Shown here: positions 1 through 64,000 of the stretch, piece by piece
Position numbering within the stretch: position 1 is the first letter of the stretch
How the letters are laid out: the number at the start of each line of letters is the position of its first letter
Assembly (NCBI RefSeq): GCF_000003815.2
Contig: NC_049992.1
Location: forward strand, 11,999,450 to 12,063,449
Reading direction: 5' to 3'
Length of the DNA: 64,000 nucleotides
Origin: Branchiostoma floridae
Taxonomy: Eukaryota; Chordata; Leptocardii; Amphioxiformes; Branchiostomatidae
Program-made: the position numbers and the translations under genes
Notes under the pieces: model-generated
Databases searched by the model: none
The model's input: only the letters and a program-made list of their open reading frames with translations
What the model was told of the DNA's origin: nothing

Positions 1-13
1 GCTATATACATAC

Positions 14-191
14 CGACCACTCTGTAGTGCGCCGTGAATCCCCTGTGCCTGTCTACGTTGGAGAAGTCTGACTTGAACTCCAGACTGAGCTGACTGCCCA
101 CAGACTCTATAACACGGTCTCCGGGCACCTTCTCTGTATCCGTGTCCTCCGTACCACAGAACAGCCCCACCAACTTGTCTCCCTCCATGAC
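14..191 (-). CDS. MASP1/3-like protease, second CUB1 exon (partial gene)
   Basis: This minus-strand exon encodes the second half of a CUB domain. After the acceptor ...TATCAG it reads VMEGDKLVGLFCGTED in phase 0 and ends ...GFTAHYRVV before a GTATGT donor in phase 1. The FCG-TxDTE-PGxxV and SDFSN-xxxxGFxAHY signatures are those of the first CUB domain of MASP-1/3 and C1r/C1s, which mediates dimerisation and Ca2+-dependent assembly of the lectin-pathway complement complex. The phase-1 exit fits a following EGF exon outside the window. The EGF, CCP and protease exons are not in view, so MASP versus C1r/C1s cannot be settled here. Confidence 0.75.
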
Positions 192-517
192 CTGATACGG
201 TAAGTACAATGTATTGATTAAGACTAAGATATAGTTTTATAAACTTGTAAAGCTTCGCAAAACGATATGCCATTCCTATAGAGTACTCTATGTTCAATGG
301 AAAAGATGTCCGTTTACAAATGTTAATCCATCGAGAAAAAAAATGCCGTACGTGCATCCTTCTCTTCAATTCATATTTCTACCATCTGGTAAAAGATTCG
401 TTTATATCAATGAACCATTTGATGCTCACTACGTCATTAACCCGTATATAGATCATAAAATCTGAAGTTTTCAATGGAATCCAACCGTACATTCATGTAT
501 GTGAGAAGAATACCTAC

Positions 518-773
518 TTTGACATAATCATACTCGCACAAGTAGGAGCTCTCTAGGTCGAAGTCTGAGAAGTAGAGCTGGACGTGGAATGATTCCGGCA
601 TGGTGATGTTCCAGAAGAAGCTGGTGTCGTCAGCGTACGGGTCAGGATACCCAGGCGACAGGATATGGCCGCCGTAAAGCTCGTTGATTGTCATTTTATT
701 CCCATCCTGCTTGTTCATACCGTCTGCCAGCCATAGAGAAGACACAAGTAGGAGAACTCTCGTGGAAAGTAAC
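518..773 (-). CDS. MASP1/3-like protease, signal peptide and first CUB1 exon
   Basis: The exon opens after a CCAACAG acceptor and first encodes a hydrophobic run (LLSTRVLLLVSSLWLADG) that looks like the core of a signal peptide, whose Met probably lies in an earlier exon. It continues LYGGHILSPGYPDPYADD and ends ...SSYLCEYDYVK at an AAA|GTAGGT donor. LESSYLCEYDYVK is a near-diagnostic CUB1 string of MASP/C1r/C1s proteins, including the acidic Ca2+-site residues. The phase-0 join to 14-191 recreates an unbroken CUB domain. The protein would be secreted. No earlier exon could be assigned with confidence. Confidence 0.75.
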
Positions 774-3700
774 CTGTTGGTAGTAAAAAAACAACAAGAT
801 GTGTATTTTACCCATACAGTCCCATTGCTCAAAATTGGGTACCTGCGGGCTGCAAATAATACACCAGATGAATTCATCACAGCAAGGTGTGCATCTTGTT
901 TATTGTCAAAGAAGTTGATACGACGAAAGAGTGTACCATACGACATTCTGCACATCATTTGCTGTATTCAATTTTGTGTCCCGTCCTTGCTAAATAGCTA
1001 CATATGCCGCTACAGTAAACATTCCGTTAGCTCCCAAGCAAGCACAACCCGCGGCAAGATTCAACAAGTTCATATTAGATGTGTCCTTCGCCGGCGCCTC
1101 AGCTGTTCAAATATGTCCTCCGTGTGTGCGTGGTACACGGTAGGATGTTTGTGGGCGTGAATGTTATGACAGTCTCCATGACCCGTTTTTCCGTCCTGGC
1201 CATGGGTTGGAAATTTACTTCTTGGGACAGAAAATCATTTTACGCCATTTCATCATGAAACTGTTGAAAATGTACTTTCATAAGCCAGGAAAATCAACAA
1301 CATGGGCGGGAAAAAAAATTAAATCTGGGGCAGTTTCTAGACTTTCTATCCGCTACAATCTTCAGAAGCTAGCGGACACGAGCAAAGCTAGCCTGAATTA
1401 ATCGCGCTTCTTAGGCCCGTCCTACATTGCCGCGGGGAGGCTACCAGCTCCGGATAGCGGAGTTTGCGTTACACAGACTAGAGCAAAGCAAGGCTGAAGT
1501 TCAGGGTATAACAGCCAGGGGCGTAAAAGGCTGACATTAGTGAAAATGGGAAACAAACCTGGTACGTACCAGTGGTGGCGTGGTTTTGCATTCTGTACTG
1601 ATGTGTTCAGATTTACTGAGATAAGGTCTCGCAGAACAAGGAAACAAGGAAGTTGATCTCAACTTTATTTCCTCCTCACGACATGTGTTCATATCAAACT
1701 TTTAGCCTCAAATAAGGAGAACTGCGCAAACCAGGAATTGGCCTTCAAAAATAATTGGGAAACTTAATTGATATGGGTTTGCCTCGGCCTCAGAGGGACG
1801 GGTTCTTGCAGGTCGCTGAGAATTTGCTATAAAGCAGAACATTTACGTGTGGGGCATTTGTAAGAGATTGTGTCTGATGATGCGTATGCTACAGTGTAAA
1901 ATGATGATGATAATAATTATACTGATGATGATACATCCGCTAATCATAACTCATATCGCTGGTGAAGTTGAAAGTAAGGAAAACATAAAACCCTATCTTG
2001 GCCTCTCTCGGCGACTTCCTGAAACTTGACCAAGCCTTTACTGTTAGCAATCTGCGTCAACAGATCAGTAGCTTCATTTTCTCATTGCTCATTTGAAATT
2101 TCTCACAAACATGTTACACTTTACAGCTTCGTGTTTCTTACTCAGATGGGCGGTGGTACCTAACTTGTGGACATACTGAAGTGAAGAATCCATAGAAGCT
2201 ATTAAACAGTATTTGTACCAGGGCATAGTTCGCCAAAGCTGCAATTACGCCAGCTTTTGTCTATTTACAGTTAGATAAAAGAACTGTCTGCTTTTCGCGA
2301 CACACAATGGGGCTGAGTAAGAACACAGATGTCATCAAGAGACTGATGATATTGATAGCTACAGAGCCTCGATGATTATAATTAGGACGTCTGTGTACGT
2401 ACCAGGACAGAGCCATGTTGAGTCTCCTCTCCCCCGTGCTGGTAAACAGGACGGCTGCAGCTCGCTGGGGATGGACTCCGGACGGACTTGGAACCCGACG
2501 AAAAGGACGTACAGTGAAGTTCAACCCATGAGGTCATCCACGGGTCAGGAAAACATGGGTTGTTTGTGCGAGGATTACAGAACGTGACGTGGCTGCCTGC
2601 CCGGGAACTCACTGATGTGGGGAAGTCAGGACCACAGGAGGCCCGGATTTGCGGGGCTAATGTGATGCAGAGGGGTCGGGTCAAAGGGTTCAAATAGTTT
2701 CGAAACGCGCGCTTTTCAATTGCCGCAGGCATTTGGGAAGGCATCACTCTGTCATAGATACGACGTGTAATGTAATTGTAATTCACACTTACAATGATAT
2801 ATAAAGAACAGGACTAGATTTGTTTATCTATATTATCATTTACTTTTTTTAGTTTTAATCCACTGTTGACGATCACCCAGGTCTTCATTATTCATACAAA
2901 TATACTTTCGACATTTATGTGGCAGTTGCACCATACCAGTTTGATACAGCTGTGGGTGTGAGTATGATATTACTGTTTTCTGTTTTGTTCAGCTATGGGT
3001 ATCAAGTATTACAGAATAACGAATTAAAATTAAATTTAACTGGAGTGTCTCAGAGATCTAGCCAGCAACCGCCATGCCGTCATTTTATTCATTCATTTAT
3101 TCATCTATTTGTTTGGCTGTTCACCAAAATGACAATATGACTAAATATCATCAAATTAGAGAGAATGCATCAGTACTCAGATACTAGTAAGTTACTAGTA
3201 GAGACCGCAAGACAATAGTAACCATCCATTACTGCAATACTCCAAGAAACCGCACGGAGCATTGTCGTGCTGAGGAAATGTTGGAGAGCGCTTGAGTTCA
3301 GTGTCATAGTTCGAGTTCGACTTCCCCGACTAGGGCGCCTTGTATCTAGCCTGGGTAGTGGGTACGGTAATATCCTGAATAGTTAACGTTTGCTTTTGTT
3401 ACAAGGTGTTCCTTTGCAACTTTGTTATGTTGCTGATTTCCGTGTACATATCAACTCTAGTCTAGAGAACTAATGGCATTTCTAGATCTACCCAGGTGGG
3501 TGTGCCTTCCTTGTACATCTCATTATATTCGGGGACTGTCCTAGCGCTATAGCCTAAGTATGTTAGTCACGATGACAATATAATGAAACAATGTACCGTG
3601 TTTTGAGATATAGATGTGTTGGCTATTAGACAGTATATAAGGCGGACGATTATAATCTATTTATCTCAGTGGAAACTAGAAAGACGGTGAAGAGTCCAGA

Positions 3701-6700
3701 GAGTTCGCTTTTGAGTGAGGAAGAATACAGGTCTACGTCTTCAAAATGTAGTAGACTCCTACGTCTTTCTTCTTGGGTCCGACGTCTATCACCAGCAGCT
3801 ATTCCTTACATTGTAAGGGAGGCTTTCGAGATAAAGCTAAGGCCACAGTCAAGACACACACACCTTACACACTCCTTACACCTTCATACTCACACACTCA
3901 CACGCCAACCTGAGCGACTATTAAACTCTGACCATCCGGATACCTTCCATCTCCAGGTTTGCCTTCTATCACCATAACGGTGTGTACAAGAGCGTCCTCT
4001 ATCAATCTGCATAGTCGCTAGGTGTCGTTCGATAATTAACAAGGAGCAATGATAGTAGATGATGAATGCTTGTTGGTGGCACGTCATTGGAACGTACTGC
4101 GCCTGTGCGAATCCCGGGACGCCAGCAGACTCAACGGTTGTTGGTTTGTATGAAGAATGTTCCTGGGAAACACGTTCAAATTAAGGTAGCAGAACACAGT
4201 AGTTCGTGCACAAAGTAGTGTGTCACAGTACTTGAAAGGGACTTTAAAATTCATGTCAGCGAGAAAGTAACTGCGATGAGGTTGCATAAGTTTGTAGACC
4301 CAAAGGCCTTTTCAAGCCTTCAAGCTCGAACCGCCGTGTGACGTTGGTGTCTTAACCATGTGTCGCCATGTTGCATTTGTTTATTGCAGCAGTTTATACA
4401 CAAATTGTCTTTATCGTTGGACGTTTGGTTGTCAACAAGGTGGAATATACCAACAACTGCAACTTGTAGGCCTGGCTTGACGTACCTATGGCTAAATGAA
4501 CTTGATATGATTTTAAAGTAGCGTAAAAAAATCAAAAGTGCCTGGACCTTTTGACAGAGGGCAATTATGGCTGGCGAGATAGAGAAAAATTCAGGGGTCT
4601 CTGCCAGGTTATCTCGCATTTGCTTTTCTTACATGACGACTGTACAAAGGTGCAAGTGCGGAAGGGACGTTGCTACGGACTCTGGTCCGAAAACAGCATT
4701 ATGAGCATGTGATGAGCGCGTGATACATTACTCTCTAAACAGAGGTTTGGCTCCGGCTGCTTTTTACCGCTTTTTTAGTCGTTTTTATCGGGCTTTCTAT
4801 TTTGCCAGTTGTGCAAATTAGATCGCCAGACAAACCTTGTACGGAGTTTGACTTCCAAACCTTAGATTTCATATCCGTTACATGTGTGATAGGGTATCCT
4901 TGCTTTCATACTTTAAAGTAACAAATATCCAAAGCTTTATCAATACTCATTTTAAAATGACCGTAAAATTATGCATCTATAGGTGGGTAGCCCTGCCTCC
5001 AGTACTCCTGTACACTTCAGCACTGGGCTGATTAGCTAACAACTGGCATGGCTGACCTTGACAGTGCTCCATCTGTAAAATCCCACGTGCTATCGAAGAA
5101 CGCGTTTTCCATCACCGGTACCACCTAGAACATTTTAATCGTGATTGATGCAAACTAAACCGTGAACGTTGTAGGACACAAGATGTTGCAAGAACTTGTG
5201 ATGATGCACGTTTTTTTTTTACCATGGCTATTTGCACACGTAATGTAATGTTTCAGAAAACACCCCCATCTTGAAGATATGGAACAGTTACAGCTGTTGT
5301 CAATAGGCATTTATTAGTAAACACTATAATCCAATAGTGGTAAATAATGGCAATTTCATTCTTATGGCATTTGGAAGTTAAGTTAAGTTAAACATTATTA
5401 GATATAGGCCATGCAAAAATAGCCTCATTTACATAACTTATGGCGAAATACTGCAATACCCTTCTTTGCTGATACAAGACTTTAATACTTTGAACAACTT
5501 CTTTTTGTTTGGGTCTTTGTCTTCACACCTATACATAAAGATACTTTTGCGTGGTGGATTTGGCTGAAATTTAGCATGTCACATAATTACTTCAAGGAAC
5601 TTCGTGTCCAACGGACTCTTAGTTTTGATTGTTTCTTATTACTTTTATTTCTGTGCCTTTACCACCTGACGGGATATTTCGTGCCCCTAATGAAGATAGG
5701 CTTCCTACAAAATGAGCACGTCAGCATAAAAGACACATACTCATATAGGTTATTGAACTTTTCCTCTTTTAGCAAATGGACTTTCAGCATTACACAACAC
5801 CGTTACTGAAGTTAATGACAATGCATAAAATGATCGATTCAGATTTTTTGAGTCCGATTTCATAATCTGTACTTAGCTCTGGCTACGAACAATATGTGTC
5901 GTCAATCAACTTTGACTATCTTGCCAAAATCTAACATAAAAGCTGCTGTATTTGCCATGTTTCAAAGTCTTTGTATGATCTTGCCGCGAACAAACAAAAA
6001 AGGGCACATAGGGTTGAAAAAGCCTGTCTGTAGGTTCTTGTTGGCGCCTTCTTACAGACAACATCGGTCTACAGTTTTTGGCATTAAAAATAACATATTT
6101 TGATGGGTCTTGTGTTCCCAGGATAATTACAGCTTCATCCATACAATATTGGAAAACCAACAGAAGGAAAATATTACACAACACCCTGATATGGTCGCTG
6201 CACTAATAAGTGTGTTTGTCAGATATTGCATAAACGTAGACGCGACCATATAGGTCTCACAAAGAATACTGCTTATTTTTCAGAGAATGATGTCATCCAG
6301 TCGTCTAGTGCGGACAAAGGTTGTTGTTGTAAGTGGGGCAAATTTGACGCAAATAATATGACAATGCCACCTTACTCCAATAGTTGCCTTCTATAAATCA
6401 ATGATCTGAGACCACATACACTTCATACAGTTAACACAAAGACAGGGCTATTCTGTCACGTCAAGGTATAGATGTCCGCGGCATATAACATAATATGTAG
6501 AAATGCGTATGTCTCAGCATTTCTTTAGATCAGAACCATGAGTTATTTCCGTCAATGTTTTATTTCTAAATCCCCGTTGTTATCCAATAACCTTGTCTAT
6601 CGCACTTGATTAGAATGTCATAAAGCTGTGTAAAAGCTATAATACAAATGTACAACTGTAAATTTATGCGTCTCTCTGTAGGGGACCAAATATAATTTTT

Positions 6701-6944
6701 GTTTACGCAGAAATAACGTTAGCGTGGATCTCTATGTCAATGCATTTTCGACATGAAATGGTTGTCGAACTCTTTGTAACTAACGTTTCTTTCATCAATC
6801 TAGGAGCACCTATGGCTAGCATAAAAGGTAACTTCTAGATCTGATGGACAATGAAAAGGGGGTCAAGATATAACGTAAGTTACATTTTACACATTTTGTA
6901 ATAGCGCATCAGATATTTTTCTGTGTCAAAGGCCAAAGTTATGT
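774..6944. other. No supportable gene; scattered short ORFs only
   Basis: No exon with convincing splice signals and protein-like composition was found on either strand. ORFs here are short, overlap in several frames and lack recognisable motifs. A 5' exon of the MASP-like gene may lie in this stretch. A dispersed repeat copy sits at 4731-4805. Confidence 0.5.
4731..4805 (+). repeat. Dispersed repeat, copy 1 (pairs with 9882-9956)
   Basis: About 75 nt beginning CTCTCTAAACAGAGGTTTGG and running through GGCTCCGGCTG, TTTTTTAGTCG and GGGCTTTC are shared in the same orientation with 9882-9956 at roughly 85% identity by eye. It is probably a fragment of an interspersed element. Confidence 0.6.
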
Positions 6945-7366
6945 TTATACTGTGCTCACAGGCCCGTCATACTCATCATTGTATCCATGGGGATCTATTT
7001 CCAGAATTTGTAATGTCCTTGGATACTCTTTCCTGGCTTCGTTTATATTTTCTGGTTCTAAAAGGGGCGGATTTTCATGGACTTTATCAAGGAACGGATC
7101 TTCCTCGGACGCCTCTACATTTTCTGTCGGACCCATAAGCATTGGCTCCTCCCCCAACGCTTCATCCTTTTCGGTTGGTATCCGAACCCACCGACGCAAG
7201 CATTCCTCTTGGTCCGAGTTGAAGGCGTCGTACACACTGATGAACTTTCCTCTCCCGGCCTTTTCACCAAGTCTTGGCTGTGACCTCATGAAAGCGCCGT
7301 CGAAAGTAGAAAGGTCATACACACCCTCAGTCAGATTGCGATGACCAAACAGCAGCACCATAACAC
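6945..7366 (-). CDS. Unrecognised gene, last visible exon
   Basis: After a TTTATGCAG acceptor the exon reads VMVLLFGHRNLTEGVYDLST in the frame supplied by the phase-1 donor of 8942-9102, so the join is exact. It continues through a charged region rich in Glu and Pro and ends at a stop at 6945. A GTGAGC close to the stop could instead be a donor to further exons. I do not recognise the family. The ordered N-terminal part (FGHRN, GAFMRSQPRLGEKAGRGKF) looks like a folded segment and the tail looks disordered. Confidence 0.45.
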
Positions 7367-7738
7367 CTGCATAAAGATACCAAGTGTTTCAATCAGTTAC
7401 ACAAAGGTGTATAAACGCCGTAAATGGAATTCAAATCATTAATGTAATAATGAATTAATTACCTATAACTCTTATTCAACACATTCCCAGTATACCTCAT
7501 TATTGGATTCTTTCGGCTACTGTGGAGTGTGATGTAGTCTTACTTTTTATGTCAATGAGAAGGGCAATGAAATTATTTACATTTTCTGTTTCAAAATAAT
7601 TACCGACGGTAGGCTATGTATTTCACTTACTGTTACAATTTGCATCAATGGGCAAACAACCTGAAAACTGGAACATTCAACACCTTAACTTCCTCTCTTT
7701 GCTTACTTCGATGGGTTACAAAAACATGTACTCGTACA

Positions 7739-8622
7739 TAAGGCCATGTTGATTTGATTATATGGATGACATCATCTGGGAACTCCAAAACTGATGCGAG
7801 CGAGCGAATAAAAAAAAGTTTGGCCAAAAAAAAAGTTGCCTTCAGTATGAAATCAAAGTGGCCAGGAAGGTTGAACATAGGACTAAACACACATAGTATA
7901 CCAACAGTTAGGTGTAGGGACCAGTACATCATACGGGTGCAAAACATTTTTTTCTTCTTGGACCAATCCGGAAAAAACAGACCTGAAAAAAAATCAGAGG
8001 AACAGGTTTTGCCAATTACGAAATGGACACACTATGTCATCAGGCATTTTGGGTCTTACTGGGGGCCAAGAAGACAACAAGAGCGAAGTCAAGTAGAGTT
8101 TATAGTCAATTTTACCAAGTTTCTACAGTCAAAGGTACAGAGACAGTTAGCCTTTATTACATGGAGATAGGATTTTAAAATGCCAGTGGGAGTCGGATAA
8201 TCAACCGAACAGATTCCTTTGTAGCAAAATTGACCAATTACCATTGTTTTGAGTATTGCCAGTTCTCAAGTTTCCACAGACAATAAGGTCCAGGTTCAGG
8301 TCCGGACCTAGAAATGATCCTCTGGACCTGAACATGACCTTTACCTGAATTTTCTGTACTGGTACCTCCCCCTATCAACAATAGATTTTTTTTCTTTCTG
8401 TCCTTTCACATCTTATTCTTTGACTTTAGATTTATTTTGGCATTCTATGGTATTAGTTATCTGTTTTCTGATACTTTTTATTCAATCTATGGAATATTTC
8501 TGCTCATTTTACAGCTGCTTTGCACAATTTATTGTGTGGTCGAAAACTTTTCTTTTTTTGGAAACGGCCGAAAATTGGTGCGAGCGCGGATGTCATCCAT
8601 ATAATCAAATCAACGTGGCCTA
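7739..8622. mobile_element. Terminal inverted repeat pair, MITE-like
   Basis: Positions 7739-7773 (containing TTGATTTGATTATATGGATG) are nearly perfectly inverted at 8588-8622 (CATCCATATAATCAAATCAA). The flanks of both arms also carry related GATGCGAG/TGCGAGCG motifs. A related single copy lies near 26338-26480. This is the layout of a non-autonomous DNA transposon or two inverted copies of one. Confidence 0.5.
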
Positions 8623-8941
8623 ATGCATTAATAAAAGATATAAAACGAAGTTCCGCCAGAAATGTGTGGTTATTGTTTGAAGGCACTCACAAAACTATGC
8701 ATCATTCACGATATCTCGCAACTGCATGAAACAGTGCGTTCACAATTGTGAGGAATGAGCGTTTTTAATAAAAGTGAACCAATAGAAGCATTGTTAAATA
8801 TACATGTTTGCCTATGCAAACAAGATGGCAGCTTCAATACTGATCAGACTTTAAGGAACGTTTAGGTGATGTTTGAAAATGTAGCTCATAGTAGACATGT
8901 GATCATTTTGGCGGATTTGAGAAAAGCAGCTTGAAACTCAC

Positions 8942-9102
8942 CATCTTTTTTATATTTGCTAATCTTCCCTGCGTGATAAACAACCTCTGTGAGTTCGTCA
9001 GGGTCGGTGTCCGACAGAAGAAGTAAGCGATGCCCGTAATTAGCACAGCATATGAAATAGGTTTTGGACCCATACTTCTTGAGCAGGGAGATGGATTCTC
9101 TT
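8942..9102 (-). CDS. Unrecognised gene, internal exon
   Basis: Bounded by a CCACCATGCAG acceptor and a GATG|GTGAGT donor, this exon encodes ESISLLKKYGSKTYFICCAN followed by a segment ending ISKYKKD. It enters in phase 2 and leaves in phase 1, matching the exons on both sides. Composition (YGSKTYFICC, LLLLSDTDPDELTEVVYHAG) looks like a compact alpha/beta fold. No family assignment is made. Confidence 0.5.
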
Positions 9103-9881
9103 CTGCATGGTGGAATTGGAAGAAAAATAAGGGCAATGTTGTGTCAATGTTCAAAGGAGAAGCCTCAGGATATCAGGTACGCATATCAAGAATTCAAGTT
9201 CATATTTTGCATCGTCAACAGAGCTAGATCTTACAGTATGTTCAATGGGAAAAGTAATTTGCCAGTTGCCAACTCAGAATATTTTGCTATGCAGGTACTA
9301 AATTTTCTGGTAAGCCCCGATCCGTCAGAGAAAATGACCATGTTCACGTTTGGCACGTGATCTGTTTTGTTTCTGTAAATCTGCACTCCTTTATCATCGA
9401 AAACTTGTGGTACTCGACTGATATTAGAGATAAATCGTACTTTTGGATATGTACTGTGTGGATATCGATGTTGATGCTTTCCCCCAGTGCAGCTCGAACC
9501 AGATTCTCTACAGCATATAAGGTGGTGGTGCTACAGGCTGTGATACATACTGTTGGGCGACGCTGAGGTAGAAAGATAAAAACAAGAGATGATGATTGAT
9601 ATTACTCACTCCTCCCACACTTGAAGTAACATTTAAATCATTTCCTGCACCGTATTGTTTCTCTTTGGAAATGGGATACATCGCACCTACCAGGCCCAAT
9701 TATTACTCATGGATACAAATACAGTGGAAGACGTAAACTGTAAAAGACACTCAGACCTTCGTGAAATACTGTATGTGAATTTCTTAATGTCATAGCCATG
9801 GCTAGCAGATGTTAGTCAACAGTTAGTGATTCTCCCATTCCCTTCTTTCTTTAATCAATCCCATCTAGCCTCCTCCCATTA

Positions 9882-9956
9882 GGTTACTCTCCAAGCAGAG
9901 GTTAGGCTCCGGCTGTTTTTGACGTTTTTTAGTCGTTTTTATGGGGCTTTCAATTT
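9882..9956 (+). repeat. Dispersed repeat, copy 2 (pairs with 4731-4805)
   Basis: Same-orientation copy of the 4731-4805 sequence, sharing GCAGAGGTT, GGCTCCGGCTG and TTTTTTAGTCGTTTTTAT. Confidence 0.6.
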
Positions 9957-10182
9957 TGTTTTCTTTCTTGAACATCTTTGAAAAGCGTTCTTGAAGGTAT
10001 TTGCTTAAGTTAAGCTGTCCAATGTTCATGTCATCTGACTTCAAGATAACGGTTTGGCGCCCTCTGGCCATGCGTTTGGTTTCTAGTGGAAGCGAAGAAA
10101 GTCACTAGTAAACATGATAGAGGGTAATGGAAAAGAAAAGCAAGTGGGCAAGCTGAATGAAATTGAACAAGATGGTGCTTAC

Positions 10183-10250
10183 CCGTCTTTTGGGCACAGG
10201 TACACAAGAAATGCCTTGTCCCATGCAGGTGTTGTTGCCTCCCTCGTCCT
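10183..10250 (-). CDS. Unrecognised gene, upstream exon
   Basis: A short exon between a GAGCTAG acceptor and a GACGG|GTAAGC donor reads TREATTPAWDKAFLVYLCPK in the frame that continues into 8942-9102. A second reading frame starting a few bases upstream (ELEDEGGNNTCMGQGISCVP) is also open, but its phase does not fit the next exon. The 5' end of the gene was not found. Confidence 0.35.
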
Positions 10251-10290
10251 CTAGCTCTATAAGTCATAAACAAAAATTGGCAACAAATGA

Positions 10291-10338
10291 AGAACATACC
10301 ACTGCCCACCAAAAGCGCAATACATTATGATAAAATCA
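10291..10338 (+). repeat. Direct repeat with 10920-10967
   Basis: The string ATACCACTGCCCACCAAAAG, followed by an almost identical CACATTATGATAAA tail, recurs in the same orientation about 630 nt downstream. The two copies may flank an insertion or be remnants of one element. Confidence 0.6.
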
Positions 10339-10919
10339 CTTCTCATGAGATTTTATTTAAAAAAAATTGATCATGTAATAACTGCTAAAGACCAGAAAAA
10401 TAGAACCTTTACTGTTACTGTGGCTAAATGGGTAATCTTTAAAACTTGGATAGAAAAGACCCACACCTGTATATAACAAACCTCTTCAAGGTCTTTGAAA
10501 AAGACCTCGAAGAACGGATATACCATAGTAGACTGACAGCCAATGTAGATCGATGGTATAAAGTTACTATTGATATTTTGGCATGAACCCCACCTTTTGT
10601 TAGACTACTCCATGTTTGATCATAGTGTAGTAACAGACTGTACATATTCTTTAAAGTTCCCCAGTATTTTGACAAATGCACCACATGTATTTTTCTTTTT
10701 TGACTGTTCCACTACCCATGTACTGCATGTGAAGTTACCCAATGTAATTCGTCCAGACGTACCAGTATATGTTATCCCTCCATGTGCAATAATACTCGAC
10801 TGTACAAACACTAGTCTTAGTAGTTGACAAATGTACTATTGTTGTTGTTGTTTTTAATAGAAAAAAAAAAGCAAAAAGCTATCTACATACCAAAAAAACA
10901 CACTTAAAAAAAACCGATA

Positions 10920-10967
10920 TAGAATATACCACTGCCCACCAAAAGCACAACACATTATGATAAATCA
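10920..10967 (+). repeat. Direct repeat with 10291-10338
   Basis: Second copy of the roughly 48-nt direct repeat. It differs by a few substitutions. Confidence 0.6.
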
Positions 10968-13900
10968 TACACTATAGGAATGTACATTCAGAAAAAGACA
11001 AGAACATTAAATTACTTAAACTTTTACCTGCGATTTGACTTGAGGGCTCCTGCGTTGTGTGGCTCATGAGGCAACAAGTGTTCCTGTGGGTTTCATTAGC
11101 AGCCAGTTTAAGAACCTTCACCCGAAGCATTAAATGTTGAAAGATCCTCAAATCCAAAACTAATATGAAACATAGAAACATAGAGTCCACGACTTGATAC
11201 CCTCGCTAAGTAATTTCGTCTCAATGCAATGTTATAAGGAACTATGGTATTCACCTAATTTGCGTGATGTATGATTTGAAATGGTCACTTCTACATAACT
11301 TCCATATGTCACAATTCATAATATGAAATCTTTATCATTTACCAATGAGTTTGTATGATTTATAAAAATTCATCTCCTCTTTCCAAGTCACATACATGTA
11401 TATTGCAAATATTATTCGCCAGGAAGCTATTGCAGAAATTTCTAATCAACGATGATGATTATTCACCTTTATTTCACCTACACACGTCACTAATACGATT
11501 GTGCCATCATTCACCTCGAAATGACTGTATACGTTTTCCATTAATTATGCAAATTATGTCATTACTTGCATTATCTATAGTCAATAAAGCTCCTCTCCAA
11601 TCAAATTATGTATTCAATGCATGTGAACTTCCTATCATTTAACACAATTGAAATATGAATTTTTCTCATTGACCATGCAAGTCAAGTCCTAATTTGAATA
11701 GTTAACATACTATGTACCGTCACCGTGGTCTTCATGAAAGTTACCTATAGTTTGAGTAGTTATGTTTCAAAACAGAAAATATCAAAACCGGAAGTTCTGC
11801 TGAAGTACCGAAGCAAGCCAATTGGGCCAAAATGTCTTCGATAGGGCAAGACCAAATTTCATGACAATCCATCCATAGCTTCTTGAGATATGCAGTTCAA
11901 CCACATGCATGCTCGATACGATGGAGGTAACTACGTTCTATGACCTCGTACATTCGACAGATGATTTTAAAGTTTACGACTGTTGTATCATAAAGGTATC
12001 TGATCTGATTTGCATGATTCGCGTCCATGTCCATCTTCAATAAAATTCTAAACTCCCCTTTTTACAGTATGTGAATTGATTGTTCAAATTAGATGGATGC
12101 TTTTCATTACGCACATGTCAGTTACCTGTTTGAAACTTCTAGCATGGTATACAGGGCATTTGTGGACAAATGCAAATTAGCCCTGATTTGTTGCGTAAAT
12201 AGCATCTCATGATGTACTTAAGCTATATACGCACCGAAAATCACGACGATCAATCAATTTAGCCCTGGCGATTTTATAAGCACAGAATACGATTGTAATC
12301 TGTCCTAGGACAAACTGGAATCTGTTTCAATTTGACTGCGATCAGGATCTAGTCTTCAAGCAGCCGTGTCAGCTGGATGAAAAAAGAGAGAAGAATTTGG
12401 CCAAATAGGGTCAAATAAGTTGCCATGATTTCTCAGTCAGTCTTTTGCAGTCTATCCAGCTATCCGCTGGCCGGCCATTTCACTCCTAGGACAACTAACC
12501 CCTACTAGGCTTTTATTCCTAACTTGACCAAAGTCCACTATTACTATCAGCCAGGCGGGAGTCTGGTATAGACTGATCGGGGTCTGCCCAAGGACAATCC
12601 ACAATTCTACCAGTACAGATTGAGTGAGGGTTAGGGCTAACCTACCTCTACTAACCCAATCTGTCCCTTTACCACTGTGGATAAACCTTCTAAGCTAGCA
12701 TTTGGTGCAAAAATGTATTTTCATGAGATTTGGTCCTGACCGGCAGACATATATAGTTGCAAGGACAAAAACACATATATGTTTCTATGGTACTTACCTG
12801 TCTTTTGCTTTCTAACAATCTCTCTGGTATGGTGAAGAATTGCTGAATTTTCACGAAAATCGTTGGGAGACTCTTCTGTGGTACTGGGATAGTATCAGTT
12901 CACCTTCCCTGATGTCCATTCGCGTTGTTGAATCAACTAATATTTCAGTGCAGTTCCCGTTCCAGCATTGGCTACACAGACAAGAACTTTTACCAACGTT
13001 GGTTATGACACATGTATCTGATGTTATAGGTGAAGGGAACGTAATCGATGGTTGTTGTTCTAACTCAATAGAACTTCGATCTCCTCATGCTTCTCTTTGT
13101 GAAGATCTAGATTCAATTTCCGCAGGAACGTGGGTATCAAACTCTTCCGTTTTGCCATAAAGATAGGCTTCAGTCTAGGTATTTCCAGGCGCGCATGGGA
13201 TAATGACTAGGAACCGTTCCCTTGTCGTCTGACTTGGCTTCCCAAAGCAACTGTAGAGCGATAAGAGCCCTTGCTTAATTTGGATCAAAGTCCTCATCTT
13301 GTGTCAACATCGCTCACTGTGAATATGGCTTTTATGACCCCAGGAGTGAACCAAGATTTCACAGGGCGGGCTTTTGCACTTTGCCAATAAACTCAATATG
13401 TTATTTCTGAAAAAAAAACGCAACATTCAATTGGGTTCTGGTCATATATGCCATACGATCACCAACTGAGGGCAATCTTGGGACAGCGGCACGCGTATTG
13501 TCACGAAATCCCAGTGTAGGTGGTTGGTTCTGTCATATAGCCTGCTTGACTTGAAATTATGAAAATCGTACTATGGCCTACGTCAACTATGATATCGCAC
13601 CGTTACTTACACATGACGATGTCTGAATGTCCTGCACTGTTGATTATGCCATTCTGTTTTCATGCGTTTCTACTTTGAACGAACAGGACACGAGGATGTA
13701 CGAGATGTTTATTCAAAGACCGTTTCTAAAATTTTGCCCTCAAATACAAGGAAAGCATTTTGGCGACGCCCCTGGGGCGAACCTAATGGTATTGTGTGCA
13801 GTCTGCAAGAATTCTATGAATTGTAGAGGAATGTGTACACACTACACAGGATTGCGTATGCTGATCCACAGAAACGTTTGAAATTTTAGTCCCTAAGAAA

Positions 13901-15347
13901 ATATTTACAGGAAGTACGTGTGCCCCATGGCCTGTAATCGGAGTCATGCAGTACAAGTTTAGAATCTTTATGACTAGGCCATGGAACAAGCACAAAAAAA
14001 GCTTCATAACAAGAACTAAACCAGTCGTTTCACTGTTTGAGTCTTTTATGTTACAACACATATAAACGAACTATTAGCTGTTACAGCATTAAACAAAATA
14101 TTACCTGTTGCAGCAAATTTAGAGTGGTCTTAATTTTCGTGACCCCCCGGAGCCGAGCCTAATGGTAGAGTATTGTGCGCGAGTATCTTAACAAAAGGCA
14201 AATTACTGGGAGGGGAACTTCATGCGTTTTCTGGAAAATGTCGCCGTTCTATTTTCACCAGTGTTATGCTGATGACCGATACCATGCATCACTAATCTTC
14301 CTTGGTATATATCCTCGGTACTTAATAGCTTAAGCTACGGAGGGGTCATTGTAGCCTCACTACCATGTGGAAGTGGCGGCAAAGTGAACGCAAGCTCAAC
14401 AAGGGCTCTAAGGCGGCATGCCCACCTTCGAGTAATATTGATATTCAGGGTTTCTTGTATGTCTTCTTTAATTGTAGCTTATTAAACAGTAGGTAACCAG
14501 TGAGAGAGAAGGGTTTCCTTAAGGTTGAGTGTCTTTTGAGTACATTGCAACAGTGATTACGTCACATAATCAGGAGTGAAGCTGACATTTATTTTGACTA
14601 ATACGTTAAAACATCCTTTTGTGTTTTACTGTATTTAATTTGTGTCCAACAGTTTTCAGTAATTGTTGACAATTACAAAGTCATTGCTCACATGTCCTAC
14701 TCTGATACCACTTAATGTTGTATAACTACTATAGCGCTCCAACTGTATCATGATATGAAGCTTTATAGTAACACAACAAAAAGTACAGATACTTTCTTAT
14801 GTTCTACTACAAACTGCAAAAAACTCTACAGACTAAGCATGCAATATGTGCAACATATGTGAATTTCTGATACATGTATCTTGCCTTGAGACATTCATTG
14901 GTTTAATCGTGTGTTTCAGTACCTTTTCTAAAGGTAAATCAATCTTTTTATGTAGTTACCTATCGTTGCATCATGAGAGCAGTCAGACCTAAAGATATCT
15001 TCAAATCTGTTGCTCTTAATCAAAAACAGGTGAATACCTTATTACGTAGGACATTGTATGAAGAGCATTCCATAAAAGTGAAATTCATTTTCCACTTATA
15101 GCAATGAAATTGCCATACATCTTAATACTTTACATATAAGAATCAGTTTTTTTTTTATTACAATATCATACAACTAATGTTTGTACATTCCTGACATGAT
15201 ATCTATTGATGATTTGACAATACTTTATCCTATAAACAGCATGCTTCAATTCAGAGATATCGTAATATAGCTATTTTCGATATTTATATGTCTTTTGACC
15301 AATACTGTCAGATTCAATAAACACTTAGATTAACTGTTGTTAGTTGT
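10968..15347. other. No confident gene; possible weak minus-strand exons
   Basis: Good donor-like sites on the minus strand near 12798 (AAAAGACAG|GTAAGT) and near 11027 (ATCGCAG|GTAAAA) hint at small upstream exons of the gene at 6945-10250, but no frame-consistent exon could be fixed. ORFs at 12840-13160 and 13627-13881 lack splice context and known motifs. Confidence 0.4.
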
Positions 15348-15545
15348 TTACCACTTGAGGGGATTGAATACTGATCTACGAAACGATTTCTTTTGTGGTG
15401 CATGCTTGACACGATATGCTGGGCTTAGGAGGTTCATCCACAGGTTTAGCATCTTCTTGTTGATTTCGTCGTCATTCCTCATACCACTGTAGTCGAAGTC
15501 GTCTGGTGGTAAAGCAGTCAGCTCTTTGCAGTACAAGGACACTTC
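15348..15545 (-). CDS. Probable C-terminal exon of the GTPase gene
   Basis: After a TATACTAG acceptor the exon reads EVSLYCKELTALPPDDFDYS and ends NPLKW-stop. It lies directly downstream, on the same strand, of the two GTPase exons and has protein-like composition with a basic tail. The phase of the preceding exon as I define it does not fit exactly, so an intermediate exon is missing from this model or the donor is misplaced. Confidence 0.35.
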   Translation of the reverse strand, partial: EVSLYCKELTALPPDDFDYSGMRNDDEINKKMLNLWMNLLSPAYRVKHAPQKKSFRRSVFNPLKW

Positions 15546-16508
15546 CTAGTATAGTGATGCACACGGGCATATGTGTTATGTGCAGTTCTGATCAATCTAA
15601 ATAACCCCATCCCAGTTACCCAAGCACAAACGGGCTTTAACGTACATGTACACAGGAACATGCCACTTCTGCATGTCGGAGAGAAATGGTTGACTATGAT
15701 AACGGAAGTGACTTTCTGAGAACATCACAGTGATTACGACCGAGTCACAAACCTCGTTCACTGACAATAAAAGGCTAAGCAGGGTTCGAAATACTTTTTG
15801 CAGCCAGTTTGCACGGTGGGCAATCTCATCCAAACGTTAGTTTCTCCATGAACAAATCTCGAGCTCTGCAAGCTGGTGAATTCTACTTTTTTTTCATTTG
15901 TTAAACGTTAGTTTAGTTAACATGATTTAAAGATTGCCCATGGTTAGAAAATGCACACACGGGAAAATGTCCAAATGAAAAATCCCAAACATTTAGAATA
16001 AATAGGCTACTGCCGCAGGACGTTTAGCGAAAGGGGCTTTTTCGGACATTTTCAATCCATTGCATTCTGCCATGATTAACGATACAAACTAAGACAATGA
16101 GAGTTATGGACGTCAAAATGTGGTATGCCACAAAACCAAGACTTAGCGTAAGCAAATGTGATCAAAACACGGATACAGTGGTAAAGCAACGCCATGCGGC
16201 TTGAAACCAGAAAATGTGGATTAATTCAATAAAGGGAGCTCGGAGGGACATTGGAAAGAAAGATCTCCAAGTTTAAAGTCAATATCATGATAGTTCAATA
16301 TTTCATTCTTGTGTCTACCCATGATCTTGTGTAAGTTGTGTTGCAGCTCACACGACGGTGACATTAGCAGTCTCTGTACCGAATCTAGGTTGCGTACTGA
16401 GCAACCTGAGTTTGAAACTGGGTTGCGCCAAATAGAACCAGTGCGCCGGGCACCGGGTATTTCGAACCCTGAGTCTACGCATGGGCTTGACAATATGACA
16501 ATATGTAC

Positions 16509-16721
16509 TTGCATATAGTTGACTTGTTGCCCATAGCCTATCAGTTTGAACAAACTTAAGATCAAGTAGCTGTATTGTGCCACTCGCCTTGCACCTCTGG
16601 TTGTTTCCGAACACCATCAATGATTTAGCTGCGTTGTCTCTCCGTGACTCATAGACGTCTTTACTGATTTCATCTCTGTCGACTTTATCGCACTTTGACA
16701 TGACCAAAAAGACGGGAAGAC
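16509..16721 (-). CDS. P-loop GTPase, G4-motif exon
   Basis: Acceptor TTTGTTTCAG leads into LPVFLVMSKCDKVDRDEISK in the frame left by the phase-1 donor of the first exon. SKCD matches the (N/T/S)KxD guanine-specificity motif, preceded by the expected hydrophobic strand VFLVM. The 3' boundary (TATGCAA|GTACAT) is tentative. Together with the neighbouring exon this gives G1, G3 and G4 in correct order and spacing. Confidence 0.6.
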
Positions 16722-16971
16722 CTGAAACAAACATTGCAAGATATGCTGCTAGTCTATCAGTTACAATAGAAATGCAGTCTTAGACAAACTGTTATGATGA
16801 ATAGTTATACTTGAACTGCATAAAATCTAAAGAAGTTTACTAACTGACAGAGAGGGATTTAGAATTTTCACTGTAGCAATGTCGGGACACTTGATTACCC
16901 AATTAAAAAATTTTCGGTGGTCCTTTTGTAGCCCACAAATGTATTGAAATCAGATTAGATAAAGTTACTAG

Positions 16972-16972
<1 letters not shown>

Positions 16973-17001
<29 letters not shown>
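16973..17001. repeat. (CATA)n microsatellite
   Basis: Seven tandem CATA units lie in the intron between or just beside the GTPase exons. Confidence 0.9.
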
Positions 17002-17002
<1 letters not shown>

Positions 17003-17045
17003 GCATATTGTATTAGAATTAAATAAAAAAAAATCAATTCCTAAC

Positions 17046-17691
17046 TTCTTGCGTCTGCCTTGTCTTTAGTAGCTGCATCCGTTACAGCCTCCATCAGATT
17101 CATAGGGGGCTCCTCATCGGCTGCACAGAGGAACACTATCCGATGACACTTCCACTCTTCCACAGCGCCGGAGCGAGGAAACCGTCTTTTCAGGCTGCTT
17201 ACGGTTGGAGGCCTTTGTCTTGTCGTGTCTGTGTGCTCGTGGATATTCGTGTCAGGTGGGATGCGTCCTTCCATGATCAGCCCCAAGAACGTCTCGAATA
17301 TTTTCTGATTAAGGTCTTCTAGTCCAGCAGTGTCCCAAAAGAAGACGCCGTGGTTATAGCCCTTGATTGGCGGCTCCGTCAGTTCGTCTCGGAACATGTC
17401 ATAACGTATGAGGTCCGTGGTAATACCCCTCCTTCCGTCTCCGTAGTTGGCTACTTCATACCACCTGTGTGCTATCGCCATATGCATGGAGTTGATGAAA
17501 CTGGACTTTCCTGCTCCGGGCTTGCCGATTACTAAAACGTTCATCGGCTCCCTTTCCGTGAACTTGCAGAGGCCCGTTCTTACATCATTCTCAACTTCCT
17601 TCAGTTTAATGGGATCAACGGACATTCTGACCCCCTCCTCGAGGAAAGGGTTTTTGCTTGCACTTGCCATCTTCGATTTTGTGGGCGCCAC
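17046..17691 (-). CDS. P-loop GTPase, N-terminal exon (IFI44-like type)
   Basis: The exon starts at an ATG (MAPTKSKMASASKNPF) and encodes a strand plus Walker A (VLVIGKPGAGKSSFINS, around residues 51-67), a possible switch I (RGITTDL) and the G3 motif FFWDTAGLED. It then has a helix-rich stretch ending RIVFLCAADEEPP before an AA|GTTAGG donor in phase 1. The G1 form GxPGAGKSS, the wide G1-G3 spacing and the FETFLGLIMEGRIPP helix resemble IFI44-like or AIG1-type GTPases, which in vertebrates are interferon-responsive. The exact family is an inference. Confidence 0.65.
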
Positions 17692-18746
17692 ACGCGAATG
17701 TAGCTCTTCTCCATATGGGGTGTTACTAAGACCGTTTCATGATAGAGTGTAAATTTGAATAAAGCTTAAAACAAACAGCATAAAATGAACTAAGCCCACA
17801 ATCTGTCCCACGAGTGGTTGGTTGGTTCAATATTTACAGGGCCAATGATCATGTGCCTCTCATATCAACTGTCAGCCATTGGTCTAATGCAGTCACCACC
17901 CATTGAGATGGACCTATTCAGACAATCCTTACCAACAGCTGTTTACTGGTGTACCAATAGCCTTTGAAATACTTCACATAATATGTCATTATCAACAAAT
18001 ATCAAAAAATTAAAAGTATGGCTGTTTTTATAATGTTAATACAATGTTGCTTTGTTGGGTGCGTAATCCGTATTTATTTATCTATGCATTTTTTTGTTAA
18101 CAAGGGCATTATATAAGATACCCTACGCAGGAGCAAAGATATTACCAAGTCCTTCAATTCAATGCCATGGTCACCATCTAGTGGCGATGTCTTATATAAT
18201 ATACAATGTAGTTGACAAGTCGATTTTATATCAGGTAAATTTCAATGACCACCTAATGCATGTGAGACAACTTGCGACTCGATCATGAACTTCAACCAAC
18301 TCAGTCATGAACACTCAGCGGGAAGGAATAGTGTCTAGATAGTCTTAAAATACCAATACCCTATTCCATTCCATTAATTGTGTTACCTTGTCCGCGTGCA
18401 AGAGGTCATGGGAGGTTCATTATGATAGATTTATTCACCGGCGATCGCACGAGCCTCGCTTATATGTGACAAGGACAGTTTTGGGGCGAAAAATACGCAA
18501 GACCATCTTAAGATTTTAAAATCAGCCGACCTTCCTGCGATCGCGAAGTACGTCCGAAGATCGTATATAATGTGAGGGGGGGGGGGTATGAATGTTGATA
18601 GGTAGATATGTCTGACTTATCTGATGAGCATCAACATGTGTGATAATGATTTGTTTCGAAACCGGCTCTTTTTACATCAGTTTGAAAATATTTTGTTTTT
18701 TGTTGAGCTTGTATTATCAAATAGAATAATTGCGTGTATCTTTGGG

Positions 18747-19187
18747 GCCTTTTTTGCTCATAGTACACTTTTGCTGGCCATTTCTTTTCCTACTGGGTCG
18801 CTGATTGCCGGCCGTCGCTGATTACTGGCCCCGTTNNNNNNNNNNNNNNNNNNNNNNNNNNNNNNNNNNNNNNNNNNNNNNNNNNNNNNNNNNNNNNNNN
18901 NNNNNNNNNNNNNNNNNNNNNNNNNNNNNNNNNNNNNNNNNNNNNNNNNNNNNNNNNNNNNNNNNNNNNNNNNNNNNNNNNNNNNNNNNNNNNNNNNNNN
19001 NNNNNNNNNNNGGAAAAATTCCGGTATAGAAGCAGGAAGAGATTCAAACATTCGGGAAGGGAGACACTGCCTCAACGGTGTCGGTGAAATAGCCCTGGTT
19101 ATTCCGATAACCTCAACACAAGAGGGGTGACCGCAAAAGTGTACTATGAGCAAAAAAGGCCATAGAGAGCTTGCTATGGAGGCTACG
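18747..19187. repeat. Inverted repeat flanking an assembly gap
   Basis: Left arm 18747-18832 (GGCCTTTTTTGCTCATAGTA onward) is answered in inverse orientation at 19132-19187 (TACTATGAGCAAAAAAGGCC). A third copy lies at 26204-26290. The gap probably fell in the middle of a fold-back element that was hard to assemble. Confidence 0.65.
18836..19011. other. Assembly gap
   Basis: 176 consecutive N. Confidence 1.
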
Positions 19188-20352
19188 CACTAATCACATA
19201 GAATCACACGATCAAATTATTCCTAAAGATACTATAGCCATTCAGATAATTACCTTCGCCAAGAAGGTTATGTTTTCAGTTATGCCATAGTGGAGTGGCT
19301 GTGGTGTGGAGGGGCAACAGCATTTACTCGAAATGCTTCGAGGTTTCTTCACAATATTTGGTATTTGAGTATCGGTTGCGGAAATGAAGATCAAGTTTCA
19401 AATAATTCACCTGGCATTTTCCGTTCGTATCACAACGACCTGTATGCATGTGTGTTTGTTTGTTTGTTTGCAGACAACTTAACTTGAAAACGTATAGATG
19501 ACGTTTCCCACTAAAATTGGACATTTTGCCTCAAGTCAATATTGAAGGACAGCTGAAAAGGTTATAGCATCTATTGACCACGTTTGACAGGTTGGTCGGT
19601 TCGACAGCATTATTTACAGATCACGTGTGAGTCGGGAAGGTCATCGCTGCAAGTTTGAAGATCTCCGACGCTGACACCATTTTTTGTCACAGGTGGGACA
19701 ATATTTACTGACCATATTCTAGGTCAAGAAATGGAGGGCGTCTTCCGTCGCTGTGAATAGGGTTTGAAACTTCAAAACATGCAAGTTATCACACATATAA
19801 GTAGATATTATTTTGAAAGGATGCACTGATATCTTCTCTGCTGATTACATATCTAAAACGAGCAAAACCCCACCCTGAGGGAATTCTTCTGGTTTTCACA
19901 ATGGCGATGAACTGGAATGTGACAATAATTTTGTATATTTAGTATATCAGTTGGGGGAGGATACATAATAAGACACTGTAGTTCAGCATCGCAGTATGGC
20001 TGAAAATGCGTAGTTTGGGTATTAACTAGCCTGTGTTAATACAACAACAACAAAAATGACTTTTTAATATTAACCTCCATGGTTTACACAATCTCTCACT
20101 GGCTGGGGTTATTGAGGGGGCGGTAACTGTCGGGCTAGGGGTGCGATTTAGCCAGGCTATGGTTAGCACGACGTAGCTAACTCAGACCGTACTTCAGGCA
20201 ACTATGACGTACTTGGGAAATTCAAGTCGTGTTGGAGCCAGTTCTGTGAACTACGTCGCAGTTCCACCAAGTACGCTAGTCTTTACCAGACCTCGGATTT
20301 TTTCCCCCACTTCTCTTTTCTTTTCACCCCCCCGCGTTTTTTTTTTTTCTTT

Positions 20353-20947
20353 NNNNNNNNNNNNNNNNNNNNNNNNNNNNNNNNNNNNNNNNNNNNNNNN
20401 NNNNNNNNNNNNNNNNNNNNNNNNNNNNNNNNNNNNNNNNNNNNNNNNNNNNNNNNNNNNNNNNNNNNNNNNNNNNNNNNNNNNNNNNNNNNNNNNNNNN
20501 NNNNNNNNNNNNNNNNNNNNNNNNNNNNNNNNNNNNNNNNNNNNNNNNNNNNNNNNNNNNNNNNNNNNNNNNNNNNNNNNNNNNNNNNNNNNNNNNNNNN
20601 NNNNNNNNNNNNNNNNNNNNNNNNNNNNNNNNNNNNNNNNNNNNNNNNNNNNNNNNNNNNNNNNNNNNNNNNNNNNNNNNNNNNNNNNNNNNNNNNNNNN
20701 NNNNNNNNNNNNNNNNNNNNNNNNNNNNNNNNNNNNNNNNNNNNNNNNNNNNNNNNNNNNNNNNNNNNNNNNNNNNNNNNNNNNNNNNNNNNNNNNNNNN
20801 NNNNNNNNNNNNNNNNNNNNNNNNNNNNNNNNNNNNNNNNNNNNNNNNNNNNNNNNNNNNNNNNNNNNNNNNNNNNNNNNNNNNNNNNNNNNNNNNNNNN
20901 NNNNNNNNNNNNNNNNNNNNNNNNNNNNNNNNNNNNNNNNNNNNNNN
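20353..20947. other. Assembly gap
   Basis: 595 consecutive N, entered from a C/T-rich tract. Confidence 1.
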
Positions 20948-21657
20948 GTTGAGTTTTGACGGGAATAGAAAACCATGGACGCCGTTAAAACAATTCGTCC
21001 CAATGCGCACAGACCTCTATAAACCAAACAGCAGTTGAGCAATATTGTAACCATACTTCACCGTTTTGAACATGCTGGTAGTTCGAAGTTCGACAGTACT
21101 TAATGGTGATAATAACAGTAATTACCAGAATATGATCCACTCATGTTTTGTCTAGGTACGGCGTGACTGAGACAAACCCGATTCAGCAGTACTGTCAAAT
21201 AAGAAAAACAAAGACTTTACAATGCAAAATAGAATTAACAGCAAAGGCTATATAATAAAGAGAATCACGTGGGGTACATTGTAATACGTATACATACGTT
21301 GACGTACGCGTCTGAAGTTTGCGGCTGGCGCGTGAAATAAATAAACTTACATTGTCCATCTCGTGGCCAGCTTGAAATATACCATACAGTGCATGCATGA
21401 GACAAAATGTCAAGTCAAATGATGTACGCAAGGTGCATCTTTGCGACTATGTACAAACTACCGTTAGCTGATTAAATGATAAATCCATGGAAAGGAAGAC
21501 GATATAAATTCAAGTTCAACCAAGTTTAGAACCTTGATTCAGCCAGGCTTGTGGATTTGTGGAACCAGAACCATTCCTCAGCGATAACCCAGTTGGGCGG
21601 TTAGAGGGAAAACAAGCCGAAGAAGAGGCGAGGGCAACATTGGACATGTTATAGTAC

Positions 21658-21725
21658 GTGAGTGAGTGAGTGAGTGAGTGAGTGAGTGATTGAGTGAGTG
21701 AGTGAGTGAGTGAGTGAGTGAGTGA
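21658..21725. repeat. (GTGA)n microsatellite
   Basis: About 17 tandem GTGA/GAGT units with one interruption. Confidence 0.95.
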
Positions 21726-21942
21726 ATTAGTGATATGAACTTAAGTGGGACCTCTTGTCCCATTTAAATGCCCAGCAAACAGTTATTATCTAACAAATGA
21801 GGAATAATTTCGATCTCCTTGACAACAGTAAATCCGCGCAGACTACACCGGTAAAACCGGAATAGCGGGTAAGAAACGCTCGCAGAAAGTGACGCTCACT
21901 CTCTCCGGTTTGTGGTGACATTCAGACCAGAGTTCCCAAACC

Positions 21943-22116
21943 ATGGCCGCCAAACAACCCGTCACCATTCTCGTGCCGTTCTGTTACAGGGCTATAGACT
22001 ACAGCACGACAGAAAACCTGCTCCGTACGTGTGAGGGGATCCCCGTGGGGAAAGTCATCTTCAGCTATCTAGAGGGGGCTGAAAGTCTCTTGGACTACTT
22101 CTACCGACTGAAAGAC
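21943..22116 (+). CDS. ATP-grasp-type protein, exon 1
   Basis: The start is chosen at AACC-ATG-GCC, a good Kozak context (MAAKQPVTILVPFCYRAIDY). 58 codons end in phase 0 at AAAGAC|GTGAGT. The sequence opens with a beta strand and a helix, as expected for the preATP-grasp fold. Exons 1-7 give a complete 443-residue protein with every junction in frame. The product most resembles small-molecule carboxylate-amine ligases of the ATP-grasp superfamily. Substrate unknown. Confidence 0.75.
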
Positions 22117-22930
22117 GTGAGTTCCAAGTTGTTTATGAAGTGATGAGTACTCTTCGGCTTTCTATTTACTGTTTGCGCCCCCAGGTCTAGGAAACAAGAA
22201 TTATGTATCTTTTACTCCTACAGCGGATTTTTGACCACCGTTGTACTTGGGGGTAGCTATAGTGACGTTTCGCCTTGGTGGTGCTATTTGTGAGCTCATG
22301 AATGCTAGCTATCAAGTGATCAGGCTGACATGCCATGCGTATTATCTTTAGATTTTGGTCACTTATGTTCACACACAATACCAATCAGTGTAAACGGGAA
22401 TCTGAACCAAGGTACTTGCCACAACTAGGCCCAGCAAACAGAAATGTTGACATGAGTAGGTGTTTGCTGGTTTCGTATTGTGATGTTGTCTACAAGTAAT
22501 CATCCATTCTTTTGACAGATAGTTGTCTGACAGGGCACGTACCGGTATCAATCTTATCATTATGCCCTGATTATTTTAAATATGTATGTACTTAAAATAT
22601 CTTTAAATTTCCTGTAACATAAACTAAAGCTGCGTCATATTTCCAAACCGGGGCTCGGCCGACTGTTTGTGGAAACCGAAAATAGAAATATATAAAAATA
22701 AATAAAAAATAATGTGAAATAATATGTAAAAATAATGCCCACGACTATTCTATTTACGTCTTGTGTAGTTTGGTGTTTTATATCATACTTTTCATTTCAG
22801 AAAGATGCCCACCACGGGTCCCCGGTTTGGAGACGTGATGTAGGCCTAAACAGGTTATTTCCAGAACTACATACTTCTACTTGAACTCTAATGAAAATTA
22901 TCACTGTTGTTGTTGTTGTTGTCCACCTAG

Positions 22931-23200
22931 TTTGTTATCGACAATGACGTGGATGTAGTTCTGGCGCTCTCCGACATTGCCACGCTCGTGCAGTCGGCTC
23001 TGGTACGAGAGTTCCCGAGTAGACTCGAAGGGCCGAGTGTGGAGTCGTCGTTCCTCGCCTATCACAAGGTCTACACCAGCCAGTATCTGGACCCGGACAC
23101 CGATCCTTCTTCTCACGGCGTCTTGGACTTGGACTCAAAGACCCTTCTTAAAGATGCTGATGTTCTATTAAAGAGACTGAAACTTCCTGCATTTGCAAAG
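22931..23200 (+). CDS. ATP-grasp-type protein, exon 2
   Basis: Acceptor CCACCTAG, donor GCAAAG|GTATAG, phase 0 at both ends. It encodes FVIDNDVDVVLALSDIATLV and a long helical region containing a stretch of acidic and Ser residues, ending RLKLPAFAK. The last segment resembles the helix leading into the ATP-binding subdomain. Confidence 0.75.
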
Positions 23201-23394
23201 GTATAGAAATCTTGGCTTTCTGTTGTCATGATTTTGCGTAAAACAGGTATCGTCAATCCACACCCAAATTTAGATTTCAAGATTTGATTACAAACGGAAC
23301 GCTAAAATCTTATTTTTCTAATATAAAACTGCAGACATGTACTAGGTGATAATAACGTTTTCTTTGGTCCGTCTCTGTTGCAATGCTGTTTCAG

Positions 23395-23502
23395 GTTCCT
23401 TGTGGAGATGCCTCCCAGGGGGTTTGGAAGATCAGCAGCTCCGGTCAGCTGACTGATGTCCTGGGAGCTGTGGGACAGTTAAACGAAAGGCACTACTCTC
23501 AG
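23395..23502 (+). CDS. ATP-grasp-type protein, exon 3
   Basis: Acceptor GCTGTTTCAG, donor CTCTCAG|GTCAGT, phase 0 to 0. It reads VPCGDASQGVWKISSSGQLT, matching the small Gly/Ser-rich loop of the ATP-grasp fold (KP..GaaS-type position). Confidence 0.7.
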
Positions 23503-23858
23503 GTCAGTTGCCAGGACTAAAAACATTTTCCCAGCAAGTACAAAAATTTTAATAGGAGTAACTGTCCATGAAAGATTTTAAGATTGGAATGATACTAGTG
23601 CTCTGACCGTCAGCGATCCAGCAAGACACCGTGATGCTGCTTACGTTAACTCGTGACAATGATATCAAACTTCCCAGGAGTGCGGATCGCACATTAGAAT
23701 TCCGTCATCTGTATATGGAGTGATAAGCTAGCTTCCTAAACTGTCCTGCATTTTATTTGGGGCAACTTTCTTCCAAACATCTATTTGTGATGATGTTTGA
23801 TAGATATCTTATTGTTCAATGCTTGCTAACTATACCATCATCTCCGACTGTCGCACAG

Positions 23859-23984
23859 AACGAACACATCAGCAGCGCCACGTTCATGCGTGACTTCCTA
23901 CAGAAGGTGCTGGATGTGGACCACTACCCAATGGTTCTGAGGGACACCATTATAGTGGAGCCGTACATAGACGCGCCAGCAAAG
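23859..23984 (+). CDS. ATP-grasp-type protein, exon 4
   Basis: Acceptor GTCGCACAG, donor GCAAAG|GTAACT, phase 0 to 0. It ends with TIIVEPYIDAPAK: the (I/V)(V/L)(V/Q)EP(Y/F)I string is the adenine-binding hinge motif of ATP-grasp enzymes. Confidence 0.75.
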
Positions 23985-24282
23985 GTAACTAGTGCATTAA
24001 GCCGTACAAATCGCCGTATAAGGACCAGTTAACACGGTCGTCCGACAATGACGTACGCCAAAATCGCCCGTCTTTGACATACGACGCGTTTTTTGCTTCA
24101 AATACCAATGACAGACTAGAAGAACTAGTCTAAGTACAACATACTGTTTTGACAAGAAATTCATTCTTTTCTGTAAAGTAATGCATAAATAAGCAAATGG
24201 AACCTTATTACTGAGATGCGATTTAGTTCAAGATATCCAAAATCGGACATTTTGATAATGCATGTATATATATGCACATTAG

Positions 24283-24403
24283 GTGTGTGTGGATGGATGT
24301 GTCTACAACAAAGAGATCCTCCACTGGGCCATCTCTGACAGCCTCCACTGGCCGGGACAGGACATCCCCTTCCAGGGAAGCTACATGCCCTCTACCCTCT
24401 CAG
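24283..24403 (+). CDS. ATP-grasp-type protein, exon 5
   Basis: Acceptor GCACATTAG, donor CTCTCAG|GTGAGA, phase 0 to 1. It encodes VCVDGCVYNKEILHWAISDS and a loop ending MPSTLS, following the hinge as the expected strand-turn-strand (xxVDGxxxxG) of the family. Confidence 0.7.
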
Positions 24404-24737
24404 GTGAGAATCACACGCGCTCTTCTACACATCATCTTCGACTATTAAGAAGTGAAATTATTTTACATATAGGATGTAAAATGTCCACATGTATTGTAAG
24501 ACTACTATGTTTTATCCTGAATATGTGAAAGGTCTTTTATTAGTCATATTCTGAGATGATCTACAATGGCCGTGCCCTGTTCAGTGATGTATGTACAATG
24601 TTATGTCAGGCCAACATGATTCAATATTGACACCTGTTATCCTCCGGATCCTGTTAAGCAGATCTCATTCATTTGTCGACAGGTTATATAGGGATATCGA
24701 CAGTAGTAGGTAGATTGTTGCTTGTTGTCGTCCACAG

Positions 24738-24853
24738 ATACGATCCAGCGGAGACTGTGGGGCGGTTTTGACAAAGTAGTGGGCAGGATGGTGGACCACG
24801 GCTTCAACAACCAGTTCGTACACGTGGAGTATTTCATCCTGGCAGACGGGCAG
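24738..24853 (+). CDS. ATP-grasp-type protein, exon 6
   Basis: Acceptor CGTCCACAG, donor GGGCAG|GTACTC, phase 1 to 0. It ends with FVHVEYFILADGQ. The Glu of HVEYF occupies the first Mg2+-ligand position of ATP-grasp proteins. Confidence 0.75.
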
Positions 24854-25232
24854 GTACTCGAGTCTTTGGGAGTTGTAACCGCTTCCCCGTCCCACACGAA
24901 TAATTCCAGTTACTGAATACATGGACTTTATTCAACTTTGTTGAGTTTTGCATGTGTCTGTCGGATTTTGTAGTCAGCATAACTCAAGAACCTATGGATG
25001 GATATTTAGCATGTGGGTAGGTGTTTGAAAGACGAAGGTCAAGGTCAATTTAGGGCCCCTGGTATGTGACCTTGGTACTGGAGCAGAAATTCCGTTTTTT
25101 AAAAATCTTTTGACCTGGATGTGCTATGGTCTTGATTTTTTGGTGGCAAATAGCTTGTGACGTAAGGTGTAAGTGATGTATGTTTTACCTACTAGAATAC
25201 ATGTCTAACTCTGTACCAACCTGTACCCACAG

Positions 25233-25649
25233 ATCAAGCTGATCGAGGTGAATGCCCGGATGTCCGGGAATCTGAGCGGCCTGTACGCTGCCTGCCTGTC
25301 GGGACCGCCGCCGCTGCAGGCGCTCCTCGGGCTGTGCTGCGGGGTCCGTCCCGCCCTGCCTGCACCCACGGGCCGGGCCGCTCTCAACCTGCCTCTCCAA
25401 GTCCACGACAACTACACGGGGAAGGTCCGAGACATGGTCAACCTGTCCGAGGTAGAAATCTTAAAGGGAGACTCTGACGTCAAGATTACTTGGATCATGG
25501 CATTCGATGATGAGTTTCTCCCTGGTAAGGTAGAGTTCGCGAAGATTTGGACGTACGGAAAGACGCCTGACGACGCCAAGAAAAAGTGCAGGGAAGTGAC
25601 ACGGCGACTGGTGAAGAAACAAGAGCAGTTGAAATTTAACTTCCACTAG
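25233..25649 (+). CDS. ATP-grasp-type protein, exon 7 (C-terminal)
   Basis: Acceptor ACCCACAG; it opens IKLIEVNARMSGN, in which Glu and Asn are the second pair of catalytic metal ligands (E-x-N-x-R signature). The remaining residues form an Ala/Leu/Pro-rich helical part and a C-terminal lid ending KFNFH-stop. The exon is clearly GC-richer (CpG-rich) in its first half than its neighbours. No clear AATAAA was seen shortly downstream. Confidence 0.75.
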   Translation: MKLIEVNARMSGNLSGLYAACLSGPPPLQALLGLCCGVRPALPAPTGRAALNLPLQVHDNYTGKVRDMVNLSEVEILKGDSDVKITWIMAFDDEFLPGKVEFAKIWTYGKTPDDAKKKCREVTRRLVKKQEQLKFNFH

Positions 25650-26203
25650 TCTCATAGCTTTTGCAATGTGAAAAATAATTGGATTAAGCGGCTACAACTT
25701 AGGGCTGAATTTTAATTTATGACACGAATGCATGTTTATGAACACCCCTTTTAATGAATTCTATCATGATACGAGTATAAATAACTTTAATGCACAACCA
25801 TTGTACAGGGTACAAATTATGGAATCTACCGGTACATGACTACAGTTCTATAAGGCTAAACAAGAGTTTGTAGTATGGAATTAGTAAGGGCCCATACAGT
25901 CATTGGAGGAATTTCTAACGCCTAGACCATCTTTGATATATTTTGCTATGTATGCCATGTAACGTTAGGGTTATCACATGTCATCATGTACTAAATCACG
26001 CTCCCAGCAGCCATCCGACTGACCGGCTGACTAGCTGAACTACTGCAGCAGGCAGCGTGAAATCGTGTGACACAGGATAGAATAGTAACGTTACGCATAT
26101 AGAAAACTGAAAATCGAAGATAACGCTTTGTATGTTTGTGCACTATCTTACACAACTTTTTACAAATGGTGGCTTCATTCTAGCCTCCATAGCAGGTTCT
26201 CTA

Positions 26204-26290
26204 TGGCCTTTTTTGGCTCATAGTGCACTTTTGCTGGCCATTTCTTTTTGTACTGGGTCGCTGATTGCTGGCCTTTTCTGACAGCCGGCT
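26204..26290 (+). repeat. Dispersed repeat, copy of 18747-18832
   Basis: Shares GGCTCATAGTGCACTTTTGC and TACTGGGTCGCTGATTGC with the arm beside the 18.8-kb gap, in the same orientation. Confidence 0.7.
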
Positions 26291-26425
26291 GTCATGCATC
26301 GATATACACCAAAGACTAAGTTCTTATCTTTCGGTAATGCCACACTGATTGGATATGGATGACATTATCTGGCCACTCCAAAACTAATGCGAGAAAAATT
26401 GGGCAAAACGTTGCCTTCATTGTGA

Positions 26426-26449
26426 GATATATATATATATATATATATA
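26426..26449. repeat. (TA)n microsatellite
   Basis: About twelve TA units, inside a copy of the element seen at 7739. Confidence 0.9.
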
Positions 26450-27296
26450 ACTGGTCAGGGAGGTTGAACAAATGACTGAACACACAGAGCACGATATACC
26501 AATCTGTAGATCATTTAGCTTTATCGTTTCACACTTTGTTTTTTGGAAGACTTCGATCATTGGTATCCATTTTGCGTTATTTTCTTCTAACGTACGGTAT
26601 ATACTAGTATTTGCTAAATGTGCATCTTCTTAATATGAGTTAAAGTAGTTAAACAAACCGGAAACTGAAGTGTATGATAAAGATATTGTTATTGTTAACT
26701 GGTGAATATTCATTGTATGGTGCTTCCGGGTTGTTTTCTTTGTTTAACAAAATAGTTAGGAATAAAAGCATTTAGCAGTACCAACAATCGTAATAACCAC
26801 ATACATTCACACAACAATATTCCTTCTTGGCGAAGATAATTATTGGGATTGCATGATATTTGATGGATGCGCAGGGGTTGCAAATAGGAAGTTCAAGTTC
26901 GATCATGTCCATCTTAGCGGTGAGTTTTGCAGGGAGCTTCAAAATTGATTGTCAAATTTTCTGCAAGTGCCAGGTTCATGATCTTTTGGAAGTGAATAGG
27001 TCTTTGGGCCGTTAATAGGAAGTGGATAGGTCTTTTCTTACGATCTCTTATTCGTTCTTGCAAAAAGGTCACTATAAATAATGTAGAAACACTGCTATAC
27101 ATGCAAGTCATTGGGAGCCACAATATCAACATGGGGACTTATATGCATATGCAAGAGCTGGAGTCACGTGAGGCTTGGCAGGGCTCATGAGCCTCGGTTT
27201 CATTCGAGTCCTGAGGGCTGTGGTGGTGAGGCGGAGCTCAGGCGTCTTCCTCGAACGGACGAGAATTTCCCTTCTAATCTCGCTCGTTAGCTGAAT

Positions 27297-27398
27297 ATGA
27301 GACAGAAGCAGGCTCCTTTAAGGATTGAAGACGACATAGAGAGCGAAGATATCACTATGGCGGCCGCGGCGACGGAGGATTTCCACAGAGAAAGCGGG
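27297..27398 (+). CDS. Large alternative-terminal-exon gene, exon 1
   Basis: An ATG at 27297 opens 34 codons (MRQKQAPLRIEDDIESEDIT, then MAAAATEDFHRESG) ending in phase 0 at GCGGG|GTGAGT. A second in-frame ATG at 27357 has the better Kozak context (CACTATGG), so the true start could be either. The leader is GC-rich and lacks an obvious TATA box. This is the only first exon visible and is presumed common to all isoforms. Confidence 0.65.
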
Positions 27399-28110
27399 GT
27401 GAGTAGGCGCCTGCAATCCGGACGCGCCCAGACAAAGGGACGTGAGCCTGATTCCGGATATGCATGAGGAGCTCATTTGCATAGAAACATGACGTAGCTT
27501 ATGCCGCCTGCAGCGACAAATACATCCTTCTGCACCGCCTGTAGCGAAAAATCTTTACATCTGAGCTAGAATAGCTGGCAATGACATGTTTTTGTCTAAC
27601 CCCGATGTTTGCAATTATTCCATGCCATGCAAAATGTAATTTTAGCCCTGTAAGTCGCACGGATGGAGCTGGCGTGGCGAGGCATGGCGTATGGAGAGGT
27701 CTCGTGACCACTGCTGCCTATCTGGGGCACATTTGAATGGCTTTGATATGTGCGTCACGAGTCTACGCCGCTCTCACATAATTTCATGGCTGATGTAGAG
27801 TGGCGTGCATAAGGGCGAAGGGAAGTAGAAACGATTTGGCTATGGATTTTTATACAATTTGTTACTGAACTGTCTTATTAATATATTTTAAGTTATTTGG
27901 CCAATTTCTACTATTTTCCAACTACCCATGGAGCCTGATAGAGGCTAGGAAAATTTGCATAAATTTTATTGTAAACTGGGTGTTTGATAGGCAGGGAAAA
28001 ACTGTCAAATAATATTTACTATCCCTTGTAGTGGTTAAAGGTTTTGATGAACAGGAACTTAATTTTCTGCATTACAATAGAGATGAAAACCATGTGTTGA
28101 ATGCTTGCAG

Positions 28111-28861
28111 GATGGCCTATGTGGAGACTTCAGTTGCCCCCACTGTGCCTTCAGCGTGGACCAAGACGTCATGCTTAAAGTTCTTAAACACTTCTTCAAC
28201 TGCACATCGCTTCAGTACATTATTGATCTCAGCGTGGGGAATGCAGCCTCCCTCGGGGCAGCGAAACACTCCGCACCGCGCAGGGCCAGCAAGGCTCCGC
28301 AGCCTCACTCAGAACCCGTCCGACACGCAGAACCGCCGACCAAAAGAAGAGCGACAGAGGCACGGGCCACGCCCCCACAGGAGAGTCCAAGAATCGTGAC
28401 AACTCAAGCACCGACCCTGCTTGCCAGACTGAACGCAGCTCAGAGCAGGACTCAAACTGTAAGCCAAAGAGAGATTCCCCCCGAACCAGAGCACCATACA
28501 AGACCTAGACAGGTTGAGACAGTACAGCCAAGGGCACCCGAGACAACAACCACCACCACCACATCGGCAGCTAGTGTAGAATTGCCATCAATCACAACGA
28601 TAAAGGAGGAACCAGGAGCGGGAGCAGCGTGCATTGTCGAACCTACAGCGCCAACGTTGTTCGACGATCCTATGCACACCCAAAAGGACACAGACTCTGC
28701 TATGGGTATGAAAAGAGACACAGACAATGTTGGCAGCATGCTTGATGCCTTGCCAGGTACAAGCTCCAGCGGACTTTTCAGTGAAGACTTGAACTTTGGT
28801 GGTGCAGGGCCCAGCTTTGTTCAGTCAGACCCCTCTCAGGAAGACAGCACTTCAGGAAATG
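28111..28861 (+). CDS. Large gene, exon 2: shared N-terminal finger and linker
   Basis: Acceptor ATGCTTGCAG, donor AAATG|GTAAGT, phase 0 to 1, 751 nt. It begins DGLCGDFSCPHCAFSVDQDV and goes on with ...LKHFFNC: the CxxxxCPHC...HxxxC arrangement looks like an atypical Zn-binding finger. The rest is a disordered linker rich in Pro, Ser, Thr and Gln with charged patches, ending in an acidic stretch (SEDLNFGG). Its phase-1 donor is the hub of the locus: acceptors at 29507, 30887, 32446 and 34726 are all in the matching phase. A nuclear role is inferred from the modules it joins. Confidence 0.75.
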
Positions 28862-29506
28862 GTAAGTCTCACTCGACTTCATTTAATTGTTTTTAAGACA
28901 TTTTGATATGGAGAGAAAAAAAAGAGGAATGTACACATTTTCTTCTGTACTTGACAACTCTGATTTCTGAGGCTGAATCAGTCTTGTCTCAAAGGCAGAA
29001 ACTGTCTGTCTGAGAGATCAACTACCCCCATGGGGAACTACACTTTTTATAGTACTGTATAGCGACCTCACTACATGCTTCATGCAGCTACTGTATCATC
29101 ATACATTTGCAAAATCTGAAATTTTGGGCACTTGAGGAATCTTCACTGTTTTCATATTGTCTGTATGTGGCCAAACATCTATATGCGACCAAACAATGGT
29201 ACTGGTTGCAACTCAATACTTCAGTATGCTGGCACTTTTTCATGCAAACAATTCAGTCAGTACGCAGGTAATTAAAAGAGTAGTTGAAGCTTTTATGCGC
29301 AAAACTTTGATGAAAGACCACCGACTGGATTCTTTAAGTCATTTTCCGTTGCAAGGGTACGCGTGACCTATGAATGCAGCTCTCATAAATAGAAGTTTAC
29401 TTCTGTCAGACCGTCAGGCAGACGATACAGTATAAGAATCAGGCCGATTTTGCCCTCTGACTTCCTACTGTCTGCTCTGGCTGAAAAATCGCACTCGTCG
29501 TTGCAG

Positions 29507-29898
29507 TGCCCCGCTTCGTCTGGAATGTCCAACCCGGAGGATACCAGGAGTCCTGGGCTCCTGCAGCTTCGAAGAGGACAGCAGGGAAGATGATGGCAGA
29601 CATGATGGCGGAGTCAGGAACCCGGAAGAAGCGCGGAAACTACGCCACTTACTCTCCCGAAATAAGGGCAAGAATCGCCAAGATGTGCATCGAGATCGGA
29701 CCCCAGAGGACAGCGGCGTGTATGTCGATAGAACTAGGCCGCCAGCTCAACGAAAGCACAGTCCGGTACATCAAGAACAGTTTCAACCAAGAAGTGAGAC
29801 GGCTCGGCACCCACAGCGTGGAAAACCTCCCGCGGAGACTGCTTGGTCGTCAGCCCAAGCGTGACAACTTGGATGGAGAGCATGGAGAAGTGGGCTGA
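29507..29898 (+). CDS. Large gene, alternative terminal module A: HTH-like domain
   Basis: Acceptor TCGTTGCAG in phase 1 keeps exon 2 in frame. It encodes about 130 residues with a basic linker (TRKKRG) and a helical block ATYSPEIRARIAKMCIEIGP ... LGRQLNESTVRYIKNSF, then a basic RRLLGRQPKR and a stop. The YSPEIRARI...NESTVRYIK pattern is the transposase-type helix-turn-helix found widely in metazoan proteins derived from DNA transposons, so a DNA-binding role is likely. A GTGAGA inside the exon (29794) could act as an internal donor, but the complete domain argues for use as a terminal exon. No clear AATAAA follows. Confidence 0.65.
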
Positions 29899-29904
29899 CC
29901 ATTA

Positions 29905-30115
29905 TCTGAATACTGTAAATGCAAAAATGTTCACGGTGGTTTTTATGCTAGTGGTTTTTGTGAGGCAGTCTTACCTTGAAATTAAAACCACCGCGAAGAT
30001 TTTTCCATTACAGTATCTGACTACAGTGTATGGCGCTACTGTGAACTTAAAACCACCGTGACCAATCCATTTCCCGCAAGCGCGAAATTAAATCCCCGCG
30101 AACGTAAATGCATGC
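29905..30115. mobile_element. MITE-like element
   Basis: Contains repeated and inverted GGTGGTTTT / AAAACCACCG strings and matching ends built on GTAAATGC. This composition is typical of short non-autonomous inverted-repeat elements. It lies directly behind the HTH exon. Confidence 0.45.
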
Positions 30116-30886
30116 AGAGCAACATGGATTGGACCAAAACTGTCATGGGCTGTACAACTAGCCCACGTCCTACAATACAAATAGCACCACAGAACTACTA
30201 CCACATGTACAACTGTACAACTAACTGCAATCATGTGTAATGTTACTGCAGTACAGTACAACTACCACATGTAGTGCAGCACAAACAGCACATATTATAT
30301 CAATATGCTTGAATGAATGCTTTGATCTCAAATTGTAGCGTGTGAAGTGTGGTAATCACTAGTATGAAGTTGTGAAACTCCAAAGAAAAGTTGCTGAGCC
30401 TAAGTATGGGACAGCTTTCAGCATAGTGTAATGTTCAAGATTTTTATCACTTATTAATTTTTTGTGTGGTTAGAAAAAATAGGGTTTCGAAAGGCATTTA
30501 GCGTGCATATGATATAATAATTTTTTATATGTTACCTTGATGACATTTGTGTGACTGATAGTTTCAACACGATGAGGTGTTGCCTGTCAGTGTATTGCTG
30601 TATGGATTCACCTTGCGTCATGAACACAGGTGCCAAGAAGGGGCATCCTGAAACAAAGACATGGGGAAATAACTGTATGCTAAAGGTGTTAGCAAATACC
30701 ACAAATCTAAATGCAAACTGCATTGATATTGTCTTGAAGAAGGCATGGTTTTTGAACACGATAGTACATTTCTGTTTTCATACCTATGCTAAAGTGGTAT
30801 TTAACAGAAAGCACAACATGGCAGTGGATATGAAGCAGGACAGATGACCTTCCTTTAGTTGCTATATCATTGTGTCCCATGCACAG

Positions 30887-31500
30887 CCACTGATGAGAAC
30901 TTACAGGGAGCTAGGGGTTCACAACATGGGTCCTGTGACCAAGTGTTGGAGGAATGGCAGTCAGAGACAGACTTCCGAACGTACGCGTATTACAAGCTGG
31001 ACAACACGAACAGGAAGTTAGACCAGACGCAGTCTTACATCCAGCCAATCAGCTTAGGTCTAGGGGTTCAGAACCCCAGCAGTGATGGCACACCCAGTCA
31101 GCTGACCCCTCCCGCTGTGCCCCCCTCCCCAAGGTTCAAAACTTACAACAAACCCACTCATGATACCATCCTCATTGGAGACCCAACCTCCAGCAAAACA
31201 TACCCTGTGAATGTCACTGACTATATGATATCCCTTGCAAAGGCTACATCAGGCAGAGTATTCCTGCTGAAGATGATGCATTTGGTATATTCTGACCAAG
31301 AATTGAGAGAAAGTAATTTCCATGGTGGTTCAGTGTTCAGCAAGGGAGTTAAGACATACAAACAGCCCCTGTCAAAAGACAAGATGAATGCAATCATATA
31401 CCAGACCAAAATGGAGTTTGAGGGGTTTGAGGTTTTGCAGGGCGAAGTGGATGCGATCAATGGCAAGTGCAGACAGAAGCGTTCAACCTTCAAGAAGTAG
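30887..31500 (+). CDS. Large gene, alternative terminal module B: BEN domain
   Basis: Acceptor CATGCACAG, phase 1 (ATDENLQGARGSQHGSCDQV), ends KRSTFKK-stop. After a linker the C-terminal half matches a BEN domain: a hydrophobic helix (FLLKMMHLVYSDQELRESNF), GGS turn, then QPLSKDKMNAIIYQTKMEF and a closing helix VDAINGKCRQKR. BEN domains bind DNA and chromatin factors. The join to exon 2 is in frame. A canonical polyA signal follows at 31937, so this is a genuine alternative 3' end. A second AG at 30905-30906 offers a shorter start in a phase that does not fit exon 2. Confidence 0.75.
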
Positions 31501-31936
31501 ATTTCTCTAAAGTTCTGTTTCATGGTATACAGCTGAAGTTTTAGTAGCTTTAGTTGATAAGATGCAACTTATTGTATTACTGAGACTCACTGAATATTGT
31601 AAGAAAAAGTAAGTAATAGATCAACATAAGCAGTAGAGTCTAGCTGTTTGTACTTTTATTTATGTATTCAGTATAACTATTGGCAAATGTGAACAGTGTT
31701 AAGATTTTTGTAGGTCAGTACAGGCTTGCCTAGATATATGCCCTTAAGGGTTGTTACCTGGCTAGACCAGTTTCACTGGAGAAGCTTTATTTGTCTGAAG
31801 TTATTAGCATAACTGTAAAAAGAAAAGCAGCATTACCTTTAGGTACTAGAGATATAACTTATACATGTACAAGACATTATTGTTTGTTTATTGTAGAGAT
31901 TTGTTGGTTCTTGTGTTTGTAGTTAAGATTATTATG

Positions 31937-31942
31937 AATAAA
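31937..31942 (+). terminator. PolyA signal for the BEN isoform
   Basis: AATAAA 437 nt after the BEN stop codon, within A/T-rich 3' UTR-like sequence. Confidence 0.6.
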
Positions 31943-32445
31943 GATATTTTTAAGATCATTCAGGAATCTTTCATTTTAAGTCAATTAGCATTATTTTCTT
32001 CTGCAGCACACCTAGAACATCCTTGAACATGTATTAAAAAGCTAGAAAAGATGAGTTTCAGATATCAAACAAAAGTGTTGACCACAACTGACATAACCCT
32101 ACACGCTTCTGTAGATCATTTTGGGTGTAAACCATTTACTTACCTTCTGAATTTTTGTGAGTTATTGCTTTTCTTGTGGACTGAAGTACGCAAATTTGGT
32201 TGAAAAATTATAATCTTGACAAGTTGCAGAGTGAATAATCTTGCAATTCTAGTAAAACATTGTCCAAAATCATGTCATATTGATCATAACTACAAGCTAT
32301 TTGTGAGAGTAGGTTTAAGTCAGTTGTGATTGACAGCTGTCATATCGTTCTAAATACAAGTATTCTTGACAACTATTTAAAAAAAGTAGCTTGGAAGCCA
32401 TGGATGCTGCGTAATGCCACAGCTGTCAAACCCAGCCAACTTCAG

Positions 32446-32972
32446 CCGCTTTCCGTTCGCTTTGGGAGCCCACGCCAACCAAGTTCCTTCTTGTCTCATC
32501 AGCAGACAATGCTCGACTGGACCCAACCTCTTCTAAACAGGTGCAGGGAAGGCCGGTCAGCATAAAGGGGTCCCCCATTGGAGGAGTACTGGATAGCAGG
32601 AGGCACCATTTACAGCTGCATATGGACAAGGGAGGGCTGCCCAATCTGTTTAACGTCCTTCCCGAGAGTGGGACAGAACACATTCCCATGAAAATCCCTG
32701 GCCGAGAGAAGGTGTGCAAGTGGTGCAGCCTGCAGAAGAAGAAGCAGGCAGTCCGGGGAAGAACGAGCGAGACGACCTTCGCGTGTTCCGTGTGCCATGT
32801 AAGACTGCACCCCAAGATGTGCTTCGACTCGTACCACCAGTGGGCAATGGCTCAGCGTGCGGACAGGGGGTTGAGGACGACTGGAGAAAGGGGATTAGCC
32901 AGCGGCCATCTGGGTGAAAACATGAGCTCTGACGAAGAAGAGTCCCCCAATAGGATGTATGTTGAAACAGAA
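32446..32972 (+). CDS. Large gene, alternative module C: piggyBac-type zinc ribbon
   Basis: Acceptor CCAACTTCAG in phase 1 gives AAFRSLWEPTPTKFLLVSSA, in frame with exon 2. The exon then carries RRHHLQLH, CKWC, CSVC and MCFDSYHQ: the H..L / CxxC / CxxC / CFxxYH pattern is the C-terminal zinc ribbon of piggyBac transposases and PGBD proteins. The rest of the transposase is absent, so this is a captured (exonised) domain. The donor ACAGAA|GTAAGT leaves phase 0 for exon 6. An alternative start at 32541 after TTCTAAACAG would break phase with exon 2. Confidence 0.65.
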
Positions 32973-33240
32973 GTAAGTGCTGTTTTTTCTTTTTTTTGTA
33001 GCAAGACAATGTTATTATGACCATAGAATTAGAAGAGGTTTGGAAATGGAAAAAAATTGCATATTCTCAGCTTTAACAGTTTCATTGGTAATACTATAGC
33101 AAAATACAACAGTTTCTCCACTAGATCTAATTGTAATACATGTAAATGAAATACAGATAAACCAAGTAAAGCTTTAGGTAATCAAGGCTGATGATTGCAA
33201 AAAGCTGATACAAATGTTCATTTCTTTTTGTCTTCAACAG

Positions 33241-33408
33241 CGTGTGATGTTTGTCTTCCAGGTGTTGGGAGAGGTGGCGTTGGCTGGGAGCAATATCCTG
33301 AGTCCTTTGATCAGCCCTAACCAAGCAGATAGTACATCTTTGGAAGGATTCAGCTCCGGAGAGCAGGGTTCTAAAGTCATGATGTGGCATGTGTCAAATC
33401 AGGACTGA
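33241..33408 (+). CDS. Large gene, terminal exon of module C
   Basis: Acceptor CTTCAACAG, phase 0; encodes RVMFVFQVLGEVALAGSNIL ... VSNQD-stop. A second in-phase acceptor 21 nt downstream (GTCTTCCAG, exon from 33262) would drop seven codons. No domain recognised in this tail. A polyA signal follows at 33809. Confidence 0.6.
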   Translation, partial: RVMFVFQVLGEVALAGSNILSPLISPNQADSTSLEGFSSGEQGSKVMMWHVSNQD

Positions 33409-33808
33409 TATTCTCTTTTCAATCTGGCTCATGTTTGCTTTGGTTTTGCAAAGATGTGAGGAAACTATTGACTATGTGTACAAAAGAATTTCTATCTTGA
33501 ATGAGAAGAGAATCTTGCTAGTTGAAACATTAAGATACAACTATTAAAGAAAAGAAAATATTTTCAGAGAAAACAAGTCTGAACGATAGGAACTGATATT
33601 TGATCTTGTGAATTCCTCTCTACGTAACAAGATTATATTGGTGAGAAAACACCATGAAAGAAAAGCATGCTTTATGACTATATGTGTGGTAATTAAAATT
33701 TTATGCGGAACAAATAGTCTGCTTTATTCTGGACAAATGTATTGCTCTATCAGTGCCTCATTGTGTATGATGTCCATATCTTCATTTGTTAAACATATGA
33801 TACTGTAT

Positions 33809-33814
33809 AATAAA
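33809..33814 (+). terminator. PolyA signal for the zinc-ribbon isoform
   Basis: AATAAA about 400 nt after the stop at 33408, in A/T-rich sequence. Confidence 0.55.
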
Positions 33815-34725
33815 TGCTGTAAAAGCTTATATTATAACAGTGTTTAAGTCTATGACTTGTTCTCATTGCAACTGGTTATGGCTGGGTATATTTGGACTGG
33901 ACAGAGCCCTACTTCTAAAATTAATTGCTTGCCAAAAAGGCCAATATAGCTGCAAGTCAAATTGTATGTCAGTAGATTATCAATGCTGAACTTTGAGACA
34001 TGGTAACCATGAGCAGATATTAAGATTGTTTTGTGCTCTCTGAATGGGTGAGTTAAGCTTCTATGTAAGTCCTTTCTTGAACTATACTCAAGAAAATTTT
34101 AGATTTAAATTGTAATTGTATTCAGATTTAGTTCAAAAACAAACAAAATATGTTGTAAACTAATTAGTCATTTGGCTCATTAAGCAAGGGTCAATGTTGA
34201 TAACGATATTCTGCATCTAGTTTTACAAGGAAAAATGGTGTTACCCTCCTTCTCGCTACTACCAAATATTTTTTAGTTTTAAGTAATGTATCAAAGATTG
34301 CATATACATTTGTAAAAGATGTGCCATGTTGGACTGTTGGAATAAACTGTATCTGAGTGTTACTGACTGTGTGGTGTTTTTTATGTCTATTTCTGGCCAA
34401 CTAGTCAGGAACACAAGATCATACATGTAGCTATCCTCCTGTTTTATGCCTTAGGTTCAATGAAGAGTGGTGAAATGGTCACATTTATCAAAATGTGTTG
34501 CTGATAATGTACTCCGCTTGCTAATATGGTTAGACTGACATCATACATCTTAGTCTGTTGATATTCATCTGTGCATTTTTTAATAAACCTTACCCACACA
34601 TCTCTACAAGTCACTCACAGTTGGATAGAATCTTGGTATGTAGTACTCTGATAGATTGGAGACAGCATGCGTTCAACTGTAAAGATATCGTGTGAAAAAC
34701 GGGTTCATCTTCGGTTTTGTTCCAG

Positions 34726-34796
34726 ACGGGGAGACGGGCATTGTTTCACCACCAGACTTTGGCTTGGAACAGTTTCAGTCGGTCGGTGCAGGGCAG
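34726..34796 (+). CDS. Large gene, exon 7 (path to variable array)
   Basis: Acceptor TTTTGTTCCAG, phase 1, donor GGGCAG|GTGAGT, phase 0. It reads DGETGIVSPPDFGLEQFQSV when joined to exon 2. It is acidic and probably disordered. It belongs only to isoforms that run into the variable array. Confidence 0.7.
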
Positions 34797-35047
34797 GTGA
34801 GTGATACAGATGGGACAGCGTCATGGTAAGGTGTAGGATGGGAATGATGATGATAATATGTAATACGCAATGGCAAGTGCATGGGGTTAAATGAAATTTG
34901 TATCCAGGGCAAGTGAGTGAAAATGCTAATTGTTAGATCTGCGTGACTAAATTTTCAGTTTTTGATATCTTTTCATTTCCTAAACTGTAAGGAAACCATG
35001 TTTCTGTCCTCCATTCCAAGACTGTTCTCCTGGGGTTTTCTCCACAG

Positions 35048-35485
35048 AGTTTACCCATCACCAGTACAGGCCCCAGGCTGATGGACACAGTCTCCCTGGA
35101 GGAGGACAGAACCATATCCATCAGACAGTCCGTCACAGGAAGCAATCGGTTGCCAGGCGTCCGGCCCGCACCCTCAGCAACAGTCAGCAAACCTGGGCCG
35201 GAGATAGAGATTGTTTCAGTGAAGTCCCCGGCGACTTCCAGAATAAGCACGGGCGCTCCCGGCGTTCGAACGACGATGCAGAGCAGTCCGCAGCATCTCG
35301 CCCAGGGACAGGTGAACGCTGGGATGGGTCAGCAGAATCCACAGCCCAGGATAATCAACACGGTCTCCCTCAGCAGACCACAAGTTGGTGCAGCAGGGCA
35401 GGACAGGCCCACCTCCAGAGTAGCATTCCCCTCAACATCACAGCAGACACAGCAGCCCAGACCAGTGGCCTGCTTCAAAGCACCG
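35048..35485 (+). CDS. Large gene, exon 8: disordered Ser/Thr/Gln-rich linker
   Basis: Acceptor TCTCCACAG, donor CACCG|GTAAGA, phase 0 to 0, 146 codons. Repeated RTISI/NTVSLSRP-like phrases and strings of Gln, Pro, Thr and Ser suggest a flexible activation-type or spacer region. No fold recognised. Confidence 0.7.
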
Positions 35486-35777
35486 GTAAGAGGCAGTGTG
35501 TAGTCTTTATATGTTGAAACAAATACATAGATTTTCTTGGTTTGTGTTCATGCACGGGAATGGCAGTATTGGAAGTCCTGACTTCCATGTGCATATTAGT
35601 ACTGTGATTGCTTTCCTTGGTAGTAACTTACTAGCAAAGGTATGCCAAAGAAGAAGTGTTTATTCTCAGACTCTGAATAAGAATATGATGGTGTCTTCTT
35701 CTATGTAGTTCCTTATGCTTAGATGTCTAGGAGACTAATGTCAGATGTGTGAAGAGATGCCTTAATGTGTTTTGCAG

Positions 35778-36014
35778 ATGAGAGAACTCCCGACACCACT
35801 ACCCCTTCCTGACTTCGCTAACTCAGAAGACACCCAGTTGAGACACGCAGCACGAAGTGGAAATCTCCACATGTACAGAACTCACATAGTCCGGGAGTGT
35901 GCCAAATTCTACTCGCGTATGAAACCTAACTTGTCAAGGCAAGATTATGCCAGAATAGGAGAGGCCATGACAACAGCGTATCCGTGGTTACAAGGCAAAG
36001 GAGCAACCCCATGG
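35778..36014 (+). CDS. Large gene, exon 9: last constant exon, first part of the split domain
   Basis: Acceptor TGTTTTGCAG, donor CCATGG|GTAAGT, phase 0 to 0, 79 codons. The helical segment YRTHIVRECAKFYSRMKPNL is followed by DYARIGEAMTTAYPWLQGKG and ends ATPW. The order FY...P...Y..IG..M...YPWL...W followed by a basic F..QLS.RI...R helix is a recurrent small module in uncharacterised metazoan proteins, often beside SAM, BEN or zinc-finger domains. I recognise the pattern but not a settled name. The intron cuts right after W, so the final helix is always supplied by one of the V exons. Confidence 0.75.
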
Positions 36015-36332
36015 GTAAGTGTAGCAAGGATTTATTTGCAAGTGGCTGGAACCTCTTTGGAAAGCCAGAGTTAAAAAAAAAACAACTAAAGTTTACAAGA
36101 ATAACATTTTGGTTATCCAGCAAATGATTTTGTTTTTAAAAGCCAAAGTAGGTTTTGTGATTGTATGCATTGTGACAACGTGTAATTTAACGGCTAGCAA
36201 TGTTGGTAAAGTAGCCAATGTGATATACTTTTGATTTGAAATTAAACGAACTGCCAACTTTTTATATGCCAGATTTGAGTGGCCCTCATATTCATGCTCG
36301 CTTTCCAATGATGCTTCAGCCATGTCCCATTT

Positions 36333-36350
36333 ATGCACCTATCAATGTGA
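36333..36350 (+). promoter_or_regulatory. Docking site D1 (reverse complement of the selector element)
   Basis: ATGCACCTATCAATGTGA lies 319 nt downstream of the exon 9 donor and is the exact reverse complement of the selector consensus. In the pre-mRNA it can pair over 15-18 nt with any selector in the array. Position just behind the constant exon is the same as the docking site of the insect Dscam exon 6 cluster. It is the only inverted copy at the 5' side of the array. Confidence 0.85.
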
Positions 36351-37737
36351 ACCCTGAGGGAGCAGTACAAACACACTGCGCTGCAAAAATCCACAGTGTC
36401 ACTATGACAGTGTGTGACAAGAAGGAATTTTCTTTTGACATTTGGCCAGGGTTCATTACAAAGTGCCGTTTCGCAGATTAAGCGTAGAAACGTTGAAACT
36501 CTGTTTTTGACGGATGGGTGTTTGTGTCTGTTTCTATAACTTCTTGTCTGGGCATAACACAATTTGACAAAAAACAGTCACTATTTTGCTATGTGACAAG
36601 GATCATGTTTACTATTCCTGCTTTTATTTTAGGTTGAATTTGACAAAAAGAAATATTGATAAAGCCTTTGTTACCTATGGTATCATTTTCTACAAACTAA
36701 AATTCTTAGTAATAAAAACTACAAAAATGCAAGTCATGTTTGGTATGCTCAGACAATGGAGCCCATCAAATGGATGGCTAGTATGTTGAATGCAAGCAAA
36801 GAGGACACCAATACATGAATGTGTAGGAGAGAAAAGGACGGCCACAAAGGTAAGGTTAATATGGAAGATGGAAAAAAAAATGTTGGCAAGAGTGACCATT
36901 GAGTTCGTACAGAAATGTTTGAATGACTGTTATAGAGCTTATGATAAGCATAATACATGGGAAAAGGTTTTGTCTGTTCCTATCCTTGGGAAGTGAAGCT
37001 GTTCTTATCATAACAGTGCAAAATTTTCCATCATACTGCCATAGGCAGAAAGGTGATAGTTTCTTACCATTTGTGTCAAAGGTACCTGAATACTGTGGAT
37101 TAGTGTGGAAGCGGTTATACACATAATAGAAATGGTTCGAGAAACAAACAAGACTATCTATCAATTCTTCCTCAGGGTTTATTCTGAGGGGGAACTGTGT
37201 TATATCTGTGTTAGTAGGGAGTTTGTCAGTCTGAGGAATACTCAAGTGGTTCTATCTCAAGTTTGACTTGTTTTGAGAATCTACAGTCTTAGTTGTACAT
37301 CACAATGGTATATTCTTGGCTGATACAATTGGGGTCTAACGGATGAAATGGTCTCACCCTGTAGTGATCTATACATGACCAACTTGAGGCAGCATGATAG
37401 GATTGTTGAAGATCTATGACCACTAGACCATTTTAGTCTGGAGCTAACACATATAGATCAAAGCAGTACTAGTGCCTGACCCTATAAAGTGTTACACTTA
37501 GAGTTAGAGCCAGTTTTGATTAGAAAAATACTCAAGATCCATTAGCTAATCTTATAATTTGCGTAGTGTCTGGCAGACTTTGCATTTTTATGACCAGTTT
37601 CTAGCTCTTGAGTGTAGATATTGAAGTCATGAAACATCCCTGTTTCACACACCAAATTGCAGGTAGTTCCAATGATACCAGTGTGAACATCCTGATGGAA
37701 TAGCTTGTAATTCTCTGCTGTCTTCGGTTCCTTTCAG

Positions 37738-37878
37738 AGCAAATTCACTTTCCAATTGAGCCAGTCCATCCGGAACTGGAGGCGGAAAAGCAGATCAGGG
37801 TTTCCAAATCGCTGGAGTTTCTGGCAGAAGTTAGCTCACAGATCTGGTGAAAAACAGCCAAGACATTCAGCCTCTTAA
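37738..37878 (+). CDS. Variable exon V1
   Basis: Acceptor TTCCTTTCAG. Encodes SKFTFQLSQSIRNWRRKS and a 28-residue basic, aromatic tail (46 aa), then TAA. First exon of the array, 1.7 kb behind exon 9. No selector precedes it. Confidence 0.75.
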   Translation, partial: SKFTFQLSQSIRNWRRKSRSGFPNRWSFWQKLAHRSGEKQPRHSAS

Positions 37879-38435
37879 AAGATCAGATACAAATGAAACC
37901 CAAACTGATAGGTCCATTATGTTTAGTTGATGTTGTCAATTTCAGACTAGTTGATGCCGTGTCCCACATAGGAACAAAGAAATGGTGGCTTTATTTAATG
38001 ATTCAGGCCATCTGCCCATTACTGCATTAGAACATTTATCAAATGTATAGCGAAAGTAGATGACGAATATGTATAGAGAATTGTATTCAGCTCATAAACG
38101 GAGGCATGTCTGCTGATTTTGTTGAAATACAAAAACGTCAGTATTTAGGGAATCAAATCATATTTGCTAATGGGAAACCTTATGTGGCCAGTATGAAATT
38201 TTTTGAAGTTGTCAGTTACTGGAGTTGTATTAAAAGTTTGTATTTGACCAACCTGCTCTTAGAAAATTTCCTTGTTATTCTTTAGAGTTGGTTTTAGTAC
38301 CCCTGATATTGGATGCAAATTAATCTATTCTCTCAGGATCCAATATATGATGCTTTCCACCCCTTCCAATAAAGTACATGTTGTGAAAATATTGTCTGTA
38401 GAATTCTGAGAAAGTCTTTCTGATTCCCGTTCCAG

Positions 38436-38510
38436 AGTGAATTCCTGACTGTTGTTAGTCAGCGTGTCCGCAACATGAGGAAGAGGAACTTGATTCCGTA
38501 CGTGACTTAA
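38436..38510 (+). CDS. Variable exon V2
   Basis: Acceptor CCGTTCCAG. SEFLTVVSQRVRNMRKRN, 24 aa, TAA. A GTACGT overlaps the last codons, one of few donor-like sites in a V exon. No selector. Confidence 0.75.
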   Translation, partial: SEFLTVVSQRVRNMRKRNLIPYVT

Positions 38511-38631
38511 GGGCACAGTTCCTTCTGCTAAACATAGCCCGGTGTTTCTAGATGAACTGGAAGAAAGACTTAAGTTTGTTACAAAATTAGACAGGTCAGT
38601 TAACTTAAGACTTTCATGATCTCCTTTCCAG

Positions 38632-38739
38632 AGCTTTTTAATGACTGATATTAGCCAACGAATCCGAAACTTGAGGAAAGAAATAAGGAGAAAGGGCCAG
38701 GATGGAGGAGGCAGTCTGTTGGAGTCGCTCTCAGGATAA
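38632..38739 (+). CDS. Variable exon V3
   Basis: Acceptor CTCCTTTCCAG. SFLMTDISQRIRNLRKEIRR, 35 aa with a Gly-rich acidic end, TAA. No selector. AATAAA at about 39078 lies downstream. Confidence 0.7.
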   Translation, partial: SFLMTDISQRIRNLRKEIRRKGQDGGGSLLESLSG

Positions 38740-39135
38740 TGGATAACCTTGCAAGACTCCAGTCAAGATAGTTTAAGCACTCAGGGTTGAAGGGCTAGTT
38801 TCTAGTCTCATCTGAATGAACTCTGTGGTTAGTTGATAAAGATATCCTCCATCTAGAGTAGCAAGAAATATGTGTTGCTGACAGCAACAAGGGCCATTTA
38901 AGTAGATGATTTAAGCAGGTGCAATAATTTGAAACAAAGGAAACAAAAAATGATCAGTGTAATTTTCAGTATATTAGCGTTGATCTGTTACTACTTTAAA
39001 CTTATCAACAATTTTTGTATATTCTGACACATTTTAACATTTCTTAAATCTGGGCTTTTTGTAATAGCTTGTCTTTGAATAAATGTAAATGCAGGAAATA
39101 TAAACCCCTGAAGTTGTCTTAATTTGCATCCACAG

Positions 39136-39216
39136 GCCTTATTTACGAGGACACTGAGTCAGTCCATCAGAGATAGCCGTTACAGATTGAGTAAGAAATT
39201 TCGCAAGTTCCCGTAG
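39136..39216 (+). CDS. Variable exon V4
   Basis: Acceptor GCATCCACAG. ALFTRTLSQSIRDSRYRL, 26 aa, TAG. Last of the four proximal exons that have no selector. Confidence 0.75.
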   Translation, partial: ALFTRTLSQSIRDSRYRLSKKFRKFP

Positions 39217-39404
39217 GCTAAAGACAAAGTAAGTGTGCTTGGCAAATAGTAAAACTTTTAAGCATTGAGGTCACACTTCACTTCTGCATCTTCTGTTAGT
39301 GGATACACTTATTACACTATTTGCTAAATAAAGGTAGAACAAATGATATGTGCTGGCTGATGGGTTGGTATTGATAGGTGCATCGTTCTTTCATATGGTT
39401 TCAG

Positions 39405-39593
39405 AGAAGTTTCACAAACCAGGTCAGCAAACGCATCAGGCAGAAGAAGTGGAGGCAAAAGAAAGAGCCTGGGATTGACACCATTATGAAACTATCAGCA
39501 AAAATCTGGAAATTTGTTACTGTCCTGTTGACTTCTAAAGTTCAATCAACCAAGTGGTCAGAAATTCCTGCAAGCAATATATGTTTGACTTAA
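39405..39593 (+). CDS. Variable exon V5
   Basis: Acceptor GGTTTCAG. RSFTNQVSKRIRQKKWRQKK and a long tail (62 aa, the longest V exon), TAA. Its selector at 39369 is the first of the array and lies only 20 nt upstream, overlapping the branchpoint region. Confidence 0.75.
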   Translation, partial: RSFTNQVSKRIRQKKWRQKKEPGIDTIMKLSAKIWKFVTVLLTSKVQSTKWSEIPASNICLT

Positions 39594-39708
39594 TATACAT
39601 TAGACACCATAAGGGACCAGTTAAATTTTTAGAATTATAAAAAAAGCTCCAGCTTTTAATATGCAAGACTTTTTCCTTCAAATTTTGTCCTTATTACATC
39701 TGTTACAG

Positions 39709-39810
39709 GATTTTGTCAAGAACTTGTCCAAGAATGTGAGCCAAAGAAGGTGGAGAGCAAAGAAAAAGTTTGGTATAAATGTTACAAAGAACAGACTTTT
39801 CAAGTTCTGA
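39709..39810 (+). CDS. Variable exon V6
   Basis: Acceptor CTGTTACAG. DFVKNLSKNVSQRRWRAKKK, 33 aa, TGA. One codon shorter than usual before the conserved Phe. Shares the selector of V5. Confidence 0.7.
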   Translation, partial: DFVKNLSKNVSQRRWRAKKKFGINVTKNRLFKF

Positions 39811-40213
39811 AATTGATAGACTTTTCTAGGGCTTAATGTCCTTGAAGTTTTGTATTGTCTGGTCAGATATCAGGTCATGCTGTCATTATTGATATAAAAT
39901 TGTAACTGGATGAGTCAGTTGGCATTTTCTGTTGGTTTGTCATATTTCACCATTATTTTAATGTAATGCTACAATACACAACTGTGTAAGATGGAACAGC
40001 GTACTTTTTGTATACTTACAAAAAATGTAAATCCCATCCATAGTATTGATGACATTGGTAGGTGCATCAATGACTGATTCAGATTGTTCTAGTATGTATT
40101 ATTTTTTAGCCATAAAAGACTTACTCAAAATTATCAATACAAAAAGTAGGCAGCTTCTGTTTATTATTATTATTATTACTACTACTACAGTTTATTATTT
40201 GCATATGTTGCAG

Positions 40214-40300
40214 CGGGATTTTGTTCTGAAGCTGAGCCAAACCATCAGATTCAGACGATGGAGTGACAAATACAAACCCTCCAGAAAGAAAAGATTTTAA
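40214..40300 (+). CDS. Variable exon V7
   Basis: Acceptor ATATGTTGCAG. RDFVLKLSQTIRFRRWSDK, 28 aa with basic tail, TAA. Selector 40052 (TTGGTAGG variant). Confidence 0.8.
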   Translation, partial: RDFVLKLSQTIRFRRWSDKYKPSRKKRF

Positions 40301-40484
40301 GTTCATTTTAAGTTGCCTCAGTACAGAATACAACACATATTCCTATATTTGTGTGTCTGTGTTTTTTGCCTGTTAGTTTGGTGCAGAGCTACAGAAAGAT
40401 TGACACTTTGTGCTAAAATGAAATCATGGTCCGACAACCTTGCTTTCCAAAAATAAGTCAGTTAATGAACCTTTCTTTTTCCAG

Positions 40485-40553
40485 AGTTCCTTTACACGAA
40501 AACTGACCAAATCCCTGCAGCGCAGGAGGTACTACCTAAAGCACAACCGCTAG
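40485..40553 (+). CDS. Variable exon V8
   Basis: Acceptor CTTTTTCCAG. SSFTRKLTKSLQRRRYYLK, 22 aa, TAG. No selector of its own between V7 and V8. Confidence 0.75.
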   Translation, partial: SSFTRKLTKSLQRRRYYLKHNR

Positions 40554-40872
40554 GAGTGGGGCTACTGAGAGAACTAATAGATCTATCCTGTATAGAGTTG
40601 ACATTGATAGGTGCATCAGACTAAGACTTGTCAGTTTCCGTTCTCATGTCATTAGACAGTCAGTTAATCAGTTGCCAGCGTTGTGTTCAATGGTTTCTAA
40701 TCAATATTATATGATAGAAGGGTATAGAATCACGAAAAAGTGTGTTCTATGTTTAGCAAATGAATAATCTGTTCTTCAACTGAATATTGACGGGTGCATC
40801 AGCATCTGTCTAATTCTTAATTCATGTTTTTCTTTGAAGATTTCAAATTTTTTTGTTCTCATTTTCTTTCAG

Positions 40873-40941
40873 AGTGCCTTCACACTGAAAATGAGCAAAA
40901 GCATTCGTCGTAAACGCTACCATTTGAAACACAATAAATAA
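40873..40941 (+). CDS. Variable exon V9
   Basis: Acceptor TTTCTTTCAG. SAFTLKMSKSIRRKRYHLK, 22 aa, ends KHNK-TAA (like V8, a duplicate). Preceded by two selectors, 40601 and 40784, with no exon between them. Confidence 0.8.
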   Translation, partial: SAFTLKMSKSIRRKRYHLKHNK

Positions 40942-41089
40942 ACGTGTTATTAACAGTGCGGCCTATTGTCTGGGTAGGACTTAATTGCAATATCAATGTC
41001 AAAACTGTTATGGAGGCACTTGTATGTCTGCAGTTCAGGTCTGAGACTTAAGTGGTCAAGTTTCATTTGACATTTTCTCGTCATTTCAG

Positions 41090-41191
41090 AGTAAGTTCTC
41101 GTTTGTACTGAGCAGACGTATGCGGTATGTACGGAAACTAGTGCGAGAAAGTCGACAACAACATCATGTAGCAAGGGAAGAGGAAACATGA
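41090..41191 (+). CDS. Variable exon V10
   Basis: Acceptor GTCATTTCAG. SKFSFVLSRRMRYVRKLV, 33 aa with a His/Gln/Glu tail, TGA. No selector found in front. Confidence 0.75.
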   Translation, partial: SKFSFVLSRRMRYVRKLVRESRQQHHVAREEET

Positions 41192-41554
41192 TATAACAAG
41201 AGTCCGAAATTGTTGCGTACGTTGTTGTGTAATGTGTATAATACTCCCCAACCTATGTTTACGAGATAAACCTAATATAAGCATATTATTGGTAAGGAGG
41301 AAAATTTACAATTTATTACCTAGTAAGGGTATAACATTTCGGTAGCATATATGTATTTTATAAGTCTGTTATATTATTTGTTAGGCTTAAAGGAACTTCC
41401 CTTCTCCCCCTCAGCTAACATTGGTAGGTGCACTTAAGTAGAAAATAGAGGCAATAATAGTAAATAATTGTATTTTTCCATTCCTTTCAATGACCTTCAA
41501 AGAATCTATTAAATGCTTCAACCAAAGGTTGATTTGACATTGTATTTTTTGCAG

Positions 41555-41638
41555 AGTCAGTTCTCAAGGAGATTGACTAAGACTTTACAAAACAGACGGT
41601 ACTACGAGAAACACTGTGTAAACCCAAAAGGCAGTTAG
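41555..41638 (+). CDS. Variable exon V11
   Basis: Acceptor TTTTTTGCAG. SQFSRRLTKTLQNRRYYEK, 27 aa, ends NPKGS-TAG. Selector 41418. First of a triplet (V11-V13) with matching introns. Confidence 0.8.
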   Translation, partial: SQFSRRLTKTLQNRRYYEKHCVNPKGS

Positions 41639-41858
41639 TAGTGAATGGAGGTAGTAGACATGGTTTAGATTTTAGTTTGGAAGCATTGATGGGTGTATCA
41701 GTAGCAGGTGTTCATAGTTTTCTTTGAGTGGTGGAGTAAACAGCACAACTCCTACTATTGCCAATGTCAATAGAACGTTCTGTTGTCATTAAAAACCTTG
41801 TGGTATACGTCTAAGTATGTTTCAACCAAGGGTTCATTTGACATTCATATTTTTGCAG

Positions 41859-41942
41859 AATCACTTCACAAGGAGTTTGTCTAGGGCATTGGCAAACAGC
41901 CGATACTACAAGAAACGGTTTATTGACCCCAAAGGTAGTTAG
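41859..41942 (+). CDS. Variable exon V12
   Basis: Acceptor ATTTTTGCAG. NHFTRSLSRALANSRYYKK, 27 aa, ends DPKGS-TAG. Selector 41683. Confidence 0.8.
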   Translation, partial: NHFTRSLSRALANSRYYKKRFIDPKGS

Positions 41943-42157
41943 TGGCTGGAGGTAGCAGACATGGTTCAAATGTCCATTTGGAAGCATAGATATGTGCATC
42001 AGCAGTAGCAGCCTTGTATCAAGTGTTAAATCATTTCTTTGGGTGGGGGAAGGCAGCACAACTTGTAGTGCACCTAGCAAGATCAACGTTCTGTTGTCAT
42101 TTAAAGTGTGGCATGTGTTTCAACCAAAGGTTCATTTTGACCTCTGTATTTTTGCAG

Positions 42158-42241
42158 ACTCAGTTCACTGGAAGGTTGTCTAAGACATTGGCAAACAGCC
42201 GGTACTACAAGAAACATGGTAAAAGTCCCAAAGGGAGTTAG
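42158..42241 (+). CDS. Variable exon V13
   Basis: Acceptor TATTTTTGCAG. TQFTGRLSKTLANSRYYKK, 27 aa, ends SPKGS-TAG. Its selector (41984) is degenerate. Confidence 0.8.
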   Translation, partial: TQFTGRLSKTLANSRYYKKHGKSPKGS

Positions 42242-42358
42242 TGGCTAAAAGTGGTAAAATCTCAGTGTGGAAGCATTGATAGGTGCAACAATAGGTTTCT
42301 TTTAGTTGTGGAAAAGACAGCAGAACTTCTTATGTATAATCTCCATTTTCTGTTGCAG

Positions 42359-42430
42359 AGCATGTTCACAAAAAGGTTAAGCAAGTGTTTGAAAAATAAA
42401 CGGTATCGAGAAAGGTACCAAGAGAGATGA
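42359..42430 (+). CDS. Variable exon V14
   Basis: Acceptor TCTGTTGCAG. SMFTKRLSKCLKNKRYRER, 23 aa, TGA. Selector 42274, only 70 nt upstream. Confidence 0.8.
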   Translation, partial: SMFTKRLSKCLKNKRYRERYQER

Positions 42431-42752
42431 AGTCAGGGGTGTTGAAGAGGTAATTATACCTTGCCTTGGGCCACTTGAGATTCAAAGGTAATTATTTTGC
42501 AAATGCCAAAAAAAAAACTTTTACACTTTGCTAACTGGCATTACTTACAGCTTTATGTGGCATTATAGAAAATAAACAAACAGGTACAATTGGCTTGACA
42601 TTGATTGGTGCATCTACAAGGGGAGATATTTCCATATTGTTTTGTTTCAACTCAAAGAAAGATAAAAACATTTTACATACATGTACACAGTTGCTGCAGC
42701 TTTCAGTAACCAGTAGTTTGAAAGGCTAATGTTCTCTGTGGTCCCTTTCCAG

Positions 42753-42875
42753 AGCAAGTTTTCCGCCCAAGTAAGCATGTTTCTCCGTCGCAAACGGTAC
42801 AAGACCAGGAAAGATGGTAAAGACATCCCCTGGCGCTGTGAAAGGAAAAGAATGTCATTTGGTGGGTTGTCATGA
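42753..42875 (+). CDS. Variable exon V15
   Basis: Acceptor CCCTTTCCAG. SKFSAQVSMFLRRKRYKTR with a 21-residue basic extension (40 aa), TGA. Selector 42598. Its stop codon is embedded in the next selector (42869). Confidence 0.8.
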   Translation, partial: SKFSAQVSMFLRRKRYKTRKDGKDIPWRCERKRMSFGGLS

Positions 42876-42966
42876 TAGGTGCATTGAGGGCACAGCAAAC
42901 GGTTTTTGATGATGAAGATTGTAGTTTTGTTATATTGATTCAGCTCTTTTCTTTGTCCCTTTCCAG

Positions 42967-43038
42967 AGCAAGTTTACACAGCAATTAAGTAAGTGCATCC
43001 GGTGGAAAAGATATGTGACAAAGAAGTATAAACCATAA
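42967..43038 (+). CDS. Variable exon V16
   Basis: Acceptor CCCTTTCCAG. SKFTQQLSKCIRWKRYVTK, 23 aa, TAA. Selector 42869. Confidence 0.8.
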   Translation, partial: SKFTQQLSKCIRWKRYVTKKYKP

Positions 43039-43170
43039 GCACAGGACCTCACAACAATGGTTGAGATACCCCTCAATGGTTATATTGATAGGTGCATTAA
43101 TCTACCCAGTTTTGGACATCTAAGTTCTATGCATAGCTATGACAATTTTTTCATCTTGTATATTTTTCAG

Positions 43171-43242
43171 AGGCAATTCATAAAAAAAGTTAGCCAAAAA
43201 ATTAGGATGACCAGGTGGCGGGAGAAATTTAGTGACAAGTAA
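43171..43242 (+). CDS. Variable exon V17
   Basis: Acceptor ATTTTTCAG. RQFIKKVSQKIRMTRWREK, 23 aa, TAA inside a good donor-like string (ACAAGTAAGC). Selector 43083. Confidence 0.8.
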   Translation, partial: RQFIKKVSQKIRMTRWREKFSDK

Positions 43243-43721
43243 GCACTCCTCTGTGGCAGTAAGTACCAGACTAGGATATTGCCTGATTCTGTGAAAGGGA
43301 TATGACATTGTATGGGATACAACATTAAATACATTTGCAAGAGTTCCCTTTTGACCATCCTCAGTAGCATTGGTAGGTGCATTCCTTGAGAGATTTTGCT
43401 TCTTTGTTTGGTTTTTAAAACTAAAAGCATTTCATATGTCTCCAAACGTAACTACTGGCTTAATTTCCTTGTTTCCTCCTTCCTTCCACATTAGCTGATA
43501 TTACTTCACACACTTGCAATCGTTGCATTACAGTTGTGTTGATTCATTTCCCATTGAAGACATATAAAATAGATCTAAATGGTTGTCATTGCAGCAGTTT
43601 GGGGTTTGTCTGTATCTTTTGTAGATGTCCAAGTGCAAACCCTGCTCTTATGGATAGGCCCAATAGCTAGTCCACCTCTCAGAGTACCAGTTGTGTAGTC
43701 GGTGTTGTGTCTGTCTTTCAG

Positions 43722-43820
43722 CGCCACTTTGTGCAGCGGATGAGTCAGAGCATCCGACACAGGCGACACCACATCAGACACGGGGGCAGACGAAAGTCAG
43801 TGGGGCCCAAAAATGTTTAA
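43722..43820 (+). CDS. Variable exon V18
   Basis: Acceptor TGTCTTTCAG. RHFVQRMSQSIRHRRHHIR, 32 aa, very His/Arg-rich, TAA. Selector 43367, unusually far (about 340 nt). Confidence 0.8.
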   Translation, partial: RHFVQRMSQSIRHRRHHIRHGGRRKSVGPKNV

Positions 43821-44199
43821 AGGAAAACTCCAGGAGAGCATGTATATCATGCATGTTACTGACTGGTCTGACTACATAGCACATCTTGACTTGCTAAATT
43901 ATGAAAACATGGTTCAGTTTGCCGTCATACAGATCGTGAATTTTGCCCATGGTTTGAACATTGACAGGTGCATTTAAAACCCAAGCATTATTGCCAAAGT
44001 GTCAACCTGCTTTGCAGCTAATAGATATTGTACGGTCATTTTGACCAAAACAGATTGTTACAGACGCCTAAAATATTAGAAAACACTCAGGAAGACCATA
44101 GCTGAGGTGGAACATAATGTGAAAGTTCTTAACATGGGATGTCACAGTTGGCAGTGGGTAATAGTATCTTACCAACGTTCTGCTGATGTTAAATTTCAG

Positions 44200-44280
44200 G
44201 GCGAGTTCAACATACAACTGAGTAACAGGCTGTGTCATTTGCGGAGAACAGACAGGGGAAAGGACCAAGGACATAAATAA
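44200..44280 (+). CDS. Variable exon V19
   Basis: Acceptor AAATTTCAG. GEFNIQLSNRLCHLRRTDR, 26 aa, TAA. Selector 43958. Confidence 0.8.
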   Translation, partial: GEFNIQLSNRLCHLRRTDRGKDQGHK

Positions 44281-44553
44281 CAAAACTATAGACCTGGCCA
44301 AATCTTCTATGGTCAACTTTAGGGATCATGTTGGTCAACACTGCCTCTCTTGTCCACCTACATGTATGAAATGAAATAAGCTGGCTAGGCAACCTAGTTG
44401 ATGTTTCATTTTTGAATACCTTACCTCAGCTAAACCATTGATAGGTGCATCCAAGTTAATTCAGTTATTCTCCTCCTGTCCATTATATGTAGTATCCTGA
44501 AGATTTGATTTTGAATGTTCCAAAGTACATCATTTGTAAACTCTTGCTTTCAG

Positions 44554-44646
44554 AGCTTATTTATGAAGCAAGTAAGCAACAGGATTTGTCACAACCGATG
44601 GGTGGTCAGAAACAAGAGGCCGGCTCGGATTGTTGTACCGCAGTGA
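44554..44646 (+). CDS. Variable exon V20
   Basis: Acceptor CTTGCTTTCAG. SLFMKQVSNRICHNRWVVR, 30 aa, TGA. Selector 44435. Confidence 0.8.
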   Translation, partial: SLFMKQVSNRICHNRWVVRNKRPARIVVPQ

Positions 44647-44843
44647 TGAACACTTCTTTGCTCAAATAGAGTCGGAAAAAGGGCTGATATTAGACTGAAA
44701 ATATGACAGGGTTGGCTTCTGCACAGCATGATCATGCTCAGTGCTTGTCGTGTTGGTTTGTTGAGAGGATTCTGGCTTGGCTTTTTTTGTTATAAGGCTC
44801 TCATCACTTGAAAACCCTGACTCATTTTGTTTGGCCCATGTAG

Positions 44844-44936
44844 AGCAAATTCCAGAAACAAGTGAGCAACCGCATCTTCCACGAGCGACGTAAACAAAGG
44901 GGAAGGAAAGGAGATCTTGACTGGTACAGCCAATAG
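44844..44936 (+). CDS. Variable exon V21
   Basis: Acceptor CCCATGTAG (one of the few TAG acceptors). SKFQKQVSNRIFHERRKQR, 30 aa, TAG. No selector between V20 and V21. Confidence 0.75.
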   Translation, partial: SKFQKQVSNRIFHERRKQRGRKGDLDWYSQ

Positions 44937-45085
44937 TAGCTGACAGGACCATCTTGTTCTTAGTGTTAACATTGATAGGTGCATCTGTAAGAAGTCATTA
45001 TGGCAGTCATATGTACATGAACTTCTGAAAATGTGAATATTTAAATAAAACTTGAGTTAATGAATTCTTATGGTTTGCTTTGCAG

Positions 45086-45169
45086 AAGGCATTCACATCT
45101 CAGCTTAGCAAGCGGTGTTGTAACATCAGATTCCAGTCAAAACTTAGAGCTAAAAAGTCTTGGCAGTAG
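45086..45169 (+). CDS. Variable exon V22
   Basis: Acceptor TGCTTTGCAG. KAFTSQLSKRCCNIRFQSK, 27 aa, TAG. Selector 44969. Confidence 0.8.
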   Translation, partial: KAFTSQLSKRCCNIRFQSKLRAKKSWQ

Positions 45170-45335
45170 CTCTAGTTTGAAACAGGAGTCACGAGTGTTG
45201 TCGCTTTTCCTGAGAGGTTTAGCATTGATAGGTGCATTATAGTATGCAGTGCCCTTAACTAACTATGTAAATGACAGTCTATTGACTGACATAGCATCTG
45301 CCTTGTCTCCAACTTTTCTGACGTGTACGTTTCAG

Positions 45336-45419
45336 GATCGATTCCGTAACCAACTACGACAAAGGATCAGACATAACCGGTGGTTGTTAAAGAAGAAAAG
45401 ACTTGTTTGCCACTCTTAA
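45336..45419 (+). CDS. Variable exon V23
   Basis: Acceptor GTACGTTTCAG. DRFRNQLRQRIRHNRWLLK, 27 aa, TAA. Selector 45222. Confidence 0.8.
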   Translation, partial: DRFRNQLRQRIRHNRWLLKKKRLVCHS

Positions 45420-45671
45420 TCTTACCAATGACTCACTACTACTACTACTTAACATAGCAGAGTCCTTGTCCTTAACTCTTGTAACAACAACATTTATGTA
45501 AGTTCCTTGCATAGTTGCTCAGCATGTAGTGGTGACATTGATAGGTGCATTCAAAAGTTCCCTCTGTCAAATTCAAATTTCCGATTCTGTGGTGTAAAAC
45601 TAACGATTTATAGTTTAGTATGACTCAAGTAAGCTTGGTTGGTATTTGACTGTATGAATCTTGATTTCCAG

Positions 45672-45770
45672 AGTGGCTTTACCAAACAGGTTAGCCTCAG
45701 GTTGTGCCATGAGAGGTGGTACTATGGCAAGAGGAGGAATAGGCAAAAAGCACAAGAGTGGCCAATGTAG
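45672..45770 (+). CDS. Variable exon V24
   Basis: Acceptor TTGATTTCCAG. SGFTKQVSLRLCHERWYYG, 32 aa, TAG. Selector 45535. Confidence 0.8.
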   Translation, partial: SGFTKQVSLRLCHERWYYGKRRNRQKAQEWPM

Positions 45771-45927
45771 GAGGAAAGTGCATACCCCTTGTTTCATGCA
45801 TTAGTTATCACATCGATAGGTGCATCAAACTCTTATGGTACATTAAGATCTCGGTTAAATTTTGCAAATAAATTGAATCTGCTGTCTGCAACATTTTACA
45901 TAGCAAGATCTTTTTTTATTGTTTCAG

Positions 45928-46023
45928 GAAAGATTTTTAAAGCAGTTAAGGGATAGGATCAATCATGTGACCTGGATTTTAAAGAAAAGAAGGCTGAGAC
46001 AATCCCTGGTGTTACAGCACTGA
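45928..46023 (+). CDS. Variable exon V25
   Basis: Acceptor TTGTTTCAG. ERFLKQLRDRINHVTWILK, 31 aa, TGA. Selector 45810 (ATCGATAGG variant). Confidence 0.8.
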   Translation, partial: ERFLKQLRDRINHVTWILKKRRLRQSLVLQH

Positions 46024-46194
46024 GCTATAAACAGTTCCACACCTGCCTGATAAAACTTCAGCCTACACTCTACACTAAAGGGCTGGTATGCTTGTCCTGT
46101 TCAGCAGTGCATTGATAGGTGCAAGGGAATCAACAATACTGCTATAATCAAAAGGCACATGGAGTTAAACATAGAATATTAAGCAAGGTTGGCA

Positions 46195-46294
46195 NNNNNN
46201 NNNNNNNNNNNNNNNNNNNNNNNNNNNNNNNNNNNNNNNNNNNNNNNNNNNNNNNNNNNNNNNNNNNNNNNNNNNNNNNNNNNNNNNNNNNNNN
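46195..46294. other. Assembly gap inside the array
   Basis: Exactly 100 N, probably a gap of unknown size. Further variable exons may be missing here. Confidence 1.
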
Positions 46295-46735
46295 GAGTGA
46301 TTTTAAAGTGATTTTAAGATGTTAAGTTTTCACGCGCAAAAAAGTTTGAAATTTGCGCGTGAAACAATCTTCTTCAAAAAAGAGAAAATGAAGCTTCTAA
46401 AATGGAGAAAAGCCTCAAATTGTTACATTTTACAATATAAAACCTCATATGAGTAATTTTTCCATGTATTTCTGTCAAATTTAGGTGATTTTGAAATGTT
46501 CAAAATATGCAAATTAACCGATTCCCAAGGGATCTAAAAATTAGGGTTTTTTCAAACCCAAAATTCAGGTAACAGATGGGAAATTATATCATAGGTTCAA
46601 ATTTTTTTGCCTTAGAATTCCTTGCTGCACATTTTCTGACATATTTCAGGAACTTTATTTTTTCACGCGCAAATTTTTCACGCGCACGCGCATATTCTCC
46701 ACGCGCAGAAAACCCGTTCCCGGCAAATATTATGT
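46295..46735. mobile_element. Insertion with CACGCGC repeats inside the array
   Basis: The strings TTCACGCGCAAA, TTTGCGCGTGAAA and TTTTTCACGCGCACGCGC occur in direct and inverted orientation beside the gap. The composition differs from the surrounding introns, and this interval lacks both selector and exon. Likely a transposable-element insertion between the selector at 46109 and V26. Confidence 0.5.
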
Positions 46736-46765
46736 TATTTCAGTTGGGTTTACTTTCATTTTCAG

Positions 46766-46822
46766 GCTGGATTCCTAAAACAATTGCAGAAAAGGCTGTG
46801 GAAATTGCAGAACAAAGCCTAG
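46766..46822 (+). CDS. Variable exon V26 (short, tail-less)
   Basis: Acceptor TTCATTTTCAG. AGFLKQLQKRLWKLQNKA, 18 aa, TAG. The conserved RW-KK part is lost (LQNKA). It sits behind the inserted element and may be decaying. Confidence 0.65.
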   Translation, partial: AGFLKQLQKRLWKLQNKA

Positions 46823-47194
46823 CTACATGTAAGATCAGGAATGATAGTTACTGGTAATGGGAATAATAGATCAGTGCTTTTGATTTGGATTATTCATCAG
46901 ATGATCTTAATAAAAAATGTGGATTCCTTGAGTACATAGTTTGCTAATTAACACAGCTCCTTGTATCTGGTGGATATTAAACACTTTCAGTTCCTCAGAC
47001 AGTTTTGCTGGTTCACAATAATAAAGGAGCCTTAAGTTGAACCCTATACTGACCAAACATGCAGACTGCCTTTTTTTAGTTCCATTGATAGGTGCATCAT
47101 ACTGGTAACTAACATGCTTTTCATGGCTTACTTCCTCTGGGTCTTAAAACCCAAACATACCCCAAAGTACCAATATTCATGACTTACTTTCCAG

Positions 47195-47293
47195 GGAAGG
47201 TTTCTTAAGCAACTTCAGCAAAGGATCCAGCATGTGAGGTGGTTACTCAAGAAAAGGGGGCATTTAGGGTATGCACGACATGATAGGACTTGA
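47195..47293 (+). CDS. Variable exon V27
   Basis: Acceptor TACTTTCCAG. GRFLKQLQQRIQHVRWLLK + KRGHLGYARHDRT, 32 aa, TGA. Selector 47082. First of the GHLGY subfamily. Confidence 0.85.
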   Translation, partial: GRFLKQLQQRIQHVRWLLKKRGHLGYARHDRT

Positions 47294-47545
47294 GAAGTTT
47301 TCTTGTGCCTGGTTAGGAAAAGACTCCATTTATCAGTAGCCATCCTTCTATTGACAGTGCACTAGGTTAGCGTTATGTGCCATTCTAATAATTAGGAAGT
47401 GACTGCTATGTCCAATTCTTCAGTGGTAGTCTCTAACCCATTGATAGGTGCATCATGAAAAAACATTTAGTCTTATTTTATTCTTACTTACATCCAAATG
47501 CGGAACCAAATCTGTATCCCTAAGTTCATGTTCATACCTTTTCAG

Positions 47546-47644
47546 GAAAGGCTTATCAAGCAACTTCAAGATAGGATCAAGCATGTGAGGTGGTTGCTCA
47601 AGAAAAGGGGGCATTTAGGGTACAAGGGGCATGACAGGACCTAG
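47546..47644 (+). CDS. Variable exon V28
   Basis: Acceptor CCTTTTCAG. ERLIKQLQDRIKHVRWLLK, GHLGYKGHDRT tail, 32 aa, TAG. Selector 47438. Confidence 0.85.
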   Translation, partial: ERLIKQLQDRIKHVRWLLKKRGHLGYKGHDRT

Positions 47645-47876
47645 GGGAACAGTCTTGTCAGAAAAAAAAACAAGGGTAGCAGGGCCAAGTATCTTCAGTT
47701 GTAGTGTATTTGTAGATGGAGCCCATCTTATCTTTATCTAATGTGGCATTGCTGGCAGAAACTCCAATGGTGGGTGCATCATATTAACTGGCATCTCAAA
47801 GCTTCCCCAACAATATTTGAACTGGGACCAAACCTGCACCAAAATACCAATGTTTACAATAATGTTTTCCTTCCAG

Positions 47877-48020
47877 GACAAATTTGTCAAGCAACTTCAG
47901 ACCAGGATGTACAATGTCAGTGTCGCTCTCAAGAAAAGGAGTCATTTAGGATATAAGGGCCATGACCAGAAATTCATCTGTAGGAGGGTATGTTGTAGGA
48001 ACAACAACAATACTCCATAA
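47877..48020 (+). CDS. Variable exon V29
   Basis: Acceptor TCCTTCCAG. DKFVKQLQTRMYNVSVALK, tail GHDQKFICRRVCCRN, 47 aa, TAA. Selector 47764 is degenerate. Confidence 0.8.
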   Translation, partial: DKFVKQLQTRMYNVSVALKKRSHLGYKGHDQKFICRRVCCRNNNNTP

Positions 48021-48195
48021 ACTTCAAGACATTTCAGTGTAAGAACATGTTTATTTAGTTACATTGTTTGAGGAAAGAGTTCTATTCTGCTGAAAGTTGA
48101 AACATTGATAGGTGCATCTATTGACATTGCTGTCAATCTAGTACAGGTATTTCCTGACTAGTTTCTAGAGTCCATGGATGTTTGTACCTTTTCAG

Positions 48196-48336
48196 ATGAG
48201 GTTTATGAAGGGCGTTCAAGATAGAATCACGCATGTCAGGCGGAAACTGGAGAAAAGAGGGGATTTATACCAGGGACATGACAGTAACCTTGTCTTTAAG
48301 TGTAGGGATCCATGCTGTAGGCCCAGGAAGACTTAG
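48196..48336 (+). CDS. Variable exon V30
   Basis: Acceptor ACCTTTTCAG. MRFMKGVQDRITHVRRKLE, tail with FKCRDPCCRPR, 46 aa, TAG. Selector 48102. Confidence 0.8.
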   Translation: MRFMKGVQDRITHVRRKLEKRGDLYQGHDSNLVFKCRDPCCRPRKT

Positions 48337-48591
48337 TCATGAATTTCAACACATTTCTATGTAGGATTAGGAATAGTTTTTTTCGTATGAATTCTCCTGA
48401 TACATTGATAGGTGCATCAGAAGACAATATTAACATTAAGGTCAGATATTTCAAGAGGTTCCCGATGTCTTGCATTGGTAGTTTTTTTCCCCCAAAATTC
48501 TTTTTGTAGCCTGTCCCCACATAGTTTTGGAACTGGAACCAAACCTTTTTCGATATCACACAGAATATACTACTATTACTGCTTTTTTCAG

Positions 48592-48738
48592 GAGGTTTTT
48601 TACAAGCAGCTTCATCAAAGGATCAAGCATGTGAGGTGGTTGGTCAAGAAAAGGGGCCATTTAGGATACCAGGGACATGACAGTAACTTGACATGCAGGG
48701 ACATTTGTTGTAGGAACTACAACAGAAATGTTCCCTAA
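48592..48738 (+). CDS. Variable exon V31
   Basis: Acceptor CTTTTTTCAG. EVFYKQLHQRIKHVRWLVK, GHLGYQGHDSN then TCRDICCRN, 48 aa, TAA. Selector 48402. Confidence 0.85.
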   Translation, partial: EVFYKQLHQRIKHVRWLVKKRGHLGYQGHDSNLTCRDICCRNYNRNVP

Positions 48739-49008
48739 GTTAAAAATCACATTTCTTTCATTGTATAAAAACAAATTTTTGTTGTCTGCCTCTGCGCTCT
48801 TTTGTGATTGGCTGTGTGGGTGTGGTCGAATTTCACAGTGCAAGAAGACATTGATAGGTGCATCCAAAGACAATGTTGTCAAAATGTTCTTATTGTCTTG
48901 ATCTGGGAACTTGTACAAAAAGAACTGATAGAAGAGTGTTTACATAATGCATCTATCTAGCCTATATTGAAGTCACAAAGTATATAAATTTATGTTCGTA
49001 CTTTTCAG

Positions 49009-49149
49009 GCGTGGTTTATGAGGCAACTGCACGACAGAGTAAAACATGTCAGTTGGTTGCTCAGGAAAAGGGGCCATTTAGGGTACCAGGGGCATGACAC
49101 TGCGTTTAAGTGTACAGACCAGTGTTGTAGGGGCCGAATCGATCTGTAA
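49009..49149 (+). CDS. Variable exon V32
   Basis: Acceptor TACTTTTCAG. AWFMRQLHDRVKHVSWLLR, GHLGYQGHDTAFKCTDQCCR, 46 aa, TAA. Selector 48848. Confidence 0.85.
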   Translation, partial: AWFMRQLHDRVKHVSWLLRKRGHLGYQGHDTAFKCTDQCCRGRIDL

Positions 49150-49357
49150 ACCTCAACACATCACTGTAGGAACAGCTTACATTGTCACTTCCACCTTCAG
49201 TCAGCCAATTTTCCCCATGGACATTGATAGGTGCATCCAAAGACATTGTTCTCCATCTAGAATAGGTATTCAAAATATTTTTGTGGTCTTGCCTTGGTAA
49301 AATGAGACAAGAAGTAAAGGGAAACCTGTATTCCAATTTATGTTCTTGCCCTTTCAG

Positions 49358-49474
49358 GCAATTCTCATGACACAAGTACGAAAGAGGATGGAGTATCTCA
49401 GTCGGTTACGGAAGGAAAAAGGCCTTATAGGGTACCGGGGACATGGCGTTACGTTTAAACATACAGACCTGTAG
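49358..49474 (+). CDS. Variable exon V33
   Basis: Acceptor GCCCTTTCAG. AILMTQVRKRMEYLSRLRK, 38 aa, TAG. The conserved Phe is replaced by Leu and the Cys tail is cut short (FKHTDL): a diverged member. Selector 49221. Confidence 0.75.
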   Translation, partial: AILMTQVRKRMEYLSRLRKEKGLIGYRGHGVTFKHTDL

Positions 49475-49756
49475 AGTCCAAAGTCATCCTTAAACCTTAA
49501 AGCATTGTTGTGTAGGAACAGTTTGAATTGTTACTGCCATTGTCCAGTTGCACTAATTCTTCTGTTGGGTGGTATGAAATAGAAGCAAATTTTTCCCATG
49601 GACATTGATAGGTGCATCCAAAGACATTTTTCTTCACCTGGTACTGGCATTCAAAACATTTGTTGTGGTGTTGCTTTGGTGTTTTATTTTACTTGAGACG
49701 AGAAGTCTTTTCAGATAGAAAAGCTGTATTCCAATTCATGTTAATGCCTTTTTCAG

Positions 49757-49897
49757 GAAAGGTTCGTAACGCAGGTTCGAAAGAGGGTGGAGCATGTCAA
49801 TCGGTTACTGAAGGAAAGAGGCCATTTGGGATATCAGGGACACGACAGTGTGTTTAAGTGTACAGACGCGTGTTGTAGAAACTGGCAAGATATGTAA
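49757..49897 (+). CDS. Variable exon V34
   Basis: Acceptor CTTTTTCAG. ERFVTQVRKRVEHVNRLLK, GHLGYQGHDSVFKCTDACCR, 46 aa, TAA. Selector 49602. Confidence 0.85.
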   Translation, partial: ERFVTQVRKRVEHVNRLLKERGHLGYQGHDSVFKCTDACCRNWQDM

Positions 49898-50047
49898 AGC
49901 ACAACAGATAGGAACAGTTTTCATTTTTACTGCCACTGTTTTTCTGTTGATGGTATAGAAAGAAACCAATATTGCCCATCCAAAGACATTTGGTAAACTA
50001 AGACAAGATAGAAAAGCTGCATTCCAATTTTTTTCTTGCCTTTTCAG

Positions 50048-50182
50048 AGGTTCATAAAGCAAGTCCGAGATAGGGTGAAGCATGTGAGTCTGTTACTCAA
50101 GAGAAGGGGTCATTTAGGATACCAGGGACATGACAGTGTGTTTAAGTGTACAGACCAGTGTTGCAGAGCTATCAATCCCTAA
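50048..50182 (+). CDS. Variable exon V35
   Basis: Acceptor GCCTTTTCAG. RFIKQVRDRVKHVSLLLK, GHLGYQGHDSVFKCTDQCCR, 44 aa, TAA. One codon shorter before Phe. Its intron keeps the usual flank (TTGCCCATCCAAAGACATT) but the selector itself is deleted. Confidence 0.8.
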   Translation, partial: RFIKQVRDRVKHVSLLLKRRGHLGYQGHDSVFKCTDQCCRAINP

Positions 50183-50467
50183 AGCTCAACTCGTACAGTT
50201 CCTGCCACTGGGCTATTTCATGATTGCCTTTATTAGATGGCATGAAAAGGGAGCTGATTTTTTCCATGGACATTGATAGGTGCATCTAAGAGCATTGTTG
50301 CCCATCCAGTACAGACGTTTCAAAATGTTGATATCTTTTATAACCTGATTCAAGAAGTAGAGGGAAAAGCTTACGTTAACATTAAGTTTATAAGCTTATA
50401 CTTAAGAACTGTATACAAACATAAATTTCGCCTTGAGCAGATTGTACCAATGTGTCTACCTTTACAG

Positions 50468-50614
50468 GGGAAGTTCATAAAACAACTTCAAGATAGGGTC
50501 AGGCATGTCACTTGGCTACTGAAGAAAAGGGGGCATCTAGGATACCAGGGACATGACAATAACGTTCTCTTCAAGTGCACAGACCAATGCTGTAGGAACA
50601 GAGATGTTTCTTAA
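50468..50614 (+). CDS. Variable exon V36
   Basis: Acceptor CCTTTACAG. GKFIKQLQDRVRHVTWLLK, tail VLFKCTDQCCRNRDVS, 48 aa, TAA. Selector 50270. Confidence 0.85.
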   Translation, partial: GKFIKQLQDRVRHVTWLLKKRGHLGYQGHDNNVLFKCTDQCCRNRDVS

Positions 50615-50891
50615 ACCCTGACATGCTTGTTGTGAATGTCTTCATTTGTTCATTACTTGGATGAAACAAACACAAAAATTGCCATTTTCCCCCAGGGTCC
50701 TTGATAGGTGCATCTAGATACTGTTGCCCATGTAGCCTGGTCAATACCTCAGGTCGATAATGTATGTATGTACAAGAAGTCATTGATCATTTTTCTCATA
50801 GAAACTTCTGAAAAGTGTAAAATCTCTGGAGTGATTTGGCAGATGTATTGGATGACAAAGAAAAGTTAAATACTTCTGATCTGTTTTTCAG

Positions 50892-51011
50892 TCTCAGTTT
50901 TGTAAGCAGCTACAGCAAAGAGTTAACAAAGTGAGATGGAGAAAAAAGAAAAGTCTTGTTGCAGCTCAGACGTCTAAGGCTTTACCTTACAGCCTTACAT
51001 CTTACCAATAG
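50892..51011 (+). CDS. Variable exon V37
   Basis: Acceptor TGTTTTTCAG. SQFCKQLQQRVNKVRWRKK, 39 aa with unrelated Ser/Ala/Tyr tail, TAG. Selector 50698 (TCCTTGATAGG). Confidence 0.8.
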   Translation, partial: SQFCKQLQQRVNKVRWRKKKSLVAAQTSKALPYSLTSYQ

Positions 51012-51215
51012 CACTGGTTAACGTTTAGACAGTTTCTGCTGTTCATCATTGATAGGTGCATTGCTAGGAAATGTTAGACATCTAAAATTGTTTTTTAGAT
51101 GTCAGACTCACCAAAACATTTTGTAGGTTCGCTGTCACCACAAATCATTAAATCTACTGGACTAAACTTTGAAATCATGTTTATTCGTTTTGTGTACCTA
51201 CCTTTCCATCTCCAG

Positions 51216-51335
51216 GAAACGTTCATCAAACAACTGTCCAAGAGGTTCTGCCATGTACGATGGTTTGCAAAGAAAAGGTTGAGGAATAAAATGAAGAGTC
51301 AAGATGGAAACTTCTTTTCAACTGGCAACACATAG
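51216..51335 (+). CDS. Variable exon V38
   Basis: Acceptor CCATCTCCAG. ETFIKQLSKRFCHVRWFAK, 39 aa, TAG. Selector 51046. Confidence 0.8.
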   Translation, partial: ETFIKQLSKRFCHVRWFAKKRLRNKMKSQDGNFFSTGNT

Positions 51336-51536
51336 ATAAGCATGTATAGCAAACTGTACAAGGCAAGCAACAATAGGCTAAGTCTCTTGGTGCGCATTGG
51401 TGCATTGCCCAACACTTGTGTACCTGTATGTAAATCTCGTGGATAAAAGATGCCACAATCAACTTAAGTAACCTCCTTTCTATCAGGTTCTTGGCCGTAG
51501 TTACAGCAAAGGTTTAGTGTCTGATTTGTATTTCAG

Positions 51537-51632
51537 GATGCCTTTGGTCTTCTGGTGCGCAAGAGGATGTACAATGCTAGGAGGACAACAAAGAAAAGGG
51601 AAAGATCTCAGCAAAATACATGGCATTTGTAG
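51537..51632 (+). CDS. Variable exon V39
   Basis: Acceptor TGTATTTCAG. DAFGLLVRKRMYNARRTTK, 31 aa, TAG. Only a shortened selector-like string (CATTGGTGCATT, 51393) precedes it. Confidence 0.75.
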   Translation, partial: DAFGLLVRKRMYNARRTTKKRERSQQNTWHL

Positions 51633-51805
51633 CAAAGACAGATACTGAGATAAAGAGGGAAGAAATGCTTCGAACCAGGGTACATTGATAGGTGCATCTG
51701 TAGGAATATATTGTGACCCCATGATCTGAACAGGGAAGTTGGGAAGGGCAGGGTTCACCAGGGAGGGCTTTAGTAGCTCTTATCTAGAATTTGCTTTACT
51801 TCCAG

Positions 51806-51928
51806 GAGCACTTCTGCAGGCAAATGTACACCAGAGTTCACCATTGCAAGTGGCTCACTAAGAAAAAACTTAAAGCTAGGATGGAACTATTGGAAGAGAC
51901 GGGGCAGGACAGTTGGCACAAAATATAG
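51806..51928 (+). CDS. Variable exon V40
   Basis: Acceptor TTTACTTCCAG. EHFCRQMYTRVHHCKWLTK, 40 aa, TAG. Selector 51682. Only 68 nt separate its stop from V41. Confidence 0.8.
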   Translation, partial: EHFCRQMYTRVHHCKWLTKKKLKARMELLEETGQDSWHKI

Positions 51929-51996
51929 GTAAAAGTCCTTTTATGTCTTAAGAGATAAAGGCACACAACATTACCACATTCCTCTCCCACTTCCAG

Positions 51997-52113
51997 GATG
52001 GCTTCCTTAAACAGCTATGCAATAGGCTCTACCACGTAAGATGGACCACGAAAAAAAAGTTGAGGGGAAAAATGAGCAGTGGACAAGGAAGCTTCAAGTT
52101 CAAGAAGAATTGA
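51997..52113 (+). CDS. Variable exon V41
   Basis: Acceptor CCCACTTCCAG. DGFLKQLCNRLYHVRWTTK, 38 aa with Lys-rich tail, TGA. No own selector. Confidence 0.8.
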   Translation, partial: DGFLKQLCNRLYHVRWTTKKKLRGKMSSGQGSFKFKKN

Positions 52114-52236
52114 CTCCCACTCCACGATAGTGTATAACGTGTTAGATACATGGAATATTTAGAAAACACCACTGTATTTCTGTACACCTTTAGGTATATA
52201 ACAATGTTTTAGATGTCTTTGGTATTTCTGTTACAG

Positions 52237-52353
52237 GAGACCTTTGCTAAACAGATGTGCAAGAGAGTTTACAATGTTAGATGGACTACAAAGGAAAGGG
52301 AAAAAGCAGTGGCAATACATAAAGCGGGAAGAAGTCAAGGGCACATGTTCTAA
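52237..52353 (+). CDS. Variable exon V42
   Basis: Acceptor TTCTGTTACAG. ETFAKQMCKRVYNVRWTTK, 38 aa, TAA. Third exon behind the selector at 51682. Confidence 0.8.
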   Translation, partial: ETFAKQMCKRVYNVRWTTKEREKAVAIHKAGRSQGHMF

Positions 52354-52570
52354 GACGTAACAATTTAAAGAAACTGCCTTTTCAATAGGTTCTTGTGTAC
52401 ATGTTTGTGCATTGATAGGTGCATTTCATAGGACTTGGTTGTTTCTCATGTCAGTAAAACAACTGTTGATGTTGCTGTTATTAGTCTTAAAACATGGGAA
52501 TCGGTTGCATGTAAGTCCAGGCTATGCCTGTGACAGCTACTGCAACAGTATTTATCTTGCTGTTTTACAG

Positions 52571-52678
52571 GATATCTTTGCTAAACAAGTACACAGGAGA
52601 GTCAACCATAACAACTGGATCTCAAAGAGAGAACTTAAAGCCAAGATAGCTTGTGAGGAACAACTTTTTTTTACATGA
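52571..52678 (+). CDS. Variable exon V43
   Basis: Acceptor GCTGTTTTACAG. DIFAKQVHRRVNHNNWISK, 35 aa, TGA. Selector 52409. Confidence 0.8.
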   Translation, partial: DIFAKQVHRRVNHNNWISKRELKAKIACEEQLFFT

Positions 52679-52767
52679 AGGCCCCTAGAAAAGTCTGCTA
52701 GAAAAATTGACAACCACTTGTCATGCATATAACAGTATTGTTTTATATCTCTTGTCCTCCTTCACAA

Positions 52768-52827
52768 AGTGGCTTCATCAAACAGTTGAGAAAAAGGATG
52801 GCTAATGTCAAGTGGTGGTCAACATGA
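52768..52827 (+). pseudogene. Variable exon V44, acceptor destroyed
   Basis: The frame SGFIKQLRKRMANVKWWST-TGA is intact and closely matches V47, but the expected CACAG|AGT acceptor reads CACAA|AGT. The nearest AG lies one base into the exon's second position and would shift the frame. Probably a recently silenced exon. Confidence 0.65.
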
Positions 52828-53058
52828 TAAAGACTACTAGGACTTAAAATAACAAATAACAGAACACTAGAAAGGCAAACCTTTTTGCGGGCTGGCCATT
52901 TAACCAATAGTTACATTGATGGGTGCATCATGTAGTGAGGGCTTTGTTTCTTAAGTCAATACACTAACTCTTCATTCCGCTCTTAAAAAGTGGGCGTCGG
53001 TTAGATACAAGGCTATTCCTGAAACTGCCACTTTTTTTAGCATTTACTTTGCTTACAG

Positions 53059-53184
53059 GACATCTTTGCCAAACGAGTATGCAAGAGGGTCTACCATAAC
53101 AGATGGATGTCTAAACGGCAACTCAAAGCCAAGATGGCTTGTCAGCAAGAAAGGAAGGGATGGACAAGTACATTTTCCTCGTGA
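53059..53184 (+). CDS. Variable exon V45
   Basis: Acceptor TTTGCTTACAG. DIFAKRVCKRVYHNRWMSK, 41 aa, TGA. Selector 52913. Duplicate of V43. Confidence 0.8.
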   Translation, partial: DIFAKRVCKRVYHNRWMSKRQLKAKMACQQERKGWTSTFSS

Positions 53185-53295
53185 AATCTGCGGATGCTTA
53201 GTCAACTGTAAAAGTGACTGCAGGATATATGAATTAGAATGTGTCATTTCTTCTACCCGTACGAATTATTGTTTATATCTTATTTACCTTCACAG

Positions 53296-53361
53296 GGTGA
53301 CTTCGTCTCAAAGTTGAGAAGCCGGTTGGATTATGTCGGGTGGATGGCTTTTAAGCTCTGA
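53296..53361 (+). CDS. Variable exon V46
   Basis: Acceptor CCTTCACAG. GDFVSKLRSRLDYVGWMAF, 21 aa, TGA. Lacks the basic end (WMAFKL); same intron context as V44 and V47. Confidence 0.7.
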   Translation, partial: GDFVSKLRSRLDYVGWMAFKL

Positions 53362-53626
53362 AATTAAAGGCAAGAATTTCTTAGAATATTTAAAACTTTA
53401 ACTTATCTTTAAGGACTTGTAGTATATCAGTAAACTCAGGGTGAAAATTTAGGACAGGGCCCTATGTTGCCTGGGAATGTACATATGTGTCTGTCAATGT
53501 AAGTCTTGGTTTGGCCATTTAACTAATACTAAGTACATTGATAGGTGCATCAAGTAGTCAGGCAGATAAAACAGAGTATTTCAGTTGATATGACAATCAC
53601 TTTATTTCTCTTATTGTCCTTCACAG

Positions 53627-53686
53627 AGTGGCTTCACCAAACAGTTAAGCAAAAGAGTCACCAATGTCAGGTGGAGAAGGAAATAA
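53627..53686 (+). CDS. Variable exon V47
   Basis: Acceptor CCTTCACAG. SGFTKQLSKRVTNVRWRRK, 19 aa and TAA: essentially the bare consensus helix. Selector 53535. Confidence 0.8.
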   Translation, partial: SGFTKQLSKRVTNVRWRRK

Positions 53687-53964
53687 ATGACAATGATCAT
53701 TTCTTAAGATTTCTCAAAGACATGGGTTTAGAAAGGAAGACTTAGTAACAGTCCTGTCTTTTAGAGTTGACATAGCTATACTTCCATATCATGTATGATA
53801 CATTGATAGGTGCATTCCTTTTGGCATGTTATTTGTTACATGTATCTGTAGTTACATAGAAGATGTGATCTGTCTCTTGTTCATAAGCTGAATTGAACGA
53901 AATATTCTCAGCTCTTTTGAATATCCCATCTGCCATTAAATTGTCTCCCCGGCTTTCCTTTCAG

Positions 53965-54051
53965 CGTGAGTTCAGTAAACAGTTCAGGAAAAGAATCAAC
54001 AATGAGAGATGGAAGGCAAGGGAAACTGGGAAGTCCACTGGGAAGGAATAG
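53965..54051 (+). CDS. Variable exon V48
   Basis: Acceptor CTTTCCTTTCAG. REFSKQFRKRINNERWKAR, 28 aa, TAG. Selector 53800. Confidence 0.8.
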   Translation, partial: REFSKQFRKRINNERWKARETGKSTGKE

Positions 54052-54079
54052 CACCTGTGTAATATCAACAGTTTAACAC

Positions 54080-54361
54080 AAAGGGAACCATGAATTCAGT
54101 AGCACATGTTAAAGCTATGCCACAGTCCTATCAAATAGATGTCCAACACTAAGCAGATCCTACCTCTAGTTACTGTAGACTACTGTTCAAAATGCTGACA
54201 CAGAAATATGTTTCAGGCCAAAGGGGACCATGTATTCAGTACTAGCGCATTTGCCACAGTTCTATCAAATAGATGTCCAACACTAAGCAGACCCCACCTC
54301 TAGCTGTCTGTTACTGTGGACTACTGTTAAAAATGCTGACACAGAAATATGTTTCAGGCCA
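54080..54361 (+). repeat. 140-nt tandem duplication of an intron and its acceptor
   Basis: 54080-54219 and 54220-54361 are two copies of one unit (CTATCAAATAGATGTCCAAC and CTGACACAGAAATATGTTTC in both). The first copy carries a full AATATGTTTCAG acceptor at 54216 with no V-type exon after it. Confidence 0.85.
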
Positions 54362-54456
54362 GGTTTGTCAGACAACTGAGCCAAAGGATCTGCTGGTGCA
54401 GGTGGAAAGAGAAAGGAAAGAGGAAAGTCCCTGGGGGCTCAGGAAGTCAGACTTAG
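54358..54456 (+). CDS. Variable exon V49
   Basis: Acceptor ATATGTTTCAG. ARFVRQLSQRICWCRWKEK, 32 aa with Gly/Lys tail, TAG. No own selector; the intron before it contains the 140-nt duplication. Confidence 0.8.
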   Translation, partial: ARFVRQLSQRICWCRWKEKGKRKVPGGSGSQT

Positions 54457-54654
54457 CGACAAGAAAGTTTACCTGTAATACAAATAGCAACTGCAAATTT
54501 TCCCTTAGTAGTGGTTAAAAAATGCTGGCATTCTGAGTACATTGATAGGTGCATAATAAGGTTATTTTGTGTTGAATGTCGTATGTTTCCAAGAATGATT
54601 TGAACAGTACATTTCTCAAGCATGGTGATGATTTTTTCCTGGTTGCCTCTCCAG

Positions 54655-54747
54655 AGCGCTTTCAAGAAACAGCTTAGGAAAAGGGTCAACCATGTAAGAT
54701 GGACCACCAACAAAAAGATTCGCCAGAGCTTTAGAAAGCAACCTTAA
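54655..54747 (+). CDS. Variable exon V50
   Basis: Acceptor CCTCTCCAG. SAFKKQLRKRVNHVRWTTN, 30 aa, TAA. Selector 54539. Near-identical to V51. Confidence 0.85.
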   Translation, partial: SAFKKQLRKRVNHVRWTTNKKIRQSFRKQP

Positions 54748-54950
54748 GGGTTAAGACATTGATAGGTGCAATGACAAGTTCGGATTTTAGGTTCAACATT
54801 TTATTGATTCAACTTTGACATTTTGATAACATTGACAGGTGCATAAGAAGGTTACTTTTGTGCTGAATGTTGTATGCTTCCAAAAATGATATAACCAGTA
54901 ACTGTTCTTGTTACATGCTTGGCCTGATTTTTGCTTGGTTGCTTCTCCAG

Positions 54951-55043
54951 AGCGCTTTCAAGAAACAGCTTAAACAAAGGGTCAACCATGTAAGATGGAC
55001 CACCAACAAAAAGATTCGCCAAACTTATCGAAAACAACCATAA
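54951..55043 (+). CDS. Variable exon V51
   Basis: Acceptor GCTTCTCCAG. SAFKKQLKQRVNHVRWTTN, 30 aa, TAA. Two selectors (54756, 54829) precede it. Confidence 0.85.
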   Translation, partial: SAFKKQLKQRVNHVRWTTNKKIRQTYRKQP

Positions 55044-55132
55044 GGGTTAGGACATTGATAGGGGCATAAGGATGAACTTGACACTTAGTTTAACATTGAG
55101 TCTTGTAATGCCATCTTCCCTTCCCATTCCAG

Positions 55133-55195
55133 AGCAAGTTCGTAAAACAAATCAGTCAGAGGTTGCGTAAGGAAAGATGGGCTGCAAAGAGATGA
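55133..55195 (+). CDS. Variable exon V52
   Basis: Acceptor CCATTCCAG. SKFVKQISQRLRKERWAAK, 20 aa, TGA. Selector 55052 has a T-to-G change in the core. Confidence 0.8.
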   Translation, partial: SKFVKQISQRLRKERWAAKR

Positions 55196-55436
55196 TCTCA
55201 GCCACACTGCAGTTGCATCTAAGCACAGAAAATCACAAGGGAATCAAAAAGCAAGCTATTAACAAGGAGTTTTTGTATAAAATCATGTCTACATGTAGAG
55301 CCTTCCATGTTGAGCTATGGGAATTTGTTGCCCAAAAGCTTCTTTTTGTAAATCTCATGAGCTTTGCTAGTCTATGGTTTACAGTACAGAACTTAAAGCA
55401 TCACTGATTCATCTGTATCTCTTTCTCCCATTGCAG

Positions 55437-55514
55437 AGTAAACTTGTCAAACAACTAAGCCAGAGGTTGTGTAAAGTAAGGTGGGCAGAAAAAAGAGGGT
55501 CCTGGACTTATTAA
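55437..55514 (+). CDS. Variable exon V53
   Basis: Acceptor CCCATTGCAG. SKLVKQLSQRLCKVRWAEK, 25 aa, TAA. No own selector. Confidence 0.8.
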   Translation, partial: SKLVKQLSQRLCKVRWAEKRGSWTY

Positions 55515-55725
55515 ATACTTGTACTAAACAGTATCAGGAGTGGTAAGATTCTGTCGGGAGGTTGATATACATTTGTGTATTTACAAAACTCCATCACATT
55601 GATAGGTGCATCAACTTAAACTGACTTATTATGAGGGTATTGTTGCAACCTGAAGTGATTTCAGTGCACAAGATTTTGTGTTGTGTCTTTTCCTGATGTT
55701 GCAATTTGAAGTTTCTAATAGTGAT

Positions 55726-55728
55726 TGA

Positions 55729-55759
<31 letters not shown>
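55726..55759. repeat. (GAAA)n microsatellite
   Basis: About eight GAAA units between a selector (55596) and V54. Confidence 0.95.
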
Positions 55760-55814
55760 TGAAAATATGGACCCTTGGTAGGTTTCATAAACGGCTTCTT
55801 TCTCTTTTTTCCAG

Positions 55815-55901
55815 AGCAAGTTTTCACGGCAGCTAAGCAACTGCCTCTGTTGTAGGAGGTACAGGGCAAAGTTGAAAGGCAGACATCTAGACACGCAGTG
55901 A
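55815..55901 (+). CDS. Variable exon V54
   Basis: Acceptor CTTTTTTCCAG. SKFSRQLSNCLCCRRYRAK, 28 aa, three Cys in the helix, TGA. Selector 55596. Confidence 0.8.
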   Translation, partial: SKFSRQLSNCLCCRRYRAKLKGRHLDTQ

Positions 55902-56096
55902 AAGAAAAGACAAGAAAAGAGTACTGCTTTGAGCCATCTTTTGAGTTACTTAAACAGTATCAAACAAGTTCAAAAACCTTCATAACTAACCATACTGTCT
56001 ATTGAGACTTAAAGGGATGGGAATGTCTCTCTGTTTTAGTAGTTTAGATTTGCATTGATAGGTGCACTTTCCTGACCTCTGTAACTTCTGTTTCAG

Positions 56097-56195
56097 AGCC
56101 AATTTACAAAACAGCTAAGCACAAGAAACTGTCACCAGAGATACAAAATGAAACAGGACCAGGAGATAAACAGCAGTGATGCAAAGGAAAGATGA
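56097..56195 (+). CDS. Variable exon V55
   Basis: Acceptor TTCTGTTTCAG. SQFTKQLSTRNCHQRYKMK, 32 aa, acidic tail, TGA. Selector 56052 only 30 nt upstream. Confidence 0.8.
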   Translation, partial: SQFTKQLSTRNCHQRYKMKQDQEINSSDAKER

Positions 56196-56283
56196 GAGGG
56201 GAAAGGGCTTGGAAGAGTAACAAATCATAAAATATTGTCACTGGTTCCTCTATTCTCAATGGTTTTTGCTGCTTGTATTTCAG

Positions 56284-56376
56284 AGATATTTCATCCAGAA
56301 AGTAGCCAGTCGGGTCCGTCACGAACGACGTCTAGTCAAGAGATATCAGAAGAGATATGAACGATATAAGCAGTAG
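56284..56376 (+). CDS. Variable exon V56
   Basis: Acceptor CTTGTATTTCAG. RYFIQKVASRVRHERRLVK, 30 aa, Tyr/Arg/Lys tail, TAG. No own selector. Confidence 0.8.
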   Translation, partial: RYFIQKVASRVRHERRLVKRYQKRYERYKQ

Positions 56377-56531
56377 TGTCCATACAGTAAATATGGTGAT
56401 ATGTCATCTGTTCTATTAGATAAGACGGCAGGAGGAATGCTATCTTTCATTTATTCCACATTGATAGGTGCATCTATTACATGAACCCTCAAGAATGTTT
56501 ATGGTTTTTGTTTGCCTCTCTTTTATTTCAG

Positions 56532-56612
56532 AGTGTATTCCAAACCAAGGTAGCCAATAGGGTTCGCTTTTGCAGGTGGGAAGCAAAGCATCCAAGGGGA
56601 AAACAAGCATAA
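56532..56612 (+). CDS. Variable exon V57
   Basis: Acceptor TTTTATTTCAG. SVFQTKVANRVRFCRWEAK, 26 aa, TAA. Selector 56458. Confidence 0.8.
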   Translation, partial: SVFQTKVANRVRFCRWEAKHPRGKQA

Positions 56613-56832
56613 TGGAGGATAAAGCAGCTGTCAATGGGGTTGATTGGCCAGCAGTACATTGCTTTGGGTCTTTGTATAGGTTGCTTGTTGGCTACTTTCA
56701 TTTCCTTATCTAATGTTGAGGTCATCAGCTTCAGTATACCACAGAGAATGTAGCTGAAAGTTGCCAGTTGTTTATGATGTTGAATGATGTTGTAAACAGT
56801 GATTGTGAACAGCTCTATTCTATCCATTACAG

Positions 56833-56922
56833 AGCGAATTCACCAGACACTTAAGCCAAAGCATCCGAGACAAAAGACGACGTTCGGACAAAAAGGCTCA
56901 GATGCTTAGCCATATAGCTTAA
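56833..56922 (+). CDS. Variable exon V58
   Basis: Acceptor TATCCATTACAG. SEFTRHLSQSIRDKRRRSD, 29 aa, TAA. No own selector. Confidence 0.8.
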   Translation, partial: SEFTRHLSQSIRDKRRRSDKKAQMLSHIA

Positions 56923-57181
56923 GATCAAATGTATGGGTTAGTACTACTAGAACGTTAACTACCTCACATGCCCCTGGTCACATTGATAGGTGTATTAACT
57001 GGCTTTCTGATGAGTTGTAGTCATAAATTCTTTGTACTGTCCCTGCAAGAAATGTGTAGCTCTAAACTAGCAAACAAAATTACTAAATGAGACATAAAAG
57101 GATAGACATGAAATCTATGCAGAGTGTAGAATCCCTGTACTTGGCTTGATTATTTATGACTTTGTTGTTGATTTTACACAG

Positions 57182-57256
57182 TCAGAGTTTCACATACAGC
57201 TCAGGAAGAGGGTATGGTTCACAAAAAGGCCAGAAAAAGAAGGGATGGACCAGTAA
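57182..57256 (+). CDS. Variable exon V59
   Basis: Acceptor GATTTTACACAG. SEFHIQLRKRVWFTKRPEK, 24 aa, TAA. Selector 56980 (TGTATT end). Confidence 0.75.
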   Translation, partial: SEFHIQLRKRVWFTKRPEKEGMDQ

Positions 57257-57473
57257 ACCTGGTGAGAAAATGGGATGACCAGAAGTTTCATGGTTGCAAT
57301 AAGTTATGAAAGTTGTTGGGACCTGTGTACATCTGTGTTGAATGTTCAACTCCTACTCTGACAGCCCTCACTGTAGCACATTGATAGGTGCATCAAAGGC
57401 TTTTTAGACCACATGCATTGTCGTGTTATAACAAAAGTTCTGTTAATTACCTCTTGCATTGCTTATCTTACAG

Positions 57474-57593
57474 ATTAAAATAAAGAACCAAATCAACATT
57501 GATGACATTGCTTTGAAATTAAAAAATTACAAGAAATTAAATCTTCTAATTACATCATTTTTAGATCAGATGCTTGAAAAAACATTTCTTTAA
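57474..57593 (+). CDS. Possible diverged variable exon V60
   Basis: An acceptor (CTTATCTTACAG) lies 80 nt behind the selector at 57378 and opens a 39-residue frame (IKIKNQINIDDIALKLKN). The position fits, but the Phe, Arg and Trp of the motif are missing. It may be a decayed exon or chance. Confidence 0.3.
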   Translation: MKIKNQINIDDIALKLKNYKKLNLLITSFLDQMLEKTFL

Positions 57594-57637
57594 TGTTGGT
57601 CAGGATGGTAACAACTTTCATGATTTATTTCTTACAG

Positions 57638-57742
57638 ACCATTTTCACTAGGAAATTGAGTAGGAGAATATGGCATAACAAGTCAAAATCCTACCCGAAA
57701 ACCCAACCCTCTGAGTTCGACCAGGCAGGAATGGACATGTAA
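57638..57742 (+). CDS. Variable exon V61
   Basis: Acceptor ATTTCTTACAG. TIFTRKLSRRIWHNKSKSY, 34 aa with a Ser/Pro/acid tail, TAA. Nearest selector 57378. Confidence 0.75.
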   Translation, partial: TIFTRKLSRRIWHNKSKSYPKTQPSEFDQAGMDM

Positions 57743-58208
57743 AGTCTTTCAAGGTGCAGCACTGTTGGGCAGTTGTGTTCGTGCAACAGCGGTCATCTCT
57801 TGTTATCGGAAGATCCCACTTTGTTTTACCTCCTCAGCAAGCATGTCATGGTTTCTATGTGGCTCTCATGTAGGTTAAATAGATACAGAAAAGGTTAAGC
57901 AAATCAGCTTTAAAATCCTAGGTTCATGCACTGTTCAGATAGCATTTTTGGCACAAAACTCAACTTAAGACATCTATAAGTTAGAAATCTGAAAGATAAG
58001 GTCCAAAACATGTCTCAATCAAAGGCAGGTATCAGAAACTTCTCATAAGGCCAGTGAAGCCACAGTACAAGTTTTTTTTTAAATTCCTGATGTCCTATGT
58101 GGAAAAAGAAAGTGATAACGTTTTACTAACTGCACCCCATAGTCTGCAAATTTTTCTCTCCTTCTCCCCAATATATTCTTCCAACCGATGTCCGTTTTTC
58201 CATTGCAG

Positions 58209-58379
58209 GTAGAGTTTACTGCTCAAATCAGCAAGCGGTTATGGTACGAACGAGAGACACCAAAGAAAAGGGCCAAGAAAAACATGTTCCTTGGAAGTGA
58301 CACTCTCTTAATACCTGTAACTACTAGTGATACAGATAAAATACCTGCAAGTAGTAGTGTTACAGATGAACCTCAATAA
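58209..58379 (+). CDS. Variable exon V62
   Basis: Acceptor TCCATTGCAG. VEFTAQISKRLWYERETPK, 56 aa with a Thr/Ser/Asp-rich tail containing two TDxxxxP-like repeats, TAA. No selector. Confidence 0.75.
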   Translation, partial: VEFTAQISKRLWYERETPKKRAKKNMFLGSDTLLIPVTTSDTDKIPASSSVTDEPQ

Positions 58380-58483
58380 GCTCTGGTCAAGTGTCATAAA
58401 GGTTTTCATGCTGCTCCCTTCACTCTGGTATAAACTGATGTACGTTTTCGTCATCCCAACGCTTGTCTCAATTTACTTTTCAG

Positions 58484-58576
58484 GCTGAGTTAACGACACA
58501 ATTAAGCAAGAGGATACGTCATGTTAGATGGAAAAGAGGGAAAAGAGTACCGAAAATCGTGTCGACATATTCATAA
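58484..58576 (+). CDS. Variable exon V63
   Basis: Acceptor TTACTTTTCAG. AELTTQLSKRIRHVRWKRG, 30 aa, TAA. Phe replaced by Leu. No selector. Confidence 0.75.
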   Translation, partial: AELTTQLSKRIRHVRWKRGKRVPKIVSTYS

Positions 58577-58689
58577 AATATAGTTTATCCAAGCACAGGC
58601 TTCGCGGTTTTTGGAATAGTATGCAGACCTTCGCTATAAATTTGATCAATTGAATGCTGATTGGAAATTTTTCGACCCTTTTTTTGCAG

Positions 58690-58752
58690 TTTGCGTTTTC
58701 TACTCAAGTCAGGAAGAGGGTTTGGAAGATGGAAAAGAAGGGCTTGAAATAG
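58690..58752 (+). CDS. Variable exon V64
   Basis: Acceptor TTTTTTTGCAG. FAFSTQVRKRVWKMEKKG, 20 aa, TAG. No selector. Confidence 0.7.
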   Translation, partial: FAFSTQVRKRVWKMEKKGLK

Positions 58753-58980
58753 ATTGAAAGCTGAGCAGCAAGCAGCAGTTTTCAACTCTGCAATGTACAT
58801 GCTACTGTTTCTCCTTTTCAAGCTCTTTGTGGTTCAGTATGGCCATACTTGTAAGGGGAAAAAAGTGAGAAAAGGCAGAATATTGTTCTCTTGGATGGAA
58901 AACTCAGGCATGATCCTTTTCAATCTGATAATACACAGTAGTACAGATTTTCCATGGTCTTTCTCCCTCTGCCCTTTCAG

Positions 58981-59076
58981 AGGCTGTTCACTAAGCAAAT
59001 CAGCAAGAGGATCAGGGCAGAACGATGCAAGATTAGGAAAAAATGCCAGGTGTTCGATCCAACCCTGCATTCCTAG
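58981..59076 (+). CDS. Variable exon V65
   Basis: Acceptor CTGCCCTTTCAG. RLFTKQISKRIRAERCKIR, 31 aa, TAG. No selector. Confidence 0.75.
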   Translation, partial: RLFTKQISKRIRAERCKIRKKCQVFDPTLHS

Positions 59077-59452
59077 ATTGACAACTTCATATTGGAAGAT
59101 AGTATATAGCTTTCACCTGAGCCAGACATTTAACTTGACCTGTAAAATTGTAGGCTGTAAAGACAAGGTACATTATTTATATTTATAGAACGAAGTAAGC
59201 TGGTCTTAAGTAACCCTCCATCCTTGTAGACATTGATAGGTGCATAGTTAAGACAAGATGTCTGCTATGTATAACATTGAAAATACTGCTCTTAATTCAT
59301 TGCTTCCAGTTTCTGTTCTGAATCATGGGCTAGGGTCAGTCTTGCCTAAAACTGCTCTTGCTTGGTATCACACTCTTGCAGCTTTTTTTTGTTTGGATGC
59401 AGTAACTTCCACTGCTGTAGCCTGGACGTTCATGTTGTAACTTGTATTACAG

Positions 59453-59560
59453 AGCGACTTTACTAAACAGCTGAGTCAGACCATCAGGGACAGAAGGAGA
59501 ACTAGAGTCAGGAGAGGCAGCACAGGGAAGACAAATATCCCATACCAAAAAATACCTTGA
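59453..59560 (+). CDS. Variable exon V66
   Basis: Acceptor CTTGTATTACAG. SDFTKQLSQTIRDRRRTRV, 35 aa, Arg-rich tail, TGA. Selector 59230, the last of the array. Confidence 0.8.
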   Translation, partial: SDFTKQLSQTIRDRRRTRVRRGSTGKTNIPYQKIP

Positions 59561-59786
59561 CTCTCTAGTCTGCATCTTAAAGCTTAGCACGTTAGAGGTC
59601 CATATGAAGGTTATGGTCAAGACTTGAGTTGGATAGGCTGCTGTTTTGGGGGGAGCTTTTCTTTCAGCTGTATGTGGAAATAGTACCTGTGAACATAACA
59701 TAAGGACTGCATATATATCTCTGCATAAATCTTTTAGGAAAGAGGGTACAGTTGCATATTTAAAACCAAGTGTCTGGCCAGTAGTT

Positions 59787-59804
59787 CAATGCACCTATCA
59801 ATGT
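59787..59804 (+). promoter_or_regulatory. Docking-type element D2
   Basis: CAATGCACCTATCAATGT is a perfect reverse complement of selectors of the form ACATTGATAGGTGCATTG. It lies between V66 and V67, at the 3' end of the array. Confidence 0.8.
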
Positions 59805-59968
59805 TAATAGAATGAGTCACCTTGGTTCTTTTCTTCAGAAAGAAACTAAAATTATGTGCAAGATCTTCTGGAAAAAGGGATGAATTGCAATAGGAACTTG
59901 TTCCCAAATTCCCAGTCATGTTGGTAAAGCTTCCTTGTGGCCAACCAACTTCTCTTTAATCTTTTCAG

Positions 59969-60049
59969 AGCAAGTTTTCAAAGTGGTTGAGCAAGGCTGT
60001 CAGAAACCAGAGATTTCAGTCTAGACGAAAATGGAACAAAGCACCTTAA
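59969..60049 (+). CDS. Variable exon V67
   Basis: Acceptor ATCTTTTCAG. SKFSKWLSKAVRNQRFQSR, 26 aa, TAA. Last clear V exon, enclosed between D2 and D3 and without a selector. Confidence 0.8.
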   Translation, partial: SKFSKWLSKAVRNQRFQSRRKWNKAP

Positions 60050-60461
60050 ACACCCGGGTAAGGGGATAAAGCCCTCATGAATTTATCGATCAAAAGAAAG
60101 CACAGACATTAAGCCATCCACTGGTTTACAACACAAGGAAATACAGAGAGTGAGACTTCAAATGATTAATTGTCAGGCTTGGATTGGAGATGGACAGTTT
60201 TGTCCTGAAAAATGGTTTTGACTTGGTCCAATAGTAGACCCCCCAATCAAATTTTGCCCCTTGCTTTGTCTGGTGACAACATATCCATGTCTTCATTAGT
60301 TTGCCAAAGTGCAATAAGATCTCTTAACCACCTGCATATATCAGTTAGTTGAAAATTACTTTTGTTTTTTTCTTAAATGTGTTTTTGACTTGAATCTGGA
60401 AAGTTATTTACAAAATATGGCAAGATCATCTCAGTTCCAAATTTCTAGAAGTCAATTTCTC

Positions 60462-60480
60462 TTGATGCACCTATCAATGC
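60462..60480 (+). promoter_or_regulatory. Docking-type element D3
   Basis: TTGATGCACCTATCAATGC is the reverse complement of selectors of the form GCATTGATAGGTGCATCAA. It lies about 410 nt downstream of V67. Confidence 0.8.
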
Positions 60481-60676
60481 TCTGCTGGGGAGGTATAGGG
60501 GTTGGGATGTATGGTGTGACTAGCAAACTACATGTGAATTTGACAAATGTACTTCAATTCAAGGGACATGTGCAAAGCTGCAAAACAGTAATGGAGTTAT
60601 GATTTTATTTTGCTTATAAATGTTGGTGAAAAGATGAAAAGAAATTATCGGTAAGTTATTTTACATTTCGTTACAG

Positions 60677-60715
60677 ATTCACTTCCCAAATTCCACATGT
60701 GCCCTTGTCGAATTG
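60677..60715 (+). CDS. Possible exon cut by the gap
   Basis: Acceptor TTTCGTTACAG followed by IHFPNSTCALVEL, open up to the gap. The Phe at position 3 fits the array pattern, but the rest does not match. Could be another V exon or a different 3' exon. Confidence 0.2.
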
Positions 60716-61474
60716 NNNNNNNNNNNNNNNNNNNNNNNNNNNNNNNNNNNNNNNNNNNNNNNNNNNNNNNNNNNNNNNNNNNNNNNNNNNNNNNNNNNNN
60801 NNNNNNNNNNNNNNNNNNNNNNNNNNNNNNNNNNNNNNNNNNNNNNNNNNNNNNNNNNNNNNNNNNNNNNNNNNNNNNNNNNNNNNNNNNNNNNNNNNNN
60901 NNNNNNNNNNNNNNNNNNNNNNNNNNNNNNNNNNNNNNNNNNNNNNNNNNNNNNNNNNNNNNNNNNNNNNNNNNNNNNNNNNNNNNNNNNNNNNNNNNNN
61001 NNNNNNNNNNNNNNNNNNNNNNNNNNNNNNNNNNNNNNNNNNNNNNNNNNNNNNNNNNNNNNNNNNNNNNNNNNNNNNNNNNNNNNNNNNNNNNNNNNNN
61101 NNNNNNNNNNNNNNNNNNNNNNNNNNNNNNNNNNNNNNNNNNNNNNNNNNNNNNNNNNNNNNNNNNNNNNNNNNNNNNNNNNNNNNNNNNNNNNNNNNNN
61201 NNNNNNNNNNNNNNNNNNNNNNNNNNNNNNNNNNNNNNNNNNNNNNNNNNNNNNNNNNNNNNNNNNNNNNNNNNNNNNNNNNNNNNNNNNNNNNNNNNNN
61301 NNNNNNNNNNNNNNNNNNNNNNNNNNNNNNNNNNNNNNNNNNNNNNNNNNNNNNNNNNNNNNNNNNNNNNNNNNNNNNNNNNNNNNNNNNNNNNNNNNNN
61401 NNNNNNNNNNNNNNNNNNNNNNNNNNNNNNNNNNNNNNNNNNNNNNNNNNNNNNNNNNNNNNNNNNNNNNNNNN
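60716..61474. other. Assembly gap at the 3' end of the array
   Basis: 759 N. Confidence 1.
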
Positions 61475-63554
61475 CTATGTTAGTTATTCCTACAGTTAAT
61501 GCATGCAGATACAAGTATGTGCACATGTTTCAGTTTTGGTACATTGTAAACCTGAGTTGACTGCAGTTTACTGAAAGCTTGCCAATTTGGTGATATTCTT
61601 AAATTCTTCCATCAACATCATTGAGAACATTCCATTTCTTTTTCAAAACAAAATTGGTTCATTAAACTGTAGGCAACTCAGGTAACCTTTTTATGTGACA
61701 CTAGGCCTTGTCATGCTTTCTAGACTTTTTCCTTGTTGAGTTGCTGTATTTAGCAACATTCTTTCAGTTCCCTCTGCGGCAATAGTTAACAGCTATGTTA
61801 CAGCTCTGTGTGGAGGATGGATCATACTTGTGTGATGCATTATGGAAATGACATGTAGACAAAAGCATGCTCACAATGTTTTTAGTATCAAGAAATCACA
61901 TGCACTCTATTGAATGCTCACTGTTGTATTGACATGCACACTGTTTTGTAGATGAAACCCAATGTTGTATGATGCTTCATTGTGTGTTTTTAATGATGTT
62001 TATAGTTCCTGTTGGTAAACTTAAATAGTTTAGTATACCATTGGCTAGCTGTTAGAAGTTGATTACAAACAAGCTCTGTTCTTCTGTTCTTTTCTGTTTG
62101 ATAGGTTATTTCACTTGTTCCACTTAAAATAGATGAGACACTTGTAATGAAACTAGTGTTGTTGTTCCATGTACCTTTGTGCACACTTGTTGTGGTATGA
62201 ACCACAGAAAACATGTACTCCACTTACTAGTCATTGATGTGCTGTTGACAATGAAATGTACAGTACAATGTATCCACTGACAAAGGAAGTATGCTGTACA
62301 GAATTTTACCATGTTTGTGAACAATATTGTGTACATAGATGTGAGTTCTCTCTTTAGTGTATTTTTGTACAATGCCAGTATTGCAAAAATGTGAATACAA
62401 AATGATCATTTAAGATGTCTGAGTTTGTCCTCGTTTTGTCATGCCTTTTCCAATACATAATTATTAGTTAATGGTACATTTAAGGTATGGAACAGTCCAC
62501 CATGATGCAATGATGATAAACCAGTAATGGTCAATGATAATATTGATATTGACACAGGTAAGTTTATGATATTTTGTTTATTGACAATTTTGTAAAAAAG
62601 ATTCAAGAGGTCCATACACCCCTGTAATAACGATGGGGATAGTATAGAATGTGGTACAATCAACTCACAGCTGAAGCTACCAACTCATGAACTACATTCT
62701 ACAGAAAGTTACAAGCACACATTATTAGATTATCCACATATGTTACACAATATGCAACACTCTTATTACATGACATGACAGTATCCTGACTATATGAACA
62801 TGTCTCACTATCAGCTGAACAATGATGGATAGCATGTGTACATATGCCTTCACTCAACAATGGAACCGGCCATTGATCATTGACACAAGTAAACATGCAC
62901 AAACCATCTATATGTAAAATGGAATGCTGATGGTGAAATAAAAAGAACACATAAATAGACATCAACATTACACTAATATATAGCCACCATTGTCAAGTTG
63001 AACTTTGGTATACAATGGTATGTTTCGACTACCTTAGTTTTGAAGCACACATCAAGACCTATGAATATAATGTGATCATCAACACTTCAAAACACCACTT
63101 GTTAGTATAGCAATGATAATTTACTAACTGGAAGATGTCACCGGTAACACTGCATTACTATGTGGACTGGTATTTGCAATTTATACACAGGTTCATTAAA
63201 GATAGGAAAATCACAGTTTTCACAAGACGATCAACATCACATATGAAATCAGGTAACTCTTGCATCATCTTGTGATGCATATTACAACAATCTGATCACA
63301 GCACAATCATTTCAATCTTGAATGTGTATTGAAAATGTGTGTGCTGGTGCTTGGTAAATGACCTCCCCCCCCCCCCCCCCGGATTTTAGATCCACACAGT
63401 GTCAAAGGAATAATACAGCTGTAAAAGAAAGGTCCTGATATATGATAGCCATGCATACATGTAACTCAGGGACATGAAGTGTCATCAGACAGCAGTAGTG
63501 CATCCGTTAGTCACATGTCTGCACATTAGATGAGGGCTTCCATGACAATACATC
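61475..63554. other. No gene recognised; possible 3' UTR of the large gene
   Basis: A/T-rich sequence without selector or V-type exons on either strand. Candidate polyA hexamer AATAAA at about 62937 and variant AATACA near 62395. It could hold a common 3' end for the array isoforms. Confidence 0.4.
63365..63380. repeat. Poly-C tract
   Basis: Sixteen uninterrupted C residues. Confidence 0.95.
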
Positions 63555-63745
63555 CCTGAGTACCAAACTATTTCTGCCAAGGCCCCTTGCACTTGCTGCC
63601 CTAAAAAAACTCTGTTGTAACCACTAGCTCAATATTTTCGCTTGCTAATGTTGTTAGCAGCATGAAGATTGAGCCAGTGGTTACAACAGAGTTTTCTAGG
63701 GCAGCAAGTGCAAGGAGCCGTGGTAGAAATAGGTTGGTACCCAGG
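63555..63745. mobile_element. Fold-back (inverted-repeat) element
   Basis: Arms of about 75 nt (63555-63633 and 63668-63745) are inverted copies, for example CTTGCACTTGCTGCCCTA against TAGGGCAGCAAGTGCAAG and CTCTGTTGTAACCACT against AGTGGTTACAACAGAG. The loop is about 34 nt. Typical of a MITE, with no coding capacity. Confidence 0.75.
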
Positions 63746-64000
63746 CTAACAACAGAAGATGGTACCCAAGCTAAGACACATTTATATGACTGCATGATGT
63801 GACTCCCTCTCAACAGCCTTATTCACCAGACAGTGTTCCACTAACAACAACCAGTATGTGCCAAACAAACACTGAATGTCGATTCTGTCCGTGCGTAGGT
63901 CGACTTGACCCCATGGGAAGTGGTCTGGTGGAAAAGGCGAGAGATGGGTCGTCACCATGGCAACAGGATGTGGGGAAATCTAAGCCCCAGTTGGCTTCGG
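63746..64000. other. Edge region with open frames, unresolved
   Basis: An open minus-strand frame reads in from the edge (from about 63996, EANWGLDFPTSCCHGDDPSL) to a stop near 63820, and a plus frame (from 63900, VDLTPWEVVWWKRREMG) runs off the edge. Either could be a terminal piece of the next gene. No motif decides it. Confidence 0.2.

Follow-up and report, generated by a model that had tools for sequence, protein, structure and literature searches.

In the cited accounts, exon 6 of insect Dscam1 has a docking site upstream, behind the constant exon, and a selector before each of its 48 variants, which are internal, are spliced to exon 7, and depend on a repressor for exclusivity (PMC6071210, PMC8787164, PMC8042237). 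Exon 9 of the same gene is described as having bidirectional docking, with upstream and downstream sites using different selector sets (PMC8042237). In Drosophila Nmnat, the published account has a stem between intronic boxes setting the use or skipping of an exon with its own 3' UTR (PMC10402249), and for the clustered protocadherins the choice is described as one among variable first exons, made on the DNA by promoters and CTCF (PMC8787164). Here we analyze a 64,000-nt stretch of DNA from the amphioxus Branchiostoma floridae (the window), for which the original prediction proposed a Dscam-like selection by RNA pairing. The locus also resembles Drosophila mod(mdg4) and lola in having many alternative C-terminal exons on a common body. 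The 3' exons of those two genes have their own ends, mod(mdg4) additionally undergoes trans-splicing, and we know of no docking site in either.

The constant part of the gene lies on the plus strand. Exons at 28111..28861, 34726..34796, and 35048..35485 match protein P0002; the first has a clean acceptor and donor, and the start of P0002 falls in further N-terminal exon(s) upstream, outside those located here. The last constant exon (35778..36014, phase 0) ends with the donor TGG|GTAAGT and gave a single match in the genome search. The four matches obtained with the protein were all Branchiostoma records, and the annotated predicted proteins in Branchiostoma records end in variable exons of the array described below, with differing C-termini. 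No Pfam family was matched by the constant plus variable domain or by the other frames tested, and the immunoglobulin and fibronectin domains of the Dscam family are absent from them by the same search. No solved structure matched the protein. A fold of P0002 predicted from 4 sequences places the variable part as the last helix, but its low quality (mean pLDDT 34.5) makes it too poor for a structure search. Open-licence papers yielded nothing on the gene or the element. The best reading of the sequence is that this Branchiostoma gene would encode a fixed protein body with an interchangeable C-terminus, for which there are about 65 choices.

These choices are provided by an array of 65 predicted, mutually homologous variable last exons (V exons; 37738..60049, plus strand), each of which begins at an acceptor and ends with a stop codon. 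The profile search that found them required a stop within the exon, so stops are present by construction; 64 of the 65 score at least 14.7 bits in the final profile, and V53296-53361, at 3.3 bits, was kept by eye. YAG acceptors are found in 64/65 V exons, the gaps between exons are as short as 68 nt, and some adjacent units are visibly recent duplicates. A search with one V peptide (this peptide only; 11 candidates scored) found no paralogous array, all 10 matches belonging to this cluster.

Donors scoring at least 5.0 bits stand behind the stop in 3/65 V exons versus 2/65 on the opposite strand, and polyA hexamers within 150 nt behind the exon in 8/65 versus 9/65. Because both signals are at control level and the exons run to a stop, the V exons are best read as alternative last exons and not as Dscam-type cassettes. 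The stop in each V exon and the differing annotated C-termini agree with this assignment; a polyA signal of its own for every exon was not found among the hexamers within 150 nt. Unlike the variants described for Dscam1 exon 6, which are internal and spliced to a common downstream exon, amphioxus V exons end in stops and have no detectable donor. Alternatively, with the same pairing or none, V exons might end otherwise, at an unconventional polyA site of their own or through a weak donor to a common 3' exon. In three of the 65 the stop is indeed followed by a fair donor, and weak sites escape the scoring matrix. Against this, donors and hexamers are as rare on the control strand and some gaps measure only 68 nt, and we consider such ends unlikely. 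In our preferred reading, alternative last exons, the V exons most likely have one distal 3' end in common.

The 17-nt element ACATTGATAGGTGCATC occurs with at most 3 mismatches at 46 places on both strands of the window, against a mean of 0.32 and a largest value of 2 in 100 shuffles. The original prediction had given this number for copies between V exons; the count stands, but only 43 are plus-strand copies in the array (39368..59246), which we term selectors. The other three lie on the minus strand: D1 (36332..36348), the docking-site candidate, and two docking-like copies at the far end, D2 (59788..59804) between the last two V exons and D3 (60464..60480) beyond the last one, which contradict the claim that the element occurs nowhere else in the window. 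Two further plus-strand selectors, at 37902 and 47764, have 4 mismatches and bring the array total to 45, and a stray plus-strand copy with 4 mismatches lies outside the array at 27740.

D1 begins 318 nt past the last base (36014) of the last constant exon, not 319 as first counted, and reads TATGCACCTATCAATGT in plus-strand RNA letters. It had been called an exact reverse complement of the element and is in fact complementary at 16/17 positions. Among all 13-mers of 28000-37600, D1 stands alone in its strong complementarity to the array, with 45 near-matches against 13 for the runner-up, and no second docking site for the V exons that lack a selector is prominent there. One intronic site downstream of the constant exon, with many complementary array sites that would compete for it, is the arrangement described for Dscam1 exon 6, and the arrays are of similar size (48 there and about 65 here). 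As in exon 9, docking copies flank the amphioxus array on both sides; unlike the sites described there, D1, D2, and D3 have the same core and would use one selector set.

None of the 45 selectors overlaps a predicted V exon, even though V exons occupy 29% of the array span; just 2 selectors lie within 50 nt upstream of an acceptor, versus 10.6 expected. Identity is at least 89% at positions 2-16 while flanking columns are near random, and position 17, which is C or T in 40/45, cannot pair with D1. Thirteen selectors are perfect 17-mers and 17 are perfect over the 16 nt shared with D1. It is doubtful that the element is a functionless leftover of tandem duplication of V units, with D1, D2, and D3 arising as chance or inverted copies: recent duplicates among neighboring V units and the flanks that several selector-bearing gaps have in common would suit this explanation, but it does not account for conservation confined to positions 2-16, for the avoidance of exons and acceptor regions, or for a count so far above the chance expectation of 0.32 per window.

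Selectors do not precede every variable exon, as they are described to do in Dscam1 exon 6: 43 of the 65 V exons have their own in the preceding gap and 22 have none. The amphioxus system further differs from exon 6 in its nearly uniform selectors and unrelated protein. The distance between a selector and its acceptor is no more constrained than random placement would give (P 0.78). Predicted accessibility is not raised at the selectors (0.395 versus 0.417 when shuffled in place) and is below that of their surroundings, only 1 of 43 having 8-nt windows that exceed the local mean. No Rfam family was found in the window at gathering thresholds.

Computed pairing energies, a check proposed in the original prediction, are far stronger than in shuffled controls. 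The D1 duplex averages -20.0 kcal/mol over 66 gaps, versus -11.4 for shuffled gaps, -12.3 for shuffled D1, -10.6 for the gap minus strand, and -9.7 for V exons, and 41/66 gaps pair with D1 better than all 20 of their own controls. Relative to D1, substitutions in the 45 array selectors comprise 22 wobble-keeping and 7 wobble-breaking transitions and 17 transversions. The 22:7 bias (P 0.0006; 0.037 without position 1) includes related copies, and a hand count by distinct kinds of change gives 5/7 versus 4/9. Within the 15-nt core, the ratio of wobble-keeping to wobble-breaking changes is 13:7 in the array versus 8:21 in remote copies (hand count; Fisher P 0.018). The proposed Dscam-like selection thus keeps its complementary site behind the constant donor, its many competing sites, its pairing above shuffles, and a wobble-keeping bias; it departs from Dscam in its last exons with stops, the 22/65 without a selector, and the two docking-like copies at the far end.

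The 15-nt core at ≤1 mismatch is found at 131 places in the 513.4-Mb genome, 42 in the array and 89 elsewhere, where a dinucleotide model expects 93. The model may be about twofold high, since the reversed core was found 14 times versus 28 expected. Outside the array the core is thus near chance level and not a common repeat; however, some of the copies found there belong to a family marked by a longer motif and by inverted pairs, and the dispersed-repeat objection is only partly answered. Opposite-strand partners within 622 nt (core at ≤2 mismatches) accompany 6 of the 37 remote places examined, in addition to one pair beyond the window, always in the order minus, then plus. A 15-nt upstream motif is common to 18/39 remote sites at P<0.05 and is present in D1 (P 0.001). 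A transposon with inverted ends gains no support: the insides of L037-L043 and of the C14 pair are unrelated (L049, L052, and L067 not compared), and by eye the remote pairs have no target duplication in common, L037 having a possible 3-base one. A search around the 37 remote places found no V-like exons (best E 0.39), and a location at snRNA genes is unsupported, with no Rfam family at gathering thresholds in 38 fetched loci.

These inverted pairs and the longer motif, present in D1 as well, make recognition by a protein a live rival, which we rate as possible but tentative. The element would then be bound by a protein, on DNA or on RNA, and the order of D1 (minus), 43 plus copies, and D2 and D3 (minus) would reflect protein-made loops or pausing, as for CTCF at the clustered protocadherins, though the 17-mer is presumably unlike the CTCF motif. 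The arms of the remote pairs mostly differ independently, L067 alone sharing a changed base, which also suits protein recognition. This explanation leaves the position of D1 behind the constant donor unexplained, the wobble bias is confined to array copies, and the selectors keep the 17 nt only, without the longer motif. The protocadherin clusters are similar in having a large variable-exon array, one repeated element each, and looping that chooses one; in amphioxus, by contrast, the variable exons come last and share one donor.

The best reading is that a docking-selector system chooses among alternative last exons, and we consider it probable. The one donor of the last constant exon would face about 65 acceptors in tandem, and behind each would lie a short coding exon with a stop. 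In the pre-mRNA, D1 may pair with one of about 43 selectors, looping out the intervening RNA and bringing the acceptor some 130 nt behind the chosen selector near the donor, and that V exon would supply the C-terminus. Selectors would compete because D1 holds one partner, and D2 and D3 could engage selectors from the opposite end of the array. Since each V exon closes the coding sequence with a stop and has no detectable donor, their one-at-a-time use would follow from the architecture, and pairing would decide only which is used. An RNA stem choosing a transcript end is also described for Nmnat, there as one stem with two outcomes and no array. Paired recombination signals face each other in opposite orientation, as do D1 and the selectors, and the element could instead be a DNA signal joining V exons somatically to the constant part; with YAG acceptors at 64/65 V exons and a donor on the constant exon, splicing suffices without recombination, and we regard this as highly improbable.

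With the protein matching only Branchiostoma records among four matches and no Pfam family, we infer an origin independent of Dscam. There is perhaps an even chance that a docking-selector RNA switch arose in a chordate without Dscam kinship, choosing one of about 65 last exons that share a single donor and possibly having docking copies on either side of the array, and that it was built as one arm of a dispersed inverted-pair element was duplicated with each exon. If so, a chordate would join the insects in having large docking-selector arrays, and such arrays would serve last exons as well as cassette exons. The inverted pairs found elsewhere would then reveal the origin of the system. Exclusivity would come free from the last-exon architecture, so the choosing role of pairing could be tested apart from excluding, and the near-uniform selector would make competition over distance measurable. 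The locus would also draw attention to an as yet unstudied lancelet gene for which about 65 C-termini are interchangeable.

The gene is modelled with four + strand constant exons (28111-28861, 34726-34796, 35048-35485 and, last, 35778-36014), which join in frame through donors of 5.0-8.1 bits; the last constant exon has a single match in the 513.4 Mb genome. Four Branchiostoma proteins (P0001-P0004) matched a 555-residue query scored across residues 430-555: LOC144884150 isoform X11 (B. floridae x B. japonicum), LOC144924502 isoform X8 (B. floridae x B. belcheri), "mucin-12-like isoform X8" (B. lanceolatum) and C3XYP3 (B. floridae). The first three represent clusters at 90% identity of 86, 35 and 35 sequences, many of whose members we infer to be isoforms. 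The matches indicate one or more additional N-terminal exons upstream. The constant+V domain matched no Pfam family and no solved structure. C3XYP3 also contains stretches of the + strand frames 29485-29898 and 32415-33020, between constant exons and absent from P0001-P0003; the second frame carries a DDE_Tnp_1-like zinc finger (PF13842), which may point to an alternative, transposase-derived insert. Elsewhere in the window, a minus-strand frame (17041-17736) with a P-loop-like stretch, VLVIGKPGAGKSSFINS, resembles a GTPase by eye.

Variable last exons (V exons) were sought with a profile built from nine exons read by eye and iterated over AG-to-stop peptides on both strands of 124 kb. On the + strand, 64 exons from 37738 to 60049 score at least 14.7 bits, and a 65th, at 53296 (3.3 bits), was retained by eye; one further + strand candidate (52689, 11.8 bits) was omitted, as were two on the minus strand (22.3 and 9.4 bits). 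Frame 0 and a final stop were search conditions and so are not independent evidence. A YAG acceptor is present in 64 of the 65, compared with 50% for AGs taken at random, and the sequence ahead of the acceptors is 75% pyrimidine, versus 47%. The C-termini of P0002 and P0004 map to V exons 51997 and 43722 at 100%, and P0001 has its best match at 48196 (54%); that of P0003 maps to 39709 at 82%, which indicates that B. lanceolatum has a counterpart of one or more V exons.

At up to three mismatches, the 17-mer element occurs 46 times in the window (0.32 in shuffles). The original prediction took all 46 for selectors, whereas 43 are + strand copies (39368 to 59246) and three lie on the minus strand: D1 (36332), the docking-site candidate behind the last constant exon, and the docking-like D2 (59788) and D3 (60464) at the far end of the array, which contradict the claim that the element is confined to D1 and the intervals between V exons. 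At up to four mismatches the array holds 45 + strand copies, with identity of at least 89% at positions 2-16 and near-random flanks; 17 lack any mismatch across the 16 nt complementary to D1. None of the 45 overlaps a V exon, and the gap preceding 43 of the 65 V exons contains a selector; the 22 V exons without one include three of the first four and five of the last six. The median distance to the next acceptor is 129 nt, with a spread no tighter than random (P 0.78), and two selectors fall within the last 50 nt before an acceptor versus 10.6 expected (P 0.0008).

Among 13-mers of 28000-37600, only D1 is strongly complementary to the array: it has 45 matches with two mismatches or fewer, and the runner-up, at 29366, has 13. 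Its pairing with the gaps is stronger than in controls: the mean over 66 gaps is -20.0 kcal/mol versus control means of -9.7 to -12.3, and 41 gaps pair better than all 20 of their own controls. Duplexes at or below -14 form with 44/66 gaps, compared with 6/66 gap minus strands and 2/65 V exons. In most of its 8-nt windows, D1 ranks with the more accessible parts of its intron. The selectors have lower accessibility than the sequence around them, and it is not raised relative to versions shuffled in place. Substitutions at 16 selector positions comprise 22 that keep a wobble pair with D1, 7 that break it and 17 transversions (P 0.0006; 0.037 leaving out position 1), P values that flatter because the copies are related by duplication; by distinct kinds, a hand count gives 5/7 versus 4/9. 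Over the core, wobble-keeping and wobble-breaking substitutions stand at 8:21 in remote copies and 13:7 in the array (hand count; P 0.018), the remote copies having been chosen by closeness to the core, with chance hits included. At position 17, 40/45 selectors carry C or T, which cannot pair with D1 but can with D3; A or G at position 1 (39/45) suits both D1 and D2. D1 and the selectors most likely work like a docking-selector system; the locus is neither a Dscam gene nor a cassette-exon cluster.

Genome-wide, the core is near chance level outside the array, but some remote copies form a family. The 15-nt core at up to one mismatch occurs 131 times, 42 of them in the array; the 89 outside compare with 93 expected under a dinucleotide model that a reversed control (14 found, 28 expected) suggests is too high, and exact copies elsewhere number 6 versus 2.2 expected. 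A longer upstream motif, approximately YCCCTNNNGGGTTNA before CATTGATAGGTGCAT, is found at 18 of 39 remote sites (P<0.05, leave-one-out scoring), including L043 5014, L048 1501, L067 651 and L074 651, and in D1 (P 0.001), which matches L043 at 26/28 nt; D2 (0.44) and D3 (0.09) are without it. Selectors outscore their own shuffles for this motif, but we read no longer motif in them because shifting the window by 2 or 6 nt gives similar scores, with most of the gain due to position -1. Some of the copies outside the array thus form a genuine family that includes D1, and for this reason recognition of the 17-mer by a protein retains some weight as a less likely alternative to RNA pairing.

From among the matches listed, 67 remote places were taken, of which 37 were examined (27 with 1500 nt per side, 10 with 650 nt). 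Inverted pairs with a partner at up to two core mismatches occur at six (L037, L038, L040, L049, L052 and L067), and same-strand partners at two (L055 and L070). An additional inverted pair, C14, lies 27 kb beyond the window (L033, about 6687-6879). In all of these inverted pairs the arms are 170-622 nt apart and always minus then plus; the remote loci have no recognised relation to the V-exon gene. L037 also has an opposite-order pair at three mismatches, and only in L067, whose arms are alike over about 34 nt, is a change common to both arms. L055 (892-1884) contains, in a 1-kb span, four + strand core copies at up to three mismatches; a recognisable local duplication holds two of these. In L038, a 409-residue minus-strand frame (5392-6618) that is seven-helix receptor-like by eye lies next to the inverted pair, which is located past the 3' end of that frame. 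An origin of the selectors from an inverted pair, one arm being copied with each V exon, is suggested; PMC6071210 proposes such a scheme.

Within 150 nt past V stops, the best donor averages 1.0 bits; the corresponding averages are -0.1 for the opposite strand and -0.8 for sequence preceding the V exons. Donors of at least 5.0 bits (3/65 versus 2/65 in the control) and polyA hexamers (8/65 versus 9/65) are near control levels and gaps shrink to 68 nt, so the V exons would seem to act as alternative acceptors to a single long terminal exon whose distal end they share, although weak donors or polyA sites behind them are possible. As acceptors of one terminal exon, they would need no special device for one-at-a-time use, which Dscam does require. 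The unlikely alternative, in which V exons have polyA sites of their own or weak donors lead to a common 3' exon, overlaps the pairing readings.

PMC8042237 reports similar pairings in vertebrate genes, so docking-selector pairing in chordates is not new as such, and the portions of the literature surveyed do not mention a chordate docking-selector array of comparable size. What would be new here is the choice among last exons, the near-uniform selector, the size of the array and its chordate host.
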